Source: Neonectria sp. B-13 (taxonomy: Eukaryota; Ascomycota; Sordariomycetes; Hypocreales; Nectriaceae). From it: DNA of 64,000 nt. Below are positions 1 through 64,000 of the stretch, piece by piece (the first letter of the stretch is position 1; each line of letters starts with the position of its first letter). Position numbers and translations under genes: made by a program. The notes beneath the pieces were generated by a model. It saw nothing but the letters and a program-made list of their open reading frames with translations. It had not been told where the DNA came from and ran no database searches. The stretch covers positions 434,001-498,000 of the forward strand of contig NOKP01000024.1 of assembly GCA_002682825.1 (NCBI GenBank), given 5' to 3'.

Positions 1-1520
1 CAAAATTCTCGAACTTCCCCAAGGAAACCCCTTCTTCCGATCTAGCGCCAAGTCTCCAACATGTTCTTGGCCCTGCATTGGATTCTGGGTCGTCACAAGG
101 GGATGGGGCCAGCGTTCTGGAGAACGGATCGACAGTAAGCGTTCTACTCCTACAGCAAAGGTTAGAGATTCTGACCACGAGTAGAACTCCTCGCCGCCTG
201 AAGATGATCATGATCCCACGCCTGCATCGATTATTTCCATCCCTGGAGACGAGTCTGTTCTAGTGATGCATTTCCTAGACCACGTATTTCCGCTCCAGTA
301 TCCCCTGTACGATCCGGGAGTTCTAGAGGGAGGAAGAGGCTGGCTACTACACATTCTACTCCAGATCAAACCTGTCTATCATGCTGCTCTGGCACTTAGT
401 GTGCACCACCGCCGGGCGACCATATCTGCGAACATCGGCCATCCGCGTCAAGCTGCTGCCCTTGTGCAACAGGAAAGGCATCTTGAGATTTGTTTAAAGC
501 TAGTCAGTCATTCTGCAAAAGCCTCATGCCCCAAAAAGGAACTGGGCCTTGCAACTGCAGTAGTTCAACTGATGTTTTTCGAGGTAAGTCTGGTCACAAG
601 ATCTCTATGTTCTACACTAACACCCTCCAAAGCTTTTCACCGGTCATAGCAACGCCTGGCAGGCACACCTTCGAGCAGCAACGAGCATATACCAGCACGG
701 CTATCAAAAGGACTTATCAGGTTTTGGTCTCGTTGAAGAGTCAAGGGAAATATTGATTCACAACCTTCCTCTTTCGGAAAGCGAAGGCGTCGTTGCAGGC
801 GAGGTGGTTGGCTTTCGGTTCTTGAGCTGCACATTGATTTGGCTCGATATCACCCTCTCCATCACATCGGGAACGGCACCGCGTTTGCTTGGTTATCATT
901 CCCATCTTCTTTCTCCCAATTCTCAGACCAAGCTGGAAGATGTCATGGGTTGTAAAAACTCGGTAATGGTTCAAATAGGCTGCATTGCTGCGCTTTATAA
1001 CCGCAAGGCTAAAGCTTTGCACCAAAGAGACGTTGGTTGCGCAGAATTTGAGAAGGCTATGAGAGATATCAGCAAGGACATCCAATGCGGTTATACCCAA
1101 GATTCCTCAGAATGCGACACTACTTCATGGGCCAACGACACACGGTCACATCAGACGACATTTGTCACCCGAACTTTCCGGTATATGGCGTCGCTTTACC
1201 TTCATTTGGTCACGGTTGGATTTCAAAATCTGGAACTATTGGATCCAATTATTTCTGAAGCCATGAAACTGCTTCAAGATCAGACCACGATACATCTTCT
1301 GCCCGCCGTGGTCCTGCCTCTATTTATTATAGGGTGTGTTTCTAGGCAAGAAGACCAAGGATTCTTCCGCAACACTTTTTCTTCCTTACCATTACTGGAC
1401 CCTTCACTCAAACACCGAGAGAGGATGTTGCCGATTCTAGAAGAGATTTGGAAGAGACGGAGGACTGGCCTTGAGTGGAAAGACAGTCTTGACCTTACCC
1501 AAGACATCCTGCTCATCTGA
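1..1520 (+). CDS. Zn2Cys6-type fungal transcription factor, 5'-truncated by window edge
   Basis: This is the C-terminal part (about 472 residues) of a fungal-specific transcription factor; the DNA-binding end lies outside the window. I read three exons, 3-134, 185-583 and 633-1520, joined in phase. The donors GTAAGC (135) and GTAAGT (584) and the acceptors ending at 184 and 632 keep one frame to the TGA at 1518-1520. The segment MHFLDHVFPLQYP, followed by a GRGWLL helix and then YHAALALS, is characteristic of the Fungal_trans_2 regulatory domain of the acriflavine-resistance-type regulators. Pathway specificity cannot be read from this part. It converges with the FAD oxidoreductase downstream. 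A zinc cluster is inferred from family membership and was not seen. Confidence 0.8.
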
Positions 1521-1757
1521 GACTTCTGTGGAATTGATGGTTTCCAGTTGGTTGTTGACTCGTCACGACCTCTCATCCCGTTTTTCAGTAATGAGAAAAT
1601 ATGGCGAGGCACATTATTCAACGTGCAAACTTCTGCTGGTTTCTTAACTTCACGGTGATTTCGATCATGTTGGGATGACATGGTAAGAGTTATTCAGAGT
1701 TAAGTCTATGTGTAAGGATCTTGCGATTAGATCAAATGGTAGAAACGATAAGGACAA

Positions 1758-3117
1758 TCAGACCAGAGTACCATGAACCGTAGGCCCTAGTCTCTCTATG
1801 AACAGGTTCCTCCGAGCTCTGATAATGATAAAGCTTGGGATCTTAAAGCTCCCGTAGTGACCAGTTGCAGCCGACTTGCCAATCTGGAGACCCATGAAAC
1901 CTGCAAAAGATTAGTGACGATTCCAAAGGAACTTCATTAAGGCTATCATACGGCTTGTCGCTACCTTGTAAGGAAGCGGCGTCTTGTTGCTGAGCGTACT
2001 AACAATGCTTTTGGCGAGATAAATCGACTGTTTATCACAAGTTATGAATTGCGATGGTTCGACATCGGAGACATCGCCGATTGCCCACACTCCTTCGGCA
2101 CCCTTGACTTGAAGATACTCATCAACCATGACGAATCCGTTGGTGTTGAGAAACTTGGCGGGAACGTAGGAAGAGTTGGGGGTCAAGCCATAAGCAGGAA
2201 TGTACATGTCGGTAATCAATTTATCACCGCCCGACAATGTGAGTTCTTGACGACCATCCAGCATTGTCTCTGAGCCCATGACCTTGGTTTGTAGCCTGAC
2301 GTCGACCTTGAGATTGAGAAGCTCCTTTTTCGCAATTGTTGTCACACTTGCAGGGCTTTCTTGGAGAAGAGTTGGGCCATTTGCGATCTGCAAAGAGTTG
2401 ATGTGTCAGGACATTGTGACAAAAGGAAAGGAATCGTAGCGTTTTCTTATAACGTACCAGCACAATCTTCTTCTGACGTCCGTACTCGAAGGCCAGTTCC
2501 CCAGCTGCCTCAACACCCGTCACGCCGCCACCGGCTACGACAATTGTGTCTGCCTTCTTCACGCGTGCTTGGAAGTCGTGGAGGGCATTCCTTGTTGCTT
2601 CGGTGGTGCCTAGTCCCTTGAATGGTGTTTCGACCGGTGTGCGAGAGCCAGTAGCAAGAATGAGGTAATCGTAGTTGATCGTCCTAGTGACATCTGGACC
2701 AACAATGTGCACCGTCTTAGCCTGAATATCGAGAATCTCGGCGGAAGCAAGGATGAACTCAAACTGAGTGGCTGGATATTGCTTGAAGCCAGGAGTGATG
2801 TCTTGGAAGAGCTGTTCGTCACTGAGCTTTCCAGGGAGCAGGCCACGAGGTGAAGCCATGTTCCAGTAGAAATGGGTATTTGGGGAGATAATGGTGATCT
2901 TGAAGGGACCAGTCTTGGCGGACTGTTTGAGAACCCGGTGCGCGGTATTGATGCCGGCGTAGGAGGCTCCGAGAATGACAATGTTCTTCATGGCCACAGT
3001 TTGCGATGACTTAGTTAGAGGGTCGAGCTGCTGGAAACGGTTCAACGTGAGGAATTGGAAGGTGATGGCAATGGCTTGGTAGAGAGAGCTGCTTGCGAGT
3101 CGAAGAATATCAAACAT
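1758..3117 (-). CDS. AMID/AIF-like FAD-dependent pyridine nucleotide oxidoreductase
   Basis: Predicted NAD(P)H-dependent flavoprotein of the apoptosis-inducing-factor-2 (AMID) class, about 412 residues. Three exons on the minus strand: 3117-2458, 2387-1952 and 1900-1758. Introns are about 70 and 51 nt, and phases agree at both junctions. The FAD-binding motif ILGASYAGINTA lies near the N-terminus of the conserved part, a second dinucleotide site (VVAGGGVTGVEAAGE) lies mid-protein, and the late FAD-binding stretch GVWAIGDVSD is present. The C-terminus (LQIGKSAATGHYGSFKIPSF) matches the family ending. I chose the ATG at 3117 because it adds a hydrophobic N-terminal segment, as in membrane-associated AMIDs. 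An internal ATG at 2991, directly before the FAD motif, is the alternative. Substrate unknown. Confidence 0.85.
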
Positions 3118-3183
3118 TGTAGTGCAGTGGAGGCAAGCCAGGAAGAGTAGATTGGAACGGGAGGAGATGAGGATATAATTCAC

Positions 3184-3750
3184 TTCACTTTGAGGAAAGT
3201 AAGTAGGATGCTTTTATAGAAGATTCCTGCACAAAAGCTTACATGAAAGAAATGTCCGTGGCAGGGCAAATCGCAATCAACTCGACAGGAAGCATAGGCC
3301 AGAGTCCTGAATGAATCAGGTTAAGCGCAGCCGTATCCAATCACAAGGCGAAGCGCAGACGTCTTCAAGTAGCCGCAGCTAACAACCAACCACAGAGCGG
3401 AACGCAGCTGACAACGAATCAGAGAACGGAGCGCAGCGCGGTGGAATGCTTCGAAATGGAGCAGGTGAGACACTGACTAATTAATGTATGCGGGAGATTG
3501 GCCGTTTGAACGAATGTGTAACTGAACAATTTGTCAAGGTTACTCGGCAGTGCAAGGGTAAAACCCCGACGCTCGTTACTGAAAGACTGGGTTCGGAGCG
3601 TTTGTTACGCCGGTCCAAGGTGACTGAGAGCGAAGTGAGCAGATCCTACCCTAGAGAAGACACGGCGAAGTAATATCTATCATACACGTTTCTTATATCT
3701 AACACTATTGTTTCATACAGGAGCAATAATCCCGTTATTACTACAAGTGC
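3184..3750. other. intergenic, GCGCAGC-rich imperfect repeats
   Basis: No convincing gene. Between about 3325 and 3445 the words AGCGCAGCC, GAAGCGCAG, GGAACGCAGC and GGAGCGCAGC recur with variable spacing and are interleaved with AATCA-type words, a texture often seen in decayed LTRs. Around 3720-3740 there is a short imperfect palindrome around AATAATCCCGTTATTA. No terminal repeats or target-site duplication could be recognised, so a transposon origin is only a suspicion. Confidence 0.3.
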
Positions 3751-5491
3751 TCAAAATATCATATCTCGTTCTAAAAACTCGTAGAAGAAATTGTCTTTCA
3801 ACCACCCATCATCCAGGGGCAGGAGCTCAGGTTGCGTAGCATTCTCATGTGCGATCCCCTGGCTTACAGGGACGCTGAAGTCACTGCCTCCCGCATTTTC
3901 AGTAAGCTTTGCAGCGCAGCACGATTTAAACAACGTGAAGATCCTGATCGCCCTGTCTAAGAGACCATTGGCAGAGTTCTCCCCAAACGCTGCTCTAGCT
4001 CGTTGGATGTTGCTAATCAGCCTGCCCGTCACCTGCACCACGTCCAAGGTTGATCGAACCAAGCTGGTATCCCAAGTGAGATCCTTGAGTGCCGAAAGCT
4101 TATATACAACCAACATGTAGCGAGCAAGCTGCGTAAAGAAGGGAAACGAAATTCCCGGGTACTCAACAAGTGGAATGCTGAAGAAGTTGTCCATTGCTAG
4201 CTTGACCGTGCTAAGACACGAGTAAAGGTATTCGATCCTCTGAAGATCTGGAGTATTTTGCTTGGAAAGCGCGAGGCCGAGTATACATAATTCGGCGTAG
4301 TATATGTGGGCAAGGAGTGTATCTGCTTGACGTTAGGGGATGTCCATTGATTCCTTTCCGCTTATAGGGAAATCGAGGTCACTAGAACTCACTGTCTTGC
4401 TGCAATTGTGGTGAGATGTGTACCTTTATCTCATCCACTTTATGTCTGAGTGCCCCGATGAAGAAGGCAGGCGGTACGGATGTTGTGCTTCTGGCATTCT
4501 CGACTTCCTCAACAATTCGCTGCAGCCGGACTTGATGCATAAACATCTCGTCATACGGGCAGGCCCTGTTCTGACTTACGACTTCGAGGCATTCCTCCAT
4601 GTACGGCGTCCATTGCATAGGATCTATCTGCGCAAAGTACGAAGAGACACTGAAAACGTCAGATGTTTTATCCCAAGTGCAGGAGCTGTACACAAGCACA
4701 AACATGGAACTGATGACGAAACACCCCAGAACAGCCCGTCTCTCTTCTAAAGACCGGACTTGGTTTCTTCGAGTTGACTCGTCTCCGGTGGTATGAATGG
4801 GTAGCATGTTAGAGTCGTCGGGTAATGGCTTGTTCAGACGTAGATCAAATACCAACGTCATGGCCAACTGGGTGAAACGCGACAGACTGACTGCGTTGCT
4901 GTGAAGCAAATAATCATGGCTCCAAGCAATGAATGTCAAGAGGCCAAGGAGTAGGTCAATACTGGCCGCGCTGGGGTCATTGTCTAAGAAGATGCGCTGC
5001 GTCACTGTCCGCTTGATTATATCACCCAGGGCAAGCTTTGTCTGGGTTGATTGAGAAGACGCAGCCATGATGCAAAGAAATAAAAAAGGCCGCTCTCGGC
5101 GCAGCCATTGTTCATCGGCAGGAAAATGCAAAAACGCAAAGTATTTGAGCATATTGTTGCGGAAGTTGGTGAGACCTTCCTCGGCCTCCTCAGAAGATGG
5201 ATTAAAATCCGGAGAGAAAGGTGAGCTGGAGAGATTGGAGGAGGGCGATGATGTAGATTCGCCAGACTGGGGAGAATTTAACACATGACTAGCTCCTAAC
5301 AAGGACACGAGACCATCGAGCTTCCCTTCGAGTTGGGTGATACGGGTAATGGGATTGTTTCTCTGGGCGTTGAGTACTCGAGTCGAGTCTCGCGGCAGAC
5401 AAGGCTTGTTACGGCGGTGGCATCTCTCACAGCCTTGACCGCCAAGCCTTGAGACACATTTGCATTTAGACCTGGAACAGTTTAAACAGGC
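3751..5491 (-). CDS. Zn2Cys6 transcription factor (first exon not resolved)
   Basis: Fungal Gal4-type regulator. The clearly coding exons are 5491-4393 and 4322-3751, separated by a 70-nt intron (GTGAGT donor, CAAGCAG acceptor) and in phase. The exon starting at 5491 opens with a complete zinc cluster, C-x2-C-x6-C-x8-C-x2-C-x6-C (ACLNC ... GCERCHRRNKPC). It is followed by a short linker and the helix ITRITQLEGKLDGLVSLL, a probable coiled coil. The rest is a fungal-specific regulatory domain of about 450 residues. The acceptor CACAG at 5496-5492 is preceded by a GCTAAC branch point, so at least one short exon with the start codon must lie upstream (5500-5850). I could not place it. Target genes unknown; no TCGG-N5-CCGA site lies in its promoter. 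Confidence 0.82.
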
Positions 5492-6056
5492 CTGTGCTTG
5501 TGTGCGGATTAGTTAGCATGCGACTGGCACGTTGAGCCGGGGTAAGCTTGGAAGTTGGGAACTTGCCCGTCCGTAGAGCTGGGTGCCTACTGCATCGCGA
5601 TTCGGCGCCATTTTCGGCGGCAAATCTGCTCTGAATCCCGTAAGACAAGAGCGATGATACACTTTCAGTGCCCTCCGTACGGTAGTTTGGGGTTGACCAA
5701 GGGCAAATGGGGGTGGAACGGGACTGTCGATCCAGAACGGGGCACTCAAAGGTCGGAGTTCGGCTTTCCGGCCGCCGGCGTTCGGAGGCCGGCCAACCCA
5801 ATGATCCACAACTCACGGACAAATGTTAGTCAACAGCACTGAGGGAATCGGATTGAGGATAGCGTCTTGAAAGTGACGGGATTGGGTCCCGAACACCGAC
5901 GTCACAAGTTTGTTATAAGTTCAACAACACAGGTCTTCGTAACCAACATTGATAATCAACACGATAATCAAGATTAAGCACAATAACTCGCACATCGACA
6001 TTCATACTTGGAACGACATAGACTAATCATCATCGCAGAGGCGCGTGTGCACGGCC
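5492..6056. other. divergent promoter region
   Basis: Lies between the minus-strand regulator and the plus-strand Rossmann protein. It should contain the missing first exon and the start of the regulator. A GC-rich tract at about 5760-5800 has several GGCCGG words. Open frames on the minus strand here (about 5513-5822) do not join the zinc-cluster exon in phase through any acceptable donor. Confidence 0.4.
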
Positions 6057-6910
6057 ATGAAGCTGATCGTAGCTGGCGCAACCGGGCTGGTGGGCACTGA
6101 GATCATCAAGCAGAGCCTGCAGATTAGCGAGATCACTACAGTTATCGCGCTGGCCCGGAGGCCGATCCAAATCGAGAACAATAGCAACGGGTCGTCCAAG
6201 CTTAAGAGCGTCGTTATCAATGACTATGGTGAATATCCCGACCATGTCAAGGCCGAATTGGCCAGAGCTGACGCATGCATATGGTACATAACAGTCTCAC
6301 TTGTTCCGAGAACCATGCTGACCGTGTCTGGACTCTTTTTTAATGGTGATCAGGACTGTCGCTGTCACACCCTTTAGAACCAGCAGTTTCGACTTTGCCG
6401 AAGTGAAGCGCGTCTGTCAGGATTGCACCATGGCAGGTTTCAAAGCCATATATGAGGCCGGACCGGCTCGGCCCTTCCGCTTCATCTATTTCAGTGCCGA
6501 GGGCACACCGCGAGACTTGACAAAGAAGCCCCGCTTCATGGGAGAATACCAGCTTATGCGCGTAAGTGTCTGCCACACTAGGTCATGTCTGTGTGTATGC
6601 TAATGTCGTGGTTTCTACTCCTCTGTAGGGTGAGACAGAACACATGGTACTGAGAATTCCCGCAGGCCACGCAGGGGTTGAGGTCTGCATCGCTCAGCCT
6701 GGGGTAGTGAGGAATTCGACGACGTGGTCAAGGGCTGCGCTAGCATCTTTGTTCCGCGTTACTAATATCTTCACACAATCTATCCCAAATGTGGGCTTGA
6801 GTGAGCTGGCGGCAGCAGTTTTAGATCAGGCCCTGAATGGAATCGAAAAGGAGACACTCTTGAATGCTGAGCTGGTTCGAATTGGAGTCGCAGCACTGAA
6901 AGTGACTTAG
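6057..6910 (+). CDS. Rossmann-fold NAD(P)-binding protein (HIM1/NmrA-like)
   Basis: Small atypical SDR-like protein, 238 residues. Three exons, 6057-6283, 6354-6561 and 6629-6910, give a continuous frame. The first junction (IW-T-VAVTPF) and the second (LMR-GETEHM) are both conserved-looking. The protein opens with MKLIVAGATGLVGTEI, a GxxGxxG nucleotide-binding loop, and has the IYFSAEG strand typical of NAD(P)-binding epimerase-like proteins. It lacks a clear YxxxK catalytic pair, so it could be a redox sensor or a divergent reductase. The start at 6057 is the ATG directly before the binding loop. There is no regulon site in its promoter, so it is probably not part of the neighbouring cluster. 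Confidence 0.8.
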
Positions 6911-7300
6911 CTACTGAGCAGGCACTAGATACGGTTTCGACAACAGTCTTCGTATACTGCGCATATCGTTGAGATATGTGAACGCACGATGTGTAATCCT
7001 TGATAATATTACCCCACACCTTTCTTGTACGGTAGATATTCGGTTGGGAAGTTTTCATCCCCGATCCATTCACAGCGTTCCCATAAATGTGATGGTATTG
7101 TTGCTCAGGCCATAGAGTCACAACAGTGGTGCCGTGTCTAGAACCGTTCAGAGCAGAAGGGTTCTCAACATTCCCAGAACATTTCTTGCCGGTAAAATTT
7201 GGAATCGCGGGTGCTGATATGTGTTCTCGACCTCGACTGTTCAACGGAGAACTGTTCACTTCAAGTCGTCAATACTAATCAAGTAAGATAACTACCTAGA
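6911..7300. other. convergent intergenic spacer
   Basis: Sits between two convergent genes and would hold their 3' untranslated regions. I see no coding signal, repeat or palindrome of note. Confidence 0.5.
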
Positions 7301-9199
7301 TTATTGAAACAGTTTGCTAAGCATTTTATCTATCTTTCCAGGCACGCTCGGCATATAAACAGCTTCATAGTTATCAATCTCTTCCCTCAGACCACCAAGA
7401 CTCAAGTCTGCAGTCCCTGGCCAGACGTATTTAGTCTTGAAAATCAGTTTCCAGCCCACGAATGCTACAGCAAAAAAGGCTATCATGCCATACGTCAACC
7501 AAAACCACATAATGTCCCACCCACCTGACAGGAACAGGTTGTACCCTCCTGCTAGGAGCATAAAGAGCGTACCGCCCATTGCCAAATAGGAAGTGTACGG
7601 CTGGAACCGTCCTTTATAAGGAAGAGTGTCTCGTGAGATGCCTTGTGCCTTGAGGGCAGCGTAGAAGTGCCGATATGTCACAGCCGTGAAGCCGTAGTTG
7701 ATCAACTGACAGCAGGTAACAAGGTCGACAAGGTAGGTCATCACTTCTGCGGAGGAGCTATTCACCTGCAGAAACGCGAGGAGGCAGAATGAGAGGGAGA
7801 AGAGCAGAGCTGGGAGAGGAACACCAGCTTTTGTACACCATGAGAACAATCGAGGTGCGTGCCCTTCGATTGACATGCCGTGCAGGGTACGAGTAGCCGA
7901 GAATAGAAGACCATTTCCGGCACTGAATATGGATGTCATAATCAGGGCGTTTACGAGGTGAGGTAGGCCGTTGATTCTGAGCCGCTGCATGGCTATGATA
8001 TAAGGCCTGAGTCCTTGTTAAATGGGTTCAAGAAAGTTGTGTGTGTTTCGAACGGAAAACTCACGATGCGGCGCCGGTACCCGACCCGGCGAGTTCTCCT
8101 CCTAAGATGCCGAGCAAGGTCGGGTCATTATATGGAATGACAATGCCCATACAAAGAGCAGAGCCCACAAAAAAGACGAGGATGCGCCAAACGAAGGATC
8201 TATAGGCCGGTGGCAGGACCTTTCTGGGGTTCTCGGTCTCGGCGGCCACCATTGAGATATACTCTGGTCCACAAATACTTGAAGACGATTAAAACCAATG
8301 CTCTGACACGGGAGTGTGGAATACGTACGAGAAGCTGGCCTGATACATGCATGACAGGACCCCGAGGAATTTGCCTGTGTCATTTGGAACAAGATGCTCA
8401 ACAAATGCTCCAGGGTTTTTCCAATATCTAAACCCGAAACGATCATGCAGCGGGTTGCCCCCAAGCATTGTGATGAAGGTGAAGAAGAACAGCCCGAGCA
8501 TGAGAATGACCTTGAAGATTGACAGGTAGAACTCGGAAATTCCGAAGTACCGTACGGTGACGACGTTGAGGATGGTATAGAGGACAATCATGGCGACGAT
8601 GATGGCCTCGACGGGAACATCATCCGTCCAAAATGTAATCATGATGTTCATAGCCACGATCTCGAATGGTACGAGAAATGCCATGTTGAGGAAGAAGTTC
8701 CACGCCATGGCGAAGCCCAGCGCGCCGTCAACCCACTCGCTACCGAAGCGGATAAATGGCGATGGCACGGGGAGATATGTTACCATCTCAGCGAAGCACT
8801 CGTTGACGGCCCACATGACACCTCCCCATATCATAAATGCAATGAAGAGGCCAGCAGGCCCTCCTTTTGGGAGGGCAGAGCCCATCTGCACGTAGAGGGC
8901 TTGTAATCCCATCACTGGTCAGCATGGCTCCGATGAAGGGTTCCATCCGTGGTACTCGGGCTCAAGTACTAGACTGAGAAGAGACTGTAGAAGAAGGCGC
9001 TGGACTCACAAGTACCAATCGCTCCACCAATAGCGAATAGCTGCACCTCTTTCCCTCGCAGCTTGCGATGTAAGGATTGCGAGCCAGTGGATATACCAGC
9101 GACGGTGCCTACATTGGCATCATCACTGGTCCTTGAGGCGGGCTCATCGTCCACCGACTTAGACGGCGGTCCTTTTTCGGGATACTCAATGGTCGACAT
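7301..9199 (-). CDS. amino acid permease (APC superfamily)
   Basis: Plasma-membrane amino-acid/amine permease, 559 residues, four exons: 9199-9010, 8899-8329, 8277-8065, 8006-7301. After a hydrophilic N-terminus of about 50 residues comes the APC opening LFAIGGAIGTSLYVQMGSALPKGGPAG (shown here only in part by its key residues GGAIGT and PKGGPAG). The signature segment ICGPEYISMVAAETENPRK follows mid-protein, with about twelve hydrophobic segments overall. The family-consistent splices at exons 2 and 3 use AAG acceptors, which is slightly unusual. It is the left-most gene with a TCGG-N5-CCGA site in its promoter (9569). A nitrogenous pathway substrate or product could be its cargo; this is an inference from context only. 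Confidence 0.9.
8533..8545. promoter_or_regulatory. TCGG-N5-CCGA match inside permease exon
   Basis: Perfect match (spacer AAATT) but inside coding sequence of permease exon 2. It may be chance or an intragenic site. I list it because it belongs to the count of nine perfect matches in the window. Confidence 0.25.
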
Positions 9200-9996
9200 C
9201 TTGTTCCAGTTCAAAAGAGACCTTGGGAATTGTAACGGAGATGGTCTGTATTATGGGTCGGTCGAGTCATGTTTTCGGGAACTGTTGGGGTCAAAGATGG
9301 CTTTAAAGATGCTCTCCTAGTGGGATGAGAAACGTGTGCGCCCCCTATGACCGAAATGTTACCAGAGACAACGAGACCATCAACTCCGCGAACGGGATTA
9401 AACCGGGTTACTCGCCTGGAAATACGATTGCTGATAAGGCGAGTTGGGCGTCCAAACGGATTAGAGCGGATTGTCATACCATCGGACTAGCGTCCGACGA
9501 CTGCACCTATCATCCTTGGTCCATCACAGCCAGGGGCTTATCGGTCGTTATCTCGATCAAGGCATGAATCGGCACCTCCGACGTTGCGGCCAGGATGCTA
9601 GGATGCTATTCTTCATGGCAGTATCTTGCCCGCACTGTCTTGTACGTGTCGTGCCGAAATGGCCAACCATGCTATAGGTGCCCAAGTCGATTGATGAAGC
9701 TATTTCGAATATCTTTGAAGATTGTCTTGGTTTTGCCTTCAAGTCCTTACTGTCTTCATATCGGACTCCAAACGGCCTTCAAGCTAACCGACCATTTACT
9801 ATAACCAGCTCTCCACATTTATAGAAATTTGATCATTGCATACTCGGTACATCAAATAACACTGGCGACGGAAATTGAAACGAATATTGATTAGACTCGA
9901 GGTATATTACACCGCCTGCACGCTTGAGCAATTTTATATGCACATGTCCCACTGATACATTGGGCTTTGGGCGATGGTTCCACAACTTGTCCATTC
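9200..9996. other. promoter of permease and 3' region of aldolase
   Basis: No gene is seen. Holds the regulon palindrome at 9569-9581 and a second, wider palindrome TCGG-N8-CCGA at 9482-9497 (TCGGAC-TAGC-GTCCGA, six perfect base pairs in each arm). Confidence 0.6.
9569..9581. promoter_or_regulatory. regulon palindrome TCGG-CACCT-CCGA
   Basis: About 370 bp upstream of the permease start. The inverted CGG/CCG half sites at fixed spacing are what a dimeric Zn2Cys6 protein recognises. Confidence 0.75.
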
Positions 9997-10925
9997 CTAC
10001 TGCTTAAAATCTCCATGACAGAGGTACTCCTCATACCGATAATGAGGCTGGAACTCAGTGAAGAGCGTCTCCTATGGTTGCCATTAGAGGTGCATCCTTG
10101 GAGAAACTCCCACATAAGAGACGCATGACTTACAGCAGTGCTCGCCATTCGATAGTTGTAGGCGGCTTCTTCGTCGCTCACGGTCACTTTCTCGAGCCCA
10201 GTCCTGTCAGCCATCAGCTGAACTTTGCAACTCCTCTCCATCAAACAGAACAAAAATGCAGCCTCGTCCACTGTCTGTCCCACTGTCAGGAGCCCGTGAT
10301 TCATTAAAATGGCAGCTTTCCCGTCTCCCAGGCTCTCGGCAATCCTGTACCCCTCGGACGCCTCATTCGCGATGCCCCCGTAATTGGTGTAGACTGAGTG
10401 GGCTTTGTAAAAGTAGCACACGTCCTGGTTGATCATCTCTAGTGGCTTCGCGAATGCCGACCAGGCCCGGCCATGGACTGAGTGCGTGTGACAGATGGCG
10501 TGTACATCTCTGCGAGAGCGATGCACCGCGCTGTGGATCTGGAAGCCGGCGGCGTTGATGGAGGCGGCTGTGTTCCCGCCGACGACGTCACCGTCCATGT
10601 CCACGCAGATCATATCGCTAGCCTTCATCATCCCAAAGTGCACTCCCAGGGGATTGATCCAGAAGCGGTGTTCAAACTCTGGATCCCGCACACTGATGTG
10701 CCCTGAAATGCCTTCAGCGTAGCCCTCGCGAGCGAAGACACGAAAGGCACCCGCCATATGCTCTAGTTGCCATTGTCGAGTCTCGGCATATGAGTTAAAC
10801 TTGGGGATACCAGGAAGAGCTTTGCCTCTGTGGGCCATGGCCGCCATGGCATCTACATCATTGGTCTTGGTGGAGGGCTGAAGTGCGGGAGGGGGCACTT
10901 GGTCTGAAGTTGCTGAGGGTGCCAT
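9997..10925 (-). CDS. class II aldolase/adducin-domain protein
   Basis: Predicted zinc-dependent class II aldolase-fold enzyme, 288 residues, two exons (10925-10134 and 10071-9997; the intron has a GTAAGT donor and a CATAG acceptor). The Pfam Aldolase_II core runs from about residue 50 to 250. The metal ligands are visible as CHTHSVHG (H-x-H) and, later, the NHGLL motif. The C-terminal exon (ETLFTEFQPHYRYEEYLCHGDF) matches the usual fungal ending. Bacterial relatives are fuculose- or ribulose-phosphate aldolases, but most fungal members have no known substrate, so retro-aldol cleavage of a pathway intermediate is an inference. It shares a promoter and the site at 11186 with the divergent P450. 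Confidence 0.9.
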
Positions 10926-11185
10926 ATTGGTGGTAGTGTTGAAAGGCTAAGATATAAAGAAACAATGCAAATTGTTGGAGATAGGAGAAAACATCGTCCT
11001 CCATAAACCCTAGATATAAAATCGGAATTATGTATCCAAGCCAGTGTCCTTCTTTCTCAGCCCTTAGTCCCGACGGAGAGCCGACGTGCAGTCCAGCACA
11101 TGCAAAGCAACGACTGTCAGCCTGTAAACGATAGGAAATAATAGAAAACTGTAACGTATGCGGTCATCCTTTCCTCATTCCCGGT

Positions 11186-11198
11186 TCGGACCTCCCGA
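11186..11198. promoter_or_regulatory. regulon palindrome TCGG-ACCTC-CCGA
   Basis: Lies between the divergent aldolase (261 bp away) and P450 (147 bp away) and could serve both. Confidence 0.8.
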
Positions 11199-11344
11199 CG
11201 ACGTTAACCCGAAAACGGTAGACTGCGCACTGATTATGTAATAGTCTTTCCCGTCACCTTTCTGGTACTAAATCAACTGCTCCTCTGCTCAAGCAGCCAG
11301 CAAGAAAGTGCAGCAGTGACACCAAGATTAAGTGATCATCAGCC

Positions 11345-13142
11345 ATGACTACAGGCACTATCCAAAGAGGTGAGCTTCCAAGACTCCCCTAGAGTGATCG
11401 GGACCTAATTGAGAAATTGCAGGCGCCCAGGCCCTGCTGGACAACCTCGTACTGGTGGTGATTGCGGTTATTCCCGCCTATCTCATCTACGGCTTCATCT
11501 ACCTGCCATTCTATGGAACTCCCCTGCGCAAAGTCCCAGGCCCGAAGAGTTTCGCAACGACAAAGTGGCGGCTCGCGCTTGCTGATCACCAGGGAACCAG
11601 GACACGATTGATTCACTCCCTCCACGGGAAGTACGGCACCGCAGTGCGCATCGGCCCGAATGAAGTCTCGTTTTCGTCTCTTTCAGCCTTGAGGTCAATC
11701 TACGGTGCGGGATCTGGTTTCGAGCGGACAGAGTTCTACCGAATGTTCGACGTCTACGGACGCCAGAACCTCTTCACCTTTGCCGGCGCCAAGCACCATG
11801 CGGAGAGGAAGAAGGTGCTCGCCCACGCTTACTCGAAAAGCGTGATACTATCACCGAACGCAATGGCGAAACCCCTGGTGGAGAAGAATGTGAAGAACTA
11901 TCTGGAACTCCTGGAGTGTGAAAAAGAAGTGGCCGAAGAGATATTTCACAGCCTACATTGGTTCAGCCTCGACAGCATCACAGGATTCCTCTACGGCGAC
12001 GAACACGGGGGAACGCAATCGCTTCGAAGGAATCTAGAGGATAGGAGACTCCTAAACGATATTGTTGATCCTAGTCGGAAGAAGCTGAGTTGGTATGCGG
12101 TACATCTGAGAAACTACACCAAGTGGCTCTACACGCGAACCGGAGTGATGGAGAAGATTGTCACTAGGTTGCGATTACTGCCCATGGAGAAACCCGCAGT
12201 TTATACCGGCATCCGAGCCCATGGGCTTAAATCGTGGACGGATTTCGAGACTGCTGTAACCGAAAAGGATCCAGACCAGGACTTGACCATCATGGAGAAG
12301 CTATGGAGACACAGCAAAAGTGGCAAAGGCACTCCCCTCCAGGGCCTCGACATGGCTTCTGAGTTAGCAGACCATCTTCTCGCTGGTATCGACACAACAA
12401 GTGATACCACAATGTTCGCCATATGGGCTCTCTCACGGCCGGAATATCGAAAGTACCAGGAGAATTTGATCAAAGAGGTCGACAGCATTTCCGATACGGA
12501 CTGTAACGAAGATGGCAACCCCACCGTAGAAGCTGCGAGCACACTACCATACCTCGACGCAGTCCTCAAGGAGACTCTTCGGCTCTATGCACCTTTGCCA
12601 GCATCAGAGCCACGATCACTTCCAACTGACACAGAGATTGACGGATATCTGATCCCAGCTGGGACGGTTGTAAGCATGGCGCCATACACCCTTCACCGAA
12701 ACCCGGACGTGTTCCCAGACCCCTTGAGGTTCAACCCAGAGCGGTGGCTTGGCCAATGTGGCGATCTTGCAGAGATGAAGAAGTGGTTCTGGGCATTTTC
12801 AAGTGGAGGCCGCATGTGCATCGGTGTGCAGTAAGTTCGCTCGAATTTGTTAGTGTTTGATGATGCGTGGTGAACTAATAGTGGCTTCCCAGTCTTGCCA
12901 TGGCGGAGATGACAACACTGCTTGCTTCCATCTATAGGAAGTACACAACCAATGGGCAAAAGCGACAACAAGGAATGAGTCCGGGAATTACAAGTCGCTT
13001 TGAGGTTTTCTACGATGAGACATTTCAAACATTCGAGGTAAGCAACCGGATGTCTGCAAACCCTGTACAGATCAGTATGGCTAAATCCCTTTGGGCATAG
13101 GAACATCGATGTTGGATTAACTTCGAGAAACGCGAAAACTGA
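11345..13142 (+). CDS. cytochrome P450 monooxygenase
   Basis: Microsomal P450 of 539 residues in four exons: 11345-11369, 11423-12830, 12893-13037, 13101-13142. The tiny first exon supplies the start and leads into an N-terminal anchor (LVLVVIAVIPAYLIYGF) and a proline-rich hinge, RKVPGPKSF. The I-helix AGIDTTSDT, K-helix KETLR (ExxR), PERW and the haem loop FSSGGRMCIG are all intact, and the cysteine ligand is present. The sequence resembles the large fungal group that includes pisatin demethylase and benzoate-hydroxylase-like enzymes, which act on aromatic or hydrophobic small molecules; the substrate cannot be read. The last exon (EHRCWINFEKREN) restores a typical P450 C-terminus. Convergent with the MFS transporter. 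Confidence 0.92.
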
Positions 13143-13507
13143 ATCCAATCACCTCAGACAGCTTAACGATCAAAAGGGTTGGTTGATGGAGATCAGTGTG
13201 GGGGTTAGTAAACTATCTGTTAGGCAGAGCAGTCATTTCCCAAGTCGTTTACTGTCATTACTATCATGCGCCTCTGTGACTAAAATACAATGCCACATTG
13301 CAGAGTCAGAACTAGTCGATTTTGGCGATACTGATATCAAAATGCCAAATACAAAGATGCAGGTTTCATTAGAAGCGAGTTTAGCTTATGTAGAACATTA
13401 TCTGAAAAGTGTGCTATGCCATCTGTTGAATCCTTGCTAAGAATGCTAACTCGCTGCGAATGGGGGACTTTGAGGAGCCATGGTTGGTCTAGATCGCCAT
13501 GTTCATG
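13143..13507. other. convergent intergenic spacer
   Basis: 3' regions of the P450 and the transporter. No coding or regulatory signal recognised. Confidence 0.5.
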
Positions 13508-15210
13508 TTAAGCTTGCGCTTTGGCATCCTTTGAAACTTCAGCAGCTGGAGTCACAGCCTCAGTCACTTCTTGACCACTAAAGCTGTTGTTGAGTTCCGC
13601 TTCTGAGATGGGCTTGCCTCCATCATAGGCATCAATAATATCGACAAGCTCATCACACGGAACACCGTTGAAACGCTGGTCAATCTGTTCCAGGGTGAGG
13701 CCGCTCGTTTCCATATACGTGAAGAATATAACAATGGCGACAAAAACGTTCCAACAAACACCCACGATGTAGAATCTTAGTTGTCAGTGTTTGTGCATCA
13801 AGTAGCCGCAGAGGAGGGTTGCTTACCGCCATCCGATTCCTTCTAGACCAAGCGGAATGACGTATTGATTGAAAAAGCCCGCCGTGGAAGTTATCATGCT
13901 GTATATACTGTTGTAAAACTCGCGCATTAGTCAAATATGCAACAGAGGAAGCGATAAGTTAACGTACCCCATGCCCTTTGCGCGAATGGTAAAGTTCAGA
14001 ACCTCGGCGCAGTACGAGAAAGACAACGGAGTCCAGGTGGATGAGTATCCGATCTGGAAAAGGAAGACCATGGCAATTATTCCGTTCCGCCCGAGCACAT
14101 TGCCAGTTTGATCCGCTGTGAGGCCTGCCATTGTCGCGAGAACAGCGGCACAGAATGCGGTTCCACAGACCAACATGCGGATTCGGCCGACTTTGTCGAT
14201 AACGCAGATTCCAACAAGTGCAGCGGCGAAGGCGACACAGTTTTGGCTAACATTGATGGCAAACTGCTCCTTCTCGGAAGTGATGCCGGCCAGGTCCAGG
14301 ACGCTGCTGAGATAGAAGGTAATAATACTCGAGCCTACAGTCTGCTCGAAGATACCAAGGGTGATGAGAATGTAGGCCCGGTAGAGGTTCGACTTGACAG
14401 AGACAAAGGCTTTCCACCAGGCTCTGTACGAGTCAAATCCGTTCGCCTGCTCAAAAGCAATCGTTTCTCGGATCTCCCTGAACTCGGTAACGACCAGCGG
14501 ATCTGTCTCGTCTCCGTTACCATGAAAACGGGCAAGGACCTGGAGTCCTTCTCTTTCCTGGCCGCGGGATATCAACCATCGTGGCGATTCGGGAATGAAC
14601 GGCAGGGAAGTAATGCATAGCAGAGCAGGGGCGGCCATGCAGACGCAAATAAGACGCCAAGCCCAGTCTCCAGAAAGGCTTCGTGCACCGTAACCGATGG
14701 CCGAGGATATAATGGCACCAAGAAGCCAACATGCCCAGTATAGGCCGGCGACGAAGCCGCGGCGTGAAGGCGGCGCTAGCTCCACGAGATAGGTTGGTAC
14801 AGCAGCAATGTCCACTGACTTGGCGAAGCCGACGAGAATCCGAGCAACAAAGAGTTGTGCTCTAGACGTTGCAGTCGAATGCAGGATGCAAGATACGAGC
14901 ACGATGCATGAGGACACGAGGATTCCTTTCTTCCGGCCCAATTTGTCGACGATGGCACCGGCAAACAAGCCGGCGACAATTCCGCCAAGGTTTTGCGCAG
15001 CCGTCAAAAGGCCCTTGAGGTTTGTATCTATTCCGAACTGGGTCTGAAAGGAGGTCTGCGGGCAACGTTCAGCAATTGTTTCGTTTATGAGAAGAGTGGA
15101 CAAACCAAGATGTTGAGAGAGGACATCATGCTCGCGTCGTAGCCAACGGTCGCGCAGTTCAGTGCTGCCACGAGGCAGATGAGCAACATGGATTTATCAA
15201 GGCCAAACAT
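13508..15210 (-). CDS. MFS sugar-type transporter
   Basis: Major facilitator of the hexose/lactose-permease type, 513 residues, four exons: 15210-15106, 15055-13968, 13907-13827, 13775-13508. Sugar-porter marks are seen in order: GYDASMM in the first helix, DKLGRKKG in loop 2-3, PESPRWL before the central loop, IDKVGR in loop 8-9, and a cytoplasmic tail of about 65 residues after METSG. The start at 15210 gives a short N-terminus. The frame is open further upstream with a plausible sequence (KPDFANRTG), so a 5' exon could exist. Members of this family carry sugars, quinate and other acids, so the cargo is open. It is divergent from the DUF1479 gene and shares that promoter. Confidence 0.9.
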
Positions 15211-15580
15211 GACGCCGGTTCTGTTTGCGAAATCTGGTTTGGATCGGTGCAACAAGCGACAAGGAATCTTGTGCTTCAATGAGAAAATCCCCACGTTAGC
15301 TGGTCATCAGTGGGCTGTCGGCGGATAATGCAAAAGCAATTCTACCGACGTCGTCCGGAATAGCATATCTATATATCGCCATTGCTACATGAGGGGGTGC
15401 CACAACATAACAAAGATAGTCGTAGGGATGAAACGGTACCAGGGTCTGAACCTAGTCCCTAGATGGCATGAAGCGATATGGAGGAAAACGCTCTGATATG
15501 GTTATCCATACGGTTAAACTGTAGATAAGGCTAATGCAATGCATATACGGATAGTCTTTGGCAGATCGGCCTAGATAGAC

Positions 15581-15595
15581 TCGGACAGACTCCGA
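15581..15595. promoter_or_regulatory. variant palindrome TCGG-N7-CCGA
   Basis: Same half sites as the regulon motif but with a 7-nt spacer, 29 bp from the imperfect N5 site in the same divergent promoter. Possibly a weak or second-factor site. Confidence 0.35.
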
Positions 15596-15623
15596 CACCT
15601 ACCCTGCGGTATCCACTCATTCG

Positions 15624-15636
15624 TCGGACCGTCCGC
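15624..15636. promoter_or_regulatory. regulon palindrome, one mismatch (TCGG-ACCGT-CCGC)
   Basis: Keeps the core CGG-N5-CCG; only the last base differs. It lies between the MFS transporter (414 bp) and the DUF1479 gene (163 bp), exactly where the pattern predicts a site. Confidence 0.65.
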
Positions 15637-15798
15637 CTTGGCCTGGTCTCCTCGCTCATTGTGTGCTGGGATATAACGCACCGATTGAGTCAAGGTGCCG
15701 TAGATAACCCACAACTGTATCAGCTTGCACCGCTTTCCAGTGCTTAACTCTCAACATCCTTACTGCTCCTCACATCTCTGAATATCAACCTAATCACA

Positions 15799-17167
15799 AT
15801 GCCGGGGAAGCTGCTCAGTTGGCCAGCCTGGCAAGAGTTTGAGAGTCCCCCCAAGGATGTCTCCCAGGACACATTCATATTCTCCTCCAAGGCTAAAACG
15901 GAGGTTATTGCTCAGTATGGCGAAGAAGCACTCCGCAAAAGCTGGCTCAAGGTCTGCAAAGATCTCGAGGCTGTCACTGAGAGGCTGAGCACGCTTGGTA
16001 GTGGCGCAGTTCCCGTTCTGGACATGGAGGAGTTTCGTGATAGCGGCCTTTCAGATGCACGACGATCAGAGCTAAAATCTAGTGGCTGTTGCGTCATCCG
16101 CGGTGTCATCGGAGGTGCGGAGGCGACTTCACTGTTCCAGAATCTCAAGGACTTCGTGGCCGAAAACAAGGACAGCATCAATGGTTGGCCGGTAGAGACT
16201 CCTTCAATGCTCAGATTATACAACTCCCCAACCCAGATCGCCGTCAGGACACACCCTAACCAGATACTGTTACAAAGAACTCTGAACTCCCTCTTCCACG
16301 ATGAGTCAGAGGAAACAAACTCAGATCCACTCAGCTATACAGACGCAGCGCGGATTCGCCCTCCCAAACAAGCCTTCTTGGGTCTCGGGCCACACATTGA
16401 CGCCGGCAGTCTGTGCCGTTGGGCAGATCCGCAATACCGCAAGGTGTATGACAGCATCTTTTCCGGTAACCCAGAACTTCATGACGCGTACGATCTCAAC
16501 GTCCGCAAAGACGCCGATCAGTTTCTGTTCGAGGCAAACGCGCACTCCATCGTCTTCCGCGCCTTTCAGGGTTGGACGGCATTGACACCAGCTTCGGCAT
16601 CCTGTGGCACGCTGATGCTATATCCCGAGGTCTCGACAGCCATTGCCTATGTGCTCTTGAGGCCCTTCTTCGCTCCACCAGTAAACCGGGAGGATGTCAT
16701 GGACGCTGGCAAGTGGACCTTTGATCCTGATTCTAGCTGGTTCCCCGGCACAATCAAGGAGCAAAGCCAGAGACTAAGTCCAAGTTCCCATCCACATCTT
16801 CGCTTGCAAGATTGTTTGGTGCATATTCCCCCGATGAACCCGGGTGATACAGTCTGGTGGCATACGGATGTGGGTGTTGATTTACGCTACCTGACTACCG
16901 TTTGAAGCTGACAGTATATAGATGTGCCACGCTGTTGATCCCGAGCATCTTGGTGGGCAAGATGCCAGCGTAGTCTATGTGGCTGCATGCCCAACTACGC
17001 CCCGCAACAAGGCGTATATCAAACAACAGCTGAGGGCAGCTCTGAATGGGCAAGGTCCTCCGGATTGCCCCAATGTTACAGTGGATGAGTCTAAGTTTAA
17101 AGGATACAAAGGGTTCTCTGATGTGTCAGAAGAAGGGAAGGCCGTCTTGGGATTCCCGCTTCTCTAA
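15799..17167 (+). CDS. DUF1479 family, Fe(II)/2-oxoglutarate dioxygenase-like protein
   Basis: Protein of 438 residues in two exons (15799-16869 and 16922-17167; a 52-nt intron whose splice gives WWHTD-MCHAV). It matches the DUF1479 (YbiU-type) family along its whole length. Candidate iron ligands of the double-stranded beta-helix are seen: GPHIDAGSLCRW (H-x-D) in the middle and the late WWHTDMCHAV histidine. The N-terminal part (CCVIRGVIGG) matches the strand that opens the jelly roll. By analogy it would oxidise a small molecule with O2 and 2-oxoglutarate, but no fungal member known to me has a proven substrate. The family is common in fungal catabolic clusters. Confidence 0.9.
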
Positions 17168-17692
17168 ACAATGAATGACCGGCGGGAGGGAACAGGTTTT
17201 CTACATGGATAGGGACCAGATTAGGAGTAAAAAGCAACATCCATCTCAGTTTCCCTGGTACCTGAAGATAGTCTCACCACCATGATACCTAGTTTCTCCA
17301 TCAATGTCAGAATAGGGTGTCATAGAGCCCATTGTAATATAGTAGTACACTTATTCAGGCTCAAATGAGATGACGGCACCGCCCACAATACGTGTGCCAG
17401 CACAGGGACGCAATGTGAAATAACTATAGCACAAAAGGATGAAGTTTACTAATTTCGGACAAGTCATCTTGAAGAATGAATGCTGAATCGACAGATTGGA
17501 CTTCGCTCTAGATCTTAAACCCACGTGCACATGATTGTAGCTATCCGTATCTACGTATGTGTGTGTGTGCGTGCAATTCCAGCATTCCTCTGCGAAGCCC
17601 AATTTCTTTATTTCACCTCTATTGATAAAACAGAACAAATGCATCACCTTGGTTTCACCACTTCCCAAGTGTTGTAAATCTAATTTCTATTT
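17168..17692. other. convergent intergenic spacer
   Basis: 3' regions of the DUF1479 gene and the SDR. Contains a short GT-rich run near 17560. No gene seen. Confidence 0.5.
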
Positions 17693-18627
17693 CTATATCG
17701 TATAGCCAGCGTCGACAATAACGTTGACTCCGGTCATGCTCTTAGACCTTGCCAGACCTAAAACCTGCTCCGCGACATCCTAAGAGCCCACGTAATTAGT
17801 ACACGGGACAATATCATCAAATCATTCACACGATGAGAACGTGCAATCATACCTCAATCTCAACAAATCTTTTCAGCTTGGTTCCTTGTCGGTGGGATTC
17901 CTTCTGCTCCTCAGAAAAGCGTGTTGCCCACTCCTGATTGCGAGTCAGCTTTTCCCCCCAGAATTCTCTTGAAAGAGATAGTGCCTTACCGTTTGAAGTA
18001 GGCCCGGTGAAACACTATTCACTCGAATCTTGGGTGCTACCATGGATGCTAGACCCTTGACCATGTGGATTTGGGCGGCCTTTGTAGCGGAGTAAGCCTG
18101 TGGCCAAGTCAACAACTGTGTTTCAATCAATACTTGGTGTTAAGAAATACCAAAGAGCTGCCCATGCCCCTCACACCAGCAATCGACGATGTCGTTATAA
18201 AGGCTCCTTCAGCTTGCTCCAGGTACTCTCTCGCGGCGCGAAGGAGCCAGAGGTGGGACTTGACGTTGATGGTGAAGGATCGATCCCAGTCCTCTTCAAA
18301 ACAATTATCGTCGATGGATGTAGTATCCCGGAATCTTGTCCAACCGCCGTTTGAGAAGATAACGTCGATGCGTCCCATGGACTCATATGTTTCCTGTACG
18401 AGACGGTCGACATCAACCAACGAGGCTAGATCAGCCTGGATTGCGACATAATCGGCCGACTTTTCGGGGTTCGCCCCGCGCAGTTCGGCGAGCAGGCTCG
18501 CTGCGCGGTCAGCGTTCGCATTGTAATTAACGACGACGCGAAACCCATGGCGCGCAAAGAGTCGGGCAACAGCAGCGCCCAAACCTGCTGTTCCGGCAGT
18601 GACGAGAATGACAGGGGTTGATGACAT
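17693..18627 (-). CDS. short-chain dehydrogenase/reductase (SDR 1)
   Basis: Classical SDR of 250 residues in four exons: 18627-18151, 18097-17990, 17933-17853, 17779-17693; all junctions are in phase 0. The cofactor loop is VTAGTAGLGAAV, a variant of TGxxxGxG. The active site is complete, with ITTSSIAG (Ser) and YSATKAA (Tyr-x-x-x-Lys). The usual NAG motif reads NGG (VIFSNGGW), a mild deviation. The C-terminus GVNVIVDAGYT is typical of family members that oxidise or reduce secondary alcohols. It is divergent from the CYP504-like P450 and shares the site at 18844, so both are probably co-induced. Substrate unknown. Confidence 0.9.
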
Positions 18628-18843
18628 GGCTGGACAGTGAAGCTGTGAGGGACGGGAACACAGTTAAGGTCTCAGCCACTGAAGACCTTACTAAAGATGG
18701 CCCAGCCAGGCTGGTAATCAGACTCGGCATGGAGGCGATAGCCATTCACTCTTTTCATTATCAACTCACAAATGTCATTCTTTCAATTGGCGGCTTATCC
18801 ATATCAAGGGGCTTGGCCCACTTTCCCCTCGTCGGACGCCTCG

Positions 18844-18856
18844 TCGGACGGTCCGA
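18844..18856. promoter_or_regulatory. regulon palindrome TCGG-ACGGT-CCGA
   Basis: Extended perfect palindrome CGGAC-G-GTCCG in the shared promoter of SDR 1 (217 bp) and the CYP504-like P450 (197 bp). A further TCGGAC half site precedes it at 18834. Confidence 0.8.
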
Positions 18857-19052
18857 CATGGTCTAGCCGATCTTTCGGCTTACGCCTACTTAGCTGCAGG
18901 AGACTACCATGGTTGCCATAAAATGCTTGTAGTTAGATACGTATAAGGGTACTAAACCTTGGTGTGTTTGATACAAGTCACACCAACCCTTGAGATATCA
19001 GACAGACCTTGTCCAAAGCTTGTCTTCCAAAGGCAACCACCGAAGATTCAAC

Positions 19053-20824
19053 ATGGCGATTAAATACGACGAAATCTTTCCCCTTCCACCCCTGGCCCAG
19101 CTCCAGGACCTTGGTAGGCTGGTCCCTGTAGCCATAGCCGTCTTGGTTGTGTTCGTGTCCTACGTCATACACGCCGTGAGTAACTGGGATGCCCATATTC
19201 ATGGGACAGCGGACTAGACTAACACACCACCTGCAGGTTGCTTTCAAGACAGATATTCCTCATATTAAAGGAATGCCAGAAATCCCCGGTGCATTGCCTG
19301 TTTTTGGTCACCTCCTCCAGCTAGGTGAGGACCACGCCAGCGTCTGCGAGAAATGGTGGCGACAATATGGCCAGTCCGTTTTCCAGATCAAGCTGGGAAA
19401 CACGCGAGCCGTCGTTGTCAACTCGTTTGATGATTGCAAGAAAATGCTTCTTGGCAACCAGAATGCAGTCATCGACCGCCCGACGCTCTACACCTTCCAC
19501 GGCGTCATTAGCAGCACTCAAGGCTTCACAATTGGCTCATCTCCTTGGGACGAGTCTTGCAAAAAGAAGCGAAAAGCCGCTGGTACAGCGCTGAGCAGGC
19601 CTGCGCTGAGAAACTACTATCCCATGTTCGACCTGGAGAGTTATTGCATCGTCCGAGATCTTCACAAGGACAGCCGCAATGGCGAGATTGAGGTCAACGT
19701 GCGCCCGTACATCCAGCGATTTGCCCTCAACACTACCCTGACACTCTGTTACGGAATCCGGATGGACGAGGTTTACGATGAGTTGTTGCGCGAAATCCTC
19801 CACGTTGGCTCAGCCATCTCGCTCTTGCGCAGCGCATCTGAGAACCTCCAGGATTATGTCCCGCTTCTACGATACTTGCCCAACAACGAGAAGAACAGGC
19901 GTTCCAAGGAGCTGCGTGACCGACGCGACGCGTACCTCAACGAGCTTTTGGACACTGTGCGAGGCATGATCAAGCGGGGGACCGACAAGCCTTGCATTTC
20001 AGCAGCCATTCTCAAGGATGCGGAAACGAAGCTCACGGGCGTCGAGGTCTCTTCCATCTGTCTATCCTTGGTTTCCGGCGGCTTCGAGACGATCCCCGGC
20101 ACTTTGACGTCTGCCATTGGGTCTTTGTCTACTAAGGAAGGCCAGATCTGGCAGGATCGCGCATATGAGGACATCAAGCGGCATTACCCCAATGTTCAGG
20201 ACGCCTGGACTAGCTGTTCCGTAGAGGAGAAGGTCCCCTACGTCAACGCAATCATCATGGAGGCGGGACGCTACTACACTGTCAGCTCTATGAGTCTCCC
20301 TCGAAAGACGGTGACGGAAGTCAACTGGAACGGCGCCATCATTCCGCCCAAGACGATGATTCTGATCAACGCACAAGCAGGCAACCACGGTAAGTTCACC
20401 TTGTACGGATCTCGGCGGTTGCGCGGAGTGAAGCTAACAATTAGTAGACATCGACCACTTCGGCAGCGATGCTGATAAGTTCGACCCGGAGAGATGGCTC
20501 AAGACACTCGACCCTCCCACTGAGGCCGTGTCTTCTGGTTTGCCGCATCTTAGCTTTGGCACTGGGTCTCGTGCATGTTCGGGTCAATTCATCGCCTCTC
20601 GACTTCTGTACGCCGCTCTTATTCGCATTTTGACCTCGTACAAGATCGTCGCAAGTGAAACTGAGCCGCCAAATACCGATTACGTCGAGTACAACCAGAT
20701 CAAGACGGCCTTGGTGGCCATTCCAAGGGACTTCAAGGTCAAGCTCATCCCAAGGGACTCCGCCGTCACTAGCGAATGCATGAGCGCTGCTGAGGAGCGT
20801 ACCAAGGACCATTACAAGGAATAA
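19053..20824 (+). CDS. cytochrome P450, CYP504 (phenylacetate hydroxylase)-like
   Basis: P450 of 550 residues in three exons: 19053-19175, 19237-20389, 20448-20824. An N-terminal anchor (VPVAIAVLVVFVSYVIHA) is followed by MPEIPGALPVFGHL and CEKWWRQYG. The I-helix has GGFETIPGT instead of the usual AGxDTT, the K-helix motif is EAGR, and the haem loop is FGTGSRACSG with the cysteine intact. These features point to CYP504, whose known Aspergillus members (phacA, phacB) hydroxylate phenylacetate and hydroxyphenylacetate on the ring. I assign the family with fair confidence from recall of its motifs. An aromatic-acid substrate in this cluster is inference. Confidence 0.88.
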
Positions 20825-20910
20825 ACCAGCTTTTCCTTGTGACTATGAAGATGTCGTCGCTGAACGATGAGCTAAACTGCAGATATGGGCTTTGGATGGT
20901 GAGGCAAAAG

Positions 20911-20945
20911 GGTGGATGGTAGGGTGGACGGTAGGGCGGACGGTA
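20911..20945 (+). repeat. three tandem 11-12 bp units (GGGYGGAYGGTA)
   Basis: Units at 20911, 20922 and 20934 differ by one or two bases. They lie just after the P450 stop and before the SDR 2 promoter. Function unknown. Confidence 0.5.
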
Positions 20946-21077
20946 ACGTTCAATGACGAGGGCACTATTATCTCCCATGGCAAACGTAGACGTATCAGGA
21001 TTAAATGACCCGAAAAGAAGACTTGTGCATACCCTTATCTGCCTTGTCTTGTCTTATCTAAGCACTTCTCTCTCCCG

Positions 21078-21090
21078 TCGGCTCCTCCGA
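21078..21090. promoter_or_regulatory. regulon palindrome TCGG-CTCCT-CCGA
   Basis: 109 bp upstream of the SDR 2 start codon. Confidence 0.8.
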
Positions 21091-21198
21091 CTTCAGGCGT
21101 TACCCACCCAGCCAAGCCAAGCCAATAGTGTCAAGGAACATAAAGGAGCAGTAAGATGCGCAGTATTGGCAGGACATCAATAGACTTCATCACCAAAA

Positions 21199-22329
21199 AT
21201 GCCTTCCACGCTTGATATTACTCGGCTCTTTAGCGTACGCGGCTATGTAGCAGCTGTCACAGGAGGTTGCAGCGGCTTGGGCTTCATGATTTGCAAGGTA
21301 ATTGGTTATCTCTTCCTCCAAAGTATGCCCAAGTCAAATGTTGACAGGCTTCATGACAGGGTCTAGTGGCAAATGGCGCCAGAGTATACCTGATCTCCTT
21401 GCCGCACGAGCCCATCAGTGAAAGAGTCGACGAGCTGAACGAGCTGGGAAAAGCACAGGGTGGCAGTGCAATCGGGTATGTTCATCGGCCAGCTTGATGG
21501 ATGTCCATATACTAAGACTCTCAGTGTACCTTGCGATGTCTCTTCGAAAGACGCCATTGCTGAACTGGCTGCATACATCGGCCAACGAGAGAAGCATCTC
21601 GATATCCTGGTCTCGAATGCTGGTATACGACGTGATCCACCAGAGAGCTGTGATGTGCTCACGGCCCCTCTTCTAGAGCTGCAGTCGTCCATGTGGTCAT
21701 CGCGCCATTCGGACTGGGCGGACACGTTCTGCGTCAACACAACAGCCCATTATTTCTTGTCTGTTGCTCTGCTCCCCCTATTATCTGCAGCTTCAGAGCT
21801 CGACCTTGGAAATGGCCGGCAAGGTCGAGAAGAAGGCCGTGGAGTCGTTATCATCACCAGTTCCTGTGCAAGCATGCACAATGTTACCAATGTCGACTTG
21901 ACCAGCTATGCTTCAAGCAAGGCGGCAACGGATCATTTGGTTCGACTGCTGGCAGCAAAGTTTGGTCGATTCTACGTCCGAGTAACAGGAATTAATCCCG
22001 GGTGTGAGTGACGGCCGTTCGCCGCAACGATGTACAATGCTGATGACGTACAGTTGTGCCGAGCAAGATGAACCCTGTTGGCGAAGCTGGAAACATGTTC
22101 AGTTCCCTCTTCGATCAGGTTCCGGCCAAAAGACCAGCAAATGAAGAAGATATTGCGAGCGCAATACTTTATCTGTCCAGTCGAGCCGGGGTATAGCGCC
22201 CATTTACTCTCCAGTCCTCTGGGTCTTGTCTATCTACAGTCTACTAATATTTCTTTACAGGCATACGTGGATGGAATCTCGCTGTGCATTGACGGCGGGC
22301 GGATATTGGTGGCTAATGGACAACAGTGA
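21199..22329 (+). CDS. short-chain dehydrogenase/reductase (SDR 2)
   Basis: SDR of 299 residues in five exons: 21199-21297, 21360-21475, 21525-22003, 22054-22190, 22261-22329. The cofactor loop TGGCSGLG, the structural NAG (LVSNAGIR), the catalytic serine strand IITSSCAS and YASSK (Tyr-x-x-x-Lys) are all present, as is the terminal DGISLCIDGG. Overall it resembles gluconate-5-dehydrogenase/2-deoxy-D-gluconate-dehydrogenase-like fungal SDRs. It carries a longer insert around residues 140-170 (LDLGNGRQGREEGRG). It shows no close similarity to SDR 1 beyond the fold, so the two likely act at different steps. Same strand as the flanking P450 and amidase, each with its own regulon site. Confidence 0.88.
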
Positions 22330-22724
22330 ATACGCACCGCACCAGATGAGATTCCTTCGTTGGGCGGCACTGTCTGCTAGTCCTGCTTCTGTCAATTTGG
22401 ATTATATTTTCCTCTAGATAGAAGTGATTAGGCTTGAATAACTCGCAGTTCAACTCCACAGCATTACGTATCACTCTATTCCCAGGTCACCCGGGAGATT
22501 TAGAGGCGCGCCTACAAAGCCAGGTGACTTGTTCAACGATGATACACCTTGTTCTAGACCGTCGCCACCATGCTATCCCAATACTCCACATGAAGTACTG
22601 TATAGCACATGCCCGGCTGCCGACTAATAATATCAAGTAACCCATTGCCCGTGCATGACATGACGATCAACGATGGGGTGGCCGGATAGCGATACCCCGC
22701 TTTGATGCGCTATCGTGACATTTG

Positions 22725-22737
22725 TCGGCGCGTCCGA
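22725..22737. promoter_or_regulatory. regulon palindrome TCGG-CGCGT-CCGA
   Basis: 121 bp upstream of the amidase start. Arms extend to TGTCGG / CCGACA. Confidence 0.8.
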
Positions 22738-22857
22738 CATCGTTGTACCTGCTCAGAGGAGATCGACTTCAAAGACTCACGTTATGCGAACCAGGTACAA
22801 GTTGACACACACCAGCCTTTCAGATCATCGACAAAGTCAAGTTTACAGGAAGCAACA

Positions 22858-24663
22858 ATGTCAATTGTATCCTTGTCGACTGACTTCCCGTAAGTATCTG
22901 TCGAGATGATCATTGGCACCCCAGCTGATGAATATTCTAGGTCTAGCACGGATGTCAATGACTTGCGACGATTGGCTAACCAAATCGGGTTCGACGTCGA
23001 CAACGCCCAGGATGCAGACGACTATCTTTTGCTCTTGAGGTCTTTGGAGTCGGTCATGCAGTTCATCAAAGACGGTCCAGACTATGTACCCGCATCCCTC
23101 AAGCCGTATCCCGTGGCCGAGGCTCGCACGTATTGGAAACCAAGCCCAGCAGATAATCCACTTAATGCCTGGAGCCATCGATGCAATCTTCAGTCTAACA
23201 CCTGTACCAGCGACTTGCTCAATGGGAGAACGATTGTCATTAAAGACAACATATCCGTCGGTGGACTGCCGACGACGCTGGGCACATTTCCGCAGATGCT
23301 ATCCCAAACCGGAACTTTCCCTGTCTCACCAATCGATGCTACTGTCGTGTCTCGGATATTGGCTGCTGGCGCCATAATCAAGGGCTCATCCACCTGTGAG
23401 AGTTTCTGTGCATCCCCTTTATCCTTCACTTCAGCAATCGGCCCAGTCCACAATCCCTTGCTACATGGGTACACGTCCGGCGGAAGTAGCAGTGGCTCTT
23501 GTGCACTTGTCGCTGCAGGCGTGTTGCCTCCGGAGCTTCGCAATTCCCTGGGTGAGACATCACAACTAGCCATTGGGAGCGACCAGGCTGGATCGGTCCG
23601 CATTCCGGCTTGCTACAATGGCATCTATGGCCTCAAGCCCACCTTTGGTCTGGTACCCTACACCGGGGCAGCGTCTATGGCTCCTATGATTGACCACTTG
23701 GGACCCATCGCATCAACACTTGAAGACATTGCGGCCTTGTTGAAGGTTATGGCTGGATACGACGGCCTAGACTCTCGAATGACACCCGAATCACCACTAC
23801 TCAACCAGGTAGAGGATTATCCGCAAATATTGGCAGATTTTCGAAAACAATTCTCTACGAAAGATCAGTCGAGCCAACGTCTGAGAGTTGGTCTCTTAAA
23901 GGAATCCTTTTCCGTTGCTGGTATCTCTCCAGAGGTTAGGGAAATGGTCCATCAGTCTGCAACATCCTTCTTCGAATCCGCTGGAGCCGAGGTTGTCCAA
24001 GTCTCCGTACCCATGCACCTCGATGGCCCTTCAATCTGGACTGCGTCAACAAGGCCATCCATGTCTGAATGGCTGTGTCAAGGAAAGACTTCAGGATATC
24101 TCTCGTACCTGGCCCCTCACATCCAACCGACATGGCCTCCAACACAGGAGACTTACGAGTTGTTGAAATCCAGCAACCCTGCAGTTGTCAACATAATTCT
24201 CAGCGAGAAATTTGCGAGTGAGAAGTTTGGGCCGGCAGTCGAGGCAAAGGCACATCGGAAAGTCTTCGAACTAAGAGCCGCATATGACAACGCCCTCGAG
24301 GCTGTTGACGTGCTGATTACACCATGTGCGCCATCCATTGCAATGCCGCATCCCAAGTCAAATGATGAGCGAGGAAACAAATACACGTTGCTAGAGAGGC
24401 TTGGCGTCGCCGTCGGCTTGACCAACAATACCTGTCCGTTCAATATCACGGGTCATCCAGCCATGAGTGTCCCTTGCGGACACCTACCAGTTCCCAACCA
24501 TGAGGGGGTAAAGCTACCTGTAGGCATGCAGGTAGTCGGGAAACGTTGGGACGACTCGTCTGTGATATTGGCGGCGGCGCTATTCGAGGAAGGAAGACGG
24601 CTTGTAAGAAAGGATAGTCTTGGCAATACGGAAAAGGATACGACATGGAACACGGTGCTTTAG
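22858..24663 (+). CDS. amidase (amidase-signature family)
   Basis: Amidase-signature hydrolase of 584 residues. A 32-nt first exon (22858-22889) joins 22941-24663 in phase (TDFP-SSTDV). The Ser-cisSer-Lys triad is visible: Lys at about residue 112 in IVIKDNI, the cis-Ser in SGGSSSGS around 190-197, and the nucleophile Ser around 229 in GSDQAGSVRIPA. Family members release ammonia or an amine from carboxylic amides. It is longer than the usual 450-550 residues because of an N-terminal segment of about 100 residues. As the only obvious C-N hydrolase of the block, it is the best candidate for the entry step on an amide substrate (inference). Confidence 0.93.
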
Positions 24664-24789
24664 TTACCATAAAGAAAAGAATGGCCCTCTTAGCTTAACT
24701 ATATTTCCTCCACATAATCAGGATTCATGTCTCTTCTACCCTTATGGCTTCAAGGCCTTGGTACTAAGTGGAATAACATTTAAGATAAG

Positions 24790-25809
24790 TTATTCTTTTA
24801 CGTTTTCCAAGAATTGGGCGATTTCCTGGTTCATCCAATCTACATCCTTCTTACTAACCCCAGAGCCGGCCAAATGACCCCAGACGGAGGGGATGACTTT
24901 CAAAATCGCATCCTTGATCCCTTCGGATTCTCTCTTGCTAGCCCTCCAACTAAAGTACTGATCTGTTTGGCAGGGCATCAACAAAACGCGAGCCTGGATC
25001 TGGGACAGTGATTCCTCCAAAGAGCTGCTCACAGAAGAGCTGCATGCCACTATGTCTCCCCTTTGCCACATTCGTAGCATTGCGAGCAGGTCATCAGGGG
25101 CCCAACCGTTGTACTTCGTGCCAGTTGTATCTTGGTCCCATTCCCGCAGAGTCTCATAACCCAATTCTTTGTATAGCTCATTGTCGAACCACTCGGTACT
25201 GGTCAACCAAGCAGAGTAAGCCTTCCCAAAGGCTCTCAGGCCGCGCGGAGAGTTTTGACTGGCGAGGCGACGAACCTCGTCGGCATAATCGATGGAGTTC
25301 TCGAGGGCAGCGCTGGGACCTTCTAAAAATTGATAGTTGTGTTGACTTGTTCGAGCCGAGGAGCAAACAATGATGGCGAGTCGCGCGAAACCCGGATGCA
25401 TCGCCATCCAATGATATGCGCACTGTCCGCCCATTGAGAAGCCGACCAGGACATCAATGCCTTCGAGGCCCAGATGTTGAGTGAGAAGCTGATGCTGAGC
25501 ATGGACGCAGTCTTGATAGTCAACCGACTTTGGGAAAGTCGGGGTGTTTGAAGGACTCGACGACTCCCCATTTCCGAAAAGAGCGATTACAATGATTCTG
25601 TAATTGCGAAGCGCCCCATCACCGTAATTCAACGTGGTAAGAAGCCTACCCCGGAAGCATGTAAACACCACAGCTACTTTCGTAGCGTCTGGGTTTAGGT
25701 CAAGGTAGGCTAGCCGAGCTTGTGGGAGAGTCGTTCCATCCAGGAACTTGAAGTCGGACAGAAAGAAATACTTTGTTTGGGGATTTGTTGAAGGTAATAT
25801 TCCAGTCAT
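24790..25809 (-). CDS. alpha/beta hydrolase, homoserine O-acetyltransferase-like
   Basis: Single-exon protein of 339 residues. The nucleophile elbow GFSMGG (Ser at about 125), the acid in PCQTDQYF and the histidine in WGHLAGSG make a full catalytic triad. The start (KFLDGTTLPQARLAYLDLN) and overall order match the MetX/homoserine acetyltransferase-like branch of alpha/beta hydrolases. Many fungal members of this branch are not methionine enzymes but esterases or acyltransferases of accessory pathways, so I do not call it MET2. Convergent with the amidase. Its promoter holds the site at 26110. Confidence 0.9.
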   Translation of the reverse strand: MTGILPSTNPQTKYFFLSDFKFLDGTTLPQARLAYLDLNPDATKVAVVFTCFRGRLLTTLNYGDGALRNYRIIVIALFGNGESSSPSNTPTFPKSVDYQDCVHAQHQLLTQHLGLEGIDVLVGFSMGGQCAYHWMAMHPGFARLAIIVCSSARTSQHNYQFLEGPSAALENSIDYADEVRRLASQNSPRGLRAFGKAYSAWLTSTEWFDNELYKELGYETLREWDQDTTGTKYNGWAPDDLLAMLRMWQRGDIVACSSSVSSSLEESLSQIQARVLLMPCQTDQYFSWRASKRESEGIKDAILKVIPSVWGHLAGSGVSKKDVDWMNQEIAQFLENVKE

Positions 25810-26109
25810 CTCGACAGTGGATCTTGTAGCGTAAGTCGTTTTAAAGAATAGATTTGGTCTATTAACCGAAATCTTGGGGTGGCTGTTCCTTTATGAGTGT
25901 TTTTAGTGAACCTTCGTTATCTTATCTCGTTTTCTTTTTGACTGCAATGTTGAGAAACCACATTGATCTTGATAAGGATGCGGGGTAGGAGGGGAAGAGT
26001 CCACCCTTACAGGAAGTTACAGGAAGATTGTCAAGGGCTAGTGTCACTGTACGAAATACTAAGTATGTAGCTACACCAAGATACCTCGGGTGGATGGACC
26101 CCATTTCCT

Positions 26110-26122
26110 TCGGCTGTTCCGA
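26110..26122. promoter_or_regulatory. regulon palindrome TCGG-CTGTT-CCGA
   Basis: 301 bp upstream of the alpha/beta hydrolase start. Confidence 0.75.
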
Positions 26123-26299
26123 CCCCCTCAAGAGTCTCCCCTCTTATGCCGGATCTTAGCATATCTGCCGCAGGACTCGTTCTTCATAAAAGACCGGGTC
26201 TCACACCCCAGTTGTACTCAATCAAGTCACCTAATGTATCCACCCCTTAGACCGTATGGAAGACGGCGATTGTCGGACCCTACTTCGGACAAGTCTGGA

Positions 26300-26433
26300 G
26301 GTCGATGGGGCGAGGATGAGCCGCTTGAGGTGCAGGTGATGGAGACAATTCGGCGCATACTAGGAGAGGAGCATCCATCCACGCTCTCTAGTATGAATAA
26401 CCTAGGGGATACTTGGAGAGGTATTGGAAAGAC
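26300..26433 (+). pseudogene. relic of a kinesin-light-chain-type TPR repeat
   Basis: The translation includes LEVQVMETIRRILGEEHP followed by STLSSMNNLGDTW. This is clearly one copy of the 42-residue TPR repeat found in multiples at the C-terminus of fungal NLR-like proteins (consensus ...VMETRKRVLGEEHP...). Only about one repeat remains, with no NB-ARC or effector domain around it, so it is a gene fossil. It suggests past insertion or recombination at the edge of the metabolic cluster. Confidence 0.7.
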
Positions 26434-26733
26434 ACCTGAGCTCCTGCATTTTCCCTACCATCGACTTGGACGCAGAGAGGCCAGTGTGCTCGTTCAATTG
26501 AGGACGGGTTGAACGAATACTTGCATCGGATTGAGGCAGCATCCTCCAATCTAGTCTATGTGCCTTAATGCCTTAGACTACTGTCGTATGATTAAAGTGT
26601 GGGGTTAGTGGGACTGGTGCCTAAAGTTGCAGATTCTCCTTACTTAAGTTGGTTGATTCCACCAAACCCGCCAAACCCTGGCATTCAGACATTCGCATCT
26701 CGCTCGCTTCCTTCACGTCCACCAACGATCGCA

Positions 26734-27880
26734 ATGGCGCACCCAGATGGAGGTGGTTTCTCCCCCGAGCCGGCGTCTGCGGGAGACCACACTACAGAGA
26801 CTGCCGACTTTCAATCAATCATTGACGCACTTGCCCCGGTTCAAAGCTGGTCAAGCTCGACCATCTCGTCTCTAAAAGCAGCAGTCAACGACAAATATCC
26901 CGACGCCGTCTGGCATGACGAGTCTGAATGGACGGAAAGAGCTGTTAATGCCATTCTCTCCACCAATCAAGGCTGGAACTGGCGAATACTGAAGCGTTGT
27001 TCAAATGAACAGTACTTCTCATTGCCCACCCACGTGAGCATCCCAGCATAGTTCTCTCTGCCCTAGGCTCGGTCGTGACAACTGATCATTCAATGAAAGA
27101 CGATCGCACTTCTGAACGACCTTTTCTACAGCCATGCCCTTGACAAGGCTGATGCACGCGTCGAAGCAGGCGACTACGACGCTCCTCTCGGCCTTCGTCC
27201 TGAAGGTAATGCAGTTGGCTACCCCATCTTTCGGGTCGATTACAGCAACGACGAACAATTTCAGCTGTACAAACTGTGCTGGGATCGTTTCTTAGAGACG
27301 AAATTCTACCGGACAGAAGCTGTAGAGCGGGAGGAAATCGAATGGTATTGGGTCGAAGACAGGCCAAGACTTGATGGGAAAGGTCCTCGTGAGGTCCAAC
27401 GGTAGGTGAAGAAGATTTTATGTTCAGATTCAGTTGCATTGCACTAACCAAGTGTTTCCCAGCCTGTTTCGCACCCTCCAGGGCCATGCTTTCCCCATGG
27501 CACTAGCATGCCGCTGGTTTTGCTTGATGGTGGACCGCGGAGCTATAGAGTCTATGCTTCGAGTATATGGTCCACCGGCAACTAGTATTTACCTCAGGGT
27601 TCAATTAGATCCTTTTGAGATAGATATCCCGTTCCTGCCTTACTTGGTGGCCGTAAGTACCAATTCGAACATAGAAATTGAAACTGAGGATGAAGGCAAT
27701 TATAACCAGACTGAGGTTAGACCAGGTAATGGAAAATACCCCGGCTATCTCAAAGTTGCACTACCAAGCATATTCACATTCTGGGGGTCCGAGGAAATCA
27801 TAAGTCCCCATCAACTTTATTTTGGAAAAGATAGTATCTGGGGTGATACATTAGGGAGATACAGATCACCTAGAGCATAA
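26734..27880 (+). CDS. hypothetical protein
   Basis: Unrecognised soluble protein of about 339 residues. Exons 26734-27033, 27100-27401 and 27463-27880 join in phase with GTGAGC and GTAGGT donors. A 57-nt in-frame stretch at 27653-27709 starts with a strong GTAAGT and ends in CAG, so it may be a further intron, shortening the product by 19 residues. The N-terminal third is acidic and Ser/Thr-rich. The middle has an aromatic-rich segment (EWYWVEDRP), and the C-terminal third has hydrophobic strands. No signal peptide or membrane helix is evident. It lies in the spacer between the two parts of the regulon and has no regulon site of its own. Confidence 0.65.
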
Positions 27881-28629
27881 TTCATACGATTAGTTGAACT
27901 AGGCGCCAATTACGTTGAATAATCCCTGATATCATACTTTACATAGCCTTCCTCAGCTATTATTCTAGTATTCAGTTCTCTTTGATACGCACAACAGGCG
28001 AGAGAGTTCCAGGCGAGTGACCAATAGGTAGTGGACGAAATTGCTGTCAGTCGCGGCGAGCTAGTGGGACTTGCTCGCCTCTCGATTTACTCTCATCAAC
28101 GGGTCGTCAACACCACGTATCCCATCCTTATACTCAACATACAGCTCAATGACGAGGGGCTGAGCGACGAACTCGGGTCTCGGGATATGACTGTAGAATC
28201 TGGAGGTATCCACAAATACTGCATAACATTCCTGTATAGGATGTGTACTCAATGCCTGGCAGGTGCTGGGTACTGGTTTCCATTTGTCCTCCGACCTATA
28301 GCCCGCCTTTCACAGGGGTCTGGCCGCCTCGCCGGTCCAATTTCTTGACGCGTCGTGGAACTTGTAAGTCGGCGGTGAGGTCTATTTGCCTAGATCTAGG
28401 ATAGTATCTTATGGTATGAAATTGGTTTACCATGTCCAAAGCGACGTAAGATGAGTCTCAGCATAGCTAAAACAACCATGCGTCGCCCTGGGCCTCACAC
28501 GATAAGACATTGCCATCTTCTTCTCCCACCAGCTGCACACCACAAGTATTGTTAGGGAAGTCAACAGCTTCACCAACCAGCACTACTTCGACATACGTGT
28601 CAGAACGGGTGCTCCCGGGGGAAGGATAC
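27881..28629. other. intergenic, possible decayed 3' part of the SGNH/FG-GAP gene
   Basis: Minus-strand open segments (for example 28061-28252) could be eroded exons, but I cannot connect them. No other signal. Confidence 0.3.
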
Positions 28630-28885
28630 GAGAAATACAATGCAAAAGCAATGACCTACGTCGGCGAGCTTGACAGTGCGTCCGGGGCCGGTTCCGTCGG
28701 CAAACGGGAGCGGCGTGTTCCATCGAATAGAGAGCTCTTCATGAACATATACGTAGTCATCCAGGCCGTCGCCGTCCAAGCTAGATAGCAAGCTCTGTCA
28801 GCGGAGTCATATGCTGTTGGGGTGGGGTCGACATACTCAGCAAACCGAACATTCTGTCCCTTGAATTTCCATCCGAACATGTTTT
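28630..28885 (-). pseudogene. detached FG-GAP repeat exon
   Basis: After the stop at 28886 the same strand still encodes NVRFAE, then, across a GTATGT...CTAG intron, DLDGDGLDDYVYVHEE, one more FG-GAP/VCBS repeat with the same exon structure as those upstream. Either the gene model continues through an intron I cannot define or the 3' end is broken. Confidence 0.5.
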
Positions 28886-31177
28886 TCAGTTCTTCACTAT
28901 GTGCTTTGGGCCCTTTGCAGCAACGCCGCGGTAGGCCCAGTTATAATTGTAGGATGAGCCTAGGTTCTGCCACCACTTGGCTGAGCCGTCTTCGTCGTCA
29001 ACAACAACATAATCCACTGTATAGCAATTCAGCTCACTCGCCTTCCAATCAAATAGACAGGTGAAGGAAATGACAGATGTGGACTTACGACCGCATAGGA
29101 AGACGCCTTCTCCCGGCTGGTATTGCCCTCCGGAGCCCTTGTTCAGCCAAACCGTAATTGCAACATTACCATTAACAGCAACGAAATCAACCTTACCGTC
29201 GCCATCCATATCAACCATTCGCACTGCATCTTGATCGACATCGTTCGGGCCGTCAGCGACAGTAACAGGGACGGTATTTGCTTGTAAGCGGATGATAAAT
29301 CCAGTCACCTTGGCGTTCTTGCCGACAAGCATGTAGTCGGCTCTGCCCTCACCGGTGAAGTCGCCCATGATCACTTTGCCGTTTTCTATCTTTGAAGCTC
29401 CGGTCGCGATGATACCGAGTTTGTGGTAGTCAGGGAACTTGCTCACGCCGGTGTTGAGCCAACCAGTGGTCTCGCCGGTCGCATGGTCGACATAAAGGAA
29501 ATCAGCTCTGCCATCGCCTATAGCCAAAGGAAGCGTCAGTGAGCGAGTATCCATTTCGGGAGCCATGAATCTCTGACCATCAAGATCTATCATCTGAAGA
29601 TTGGGCCAGTCCTTTGCTTCGAGGATGTCCGAGATCACACCTAGGCCCTCCCAGACATATATGCCATCCTGCTTGCCATGGGTTGATCCACGCATAGACT
29701 GACCCATTTAGTCGGCTGATATAAATATAGTCATCTCGGCCATCACCGTTCAAGCTACAAGGCGGTCAGTAAAGGAGATGGAGAAGACGAAGAGTGATAT
29801 GTACTCGACAAAAAAGACATTGTCGCCGAACCGATACTCTGCACCGATGGCAACTTCGACTTCATCTTTCCACTCATCGCTAAGTACGCCGTCGATGCCT
29901 TTGTTCCTCCAGACTCTTGTTCCTCCGGTATCCGGGTCAACACAGGCGTAGTCCTTCAGGCCGTTACGGTCTAGATCCATAAGGCGAACATGATCGCGTA
30001 GACAGTGGCCGTCTGAAACTAAGGTCTCCTCACCCCATTTCTGGACAAGGTCTCCGTCTGAGTATGCCCTAAGCGAGAATAAGCGGGTGTCAGTATGATC
30101 CTCGGTATCAGGATAGGATATAGGATGGGAGCATACACTTTGGCGCCGTCAGCGATTTGCCCAACCTTGTACCATGATGGCGTTGCACTACTATGAGCAG
30201 CGTTGGGGTCAGTTGATGTAGGCGGGTCGCTTCCTTTCCCCGGTTTGGAGATGCTGTACGTCGATGTCTCGAGCGCATCGATCCATGCGGCAGCCATCTT
30301 CTCATATCCCGCGGTCTTGGGGTGGAGGCCATCGCTCAAGTCTGAAACGCTGACCTTGGAGTTCATGTCAACTAGATTGATCTTCTTGAACCTGGACTTG
30401 AAATGGTCCACAATATCAGAGATTCCACCGTTGAAGTCCGGGATTCGGCCCGCTGTGCCAGGGTATCTTCTTCCATCAGCTGGGATAATGGTGCACAAGA
30501 AGACGACAGCATCGGGGCTTTGCTCGTATATCAACGAGATGAGTCCCTGGAGTTGCACATGGGCTTGGGGGTAGTCGGCCAGGTTGTCCTTGACGTCGTT
30601 CGTTCCAGCATGAAGAAGGACAACGTTCGGGGCAGCATAGATGCCTGTGAGACTATGCGCCTGGATGCCATCAATCCTCTCTCCCCTATGCCCCTCGCAT
30701 AGGGGTTGAGGGAAGTCTCCAGCGTTTAGACTTCCGACAAACTCGACTTTGTTACCCCGTCCAGTCAGGCTCTCATAGAGAGGCTTGCGATAGCCGTTAC
30801 ATCCTGCGCTTGGAGCACCCACCTGACAGAATGGACTCCCCGCGCCATAGGTAATTGAACTAATGCGCTGTCAGTCTAGCTCCGCAGGCGGGATAAGCAA
30901 TCCGTTGCTGGTCATATGAGGCCGCAAGTGGAATGCCCAAGAGACGGGAGGACTGCTTAACCGCATAGGGGAATGGAAAGCTCATGACTTACTCTCCGAT
31001 AGCAAGGATCTTCAAGTCCACTCCATCAGCAATGGGCTCAAGTTGCCGTTCCACTGCAGCGGCGGTTGAAAATGGAATCCAGAAGCTGAACGCCGCAAGT
31101 GCGACGGTCACTGGGAATACCCAGGAATAATGTCCTGGACCAACAGTATAACGCGGACCATATTTTTCTGGTGCCAT
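28886..31177 (-). CDS. secreted SGNH/GDSL hydrolase with C-terminal FG-GAP (VCBS) repeats, apparently frameshifted
   Basis: Exons 31177-30993, 30859-30137, 30068-29805, 29754-29089 and 29016-28886. The N-terminus carries a hydrophobic segment (FPVTVALAAFSFWIPFSTAAA) that fits a signal peptide. The SGNH blocks follow: GDSITYG (joined across the first intron), GTNDV and DGLHP. After a Ser/Pro-rich linker come repeats of the type DLDxNGLKDY, DLNGDGRDDY and DMDGDGKVDF, calcium-binding blades of a beta-propeller. In exon 4 the frame must shift by one base at the GGG run 29680-29682 to pass from the repeat VYAWIN to DGIYVWEGLGVISD. It is probably an extracellular esterase; function may be lost. There is no regulon site in its promoter. 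Confidence 0.7.
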
Positions 31178-32575
31178 AGCTGATTTATGTGCCCCACGGT
31201 AGATAATGGCCTTCTTCTGTCCCTCTATACACGCCACGATGCAAGGGCTAACGGCTCAACTTTATGATAGACACCGGACTGGATCTTGTGAATTGGAATC
31301 ATGTATTGACCAAGATAGTTGCTTCAATGGGGGCCGTTTGCAAGCTGTTTCTCGAGGTGAGGGACCCGCCATGGCTCATCCTGGATGTCGGTGTGCAAGG
31401 CCACGGGGCGGGCTGTTGGCTGCAAGCGTATGAAGAGGGGCTTGTAGTCTGAGCCACTCCGAGCCGAATGTAACCGGTCTGTCCAGGGACCATCCTAACT
31501 GGCAATTGCCCTGTTCTAGGCCCTATACTTTGGGCTGCAAGATCCACACTAACCATAGAAACAAGCATGCGGAGTACACGTGGTGAGAAGTCATTTCGCT
31601 TGCCAAGGATTTTTGGTCGCATCAACCGGATGTTCGGCAACGATCATATCTCACACAGGCCTAGCCTCAACCTCTTGTCTCAAGTTTCATCTATTATTAG
31701 CCTCGGAGTGTAAGGCGTTGGTTAAGTCCTTTAGTCCGAGGATCGACGGCGGGAATAAACGGCGGAGACACACAATGGCAGGGAATACCTTGGCTTTTAC
31801 AAGCACCACATGCGCCATGTCTTACTCTCCACCGCATCGCCATCTGCGAGGGGATATCACGAAGGTTCCTGTCTGAAAAGCAGAGCAGGCAAGGCAATGA
31901 TGTTTCTGGTCTCCCGCCACCTTCTCGGCCCCCTCTGCTGTCTCCATAGTAATAGCCGTCAACTACAATAGCGAGACTGGCTAGTAATTTGGAGAGCAGA
32001 TACTACAACATTGGCTATTTCAGGTGCAGCCAATTGGTTATTTTAATGAGTTAAAGGGCATTCTTGCAGAAACCTGAGCTTGTTCCCCCTTCTCTGAATC
32101 TGACCGCCACATATCGCGAAGATAGTGGCCGAGTCATAGAGGGGGAAAGAGCATGTTTTCTACCTAATTGAACGTCCAAATAGCCTGCTTTTGTAATATT
32201 GGTCTTATTAAACAGACCATATCCAATTCCTTGTATCGGAGTCGTTGAGAGCCTGAAGTCCGTGTCATCGAGGATCTTTTGTTGACCAACAGCGCCGATC
32301 GTCAGAAGTCAAGGTCAGAATTTGGATTAAATCAATGTCAAGAATTGATCGTCATCTTCATAATGAGGTCTGCCTTAGGGTTCAAGGGTTAGGTATATTT
32401 TTCTATCTAAGCCGGTATGCTCCAAGGCTTCTATCTTGGCTTATTCTAAGCTTAAAAAGAGAAAATAAGAAAAAAATATAAAAAGGAATGCCACGAGTTA
32501 AACCCGACTTCAAGTCACGGCTTTGCCTATGACCTACCCTGTGGCGTTGATATATCAGCTTCAACTTCATTTCCC
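31178..32575. other. long intergenic region, partly AT-rich
   Basis: No supported gene. About 31960-32480 is AT-rich with a purine run near 32455-32485. It looks like decayed DNA, but I recognise no element. Confidence 0.4.
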
Positions 32576-33140
32576 TTAACTAGGAGCTCCCTCTCTGGGA
32601 GCTTCTTTCTCTCTTCTCTTTAGTAGCGCTAATAGTTCTATAGTCAGCAGGTACAGGATCAGGAAACTGTCGGGGGACAAAAGGCTGTGGTGAAGGTAGT
32701 AAAGCCGCAGGAGCGTTTCAAAGCGAATGGTTGCGTTCGATATCCATTGATCTCGTTCTTCGTCACCGGCGGGTATGTCCGCTATCATCTGCCAAAGAGT
32801 CCAGATAGTTCTATGGTACTCCATACTAAGAAATTACGTTGGTAAGCAGCTGTGTCACAAGTCGGCTCTTTTGGCTGACTCTAAAACTGGCATGGGAACT
32901 TACTGAATCTTGAGTTGCGTTGGCATGACAATATTCGCAGACAATAGAGCATCTGGCAGTCCGCCATACCATGACTCCAACTTTGACTGGCATTCCAGGA
33001 CATCCTTAACCGATAGTATGGTGGTAGAGCTGGAGTTACCGAAAGCCCGCGACGCAATATCGTACACCACGGCATGCAATTCGACTTGGGCCTTGAAGCT
33101 ACAGCCGAAGCCTGTCACGACTGTGTTCCCGTCCGCCGGG
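32576..33140 (-). pseudogene. truncated fungal-specific transcription factor (C-terminal remnant)
   Basis: Two exons still splice in phase: about 33140-32913 (TGFGCSFKAQVELHAVVYDIASR and so on, through MPTQLKI) and the segment from about 32827 down to the stop at 32576 (MEYHRTIWTLWQ). The donor is GTAAGT and the acceptor TTCTTAG. The sequence matches the last quarter of the Fungal_trans regulatory domain, where a substrate-sensing helix is followed by a YHxxI/LxLxxP-type helix. Upstream of about 33140 the frame is closed by a stop and no zinc cluster is found, so the gene has lost its DNA-binding half. It sits just upstream, on the opposite strand, of the RidA gene promoter, and may be a displaced former regulator. 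Confidence 0.65.
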
Positions 33141-33396
33141 TACCTGACCCGTATCTAGCCGTACCAAATGGGAATCTGAGCCGGATCTAGCAGTGAGATT
33201 GCCGGTGGTTCTGGTAGGATTAGCTATAGGGAGATCCCCATACGATACGACACATCCTTATCTAAATCTCAAAATATGGAGAAGAGCTGACAAATGCGAC
33301 CAAGGAGTTGATTGATTCGCCGTTTGTTCGTAATCGCACCTCGGCTTACTGTCTGTCTGTCTGTCCGCCAATTAGACTAGATGCCCCAGAGTATTG

Positions 33397-33409
33397 TCGG
33401 TGGCTCCGA
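33397..33409. promoter_or_regulatory. regulon palindrome TCGG-TGGCT-CCGA
   Basis: 337 bp upstream of the RidA-like gene; arms extend to TGTCGG / CCGACA. Confidence 0.8.
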
Positions 33410-33457
33410 CAACCAAGCATCGACACTTTTAAGTGGAGGTATCTTAGTGCTTGGGTG

Positions 33458-33470
33458 TCGGACGGCCCGA
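33458..33470. promoter_or_regulatory. regulon palindrome TCGG-ACGGC-CCGA
   Basis: 276 bp upstream of the RidA-like gene and 61 bp from the previous site, the only promoter with two perfect copies. Confidence 0.8.
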
Positions 33471-33745
33471 CTGTTGCGATTCCGAAAACAGAGCCGGACT
33501 TCCAAGCACCAGCGCTCAAATATTCAACATAGTCAACAGTTAATGAAACTGGTAGTAATCGGGAGCTCCGCTGGGGCCCGGAGACGATCGTATGTTCACT
33601 ACGTATCTCAGTGGTATCAGGGAACGTGGTATTGAAATGAAGAACTTATTAAGGACAGACGATACCCAGACCGGCAAAACAGTAAACCATTTACCTGCCA
33701 AACGTATTTATCTCCCATTAAACGACCTCGTTCTTTTTCATCGAC

Positions 33746-34201
33746 ATGTCTCCCAACGGAGAAGCCTTTCTCCTCGATCCCGGAACACCGGCCGGTCCGA
33801 CACGCTACCCTCATGCCCGCATCGCCCCAACCAACGCGCACCGAACAATTTATGTGTCTGGCATGGCAAGCCGGCGACCGGATGGGACCTACGAAGGCGT
33901 CGCCGAAAAGGCAGATGGCACTTATGAGCTGGATATCCGAAAACAAACAGCTGCCGTCCTCCTGAATATCGATGACATTATCAAGGGTGCCACAAATGGC
34001 GCGGGAGGGATTCACAATGTCATCGACGCCGTGGTTTACATACTAGACATGAAAACTCAGTATGCCGGGATGAACGAGGAGTGGAACAAGGTCTTCAAGG
34101 ACCGTGAAAGTGCCCCGGCGCGGGCAACCGTCGGCGTCAAGGAATTGCCCGATCCACGGTTCATTGTCGAGGTCAAGGCCACGGCTGTGATCGGAATTTA
34201 G
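33746..34201 (+). CDS. RidA/YjgF family protein, 2-aminomuconate deaminase-like
   Basis: Single-exon protein of 151 residues with the chorismate-mutase-like trimer fold of the RidA family. It starts after the ATG at 33746, with AT-rich leader sequence. The motifs YPHAR, IYVSGMASRRPDGTY, LDIRKQTAAVLLNID and the C-terminal ARATVGVKELPDPRFIVEVKA match the 2-aminomuconate deaminase branch (AmnD/NbaF-like) better than the housekeeping 2-iminopropionate deaminases, as far as I can judge by eye. Such enzymes remove ammonia from imines or enamines formed during breakdown of aminophenols and hydroxyanthranilate. With two regulon sites upstream it is probably a pathway member separated from the main block by about 8 kb. 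Confidence 0.88.
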   Translation: MSPNGEAFLLDPGTPAGPTRYPHARIAPTNAHRTIYVSGMASRRPDGTYEGVAEKADGTYELDIRKQTAAVLLNIDDIIKGATNGAGGIHNVIDAVVYILDMKTQYAGMNEEWNKVFKDRESAPARATVGVKELPDPRFIVEVKATAVIGI

Positions 34202-34480
34202 CGTCATAATTGCATACTACGTATCCAATATCCCCGCACTTGTTAGTCTATTCTTCGTAGATTAGCCAATTGGCTCAATCCAGTATCAGCTTATCACGTC
34301 TACATGACTCGGCTCTTATCTCGATCCAGGGTACGGAGGGATGTGTGCGTAGAAGTGGGGGACGCGGGGTACAGTATCTCTATGCAGATTGGAGATAAGT
34401 GCGTCTTTCCAGGAGGCGTCGATGGGTGAATCTTACGCCTTTCCCACCGTCTGTCCAGCAACCTCCCACTGCCGCTTGAA

Positions 34481-36771
34481 ATGACGCCCCGCCTTACCAA
34501 TGGACAAGCCCGGGCGTCTTGCTCGCGGTGCCATAAGCGGAAAAAGAGATGCGACCGAGCCCTGCCACAGTGCGACAACTGCCGTCGCGCCTTTGTCGCG
34601 TGTAGCTTCCTCAGCGATGATGGTCAAACAGCTTCCTATCCTATCGCGTAAGTCACGCTTCCGGCCAAGAAAACAGGGGAGCCAGCTTTGCCTCCACCTT
34701 GATGCGATCCCTTGTGGCTAAGTGTAACGGCACAGTTACGTCCGTCACCTGGAGAGTAGAATCAAGGACTTAGAAAAGAACATCTCGTCAACGTCCAGGG
34801 CGCCGACACCCCCAACAAATGGAGACCAAAGCCCCAGCAGCAGCAGAGGCATTCAGGAACCGAGCCCCAGCCACGATGAAGTCATTTTGCTTGACCAAAC
34901 TGCAGTCAGCTATGCCCCAATCGACACCACTGACATGGACTGGGGCGTACTGGGCAGTCCTGTAATTGAAGACTCTGCGAATTATCCCCGACCCGAGATC
35001 TTGTCTTCTCTTGATGTGGAGTTGAAGAATCTCTCACTAGAGGCAGCGGCTGAGCGACATCTTGGCTCAACATCCGGCCTTTCATTCGCAAAACTGACGC
35101 AAACGGTCCTCCGACGCCTAAATCCCGACAAAGCCGACTTCGTGTTCGGCAAAGAAAATGAAGGCGAAGATCAACAGCAACTGAATCTCAGTTCACTCTC
35201 GGGTCTCATGAACTGTCCTGTATTCCTTCATTTCGGTAGCTCTGTCTCATGCGATCCCATGCTTTTTGGTGACTTCCCCCTTTCAAACATGGTGGAAACA
35301 GATGATGATCTTGCACACCTCCTCCTGCCATCCGATCACTCCAAGATCGATCGCCTGGTAGGGTTCTACTTTGCACATTCTCACACACTGTATCCCATCA
35401 TCCAGCGCACCGAATTCAACACTACGCTCCGATTCGTCCGTGACAACCCGCAAGCCTCGTCGGCCCAGTCACCGCTGTCCTTGTTTAGGATCTGGATGGT
35501 ATTAGCAATTGGATCGACTGCGTACTGCTCGGTTTCGCTAGCCGAAGAATCAGAATCCATGCTGTATTACAGTAAAGCCATGATGTATTTCGAAGCGTCT
35601 CTCGGTTACGGCGATATGGTACGTCGTGCAGTTTTCAGTGACAGCTCCAACGCAATTAACGATTATCAGGTTGCTTTAGAAGTCATTATGCTGCAAGTCT
35701 CGTACTCGTTCTTCAACCAGCTAGGCCCAAGTGAGAAACCCTGTTCCCATCTTCAATACAGAGCACATACTAAGAATGTAGATACTTGGTTTTTAGTTGG
35801 CATCGCCGCTCGGATTGCTCTGGGCATGGGTCTCCATACATCGTCGACATATGAAGGGCTGCCCAATGATGTAGCGGAGAGGAGGAAGCGCCTCTTCTTT
35901 TCCGTCTATATGATGGATCGGTATGTTGGAAAAGAAATGCCCTACGAACTATATACTTACCGCCTCAAGTGTTGTATCGACGGCACTGGGCAGACCTTTC
36001 GCCCTACACGAGGATGACATCGATGTCTCGGTAAGGCCCCGATGGTGTGCAAAGTCCTGCAACAAGCCTCTCATACTAATACCCGCATCGTAGCCTTTCG
36101 CAGACATTGACGAGGAAGATGCTGGTGCCGATGGCATACAACCCCGAAGTTCTCTCCAACCCGGCTTGTTGGCAGTTCCACTTCACATCTTAGCACTGAG
36201 AAGGATTGCCAGCAAAATAGCAAAACAGGTCTACTCGAACCCACGGGTCGCGAGTTTAGGGATGGAGGAACGAGAGGAGATTGTCAGTTCGATTCACCAG
36301 GAATTGGTTGATTGGCGTCGCAACATGCCCTTTCCCCTCCCCAATGTCAACGCGCATGTGCCGCACTTGACGAGCAATTGGTACGACTTCAATTATTACA
36401 CGCATCTGGCCATGCTCTACAGGCCCACACCTCTTCTACCGACGTTGGATCAAAGGCGGATCAGGATTCTTGCAGACGCAGCCTCCATGTCGCTTCGTCA
36501 GGCGACAAACATGCATCGACAGCAGGTGTTTGCATACAACTGGTTGAACCTTCTAGCTATATTCACCGCAACCCTGTCGCTGGTGTATGCCATCACCGCA
36601 CAGCCTGACAATCTTTTCACGGTATTAAAGCAAACAAAGGCAACCGAGGACCTGGAGCTGGTGATGGAGCTATTTGATACCTTAAGCGAGAAGTTTTCAG
36701 CAGCAAAGAACCTCAGGAAAATGGTCAGTGAGATCGTTAGGGAGTATCGTAATATAGAAGGCTCTGAGTGA
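34481..36771 (+). CDS. Zn2Cys6 transcription factor, candidate cluster regulator
   Basis: Complete Gal4-type regulator, 662 residues, six exons: 34481-34647, 34736-35618, 35670-35730, 35782-35920, 35970-36030, 36094-36771. The zinc cluster is SCSRCHKRKKRCDRALPQCDN (first part) ending RRAFVAC, spacing C-x2-C-x6-C-x6-C-x2-C-x6-C, at residues 14-42. After a linker comes YVRHLESRIKDLEKN, a likely coiled-coil dimerisation helix. The Fungal_trans domain spans about residues 190-480, with the marks FYFAHSHTLYPIIQRTEF, LQVSYSFFNQ and GIAARIALGMGLH. The 51-nt intron at 35619 is in frame and could be retained. It is adjacent to the RidA gene and is the only intact regulator next to the regulon. Its own promoter has no TCGG-N5-CCGA site. 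Confidence 0.9.
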
Positions 36772-37093
36772 AATGAGACTTGATACCAATACTTAAAGCA
36801 TCTCTCAGGCTTCAAACCACACTGGCATCATCATGCTCTCAGCTTTAGCAACCTGGTTTATAATCGGTCTTGGGACCCAGCTTTCAACAACTGTAGTGTA
36901 ATATCAAGGGCTATAGTACAACGATGTTAAACCAAAAGTCCCCTTCACCAAGATACTACATCGCCTCCCTTGGCCAGCTCCCATGTCATCGTTTGCCACA
37001 AAAGTCTGCATCAAATCCGGCACCTCATTCCCGCGACAGCTTGCCTACTCTACATGCGCCTAGAAGGCCTCGCTATTAGGAATGGAATTACTC
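36772..37093. other. convergent intergenic spacer
   Basis: 3' regions of the regulator and the membrane protein; nothing else seen. Confidence 0.5.
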
Positions 37094-38249
37094 TTAGGCG
37101 AACTGTGCCTTGAGAGGAGCAGCCGCATCGACGGATGACGCCCTCTGCACCAAAGTCGGAGGCACACCTTTCATCCAAGGCTGTGGCGTCGTCCAGAGTC
37201 CCTTCCTCTTCTTGACAGCAACAGAAAACAACAGGATGAGAACGATGCCAAACATCCAGATGTCGAGGAAGATATCCAGAAACATCCACGCCGTGTTGTC
37301 CGGTACAAATGTGTACGTTATACGGAGGCTGATGTTGAAAACCATCAACCAGACCAGGCGGAAAAAGCTGAGTACAGAAGCAGCGAGGAAGATGGCAGCA
37401 AACTGGAGTGGGGTCAGTAAAGCGATGGACTGCTGATAGCTTTCGACTTACCCCTCGATAACCCTTGACGATGCTGTACTTGCGCATGACCACCGAGGCG
37501 TACACAAGAACCAAAATCGCAGTGATGCAGTTGAGTATAGCATAAGCAGCCGCAATGTATTCAATGGCCATAGCCTTATTCGCTAAATTCACCGACGCTT
37601 CGTCGTCAAATTCTTCGTTGTCATATTCTTCGTTGGCATGGTCTGCTATAACATCCCAAATCTTAGGCATAACGTCGTGTTCTAGAATTAGCTGGGCGAG
37701 CGCAACAGCGAAGAGAAAAACCGCCATGGACAGAGCGACCCATCGCATCGCCTTCTGCGGCGACGACCTCTTCCTCTTCAGTGCAAACATGAAGCCGTTG
37801 CCGAGTTCAATCAACGTGACGAGCAAGAGGCTATCTGCAAACTGTCGCAGGAACCTGGCTGCAGAGCTGAGGTTCAAGTTGAGATGGTAGGCATTCTTCC
37901 TAGTGTTCACATCGGCTTCACCGCGCAGTTCATCGGGCGAGTTCAGGTCCAGGTAGACCGACGAAGAGTGCACGATGCCGGAAGCGACGGTGAGGCTCAG
38001 GGCACTGGGACATGGTTAGATGAACTCCAAGAGAGCATGGAGTTTGGCTTCATACAGAATGTAGATAAAGAACAACAGCTTCAGCCAAATAAATGCCACT
38101 CGGGCAGGGTCTTTGCGAGTGCGGACAATCCATACAAGGACGATCCATATGATCAAAAGTGGGAGTATGGCGGCGCCAGCCAGCCCGGCATGGAGATGAT
38201 AATCCTTCTCGAGGGAGGATTTGACTTGTGAATACTCTGAATCGTCCAT
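37094..38249 (-). CDS. multi-pass integral membrane protein, unknown function
   Basis: Protein of 351 residues in three exons: 38249-38056, 38004-37452, 37402-37094. Seven or so hydrophobic segments are seen, beginning with GLAGAAILPLLIIWIVLVWIV and ending with MFGIVLILLFSVAV. An acidic luminal or extracellular loop (EEYDNEEFDDEAS) lies between the fourth and fifth. The topology resembles fungal rhodopsin-like or RTA1-like membrane proteins, but I see no motif that decides. The Met at 38249 is the first ATG in frame and is followed by a short polar N-terminus. It lies outside the regulon. Confidence 0.8.
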
Positions 38250-40665
38250 AGTGGTATTGGTAGCCACGATCAATTGAGTGCGTGAAACGAGGACAATAGC
38301 TGTCAGTCACAGCGTCGGGACGTGTGGTAATAAGCACATCCCAAAGCCCGATCACCAAAGCCAAGCCTCGCAGCTTCACCAAAGGTGTTTGGTCACCATC
38401 CCGTTCAACGGACGAAAGCAGTATGCGCCGAGAGCCAACTGCAACTTGCACATCGCTCACCAAAAGAGCTAAGACATAAGCCTCAATCAGGCAATATTCT
38501 TTGCTACAGATTAGTTCAGCTTGTATTGCAAGGCTCTAGCTGCTGCCAACTGGAGCTTGGCATTGACTTCGCCACCACCGAAGTCTGTCAAGTGACATGG
38601 AACATCGCCGCATCAAAACGATGATTCGAACAGGTTGAAATACGGCGTGGGCTCATTTCAAGGCTGGAGAACAGTCTAGACTAGAGTTGTCAAGTCGATG
38701 TCTTGCATACGCCTGTCGTCATGATTAAGATTGTGGCTGTGTAGGAGGCCGCTCGGTTAAATGTGATAAAGTTGGCTTGCTGCAGAAATGGATACATGTT
38801 CATTGGTCAATGTTGTCTAAGCCACCACTCTGGATTGAGTTGTTTAATCGGTGGTTTCTCTGTGCGTAATAATCGTACGCTTGGCCAAGCCATTCTGCAC
38901 TCCGCCTCAAACTGGCTGTGTCATTGCCTGTGAACACTATACGAGTTTCAATCTTGTCAATAACCCGGCCTGTAGTGGTTACACCCGAAGACAACTTGCT
39001 TGATCCGTGAGAGTGATCGTACGTGAGGCTATGTTGACAATTTCTATCCCCCAAGTTCTGTACCCACCACAGACTGCTTGTCAGGTGCAAGAAATAGGTT
39101 GGCAGTCCAATGGTGGCTGGCTGCCTTCAGAAATACCGCAAAGTTCGTCATGGTGTCCCATGTCTTAAGAGCCATGTCTCAGCACACGGAAGCCAGTTAG
39201 TTTCCCCTCAAAAGTAGGAGCATGAAGTGAGCGAAACGCCTCGACTTTGGCAGTGGCTGGTGACCTGGATCGAGACTCAGAGGGGTTACTCAGCAAATGT
39301 TCCGAGGGATGGGAATCTTCAGCCTGAAGATTAAGAAAGAAGGGCATTACTTATGTTATGATACATAACGTAGTCAGGTATGGCAGTTATTGAGGACCTT
39401 CCTGCACATGTGATTGAGCCATCTACCCGGAAGTCTATACTTTCCGGTCGTCTGTTTGAGCTTTCAGTCTCGAGTCCTTGAATTTGCAGCATGTTACAGA
39501 CCAACGCCTACCAGCGACTTACCGAGTGGAGCCGCATCCTTCTTCCACCGCTAGACCTCCACGGCCGAAAAAGAAAACAAAGTTACGAGCATATGAGGAC
39601 GTTATTATAGACCATGAAAAATGAACTTGCGAGCGAGGATGTAGGAGTAAAGAGTACAGACTGATTAGGAGAACCCATGCAGTCAATATATCTCGCGAAT
39701 TGCGTGAAGAATGGTGGCTATGCAGACTGACCTCCCATGTGACTTCTGACTTAACATGAAGTTTATGGGTCCATTGAAACCTCGAGCACCTTGTGTAGTA
39801 CGAGACCTGCCTCCTCATTAAACCCACACCTGAATACCTTCCTCGCTACGGGGGTTAGGATCGAGGCCATCGGGCTGGCGATGCGCTTCACAAGAGCGCC
39901 CGTATTCCACTTGTGTCCTATTCCTGCCAGTCTGCTATGAGAGCAACCCACAAATCGCAAGAGAGACGGGAATACTACCTGCCAGCATTGAATTGGAACG
40001 TCTCGGCACCGGTCCCTCGGGCTTGGACCAAACCCCACGATGAACCTCTTCTCGGCTTTAGCGACCGGAGTTTAAAACCGCGCCTTAGGACTCCACCTTC
40101 AACATGAATGTCGCAGCTATAACTATTGAACTCTAAAACTCAAACATGGAAAGTAAACCGATCCTGGCTAGTGGAGCCCGCCATCGGCGTTGAGGTGCAA
40201 AGGCAGTCAGCAAAGTATCGAAGTATATGAAGTGCATTATGGCACAAGTGCTGAACATTTTGTTTTGTTTGCGGCAGGAATACAAAGCTTACCCGGATAT
40301 TCTCGGTGCACTAGTTACCCGTGAGCAGGAATCCTCATTATACTCCACCTTCAATGATATAGATGCCGAGCGGGTTTGAAACGGGTTGGTTAGAGTATTA
40401 AGCTTAAGCCATGCTACCTCACAATAATTGAGTCCGGCTAGTCTAACATGCTTGGCTGGTTTTTCGACACCCTGCCTTAGTCTCGCGAACCCGGAGCCCT
40501 ATAAAGTCCATGGCGGGCTTAAGGACTAAGTCCGGCGACATTATGATCAATGCGCGAGCGTCAGGTTTCCATATGTTGTTGTTAAATAGGCTCGCGAATC
40601 TAGTTAGAGCTGACTGATAAGTCCTTAGTACACCAATTCTCACCACTCTTTAAACTACAGCAGAT
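38250..40665. other. 2.4 kb intergenic region
   Basis: Open frames here are short, unspliced-looking and without recognisable domains. I support no gene, repeat or RNA. An unusually long spacer for this locus, so decayed sequence is likely. Confidence 0.45.
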
Positions 40666-41733
40666 ATGGATCACCAGGCTTCTCAAACCATCCTTGTCAC
40701 GGGAGCCAACGGCTACGTGTCTCTCCATGTCATTCATCATCTCTTGCAGAATGGATATCACGTCCGCGGCACAGTCCGGTCGGAAAAGGCGGCTGCCAAA
40801 GTCCGCGCTGCCCTGCCTCAGTACTATGGCTCCAAGCTCACCACCATCCTGGTCAAAGACTTGTCGGACCCTGAGTGCTACCACGCTGCCTTTGACGAGA
40901 GAACCACCGGCGTCATCCACGTGGCGAGCCCTGTGCATGGCCACAGCGAAGATAACGTCCGCGACTTACTGGAGCCCGCAATAAGAGGCGCCACGGGTAT
41001 TCTAAGTGCCGCCAACCAGCTAGCATCGCCCTCATTTCGGCGCGTTGTCCATGTTTCCTCCTTTTCAGCCATGCTAGATGTCTCCAAAGGCCTGCGACCT
41101 GGTTATGTCTACACTGAGGCAGACTGGAACCCGATCTCGTTCGAGGAGGCCGCCGTTGAGAAAGACCACGTCGCCCTCTACGTCGCTTCAAAGTCGCTGT
41201 CTGAACGCGCTGTCTGGGATTGGGTGGTAGAACACAAGCCTGGCTTTGATGTCGTCTGTGTCAACCCCTCGATGATTCTTGGCCCTCACCTCGACGAGGT
41301 CGAGTCTATGGAGAATCTGACATCGACTGCTGCATTGTTATGGTCACTTGTCGACGCTCCATCAATCCCCCAGCTCGAGTATGCCGGGTACGTCGATGTG
41401 CGCGATACCGCCGCTATGTTGACCGCCGCCTTTGAGGTCCCCGAGGCCGGAGGCCAGAGATTGCTGGCGGCGAATCATTTCGACTGGCAAACTGCCGCCA
41501 ACCTAGCAAGAACCAAGCTTGCAGACGTTGACAGGAACCGGATTCCTGCGGGGAACCCAGGTAGTGGCGAAGAGGCTGCGCTCCAGCGCATCTATCAGGT
41601 TGACGGTACCAAGATTGTCCAGGTTCTTGGCGTTGGCTATCGGCCTCTAGAGGAGACTGTCATCGACACGCTAAAGCAGTTCTTTGCAGTCGATGCGAAG
41701 TCGAAGGATAAAGATTTATCCTCCTCTGGCTGA
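40666..41733 (+). CDS. GRE2-like NAD(P)H-dependent aldehyde/ketone reductase
   Basis: Intronless extended SDR of 355 residues. The N-terminal cofactor loop VTGANGYVSLHVI, the dihydroflavonol-reductase-type strand GVIHVASP, the catalytic VHVSSFSA serine and YVASK (Tyr-x-x-x-Lys) are all present. The VNPSMILGP segment that lines the active site in the GRE2/cinnamoyl-CoA-reductase group is also there. It probably reduces aldehydes such as methylglyoxal or furfural, or ketones of natural products. The neighbours give no pathway clue. The start codon follows an in-frame-free leader, and no regulon site is present. Confidence 0.92.
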   Translation: MDHQASQTILVTGANGYVSLHVIHHLLQNGYHVRGTVRSEKAAAKVRAALPQYYGSKLTTILVKDLSDPECYHAAFDERTTGVIHVASPVHGHSEDNVRDLLEPAIRGATGILSAANQLASPSFRRVVHVSSFSAMLDVSKGLRPGYVYTEADWNPISFEEAAVEKDHVALYVASKSLSERAVWDWVVEHKPGFDVVCVNPSMILGPHLDEVESMENLTSTAALLWSLVDAPSIPQLEYAGYVDVRDTAAMLTAAFEVPEAGGQRLLAANHFDWQTAANLARTKLADVDRNRIPAGNPGSGEEAALQRIYQVDGTKIVQVLGVGYRPLEETVIDTLKQFFAVDAKSKDKDLSSSG

Positions 41734-42818
41734 GCCCTAGGGCATTAGACTAGAAACGAAGTCCTGTGGGTGTAGAAAGGCTTTACTTATAATTATAAAT
41801 AGAGAATGAATAGAGATAGCAGTTTTCCTCAGTCTGCTCTGCCGCCTCGTTTCTTTCACGTGGAAGTTGAAACTCCCTGATTCAAGGAACATGACGCTAC
41901 TAAGACGGACAACTACTGAGGGCCCTTGGTGTCCGGAGAGTGAGTAACATCAGGCAGACATACCTGGAATTACAACGGCCGACATGAAAGAGCGATGGTC
42001 CATGCCCAACAATGGGAAAGCGCAAGGATAGTGGTGCCAATAGAAAGCAGAAGTCAGCCGAGCACGATTAATCGGTGTGGTGTCTTTACAATCGTGAACT
42101 TGAGACGATCTAGTCCTGGAAGCCAAACTGAATCAGGTATGTAGCTACCATCTCGACGAAGGCTGGCGTAGTGGAGAATTCCCTCGTTTCCTCGCTTGCA
42201 GGAGTTCCAACCTTTGTCACCTAGGAGGGGCCACCGTCCAGAATTCGCATAAGATCTAGGGCGTGCTAATTAAAGCCACGCAATAAGCTTAAGTTGAAGG
42301 TTCTCTCAATGACTCAGCGGCGCGGGCGTAGTTCTTATCCCCGGTCTTTCGCACTGACGCACGATGAAAGCCCAAACATTTTCGCCTGACCTCGCGAGAA
42401 ATGGAGTTAAGATGTTAAGCCCGAGATATGTCGCGACCCAACATTCACAATGGTGTTTCAACTACCGAGCCTGGAGGGCTCTGCCGGTGGCCCTTCGGTC
42501 GTCGGTGCCTTCGTTGTCCCGAAATGAGCAGGGCTATGGAGGACGTCGGCTCCTGAACCATGGTCAAGCTCGGCCTCGGATGAAGAAAATCCAGCACGCC
42601 GTTGGTAGCTTGTGCAATCAGCCGCATTAGAAGCATCTAGACTTGCAATGCAGTGGCTCCTCAACGTAGGACGCGTCATGTTCCGAAAACCTTGATGTAG
42701 GTCGGTGCAATTCCTTATCTACACGTCAAGTATAAGTAGAATGAGAAGACAGCTATGGATCAAGCAGAACACTATCATCATATCAACCTACAGACTGCTC
42801 CTTGCCCCTCTCTACGAA
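41734..42818. other. intergenic region
   Basis: About 1.1 kb with no supported feature. In-frame codons precede the ATG at 42819 but look non-conserved. Confidence 0.45.
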
Positions 42819-43895
42819 ATGTCCAAGACACACGCCAAGTCCATCTACCTCGGGTCTGATGGCAAACTTGCAGTCAAAGAGGTCTCTGAAACTTATGTTC
42901 CCCAGGGCTCGCAATCTCTTGTTCGGGTTCAATATTCAGGCGTCAACCCGTGCGACTTGAATTTTAGCTACGTCGGGTTGAACAACTTCATCACTGGCTT
43001 TGAGCTCTCTGGTACTGTCGTGGAGACGGGTCCGACATCTCCTTTCAAGGTTGGAGACACTGTCTGTGGCATATCCCCGGTCGGCTTCCCACAGTCTTCA
43101 TCTGTTGGGGCGCACCAGGATCTTGCCATTGCGGAGGCAAACTTGTTCTACGCGCTTCCGTCTGGACTCCGACTGAAAGATGCCGGTGGAATCACCATGG
43201 CCTCTCAAACTGCGAGCGATGCTTTGTTTAACGGGCTTGGCTTTGGTCTTTCAGCAGGAAACGTCAGCGGCACAGATCCCACAGGCCATCCAATTCTCAT
43301 CTGGGGCGGAGCAAGCAATGTCGGGATCTCAGCCATCCAAATTGCCAAATCTGCAGGGTTCGCTCCCATTATCGCGACAGCCTCGCCGAAGAACCACGAT
43401 GAGCTGAAGCGTCTGGGAGCGACGCATTGCTTTGACTACCGCAGCCCATCTGTGGTAGACGACATTCAGGCCTTGACTAAAGCACTGGGCGTGTCGTTGA
43501 CCACGGCCTTCGACACCGTCGGCAAGGGCACAGTGCCAGGCGTACCAGCCGAACAGAGCACACCGGCACTCACAAAGGCGGCCTTGTCGGCTGATGCTGT
43601 ACCGGAGGACCTCAAGCTCGTCTGCACACTTCCAGTTCCACACGACACAGCGTTCGGACAATGCACCAGCTACCGGCCCAGTGGAAGCATTAGCGCAATG
43701 GGTGCACCTCAAGACCCGGAGGCGCCGATTCGAGTTCGTAAAGTCATGGAATACTTTCTCGGGAGTTATGAGAGAGTTGTGAAGCTCCCCGTCGTCACAG
43801 TGGTTAAAGGCGCGGAAGCAGGCATTCGTGAGATTGAGAGAGTTGCCCGAGGCGATGTCAGCATGGAGAAGGTAGTGATTGAGCACCCTTTGTAA
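42819..43895 (+). CDS. zinc-type alcohol dehydrogenase-like (MDR) enoyl reductase, ToxD-like
   Basis: Medium-chain reductase of 358 residues without introns. The GroES-like part (VRVQYSGVNPCDLNF, GFELSGTVVETG, FKVGDTVCG) occupies residues 20-110. The Rossmann part starts at ILIWGGASNVGISAIQIAKSAG (GxGxxG-like GGASNVG). The catalytic zinc ligands of true alcohol dehydrogenases are absent, as in the trans-acting enoyl reductases and ToxD proteins of fungi. I chose the ATG at 42819 because conserved sequence starts there; an upstream in-frame ATG at 42741 would add 26 unconserved residues. It is often found near PKS genes, but none is seen here. Substrate unknown. Confidence 0.9.
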   Translation: MSKTHAKSIYLGSDGKLAVKEVSETYVPQGSQSLVRVQYSGVNPCDLNFSYVGLNNFITGFELSGTVVETGPTSPFKVGDTVCGISPVGFPQSSSVGAHQDLAIAEANLFYALPSGLRLKDAGGITMASQTASDALFNGLGFGLSAGNVSGTDPTGHPILIWGGASNVGISAIQIAKSAGFAPIIATASPKNHDELKRLGATHCFDYRSPSVVDDIQALTKALGVSLTTAFDTVGKGTVPGVPAEQSTPALTKAALSADAVPEDLKLVCTLPVPHDTAFGQCTSYRPSGSISAMGAPQDPEAPIRVRKVMEYFLGSYERVVKLPVVTVVKGAEAGIREIERVARGDVSMEKVVIEHPL

Positions 43896-44589
43896 TTGCA
43901 AATTACTCATAGACGTTGGCTTTAATAGACCCTAAATGTGCCCATCATTAGTGTTCGCGGTCGGGATCCTCCAGCACCTAATTTTCATTTCTCGATCGAG
44001 TTCATGCGATGTTGAAGACTCAGGAGCCATATCACCATTGCACTTCATAAGTGTCTAAATGGGGAGATTTTGGGAGATTTCCCATTTCCATTGCTGGTTC
44101 ATGGTGCCCTGGGAGATGCCGAGAGCTCCGGCATCCTGTCATTTTCCCGAATTCCAGTCTCGGCGACTTGGCAAGTGGCCGACGCATTCAAATTCTTGCA
44201 TTTCCAAGCCCGTCTTCATTTCCCTTCTCGGCTGCTGTTCTCTACCGTTTGTCTATTACAGGTTATTAAAGGTTCTACCCCCCTGTATTACAGGTCAATA
44301 TGGCAGCTCGACTTATCACACCACTCAACCGTCCTTTGCAACGGGCGTCACTTGTCAGCTCCAGTGTATCGCCCTTGGCTCGCAAGTCACTTTTGGAAGC
44401 GGGGTCCAACTTTTCGACTCATGACGTGATTGCATCTCAATCGCCGATCGCCCAGCATGGTTAGTCTTTCAAGACACAACACGCTACGGTACTGCTTGGT
44501 CGTTGGTGATGATGATCTGGCGGTGCTTTCTTCGTTCCTTCGCACCCTAGCCTTACTGACATGGGTAAATCCTAGGTCCTTCCTCTCGA
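43896..44589. other. intergenic region
   Basis: Promoter of the small SGNH hydrolase. Short direct repetition of GGGAGATTT at 44060-44080; otherwise nothing. Confidence 0.4.
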
Positions 44590-45222
44590 ATGGCCACTAA
44601 GGTAGCAATTCGCCTCATGCCCCTGGGTGGCTCCATCACATATGGCGTTGGATCTTCAGATGGCAATGGGTATAGAAAGGCCCTTCTCGATTCCCTTCTC
44701 TCTGATGGCTATGAAATTTGCATGGTCGGGTCGCGTAGGTCGGGATCCATGAGCAACAACGATAATGAGGGGTGGCGTGGCTATAGGCTCGACCAGATTG
44801 AAAACAAGGCCAAGAAATCCGTCGCTACGCTGGCGCCCGGTCTCTTTACAATCAACGCTGGATCCAACGACTGCATCCAGAACTTCCAACTCAATGAGTT
44901 TGGGGAACGCCTGGGTAACATGCTTGAGTATCTCTGGCAAACCTCACCTCTTTCAACGGTCATCCTTTCTACTCTACTTGTGACCACGAATAAGGAAGTC
45001 AGTTCGCGGGTTTTGCTTGTGAATGACCAGATTCGGAGATTGGTTGTGTCCAAAGCAGCAGAACAAAAGAAAATCATTCTCGCCGACATGCATGGATGTG
45101 ACGGACCTCAAGCCGGCGATCTCATTGACGGCACACACCCTGGTAACATGGGGTATCAGAAGATGGCAAGCATTTGGCTCACTGGCGTTCAAGAAGCCAG
45201 ACGCCAGGGATTCTTTGAGTAA
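44590..45222 (+). CDS. small SGNH/GDSL-type esterase
   Basis: Single-exon protein of 210 residues made of one SGNH-hydrolase domain: block I LGGSITYGVG (nucleophile Ser), block II Gly in the VGSRRSG region, block III INAGSNDC (Asn) and block V LIDGTHPGNMGY (Asp and His). No signal peptide is visible, so it may be intracellular, unlike the SGNH/FG-GAP protein at 29-31 kb. Such proteins deacetylate or de-esterify sugars or lipids; the substrate is not predictable. The Gly in place of Asp in the usual GDS motif (GGS) is common in this fungal subgroup. Confidence 0.88.
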   Translation: MATKVAIRLMPLGGSITYGVGSSDGNGYRKALLDSLLSDGYEICMVGSRRSGSMSNNDNEGWRGYRLDQIENKAKKSVATLAPGLFTINAGSNDCIQNFQLNEFGERLGNMLEYLWQTSPLSTVILSTLLVTTNKEVSSRVLLVNDQIRRLVVSKAAEQKKIILADMHGCDGPQAGDLIDGTHPGNMGYQKMASIWLTGVQEARRQGFFE

Positions 45223-45999
45223 ATACAGAACGGTTGTGGACGAGGGGACAGGGGAAAGAGGCAAGAATAGAACTCGGTAGTTTTCCCAGATGAATCAGGG
45301 TCCCCATGTATAAAAATATCCCGGAACTGTATGTCTTTGAGTGCTTCTGCCTCGGTAGCGGCGATAGTGGTGGGCTCACATGCAACGTGACAATTGTCTT
45401 CTGTGGCGTTAAGGGTGAGATTACGAAAGTCCTTTGGACATTTCACTGAAATGAAACCTCCACCTTTGCTGCCCCTGCAACTACCAGAGGACTTTGGACG
45501 AGCGGACATGAATGTCAGCTCTGCATGGAGAGAGGCAGCCAACACTCGTTTCTCGACTAATGGCAAGCAATAGCTAGTTAGTATTATGGATCGCATGACA
45601 GCCCTATGAAGACGTTAAGCTTAATGGCAAGTGTGCCCACTACTGTCCAACCTGAGCTTTCTTTGGGCGACTGAGATCAGCCCCGAGCTCCATGGGGAAG
45701 GTCGCAATTGGAACCCTTGTTAATACGAATGCCAAGCCGGAACTTTGCCGAATTAAACCGAAGCCTGCGTCGCTTTTATGCAGCCACGATGCTTGGCAAG
45801 CCTCGCTTCCGTGGTGTGCAGGGATAATATGCTGTTGGTTGTGCGCACAACGTGATGTTGCAGTGTGCCTGACGGGCTGACAGCGCAGCAAAACAGATCA
45901 TGGCAGTGGTTATAAGGCGGGCTTGTTTCCGAGCCTTCAGCCCTCTAAGGCTTGGCCCCGAAATCGGAATCAAGCATACGCCAACTGACATCATTCACG
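45223..45999. other. intergenic region
   Basis: No feature supported. The frame of the next gene is open upstream, but the first ATG is at 46000. Confidence 0.4.
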
Positions 46000-48385
46000 A
46001 TGCAGCCGGATGATGATCACGAACTCCGGTCGATCGACACCCTTCGAGAAGGCATGCCAGATCCAATGCTTCCCCCTCCACGAGAAGGCCTAGCTAAGAA
46101 AGGGAACGGAGGAGGCCTGCGGTACCGAAAAAGCGCAGCCTGGCTCCTGGCCTTCTATCTCCCCCTTCTCCTGCTTCCTTGGATTCTCACCGCCATCATG
46201 ATGTTTCGACCGATCAACTTCCCTTCGTACTTTGACCCGACCGGCACGATCACCCCCCGGAAGTTGGCAACTTTGAAGAGGTGGCAAGATGCAGCCCGCA
46301 TCTTGAGGACGATTGGCACCACCGTCGGTCTTCCAATCGTCTCGGCCTTGCTCGCCCACGGAGTAGCCGTGTATACGCAACGGCGCAGGCCCGGCCAGAA
46401 CCTCAACGTCTTACAGATGTTTACCTTGGCAGACAGAACCTGGATGGACATCCCAAGACTCGTTGGCACTGCCCAGTCACCGAGAATTGCCTCGACCGTC
46501 TTTCTCTGGCTAGCGGCCGGTCTTATCTTCATCAGTAAGCCTTTCCTTCTCGCCCCACGGCTATAGCTAACCATGATCAACAAGCTGCCTTTCAGCCACC
46601 ATTGCAGTCTATTCTCATCCAAGACGAGACGAAACAAATCTTGACTTGCAGAGGGCACCCTAATTTGACATCGGCGTTACGCTTCAACAATATGTGCTAC
46701 TCAGGCGGCATCCACGGCGCCGTCATCGGATATGACCCAGAGCCAGAGGATCTCTACAGTTGCCCACAAATGCTGGTGGTCCAGAGAACTCTTGATAAAT
46801 TAACCGACGTATCCAGATACGACACGCAAATGTATTTGTGGCCCGGCACAATTCCGGGATACGACGAGTGGGATCCGAGCGGCATTGAGAGGAATAACTT
46901 TGGTTTCTACTACGGCCGGGATTATTCCACGCTCGAGGATGTTGACATGAACAAGGACAAGGAGGGCCATTATTCTGCCTCCGCCATCTCCAACGTCACT
47001 TCCATGGGCGTTTACCGAGCACACGCTGCTAGAATGGACTCAAGAATAACATGTACTAATGTCACAGCTTCAACTTTTCCGAAAACTTGTCCGGGAGACG
47101 CACCTTTCGAAACTAGATTCTCGCATCCCGATGCGAAGATTGATATCTGCGTTGAAGGAGACTCCAAGAATACACCTTGGGCGACAAGTCGCGACAAGCA
47201 GAAGTACTCAGAGCGACTCTGGCTGAATGTTAGCACGATCATTGGGCCATATGACGGTCCTGAAGGGAAACAATTTACTCTCAAGTGCGAGAGCACTTCA
47301 AGGAGAGGCTGGTTTGAACTGCCAAGCTACGGGAACAACTACGTTGCGGGCCCCTTGTTGGATGTCTGGCCCTCCTCAGAAGAGCTTTTGCGGGAGTTCA
47401 ACGATTATGCAAAACGTGATAAGGACGAGACCCCAGCAAGAAAGTAAGTGTCCTATGATGAATTGCCAGTGTTTGAAAACAGCCTCAATATGGGAAACTA
47501 ACCCAAGTGCCCTGATTCAGCGTTACAACCGAGGGGCTCGAGAGCTATACGCCGTGGAGCGTGCCCCCCATCCCAGATGCGTACAACCAAGGTTGGCTCA
47601 CCGAAGATAGGAAGTATTTTCCTACTCCTGGTCCGCTCATGACAGCGGCTCTGGCCATGTTTGGCAACGGATCCGCTTTCTACGCTGCGGCAACGGCAAA
47701 GAAAGGGACACATGACGAGACTGCCCTCCAGATCTGCAAGGCACGAATGCCGTTCTCACGCTTCGAATTCGCACACCGTCTTTATTATGTAAACGAACCA
47801 TGCGATGACGACGAGCCGAAGTTACCAGACGTGATGGCAGCATATCTCGCGCCGTTTTACGACCCCCCCACCGCTGACGAAGCCTTTGAAGTGGCCATGT
47901 TCGTCGCCAACGAGGCCCTCCTTACAACCACGGCTACCGACAGTAGCAGTGTGGGTGGTCGGGAAATTTACTCTAGCCCGGGAGATACGGTCACCAAACC
48001 AAAGAAGTCAATACCGGGGTTGGTCATCATCTCCTTCCTGATCTTTCTGCAGGCTGCAGGGCTGGTATTCTTGGTAGTCTTCATCTACTCTACTCCGACG
48101 TGGACGGGGAACCTTGACGCAGATGCCATGAGGCAGATTGGGGCTCAGATTAAGGATCTTGGGGAGCTCAGACCCGAGCTTCGACATGTATCCGGCCTCG
48201 TGGGAGTGGTGGAAACTCAACATAGCGACGACTCTTCGTCGCTGAGGACGGCGGTACCGGAAACCGCTCATCTTGCACTTGGTGGCGAAGGGATAATATC
48301 TGCGGGAACCATTCTCGCTACGAAACCTGAACCAACGGCACCACGAAATGTACGACCACGAGTACAGCGTAATCTTTATGCATAG
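46000..48385 (+). CDS. large membrane glycoprotein-like protein, unknown function
   Basis: Protein of 752 residues in three exons: 46000-46534, 46585-47443, 47521-48385. A cytoplasmic N-terminus is followed by membrane segments AAWLLAFYLPLLLLPWILTAIMMF (shown here in outline by its ends AAWLL and TAIMMF), TTVGLPIVSALLAHGVAVY and TVFLWLAAGLIFI. A long loop of about 450 residues with several N-x-S/T sequons and cysteines, probably extracellular, precedes a last helix (IPGLVIISFLIFLQAAGLVFLV) and a cytoplasmic tail. This layout recurs in many uncharacterised fungal proteins. No catalytic motif was recognised. Convergent with the F-box gene. Confidence 0.8.
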
Positions 48386-48460
48386 ATTCTATAGATGTTG
48401 AGTGTAATAGCTAGTTATTTGAGATAAATCTGGATGCTTATTGTACCATCCAAAACTGGT

Positions 48461-50326
48461 TTATCGCTTCCACGCGCGCTTGAAGGGCCCTACAACGAAC
48501 CTCTGTAGCGCCGCCATCTTTTTTTCATGTCGAGTCTTGTCTCTCTGGCGCTGCTGCTCGTCCTTCCAAGCCTCCCATTCAACCGCATCGAGCGGTCCGT
48601 CCAAAGCCACTCTAAGACACAACCCGTCTGCATCGAGCTTCCTGGGGTCTGGTGTCACTCGGCCAGGCCGTTGGGCCAACTCATGGAGCTGCGCGTTCAT
48701 GCCAGTATTTAGATCCGGACACGACACTCTGAGCCGCCCGGGTTCCTCCGGACTCTCTCCATCGTAGACCATGTTGCACACGAAGCTGACGGAATTGTGC
48801 ATGGCCCATGACGGCTCGCGGTCGAAGCGGGTTCCGAAGAGCATCGCGAAGTCGGGCAATGGCGCGCCCGAGTGGAGCGTCACTTGCTGTATGTTCTCGT
48901 TTCGCTCGCGCAGATAGCGGAAGAGATGGCGCGCCGAGGATGCAGTGAGGAGCGGTGCTGGTCCCGGTGGTGCCGTGCCCAGCGGGAACCACAGCTCGAC
49001 ATCGCGTACACGGGGAAAGGCGGCAATGGCGTCTAGCGCTCTGTATGGCCATTCTTGCGTATCTTCGTCCCGGGCAATATCAACAGCTAAATGCTCGAGA
49101 TGGGGCAAGCTTTTGCTCAGGTGAGCGAGATCAGGGGCTGTCACCAAAGTGTGTGTCTTGTCCCTCCACCCTCGCTCCGGCTCGTGTATCTTCAGGTGCC
49201 GTAGTGTCGCGCCGAACCGGTCGATGGATTCAGGCTTGCTACTCACACGGTTCCAACCCGAAAGGCTCATCAGCTCTAGTGGCGAGGTGATGGCCTGTAG
49301 GAAATCTGCCTCGAGCCAGCGCAGATCCTCGAGCACGAGCTCTCTGAGACGGGTCAGTTTGGGGGCCATCGCGGACGCCAGATGAGGTGGCACGTCGTTC
49401 AACCGGACCAGCCTCGACCAGTCGAACGTCTCAGCCCAGTAATTCCATTCGTGGCCTTTGGCGGGATACCCATGGCACTGAGGCACTCCCTCCAAGCCCC
49501 ACGGATAGTCCTTCATGCCCAGCTCCTCAAGGGCCGGCGGCCTCTCGCCATCCGACAGGCCCAGGCCGCAGTATAGACCGTCGATCGGAGGTCCGTACCC
49601 GTTGCAGCCGCCGCGGGGATACCAGACATCCATTAGAGGAAGCCTGCTGAGGTTGGGACACGATAGCAGCACCGTTTTCAGGGCGCGCATGGTCTCGAGG
49701 CAGTCCTGCTCCTCGATAAAGGTCACCTGGACAGAGAGGCTGTAGAGACTCTGGCTACCTGCGAGACGACGTAGGAAGGCCCGCGCCTGGACGTGGGACT
49801 CCCTGGTCTCGTTGCAGAAGACGGATGTGTGCAGACGCAGTCCAACAGGCAGTGCTGCCAGGATGGGCGCCGAGACAGGCACAGCCGTCGTTCCTTTGCC
49901 GTCGGCTGGTGCGTTGACTGCCATCGAACCAACATCCCAATCCAGGCGGCGCAGCCCTGTCATAGCAGGTATCATGACGACTATCTCGGCCAGGATCTCG
50001 TTGCTTTCCCTCTGGCGTTGGTCGTACTCGCGGCCGCTCACCTGAAGCGTACGGATTGCTGCAAGTTGGCCGAGGCGTCTGATGAGATGGAGGCGGTCGA
50101 GTGCATGTCTGGTTTTGTCAAGGTCGATATGCACATGGCAGTGCTGGACGTAGCGGGCCTGTTTGTACAAGGATAGACTCGATGATGCCACCGCCTGGAG
50201 GTCCTCGGGGCTCAGGTCGTGGAGGAAATTGAAGATGCGTCGCACGACGAGGTCTGGCAGCTGCGCTAGAGCTGGCCTCGGGCGGTTTAAAGGCACCAGC
50301 TTCTGTGACGGGTTGTTAATAGACAT
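48461..50326 (-). CDS. F-box domain protein
   Basis: Single-exon protein of 621 residues. The F-box is at about residues 19-60 (LAQLPDLVVRRIFNFL, then LSPEDLQAVASSSLSLY), followed by degenerate leucine-rich segments (for example LRRLDWDVGS, LELMSLSGWNRV, LEHLAVDIA). The family links substrates to SCF ubiquitin ligases through Skp1; the target here is unknown. GC-rich coding sequence with strong third-position bias supports a real gene even though the other strand is also open. The C-terminus is basic (KTRHEKKMAALQRFVVGPFKRAWKR, in outline). Confidence 0.85.
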   Translation of the reverse strand: MSINNPSQKLVPLNRPRPALAQLPDLVVRRIFNFLHDLSPEDLQAVASSSLSLYKQARYVQHCHVHIDLDKTRHALDRLHLIRRLGQLAAIRTLQVSGREYDQRQRESNEILAEIVVMIPAMTGLRRLDWDVGSMAVNAPADGKGTTAVPVSAPILAALPVGLRLHTSVFCNETRESHVQARAFLRRLAGSQSLYSLSVQVTFIEEQDCLETMRALKTVLLSCPNLSRLPLMDVWYPRGGCNGYGPPIDGLYCGLGLSDGERPPALEELGMKDYPWGLEGVPQCHGYPAKGHEWNYWAETFDWSRLVRLNDVPPHLASAMAPKLTRLRELVLEDLRWLEADFLQAITSPLELMSLSGWNRVSSKPESIDRFGATLRHLKIHEPERGWRDKTHTLVTAPDLAHLSKSLPHLEHLAVDIARDEDTQEWPYRALDAIAAFPRVRDVELWFPLGTAPPGPAPLLTASSARHLFRYLRERNENIQQVTLHSGAPLPDFAMLFGTRFDREPSWAMHNSVSFVCNMVYDGESPEEPGRLRVSCPDLNTGMNAQLHELAQRPGRVTPDPRKLDADGLCLRVALDGPLDAVEWEAWKDEQQRQRDKTRHEKKMAALQRFVVGPFKRAWKR

Positions 50327-51517
50327 GTGTGGAGTGGCTGTAAGTTTGTTGTAATACTGTCAAGTGCGAAAGGATGGGAAAGGTGGTGCCGACCTTTTGA
50401 TGACTGGCCCTCCAGATCCTAGCCCGGTGCACGGAGTATCGGCGCCTAGTTTGCGAGATGGATTCTCACATTTCCAAACTACCGTGTACTCTATAATGCT
50501 AGCCGGGTATACTAGTTTAGTCATCTCTGATACAGTCTAATATCTTAATTGAGCAGTTAATTAGAAATTTTATCAGGGACTTTTTATCTTATTCCCTCAT
50601 ATTAGGCAGTAGTTAAACCGCGCTGATGACAAATCTCAAACTGTTGCCGACTTACTTAAATTTAATTATTCTAGCTACAAAATTCTAGACTTCAAATTAT
50701 CTTCTTAAAAGTTGACTTCAGTAGGCTTTTCTTTATTCTTAGGTGAAATATTTCTTCCCGTTGAATGGTCAGGATCAGGATATTGAACTCTAGAAACACA
50801 GCCTGCGGGATAAATTACTGGTGAGAGATAATTGGCGACACTCTGCACAGCGCGGAGCATAAGATAGCTCATACTCCTTGCTATGATCATGCGTCTGGGG
50901 CATAGGTTGCTCAGATGTCACCAACTCCACGGATCATGCTCCGGCTCATTGTACAGCAGCTTTCATCGGGGGCTGAGGGAGGTTCGGGGAGTAGCAAACA
51001 AATGACTCAAACAGTGTTACGCTAATAGTCCTTGAAACGGCCTTGAAATGTATTTGGATGCCCGTTCCCGCCATCCAGCCCGAGGCTGATTCGGTATTGC
51101 AACTTACTAATTGGTCTATTGTCCATGGTTTTACAAGCTTACACAAAGCTCGGCGTGGCTTGTTTCGACAAGTGGCACACACACGATAATGGCACGTTCT
51201 CGCGGCTGGCCAAATCCAGCCAGGTGCATGTGGCTTTCAGGGCTGGCTGTTCCAGGGGCCAATTGTGAGAGAGGATGGCTGAGATCAGCGACCTTGGTAG
51301 CACACGTGCACAAGGTGAGGTAAGGCTTGGCTGCGATGTGCAACATCAGGCTCGCACTGACTTGCACTGTATAATCAGGCTCGGCATTTAAAATCAGGCT
51401 CGCACTGATTTCGTACTACATATTCGGGATCGGCTATCGTATTTCCTTCCTTGTTCTTCCGCAGATGGCACCTGAAGACGATTTTGACCCATTGATTCCC
51501 AAAAGCCATTGTCTAGA
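50327..51517. other. intergenic region with AT-rich tract
   Basis: About 50480-50720 is strongly AT-rich, perhaps a decayed repeat. Short direct repeats lie at 51345-51408 in the promoter of the next gene. No gene seen. Confidence 0.45.
51345..51408 (+). repeat. direct repeats of ATCAGGCTCG(CACTGA)
   Basis: Identical 16-mers ATCAGGCTCGCACTGA at 51345 and 51393, with a partial third copy (ATCAGGCTCGGCA) at 51374; roughly regular spacing, 110-170 bp before the start codon at 51518. Confidence 0.6.
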
Positions 51518-53134
51518 ATGATACTGTCAAATCTTCCAGAGGTCATATTGCGGAGGCGGACACTTGGTGACTCTCCAGCCTTAACATCGCAACTTGCCAC
51601 ACAATGGGCGAATCCAGCAGACGTATCCAGCATTCTCCTCATCATTGGCGGCGACGTTGTCCAGAAGGCATTCGCTCAAGGGACTGGCACCAAGTTTGTG
51701 CCAGTCTGCTTCTCCTTCGGGTGCGTGGCATACACGTTTCTAGGGCTGGTCAACCTCCTCGGCGATGGCCGTCTTCTTCCGCCGCCGGATTACCCATGCA
51801 AAGTTTTTAATCTTGGCTCGGGCTACGTTCGTCAAAGCACCAACTTCATCATCGGCCGGTTGTTGCGCGATCTTGAACAAAGCGAGACGAGAAAGTCAGA
51901 AGACAGCAGCGACGGCAACTATGGCTTGAGAATATCTGTCTTTGCCGCCAAGCACCGTTGTCATCGAGAAACACCATTTGGGTGGGCCGACATGCATGGT
52001 ATCGGGCTCTTTGTCATCATCGTTCAGATGGCTATTGCCACTATTCCGCTGGCTCTGAATCGGAACTGGAACGTCCTTCTTATTACTGCTGCTGGAACCG
52101 CATTTACCCAGTGGGCGGGAGCACTTCCGCAATGGGCGGCCGAAAAATTACCGACCCGACAGAATTCAACGTCCATCTACGCTCTGACGTCTGGAAACGG
52201 ATCTAGAGATGTCATGGTTATTTTAGGATACGGGAACTGCCTCGACCTTGAGTCTTTCGCCGTTCCACAGACGCCTCGGAACAGTCGACCCTGGGAGAAA
52301 ATCAAATGGTTATCTCATAGCACACCGGACGTTTCAGGGCGGAAGGCGAAGATATCACACATGTGGCCGTTTCGCGGCTTTCCCATCGGCTTTGTTATCA
52401 CTCAGGTATCATACGCCCTGCTTTCGATCTTGTGGCTTCTCCTGCTCATCAACATCACTGCGGCGAGCGACACTCCAGACTCGTGGTGTCTGCTTGCTGT
52501 TGGGGGAATAGGCATGTTTCAGAATGCGTGGCTTGCAGCAAAGGAGGTATCCCCGGAGAGACGAGGTATTCCGTTGCAGCGGATTGACCGGATTGAAACG
52601 AAAAAGGTCATGGATGGCATAATGGATTTCCACCACACTTATGGCGTTGGGACTCCGCTGTTGATCGAGTTCTTCCCCGGAGAGTTGCGTCCAAAGGAGA
52701 AAGAATGGTGGTGGAGTGGCAATTGCAAGGAGTATGATGAATCCCGGTTAGGTGATGGGAATCGTGGCATGCCTCGCAGCAGTGATCCAGAGGCTCGAAA
52801 GTTCATCTACACCGCAGCCACAGCCAGGACCACCAGCAATCTTCAGAAGCCAAACGTGGGAGGAAGGTTCCAGCAACCAATGTTCCCTTTGGGAAAGGGG
52901 CCTGATTTACGTAGGACGGCCCTTCAGAATGTGGCAACGGCATCGAGACGTTGGGAGGCGAAAGGAAAGTCGGTTGAAACACAGCCTTATGAGTTGAGTG
53001 AGAAGCCTGTCGTGGAAAAGGGAGATGTTCCGCCCTTAAATGACGACAAGGAGTTCAACTTTGAGGCCCCGGGAAGAGTGCTCACTTTCGAGTCGAGATC
53101 TAGTCGTTCTGGTATCTCAGCATGGGCTTCGTAA
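51518..53134 (+). CDS. predicted membrane protein, unknown function
   Basis: Single-exon protein of 538 residues. The N-terminal part (NPADVSSILLIIGGDVVQKAFAQ, in outline, and VCFSFGCVAYTFLGLVNLLG) has two hydrophobic helices. IGLFVIIVQMAIATIPLAL and QVSYALLSILWLLLLINI form further helices mid-protein, and the C-terminal 150 residues are polar. The opening motif matches a family of uncharacterised fungal membrane proteins that I recognise by pattern but cannot name. The ATG at 51518 is the first in frame. Its 3' end faces the HET gene, only about 120 bp apart. Confidence 0.8.
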   Translation: MILSNLPEVILRRRTLGDSPALTSQLATQWANPADVSSILLIIGGDVVQKAFAQGTGTKFVPVCFSFGCVAYTFLGLVNLLGDGRLLPPPDYPCKVFNLGSGYVRQSTNFIIGRLLRDLEQSETRKSEDSSDGNYGLRISVFAAKHRCHRETPFGWADMHGIGLFVIIVQMAIATIPLALNRNWNVLLITAAGTAFTQWAGALPQWAAEKLPTRQNSTSIYALTSGNGSRDVMVILGYGNCLDLESFAVPQTPRNSRPWEKIKWLSHSTPDVSGRKAKISHMWPFRGFPIGFVITQVSYALLSILWLLLLINITAASDTPDSWCLLAVGGIGMFQNAWLAAKEVSPERRGIPLQRIDRIETKKVMDGIMDFHHTYGVGTPLLIEFFPGELRPKEKEWWWSGNCKEYDESRLGDGNRGMPRSSDPEARKFIYTAATARTTSNLQKPNVGGRFQQPMFPLGKGPDLRRTALQNVATASRRWEAKGKSVETQPYELSEKPVVEKGDVPPLNDDKEFNFEAPGRVLTFESRSSRSGISAWAS

Positions 53135-53255
53135 CCACTGGTCACGGAGAGCATGTCACAATGCGCTCCTTTTAGTGGCAGTACAAGGTTTTTCTTCATG
53201 TCTTTAGATTATATGATAGTTGGCGCTGTGGAAACGAAATGCATTTTGCTCTAGG

Positions 53256-56200
53256 TTACCATCTCTGAGTGTTGGAGCGTTGTTGAAGTGGGCGGACCGT
53301 AACTGTTTGATCCGCAACCTCAAGGGTGTGTCTCCTTCGTACGCTCGGTTCGGGCTGTGGTTGATTCTCTGTCACAACCATTGGTGGATGTTGCGTTGTA
53401 CCGGTCAACATGTTCCTGATGCCTCGAATTGGCGCGTACAATGAGCTGACAAACGTTTGGACAACCACTGATGTGCTCGAGCCACCTGAGACGACCTTCT
53501 CGGTGGCGACCTTCTCCCCGGTGGCGACCTCCTCGGTGATAACAGGTAGGGTTGTTTTTGAGTCCTGATGAGCATCTGCAGGGCACCCGTCCACACACCA
53601 GCGTTGATCTTCACCGAGTGCTTCTCCAATGATTTCAGCATTGAATCGTTCGTGAATTCCCAGCACTGATGGCTTGTGCCCCTCAGTAGACGCCAGCATG
53701 TCATGTACGGATAGCCGACAGACGGATACCCGATGGATGATGCGGCAGTAGTAGGTCTTCTCGGGGCCGACTCGACTCGTGGGTTCGTCATGGTTGGCTT
53801 CGCCGCACCTGTCCGCGTCTTTGCTGGCCTCATCTTCAGGATCACGGATGTGCACCAGAAGACCAACTTCACTTTGGAACTCAGCGGGCCGCGGCCGCGA
53901 GAGTATGACGGCAAGTCTCGGAGGTCTGCCGTCCTCAGCCAGGGCAATCAGGCGCATGACTGTTGACCTGGCGGCCTTGTCGTCTACGTCAATATGCGAC
54001 TCGGCTCTGTACCACTCGTGCAGGCCCGAGTCAACAGAGAATTCAAACGGGTCCTTGTTTGCTCCAAGGATCTGACTGCACTTTTGTTGCGTTGACCGGA
54101 TAAGGAAGCCGGGGTACCGAACAACGAGGCCGCGGCCCTTTTCCAATTTCGTCCTATGCGATGGCATGCTCAGGGGATACGGATACAACTCGTCCTTTCC
54201 CGACATCCACGTCTCCGGCGCCCACCCAAAGCCGGGGAGTGGCAGCCGTTTTCCGGGGAGGAATATCATTCCCGAGGGAATAGTGCCTTTGAGCTGCGCG
54301 TCGTTGTCGACCAGCTCCCAGAAGCGTTGCATCAGCTCCCAACGCCTTTGAACCCTATCGACGTCATCTTCGGGTACGGCCCTGACGTTCCGGTACATGT
54401 CGTTCGTGTCCAGCCCCGGCAGGTTCAGCAAAGTTGCCAGTGCGAACGTTTCCCTTTCGGGGCCCGCGACCTCCTATCGTCGCGCCTGGGTTAGCAGAAG
54501 TCTCAAGAAGGGCAAATTGTGTGTGCGTCTTACACGATATCTGGCCGACTGCCAAGCACTCGCGATCAGGAGAGGCCACAGTTTGTCTCTGGATTGCGAA
54601 GTCCCCCCTTTGGATTCTATGATGCGAGCTGCCCTTTCGTCACCCATCAGATTCTGGGATAACTTCCGCTCAATCATTGTCGACATGGAGCCAAACATGG
54701 GGTCCTTTCCTTCGCTTAGCCACAAGTTTTCGTAGTTTATAACACGTCCGTCGACCGCGATCCAAAGGTTCTTGGTCACAAAGGCCTCCTGGAGCGTCCA
54801 AAGTCGCTTTATCCAGCTGGTCGAAAGCAACGCCAAGCCAATTGTGCGGCCGCTCGCGTAAGGGCTTGCCCGAAGAAGGTGCCGGTCGAGGACGATTCCG
54901 TGGGCAGCCTTGTCGAAGACTTTGTAAATCAGGCCGACGGCCAGTTTTCTTAGTCTCCTCCTCCTTTCGTCCGGCTCTTTGTCGTCTTTGGAAACGGCCG
55001 GGTTGGCCAAAGTGTCCAGCCAGAACAAATGGCTTTCGTCTTTCCCTTTGGTTTCAGGCCCAAATACCTCGACGAGCAAGTCCCGGATATGCTCCAGTTG
55101 GCACGACCACACTTTGGGTTCCAGCTTGTTTCCGAGCCCCTGAGACCATACATGGGAGATGGTTGCAAACTTCTTTTCTTCAGACCAACCCTCGACAGAA
55201 ATCGTGGCGTTCCTCCCGCTCCCACGAATTCGAAGAAGAGGAAATACTTCAGGCTCCACCGGAGACTCCTCGAGAATATCCATCACTTTATCTTCCGGGG
55301 GCCCAAGCATCCTGCACTTGACTTCAACGTCGTCTGTGTGCTGGCATCCGGGGAATCCCAGGGGCTCGTAGATATCTTCGCTAGCTGCCTCACGATGCCG
55401 GTGTGCTTCCACATAGTAGCACCGCTTTCGGGTGCATCGCTTCCCTTGGAGCAGGCGTGAGTGTATTGGTCCCGAGTAACGGTCGTATTGGTTCCGTTGC
55501 CCGTCGTAATGGGAATTCTGCAAGTATGCCAGGTAGAGGAGAGTGGCGCTCCGCCTCAGCTGTCCTTGTAGGACCTCTTGGTGCCTGATACACCAGCCCG
55601 ATTCAACCATCCTCTCGGACACATAGGCTGACGGACCCCAGCCTCCATCGTCTACTTGCCATCCATGGATCTTGATTCCGCAGGCCTTCATGGTGTAGGC
55701 CAAGGATGAGGAGAGGGTTTCTCCCAACACCATTAGACAGAGCGTTCGAATTGCTTCAGCCCTGGGCAGTCTGGCGTTCTCGAATTGGTGACCAACTTTG
55801 CCTTGTTGCTGCAAGTGCACTGAGAGGAATTCGGGTCGCGCGCCGCTGCTAAAGTTTGCAATTATCACCCGCTTCGCAAGCTCCAACACCTGGGCGGCTT
55901 CAACACATCTCATCTCTGCCTCGGCTGGCGAGTTTCCGTGAAGTGTAACTAAATAGTCGTGCCACTTTTTAATGGAAGCTTGGAGGTCTTCTGTTTGCAA
56001 CGCGCCGCCGTCTTCTTTCTTGAGCTTGGCGTTTTCCAGAAGCGGCTTGTCTGTTCGAACAAGGCAATTCAGCAATCTGAAAAAAAGCCAGGCTTGGAAA
56101 AACGCGTCTTGGTCCAACGACTTCTTGTCTTGGTCTGATCCCAGATAGCACTGCAGAGGCAAGCCCGTGTCCTCCCTGGCGAGAATATATTTGTTGTCAA

Positions 56201-56357
56201 GGCGGAACCCGTGCATCATGGGAAACTGGACAAAATCTTTGTATTGGTAACCATGTCCCGGTGTTGTAGCTGGCTTGGCAAGGCAGCTGTCGAGTTGTCC
56301 GAGGTAGCCGACCGGATCGATCGAAACATGGTCATGGGCCTTTTGTAAGTATTGCAT
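53256..56357 (-). CDS. HET-domain (heterokaryon incompatibility) protein
   Basis: Large protein of 1013 residues in two exons, 56357-54534 and 54473-53256, joined by a 60-nt intron (GTAAGA donor, GCTAAC branch point, GATAG acceptor). The HET domain lies at about residues 395-530, with FATISHVWSQGLGN, the LFWLDTLANP strand and IKRLWTLQEA, the three best conserved blocks of the family. The third block keeps its WTLQE core. The N-terminal 390 residues are helical and unrecognised, and the C-terminal 400 residues are polar with a Thr/Ser-rich tail. HET proteins trigger cell death after fusion of unlike strains, often together with a partner encoded nearby. Divergent from the TPR gene. Confidence 0.88.
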
Positions 56358-57017
56358 CCTGTGAGCTTGCTTGGTCACGAAGGATGGATGTGAGACGTTG
56401 TGAAGTGGGTGGGTCAGTCTTGACGTGGAAAGGGTCGGGTTCAGGTTCGATGCTTACTAGGAGTAATGAAGCCTCGAGAGCAATAATAATGGCAATTCTA
56501 CAAAAGGTCAGTTATACACGGGCTTGCCATACTATTCCTTTCTCTGCAGCGATAGCCGGACAGAAGTCCCGAGCCTCGTTTGTTCAAATTACAATATTAA
56601 CCGCCGCAACTGCATATCGACGACTTGGCGCCCATTTTGTCTTGGCTCGGCTCCAAAAAGCCTGCACAATCAGCCCAGTCCATCAAAGGCTGGTGATGAT
56701 TGGCTCATTTTCGTCTCATGACTCTAATGAAGGGAGGGAGGCATTTTCAGCTGGCGGTGGTGAATGCAGCCACTTTACAGCCTACCTCGATCCAGTAAGA
56801 GGCCTAACTTTTCGGCACTGTGCACAAGCTGACATCAGGTGACGGCTCAGCCCCTTTGCCTCCCATAGTTTTGGCTGACTTAGAAACGCCGCTGATTATC
56901 GACTTCTTTTCAACCTTGCGGTCATATCTCCTGATGCTGCTATATTACCTTCTCACATCACCTTCCCTCCGAATTACAACTCCTGGGCATTTCTGAGCCC
57001 TAGCGTTGTATTTTACT
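56358..57017. other. shared promoter of HET and TPR genes
   Basis: 660 bp between divergent starts. No regulon palindrome or repeat recognised; open frames here look non-coding. Confidence 0.5.
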
Positions 57018-60000
57018 ATGAATATCTACGAGGAACCCAAGATTCAGCAAAGTCGAAAGTTGCTCAACTGGGTAAAAAGCATTTCTAAGCGGCGTGGGAA
57101 CAATAATGCCACAGAGCTAATGTAAGTCGCTATAATTGAACTGTAAGTCACCGTTAGTCTATCACGATGCTGACGTCTCGCAGACTCGTTTTCATTCATG
57201 GCTCTACCGACCGGCTGCTCGAACGTCGATCCGATGAAATACGGACGGCGCTGGAAACACTGGTCCGCCCTGGCATCAGCACTCGAATCCTCGAAATTGA
57301 TTTGGCGGAGCTGCGCGAGATGTATTCGGTCGATACCTTTCTCCCAAAAGCAGTTTACGAGGTTGAAGGCCGTCTCAGGCGCGACTTGTCCAAGTTACCC
57401 AGAAAGGTCAGGCACAAGCCACAATATCTCTTCATCACTGTTGAGCTAGCGGGGTGGATCGTCAAGGACTTGATACGCCGTGATCCGGTGTCGAATTATT
57501 CCACAAGGACGGTTGGTGTATGGTTCCTAGGCGCTTGGAACCTATCTTTGGCCGACGGCGATACGACAGAACCCAGCTTTAGATCAGCAACTAGTCAAGA
57601 CAATCTCGGGAGCTTCAGTCTACAAGAGTATGTTAGAAAGCTCAAACGAATCGATCACGATTTTGAGGACTCGGACCTAGATACGGTGGACGTAAACCTC
57701 GAAACCAAGTTGGCAGCCATTGACGAAAACTTTGCGAGAGACAACTCTCTCGTTAACAGCTCGTGGCAAATTACGACCCCCGGCATCGATTTTGAGAACA
57801 AGGATGATTGGGAAACGGTATTGAGGGATTTGAAAACCCTAGGTTTGGCTTCGCTAGAAAGAGCGGAAGAGTTAAGACGGCCACAAAAAGGAACCAAAAC
57901 ACCACTCCGAGGTCATCCCAACGTTAAGGATGAACTGAGTGGGAGTACTCAAAACTATATGGAGATAAAGAAGTTCACCAATTCCTCTTTACCGTCCAAA
58001 GTGCCGACGACAGTGCAAACATCACGACTTCAGCACTCTTCCAAGTTAACCAATGCAAAGAACCGTTCCTTCACTCCCGTTAAGGAGCCCCTCATCCCGA
58101 TTCGGGAGCTCCTCGGCCGTCCTCAATCGGACCTTTCGTCGAGCCAGTTGGAAGAAATGGAGTTTTTCGGAGATGTGAGAGACTGGGCAGAGTCGTATCG
58201 CTCACAGGGTGATCTTATAAACTCGCAACGCCTGTACGCTCGCTGTCGGGCCACTCTTTGTCGTCAAGAGCACCCGTGGGTAGATGCGAGCTTGGACATC
58301 ATCAAGGACCATGCAGAGGTCTTGCTTCACTTAGGACATCCAACAAGGGCCATGGCAGATCTTAAGGGGGTCATCTCACACATCACACATTTGCAACATC
58401 TGAACGAGATTCCACAAGCCGAAAGTTTGAGATTCGACAATATCCTCAGGGAAGCGAAGTACACATATTGCACAGCCCTTGCTCGTGCTGGCGAGTATGA
58501 TATCGCTCTCAAGACTCTTGAAGAATTGAACCCTCAAATTGCCGACGATTCTCTCCATAGCAACATGCACCTGGAGACTTGGCGTACCAATCTGGTCGTC
58601 AGTATCAAATCACGTTCATTGCGTGCTGTCATCGACGCTTCCCAGAGCAACTTCAAATCTGCCACAGTGGCTTTCTCCGAGGCCGAAGGGTTTCTTGGTG
58701 AGCTCAAGAAGCGTCTTGTATCTCAGGGTACCGAAGCCACCAAAGACCAGCAATTCCGAACCTTGGAACAATCAATTTCCGTGTCCAATGCTACAATCCT
58801 GATGCTCCAAGGCGATTACCGAAAAGCAGAAGAGGCAGCGCAGTCTGCTCTCTGGAAGCTGGAGGAGGACCTTGGGTCAACAAATGTGTTAACACTGGAA
58901 GCTGCCGTCCTGCATGCAAACTGCCTTGTCAACTCGTCAAGGGTTGATGAGGGCGAGAGACTGTGCTCTGAGGCCCAGAATATCATCGCGGACACCTTTG
59001 GCAAAGACCATCCACTCGCAATTGAGGCTACTCACGTCATGGTCTCAGCCTACCGGGCCCAAGGTCGATACGCTGAAGCTCTGGCGTCGTCGCGCTCTAT
59101 TTGTGAGGTTGCTGGATCAAGTAGATGCTTTGGGCCTGCGGATCAGGATAGATCAAGACACCCACAGACTCTAAAGTACAAGGGTCAATTGGGCAGTTTG
59201 CTTGTTCAATTGGGGAGCTACTCCGAGGCAGAGAAGTTGCTTCAAGACACCTGCGGGTTTGCAGAGCAGAAGTGGCCGAACAAAAGCCAGAGGAGTATTC
59301 CCAACCATCTATCTGAACTTGCATGGGCTCAGTTCAAATTGCGACGGCTTCGGTCGGCGGAAGACAAAGTCGTTAAATCTCTTCGCCAGCAGTTGGAACT
59401 TTACCGTGTTACCCCTCACAAGCGAGTGGAAGAGAAAAATATCACTGCCAGAGAGCTAGTGGAAGGATGTGGCATACTAACACACTTACCGCACATCCCT
59501 CTGCATCCCTACATCTTGTTTACTCTCTACGTTGTTGCACAAATCGAATCACAAAAGCCCGAGTCGGGCTTGGACTTTGTTTGTCAGGTCACTCACCTTG
59601 TGTTTGAAGTTTCAAATAAGTCGCTTGGGGCTATCCATGAGCTGACGCTGATGGCAAAATTAGCGCTGGGTAGCGCATACTCTGCACGCGCACACTCACG
59701 ACCTGGCTCGAGTTGTACCGATGATTTGCAACAAGCGAAACACTGCTTCGATTGGGTCGTTGCGCAGGAACAATCGGGCTCACACCTCGAGAACGACCAT
59801 CCGATCATGCTGCGTGCAAGAAGCCAATCCATCCAAGCAGCACTCTTGACTGACGCGAATTCCGATGAGGCCCTGCAAGTGTCGAAGACGAAGCTGCAAT
59901 CCATTTGCTGGTCACAGCAAGAAATAACTGGACGCAACCACCCTGACACGCTTCAAACCGTGCTTTGTCTTCTTGCTTTACAGGTTGCTCTTGGCGATTC

Positions 60001-60277
60001 CGGAATGGAAAAGACACAGCAGATGCTTCTCGAACGCCTCAGAAACTCAGAAGTCCGAAGGGAGAGATGTATTGAGTCACTCATTTTAGAAGAGCGAGTA
60101 GCATATATCTATTGGAACAGCGAGCTATCTAAGCCTTGTCAAGTGATACTGGGCGAGTTAGCAGACGGGATTAAACAGCTTAGGGGACGTTATGGCGGGG
60201 AAATAGACGACGAGATTGGAGCATTAGATGAAAGGGTTAGTGTGTCATTGCGCAGTGTCAACAATACTAGAGACTGA
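57018..60277 (+). CDS. TPR protein with degenerate alpha/beta-hydrolase-like N-terminus
   Basis: Protein of 1065 residues, two exons (57018-57121 and 57184-60277, GTAAGT/CGCAG). Residues 35-170 run like the serine-esterase head of fungal NLR-like proteins: LVFIHGSTD at the first strand, then YLFITVELAGWIVKDLI where active members have a GHSLGG-type elbow. The nucleophile serine is missing. From about residue 340 to the end are tetratricopeptide-like repeats of the kinesin-light-chain type (LYARCRATLCRQEHPWVDA, AEEAAQSALWKLEEDLGSTNV and others), many with E/DHPxxL-like ends. No NB-ARC/NACHT domain separates the two parts. I infer a signalling or scaffold role. Alternatively the head is an unrelated fold. 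Confidence 0.8.
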
Positions 60278-60698
60278 GGGGTTGGAAACTAGTTGATTCG
60301 GTTTTGGAAACAGTACAAATAGCTAAATATAAGTGCTTTGCCTCCTTGAGTTATTGTTGCCTTGGGCTTGGGTATTAAGCCTATTATACTGTTGTTTTTT
60401 CTGTTTTCTTTTATACTGTTTAACCTTTAGCCCCTTCTCTAGGTGTGTGCTACCAAGGACTATTATATCTAAATAAGTGCTTTGCATTCTTAATAAGAGT
60501 GTGTGTATTTGGAAAGTTGGTTTTCCTTTTATAAGAACCAATCAGTCTATATTAGGTTTTAATTATTCGCTTAGACTCTGTGTTTCGATCTATAGACAAT
60601 TTCAAAGTACCTTAGCCAGGAGACTGTATAGGGATGGTAAAAACTCTAGGGGAATGGGGCCGGGGGATTGGGCGAAGGCTTGGTGTTAACGCCCTCAA
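60278..60698. other. AT-rich intergenic, short repeated word
   Basis: The word TAAGTGCTTTGC occurs at about 60330 and again at about 60474 within AT-rich sequence; possibly a decayed repeat. No gene seen. Confidence 0.4.
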
Positions 60699-62385
60699 TT
60701 ATACACTCTCTCCGCCATTTCCACTTGGCATTGCGGATCGACTCTTAAGTTCCTGCCAGAGAATGAAATCAGGAGCAACAAGAATGTGACCGTTGGCAAT
60801 GTTCCGTATCGTGCAAATGGAGACCATCAGCCAAAGCAGTGTCACAACCACTGAAACAATCTAACTCTTATGTATTAGCCCTGTTTCGTAGACTTTGTAG
60901 CCAGTAAAAGGAGTGAAAGAAAACTTGATGGCTTACCGTTCCCAAAACGCTGAAGAATGTCGAGGGCATTTCTTGCCCAATAAATATCGCCGAGCTGGCC
61001 CAGACGCCAAGAGGAAACGTACATCCCCACCAGCCAAGATTGAACGGGACCTTGCCACGGCTGACGCCTGCTAGAGCAAAGAAGAGCCATACAAGCCCAT
61101 AGGCCCACATGATGAGACCTGCTATCCAGCCAAACACGTAGAGGACATCTCCGGAACGGGTGTCTACTCCTCCCAATGTTCCGGTCTTTGGAAATATCTT
61201 CGATGCCACCTTTCCAAATTGCATGATCGCGAATGCTCCTTGACCGAGTGTTCCAACGGGGATGAAGGCCGAAATGATGATCTCCCGAGGCGGCAAGTTG
61301 TGCATCAAGAGACGGTGCAAATAAACAACCAGGAGCGACATCGAGAGCGGGATCGACGTGCCCCAGAGGATATAGGAGACCACGAGAGTCCAGAGAGCAT
61401 GCTGCTCGTTGACGAGAACCTCGGCCACGACTCCGCCCACGCCGGACGCAACGATGGCGGCAGCGCCAGGCAAAAGCCAGGCTCCATTAGCCGCCAGTAG
61501 TTTCGTATCGGGGTGATTCATACTAACAGTCAAGTTAGCTGACAGGCTTTATGTTGAAGGATAATAGACAAACGGACATCATGAAGGGAATCAAGTAGCA
61601 AATTGCGACAGCCATAATCGCATCGATCCACCATAATGTCCACGCCTGCACACGGGGGTCAGTAAAGTTGACACAAGTTATTCAGTAGTCCAACTAACCA
61701 AAGTGATGGCCCACTGGCCCCATACCGGCACACAGACAAGAACGATCATCTCGATGATAGTAGCAAGGCCCATAGGAAAGGCGCCTAGAAAAAGAGGGAC
61801 CACTGGGTGGCGAATCATGGCGGTCCAGAGTCCAGGGTAGGTAATGTAGCGTAAAACCGAGATGGACGAAAATGTGACAAAAAGTAGCACATTTAGCGCA
61901 AAAATGATGACGGAAATCCAGTACAGCCAAGTCCCATTGTAGGGGAGATTGTGGAGGAGAATCGAGACAATGCCGGTGCCCATGTTGACCGTGAACCACC
62001 TGTAATTGATTAGAATGTCTTCCATTGGAACAGAAGACGCGCTGAGAGACGAGAGCGAGGTGTGCACCTGCTAACCATTCATATCTGGAGCGATGTCTGT
62101 AGATGCTGAGAAAAGAAGGACTTACGATGGGGTAAAAGTCCGAACAAAAGTCCAGGCGATTCTTTCATGCTCGACTGATTCCTTTTCCTCCTGACCTGTA
62201 GAATCGTCTTGTAGAATATCGACTGCTTGGCTGGGTGCCATATCTTCAGGCGAGGCTCTGGAAGTAGTGGAAGAGACGAATGAAGCAGCACGCTCAGTGC
62301 CCGGGCCGACCTGAGCGTTCATTTCGTCGGCAGAGGTTGCATAAACTGTACCCCCAGTGACTAGACTTCTCTCAAAGCTCTCCAT
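60699..62385 (-). CDS. SSU1-type sulfite exporter / TDT family transporter
   Basis: Plasma-membrane transporter of the tellurite-resistance/dicarboxylate (SLAC1-like) family, 458 residues, five exons: 62385-62126, 61999-61699, 61645-61578, 61522-60937, 60860-60699. After a hydrophilic Ser/Glu-rich N-terminus of about 85 residues comes WFTVNMGTGIVSILL, the signature first helix. About ten helices follow in all, including NGAWLLPGAAAIVASG and SRGKVPFNLGWWGCTFPLGVW (in part). Yeast Ssu1, which exports sulfite, has the same length. Malate permeases of the same family are the alternative, but the PFNLGWWGxTFPLG segment favours the SSU1 side. Not in the regulon. Confidence 0.9.
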
Positions 62386-63125
62386 TCAGAGAAGTAGGTG
62401 ACCAAACGCGTGAGTGTGGACAAAGAAGGTGCCCCGTCTTCAAATCGGAATCAAGAGAAGAGCAATGCCGAAAGTGAGAACAGACTGGGATGGAAATGAT
62501 CTGGCTCCGGATGTATTGAAGGAGTTCATCTTTATAAACTGTGGTGTTGAAAGGGGCTGGATTTCGCGATTACCAATCTGGGGTAGAGCAACATCGGGTA
62601 TGCCGTCGGCCTGGTCAACTCGTGTCTTATTTTGCACTCAACCAGACGCCGGGTAGCCCGCAGATACGTCAACCCCAGAAATGAAAAATAAGGGGGGCTA
62701 TCGGGATTTGAACTTTGCGTGACCAATGGGACGCACTCCCAGTCACCGGCCAGATCCCGAACCCCACCTGCGATGCCGAAGTACACCGCGGCCAGTCAGC
62801 AAACGGGATTTAACACGGCAATAGATAACTAATCCTTCAATCCCATTTTCTCACTTCGGGCGTCACCTACGTCATGGTCTCCAGTTGACTGCGGTACCGC
62901 AATTCGGCATGGACACCTTGGACTGCATCATCGCAACCGCAACGAGAATCCGGAGGATTTTCGTAAAGAGTGGTTTGGCTCGCAGACGTACATCAACTAG
63001 GACATATGAGAGTGCATCTAACGGCACCTGAACCGGAGTGGTACCTTCAGCCATGTTCCCATAATCAATTCATCAGGATATTTCTCAGACGCAGTAGTAA
63101 CAGTTTCCAGAACCAAGATGCCATA
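62386..63125. other. intergenic region
   Basis: Promoter of the exporter and 3' region of the next gene. A stretch near 62690-62710 resembles a tRNA T-arm on the minus strand but does not fold as a tRNA. Confidence 0.45.
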
Positions 63126-64000
63126 TTAATCTCCAAACTCAGACAAAGCGATGTGAAAGGCCACTTGGTAGGCAGCGTCAACTTCATCTATAAAGGTCAA
63201 GCAATGTTGTTAGCATTTGCAATCACTAACAAGGGAAAGATCATAAAAAGAACTTTGGAGTAGCAGACTGCTCCTACTGACCTTTCATACCACCAATTGC
63301 TTCGAACACACCTGCGAAGCCCTCCATTGCGGCAATAATTCCATCTAACCCATGACGGAGCTCCTCGACGAGGCGTTCTGCGGTGACTGCGTTGCCTGTA
63401 GATGTGAGAGATATCTGAGACACAACGCTTACCCTACAGAACTGCATCAACAAGGCATAGCTAGCCTGCATTGCGCAGCATGAAGTTGTCGGCATGGTAC
63501 AAGAAAGTATGTCGCCAGCATAATCAGCATCTGGAGTCGGCAAGTTCTGTAGTTGTCGAGCGATTGTCAAGGCAGATTCAACACATATCCTAGCTGATTG
63601 TTCGGATGTCAAAGTTGGCAGTGCCAACAAGCCGGATGCAGTGTCATTTATGGGCATTGAGCCACCGGAAGCGTTCAAAATCTCGGTAGGCATCAGATCG
63701 CAATGATTCTTACTAAAAAGCGGAATGTCCGAGAATGCGTGATACCGATGAATCCGGATTCTCGCACTGCAAGGTTCGGCGTTAGAGAAGTGCTTTGGGA
63801 CTGAATTACTTCTTGGCTAAGCTGGGCCTTACAGGGAGGATTGATACACACCTGGAAAATCTGATCCGACAAAGGCGTCGCATAACTTGGGCCGTTATGA
63901 ACTCACTTGCAGGATCCAGTTCTGCGGTTGATGACACGGGCGGCTGTGATTCCACCCTTGCAGCAGCTAGCAACACCCATTTGTCAAGTCTTTCCATTTG
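63126..64000 (-). CDS. Zn2Cys6-type transcription factor, 5'-truncated by window edge
   Basis: C-terminal part of a fungal regulator; exons beyond 64000-63852, then 63766-63282 and 63187-63126, with phases that agree at both junctions. The order LDKWVLLAAARVE, SSARIRIHRYHAFSDIPLFSKNHCD, SARICVESALTIARQLQNLP and LVEELRHGLDGIIAAMEGFAGVFE (in part) is typical of the last third of C6 regulators. The final exon (DEVDAAYQVAFHIALSEFGD) closes the protein. The zinc cluster would lie outside the window. No target can be inferred, and no regulon motif is nearby. Confidence 0.75.

Follow-up and report, generated by a model that had tools for sequence, protein, structure and literature searches.

The Ppr1/UaY site, TCGG-N6-CCGA, has a spacer of six nucleotides, as opposed to five in the palindrome TCGG-N5-CCGA that we analyze here. 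Two further sites with inverted TCGG half-sites have been described: TCGG-X11-CCGA, the site of the Gal4-type zinc cluster protein PDR-1/RhaR in pectin and rhamnose genes (PMC5469009), and TCGGN3CCGA, the GliZ site, which recurs among the promoters of a single gene cluster (PMC7022936). PDR-1/RhaR resembles the present system, where binding is predicted, in its inverted half-sites, its Gal4-type zinc cluster and its catabolic regulon, but differs in the spacer (11 versus 5) and in serving pectin and rhamnose genes (PMC5469009). GliZ, in turn, shares the inverted half-sites in the promoters of a single cluster and a zinc-cluster regulator borne by that cluster; its spacer, however, is three instead of five, and its cluster is biosynthetic, whereas the one described here appears to be catabolic (PMC7022936).

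The N5 form did not turn up in a full-text string search, to which strings written with brackets are invisible. Likewise, no description of the cluster was recognized among titles and abstract openings, and no paper with CYP504E names was found. The site itself looks real and is perhaps unreported, although its kind is well known.

Occurrence and spacing of the palindrome

An earlier note on the 64-kb window, by which we mean the whole stretch of DNA that was analyzed, had listed nine perfect TCGG-N5-CCGA matches. All nine were recovered, all lie within 8.5–33.5 kb, and outside 8501–33600 the count at this spacing is zero, as the note had also claimed. Its estimate of about one match by chance is borne out by dinucleotide shuffling, which gives an expectation of 0.95; the largest count in 100 shuffles of the window was four, and nine were reached in none of them. 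In a survey of inverted TCGG-Nk-CCGA patterns with k from 0 to 30, the stretch 8501–33600 contains nine matches at k = 5 and never more than two at another k, with none at the spacings of GliZ (N3), UaY/Ppr1 (N6) and PDR-1/RhaR (N11).

Across the host genome, which belongs to a Neonectria-like fungus, we counted 1012 sites in 60.93 Mb, that is, 1.06 per 64 kb or one per 60 kb, which makes the cluster stretch about 20-fold denser. The earlier note had held that a genome-wide density similar to that of the locus would speak against a regulon; at one site per 60 kb, this refutation therefore fails. The genome as a whole is not enriched in the palindrome (1012 sites versus 1316 for the control, the same pattern read backwards). 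Reversed control patterns are commoner than motif patterns across this genome.

Motif discovery, for which the earlier note had also called, leads to the same element. In an unseeded dyad scan, TCGG-N5-CCGA ranks first among the palindromic dyads (p = 2e-6), a value that becomes about 0.01 after correction for the approximately 5,400 palindromic dyads and does not survive correction for all dyads tried. The two top non-palindromic dyads have inflated p-values because each near-palindromic site enters them twice, once per strand, and we therefore rely on the palindromic one. When a weight matrix was refined on the full window, it drifted, giving weak matches elsewhere (e.g. 27161 and 49212) scores as high as those of true sites, and was dropped. 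In sum, two inverted CGG triplets recur at a fixed spacing in the target promoters, as is characteristic of inverted-repeat operators of Zn2Cys6 proteins.

Sites and genes of the cluster

Eight of the nine perfect sites are intergenic (p = 0.0017, given an intergenic share of 36% of the stretch in hand-made gene models). The first, TCGGCACCTCCGA at 9569–9581, lies in the promoter of an amino acid permease (7301–9199, minus strand, approximate model with the start codon at about 9199). Two occupy divergent promoters: TCGGACCTCCCGA (11186–11198) lies between a class II aldolase/adducin family protein (9891–10925, minus strand, start 10925), whose nearest solved structure is TqaM, and a cytochrome P450, P450a (11345–12960, plus strand, start 11345, end approximate), while TCGGACGGTCCGA (18844–18856), which together with its flanks forms the exact palindrome GTCGGACGGTCCGAC, separates short-chain dehydrogenase 1 (SDR1; 17700–18627, minus strand, start 18627, 3' end approximate) from a CYP504E-like P450 of 550 residues (19053–20824, plus strand, start 19053; exons 19053–19175, 19237–20389 and 20448–20824). 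Further sites are found in the promoters of short-chain dehydrogenase 2 (SDR2; TCGGCTCCTCCGA at 21078–21090; gene approximately 21200–22011, plus strand, start 21200), an amidase (TCGGCGCGTCCGA at 22725–22737; gene 22906–24663, plus strand, start 22906) and a MetX-like alpha/beta hydrolase (TCGGCTGTTCCGA at 26110–26122; gene 24790–25809, minus strand, start 25809). Lastly, TCGGTGGCTCCGA (33397–33409) and TCGGACGGCCCGA (33458–33470) both lie upstream of a RidA family gene (33746–34201, plus strand), the nearest solved structure of which is 2-aminomuconate deaminase. The ninth perfect match (8533–8545) is situated inside the permease coding region, lacks the GTCGG/CCGAC flanks and looks like a chance occurrence. 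We also judged as chance a one-mismatch site at 33788, in the RidA coding sequence, and an exact palindrome that falls within long open frames at C2:427700.

By position, the perfect sites serve nine genes. The regulon of eleven proposed in the earlier note further comprises a sugar-porter type MFS transporter (13508–15210, minus strand, several exons, approximate model with the start at about 15210 by eye) and a DUF1479/Gig2-like protein (15799–17168, plus strand, start 15799), both of which depend on the one-mismatch site TCGGACCGTCCGC between them (15624–15636). This copy is present as described, but carries little weight alone because the window holds 36 matches with one mismatch, compared with 23.0 expected. 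Similarly, the statement that every promoter is marked holds for the enzymes and transporters of the cluster; it does not extend to the regulator's promoter, which has no TCGG-N5-CCGA even with one mismatch, or to the genes between 26123 and 33396, where there is no perfect match and one single-mismatch match (27780). The site-to-start distances of 109–414 bp that had been given agree with our start codons, which were placed by eye (e.g. 110 bp for SDR2 and 414 bp for the MFS transporter).

In all eight promoter sites, the base next after the palindrome is a C. The eight promoters contain 13 GTCGGA half-sites, a density 13.5 times that of the remaining window, and nine of these fall within N5 sites. 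The other four, two of which belong to pairs spaced by N7 (15581–15595) and N8 (9482–9497), would fit a flexibly spaced GTCGGA half-site as the true element, which would include these pairs and of which N5 would merely be the commonest form; with nine pairs at spacing 5 against no more than two at any other, we regard such flexibility as quite unlikely. A common orientation of the sites (YCCGAC on the plus strand in eight of eight) is not significant: by hand count, the exact GTCGGA half falls five to one, with one site having it on both sides and one on neither.

A second locus

Contig C39 carries an unlinked group of P450, DUF1479 and MFS genes with three TCGG-N5-CCGA sites, one of which lies in the matching divergent MFS–DUF1479 promoter. 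In this paralogous comparison within one genome, the sole significant DNA shared with the window's MFS–DUF1479 promoter is a 14-bp motif core (E = 0.001), and the core CGTCGGACCGTCCG of site 15624 is common to both promoters; the proteins are 29–63% identical. By a hand estimate from the genome density, chance alone should place three sites within 4 kb roughly twice in a genome like this one, so that what makes the locus persuasive is only its genes and the footprint. It is probably under the same control as the cluster. Speaking against the operator reading, five of the seven distinct DUF1479 genes lack a site in the DNA examined; one of these five belongs to the third MFS/DUF1479 pair, on contig C46, and likewise has a divergent MFS partner.

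The footprint also bears on whether the pattern could lack regulatory meaning and have come about by accident, through base composition or the copying of promoter DNA. About one match per window is indeed expected by chance, and 8533 is probably such a match. Under a homogeneous Poisson model, however, the probability of at least eight sites in 23.9 kb is 1.1e-8 for the stretch, or about 3e-5 after multiplication by the number of such windows in the genome. Moreover, the 20-bp flanks differ among the sites, which are therefore not copies of one repeat, and the enrichment is specific to one spacing. We consider an accident very improbable.

The regulator and its conserved neighbors

Downstream of RidA, the window encodes a Zn2Cys6 protein of 662 residues (34481–36771, plus strand; exons 34481–34647, 34736–35618, 35670–35730, 35782–35920, 35970–36030 and 36094–36771), our proposed binder of the site. 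Near its N-terminus, it has a zinc cluster of the form CX2CX6CX6CX2CX6C (C14 to C41), whose six cysteines are invariant in all 15 aligned sequences, and the protein also has a fungal-specific transcription factor domain (PF04082, 2.1e-16). It is 94% identical to a Neonectria ditissima protein and has no close paralog in the host genome, where the next best match scores 66 bits; both this search and the 15-sequence alignment used an approximate model that retained two short introns and lacked some residues. No relatives were found in the viral contigs scanned.

Among solved structures, the first 91 residues match the DNA-binding domains of Ppr1 (1pyi) and Hap1, with Ppr1 the nearest. The likeness to Ppr1 includes the YV..LE motif that opens the coiled coil and the short inverted spacing of the site, but the linker differs, with 15 residues in the regulator and 14 in Ppr1 (hand count over the aligned stretch). 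Among 76 sequences with a recognizable zinc cluster, the window's regulator included, 15 residues separate the last cysteine from YV..LE in 62 and 16 in six, while the pattern was not found in eight.

Related genes accompany this regulator in other fungi. Taking contigs of equal size across match lists of 120 rows each as shared, the regulator and a CYP504E-like P450 occur on a shared contig in at least 29 cases among the matches listed (with agreeing organism names in 29 of 29), the regulator and RidA in at least 22, and all three together in at least 11. Mis-fused gene models join the regulator to CYP504E, SDR1 or RidA; for instance, a mis-fused model of Penicillium concentricum combines an SDR with the regulator, and its SDR part shares 64% identity with SDR1. 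In Penicillium pulvis, the three genes bear neighboring locus tags, such as N7503_011762, 011764 and 011765. Proteins of orthologous clusters were likewise matched in Neonectria ditissima, N. magnoliae, Ilyonectria, Dactylonectria, Aspergillus cavernicola and Pestalotiopsis fici. The CYP504E-like P450 and its counterpart in Aspergillus terreus share 82% identity; CYP504E1 is what a Beauveria relative is called, and most named relatives are labeled phenylacetate 2-hydroxylase.

A second zinc-cluster-like open reading frame, read by eye and assigned to no Pfam family, is located at 4382–5512. The site could be functional and yet bound by this protein or by an unlinked regulator, with the 34481 protein acting elsewhere or as a partner; the lack of a site in the latter's own promoter and the regulator-like frames of the C39 stretch (by eye, e.g. 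at about 5.690 Mb) would accord with this. We nevertheless find it unlikely, given that in other fungi the CYP504E-like P450 and RidA are accompanied by the 34481 gene, and that the DNA-binding domain of this regulator is Ppr1-like, a kind that fits inverted sites with a short spacer.

Discussion

We consider it likely that a pathway-specific transcription factor of the Zn2Cys6 (Gal4-type) class uses the palindrome as its operator, and the 34481–36771 protein is the foremost candidate. The enrichment, spacing, promoter placement and flanks of the site are observed, as are the paralogous footprint and the conserved linkage of the regulator to the CYP504E-like P450 and RidA; from these we infer that this protein binds the site, as well as the activation that it would exert, its ligand and the pathway. 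The protein would bind as a homodimer whose two zinc clusters each contact an inverted GTCGG(A) half-site, with the CGG triplets 5 bp apart, and would be held in place by a linker and coiled coil of the Ppr1 type. It would thereby switch on the permease, the MFS transporter, the aldolase, both P450s, both SDRs, the amidase, the hydrolase, the DUF1479 protein and RidA together. These genes resemble a single catabolic pathway, the substrate of which would be a compound that contains nitrogen and is probably aromatic.

A broader proposal may hold as well, although we would stop short of calling it probable: that GTCGGA-N3-TCCGAC, with its CGG triplets 5 bp apart, constitutes an undescribed class of zinc-cluster operator, recognized by a regulator that resembles Ppr1 but has one more residue in its linker, that the catabolic pathway driven by this operator (CYP504E-like P450, 2-aminomuconate-deaminase-like RidA, amidase, aldolase and SDRs) is conserved across Pezizomycotina, and that the operator has also captured the unlinked, paralogous P450/DUF1479/MFS group.

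For a fungal catabolic cluster that is widely conserved, the analysis yields a predicted, directly testable regulator–operator pair; once the inducer is known, such a pair is also a candidate inducible promoter system. The site sequence tells members of the cluster from non-member neighbors and directs attention to a second locus that is probably controlled in the same way. Finally, the inverted-TCGG code of zinc-cluster proteins would gain a further spacing.

Concentration of the site in the gene cluster

The sequence TCGG-N5-CCGA (N5 site) occurs nine times in the window, as the earlier note had counted by eye, where 0.95 occurrences are expected, and none of 100 dinucleotide-preserving shuffles gave nine. 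Eight of these sites (9569, 11186, 18844, 21078, 22725, 26110, 33397 and 33458) are intergenic, and one (8533) lies within the permease coding sequence. When one mismatch is allowed, the window yields 36 matches versus 23.0 expected. When TCGG repeats in inverted, everted and direct orientation were surveyed at spacers of 0-30, the stretch 8501-33600 contained nine inverted pairs at N5 and at most two at any other spacing; the rest of the window held no inverted N5 pair, in agreement with the proposed absence of the motif outside the cluster. When every 4-Nk-4 dyad was counted without a seed (k 0-20; 568,046 dyads seen), TCGG-N5-CCGA came first among palindromic dyads and third overall (9 versus 1.07, p ~2e-6), the two dyads ranked above it being fragments of the same motif, with sites counted on both strands. 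This p value survives correction for the ~5,400 palindromic dyads, but not for all dyads.

The 60.9-Mb host assembly contains the motif 1012 times, or once per 60 kb, and genome-wide enrichment was not found (1316 matches for the reversed control, i.e. the pattern read backwards as a background count). At this rate, 0.40 sites are expected between 9569 and 33470 (23.9 kb), where eight are seen (p = 1.1e-8, or ~3e-5 once multiplied by the number of 23.9-kb windows in the genome). The first objection that the earlier note had raised against itself, a similar density of the motif throughout the genome, therefore does not apply.

Anatomy of the sites

All eight promoter sites have Y-CCGAC at their right end, and G or T precedes TCGG in seven of them. 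The pattern derived from these sites, KTCGGNNNNYCCGAC, is matched 65 times on the forward and 56 times on the reverse strand of the genome, versus 113 and 105 for its reversed control; at least seven places in the window are among the matches listed. GTCGGNNNNTCCGAC is matched 37 times in the genome, at 34 places (31 and 24 for the reversed control), with five of them in the window and two on contig C39. Its match list includes three exact copies of GTCGGA-N3-TCCGAC, in the promoter shared by SDR1 and the CYP504E-like P450 in the window, in an MFS-DUF1479 promoter on C39, and at C2:427700 inside long open frames.

Mirror-image pairs of matches were seen on single contigs (such as C55, C20, C36, C38, C45, C57, C69, C72, C105, C27 and C54), several with equal coordinate sum on C55 and C72, as would be expected of fold-back duplicates. 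The genome counts of KTCGGNNNNYCCGAC and GTCGGNNNNTCCGAC therefore include repeats; genome-wide counts are inflated by mirror duplicates, and perhaps the assembly size is as well.

Eight promoters (3,852 bp, with bounds set by hand around the sites) contain the GTCGGA half-site 13 times and the remaining window contains it 15 times, which makes its rate 13.5-fold higher in the promoters. N5 sites, including the one-mismatch copy at 15624, account for nine of these 13 half-sites; the other four lie outside them. Inverted TCGGA...TCCGAC pairs also stand near N5 sites in two cluster promoters, at 15581-15595 (N7) and 9482-9497 (N8).

Genes served

The motif had been proposed to mark every promoter of the regulon. 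By position, this holds with a perfect site for nine genes, namely the permease, the aldolase, P450a (11345..12960, +), SDR1, the CYP504E-like P450 (19053..20824, +), SDR2, the amidase, the MetX-like hydrolase and RidA, whereas for MFS and DUF1479 the common site is the one-mismatch copy at 15624. The genes located from 26123 to 33396, which include GDSL-lipase and FG-GAP reading frames (28886-30870, -), lack a perfect site and have a single one-mismatch match (27780); no copy, perfect or with one mismatch, stands in the regulator's promoter. In the window, the genes without a perfect site stand between RidA/regulator and the remaining cluster; in Penicillium pulvis, by contrast, P450, RidA and regulator have locus tags within four of each other.

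A second locus and other DUF1479 genes

Three neighbouring KTCGGNNNNYCCGAC places revealed a locus on C39 with sites at 5680729, 5680973 and 5684752, which lie upstream of a P450 gene and in the intergenic region of a divergent DUF1479/MFS pair. In matched pieces, its proteins are 39 and 63% (DUF1479), 29 and 31% (MFS) and 26 and 43% (P450a) identical to those of the window. When the two MFS-DUF1479 intergenic regions (600 and 540 bp) are compared, the strongest match is an identity of 14 bp, CGTCGGACCGTCCG (E 0.001); the next two have E 0.95, one being the same motif on the opposite strand. Counting against C39, about two cases of three sites in 4 kb are expected by chance per such genome, as estimated by hand from the genome density.

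A search of the genome for DUF1479 gave 14 matches, read as seven distinct genes, two of which have a site: C39:5683 (perfect) and the window gene (one-mismatch). For the other five, no site was found in ~1.5 kb of flank or, on C46, in 20 kb, where a third MFS (35%)/DUF1479 (58%) pair is located. The divergent promoter of this pair (C46:418269-419300) contains tandem units of CTCGCCCGAG and, apart from these, CTCGGGCGAG twice, possibly a different operator.

The regulator and its conserved neighbours

The product of 34481-36771 (+) is a Zn2Cys6 protein whose best match elsewhere in the host genome reaches 66 bits. It shares 94% identity with a protein of Neonectria ditissima (97% for the CYP504E-like P450 and its counterpart there), which places the host in Neonectria or very close to it. 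For the DNA-binding domain, the closest structure is that of Ppr1 (1pyi, E 4.6e-7). As in Ppr1, the coiled coil starts with YV..LE, but the linker is one residue longer. A zinc cluster is recognisable in 76 of 121 sequences (the best 120 of 218 homologues plus the window protein), with a linker of 15 residues in 62, of 16 in six, and no such pattern found in eight. An alignment of 15 sequences shows no variation in the six cysteines, R20-K21-K22 and D25-R26. By eye, a second zinc-cluster-like reading frame, without a Pfam family, lies just past the left end of the cluster (4382-5512, -).

We compared the best 120 of 218 regulator, 120 of 1004 P450 and 120 of 303 RidA relatives. Judged from contigs of identical size, a criterion that is weak alone for chromosome-sized contigs, a common contig carries regulator and P450 in at least 29 cases (organism names agree in 29/29), regulator and RidA in at least 22, P450 and RidA in at least 22, and all three in at least 11. 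Of the 22 regulator/RidA cases, three lack an organism name on both sides and one (6588 bases) is named on one side only. Locus tags indicate close neighbours in Penicillium pulvis (N7503_011762, P450; 011764, RidA; 011765, regulator) and Neonectria magnoliae (QQZ08_007992 and 007996). Furthermore, the regulator is part of mis-fused gene models together with the CYP504E-like P450 (in Aspergillus terreus and Scytalidium), SDR1 (in Penicillium concentricum) or RidA (in Purpureocillium). The literature search found no description of this conserved catabolic cluster.

Relation to known operators

The spacer of 5 in the window differs from those of known inverted TCGG operators, which are 6 for UaY/Ppr1, 3 for GliZ and 11 for PDR-1/RhaR. 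The latter two are given in PMC7022936 (GliZ, N3) and PMC5469009 (PDR-1/RhaR, N11). A full-text string search found no TCGG-N5-CCGA; its single match was a CGG-N5-CCG string in the cdr1B promoter, noted in work on AtrR (PMC5215518). Fungal regulators are tabulated in PMC12941744, where the part covered contains a direct CGG-X5-CGG and no inverted N5 site. Bracketed notation escapes such searches, so that the N5 spacing is apparently rather than demonstrably new; this type of site is well understood.

Proposed function

The N5 site is very probably real and functional. We propose that the 34481 protein would bind inverted GTCGG(A) half-sites as a homodimer and, in the presence of an inducer, activate the cluster. 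The nearest solved structures are TqaM for the aldolase (266 bits), 2-aminomuconate deaminase for RidA (57 bits), 3a1k for the amidase (248 bits), and bacterial DUF1479 proteins and GIG2 for DUF1479. The enzyme families, from which the substrate is guessed, suggest that the cluster serves to import and degrade an aromatic compound that contains nitrogen.
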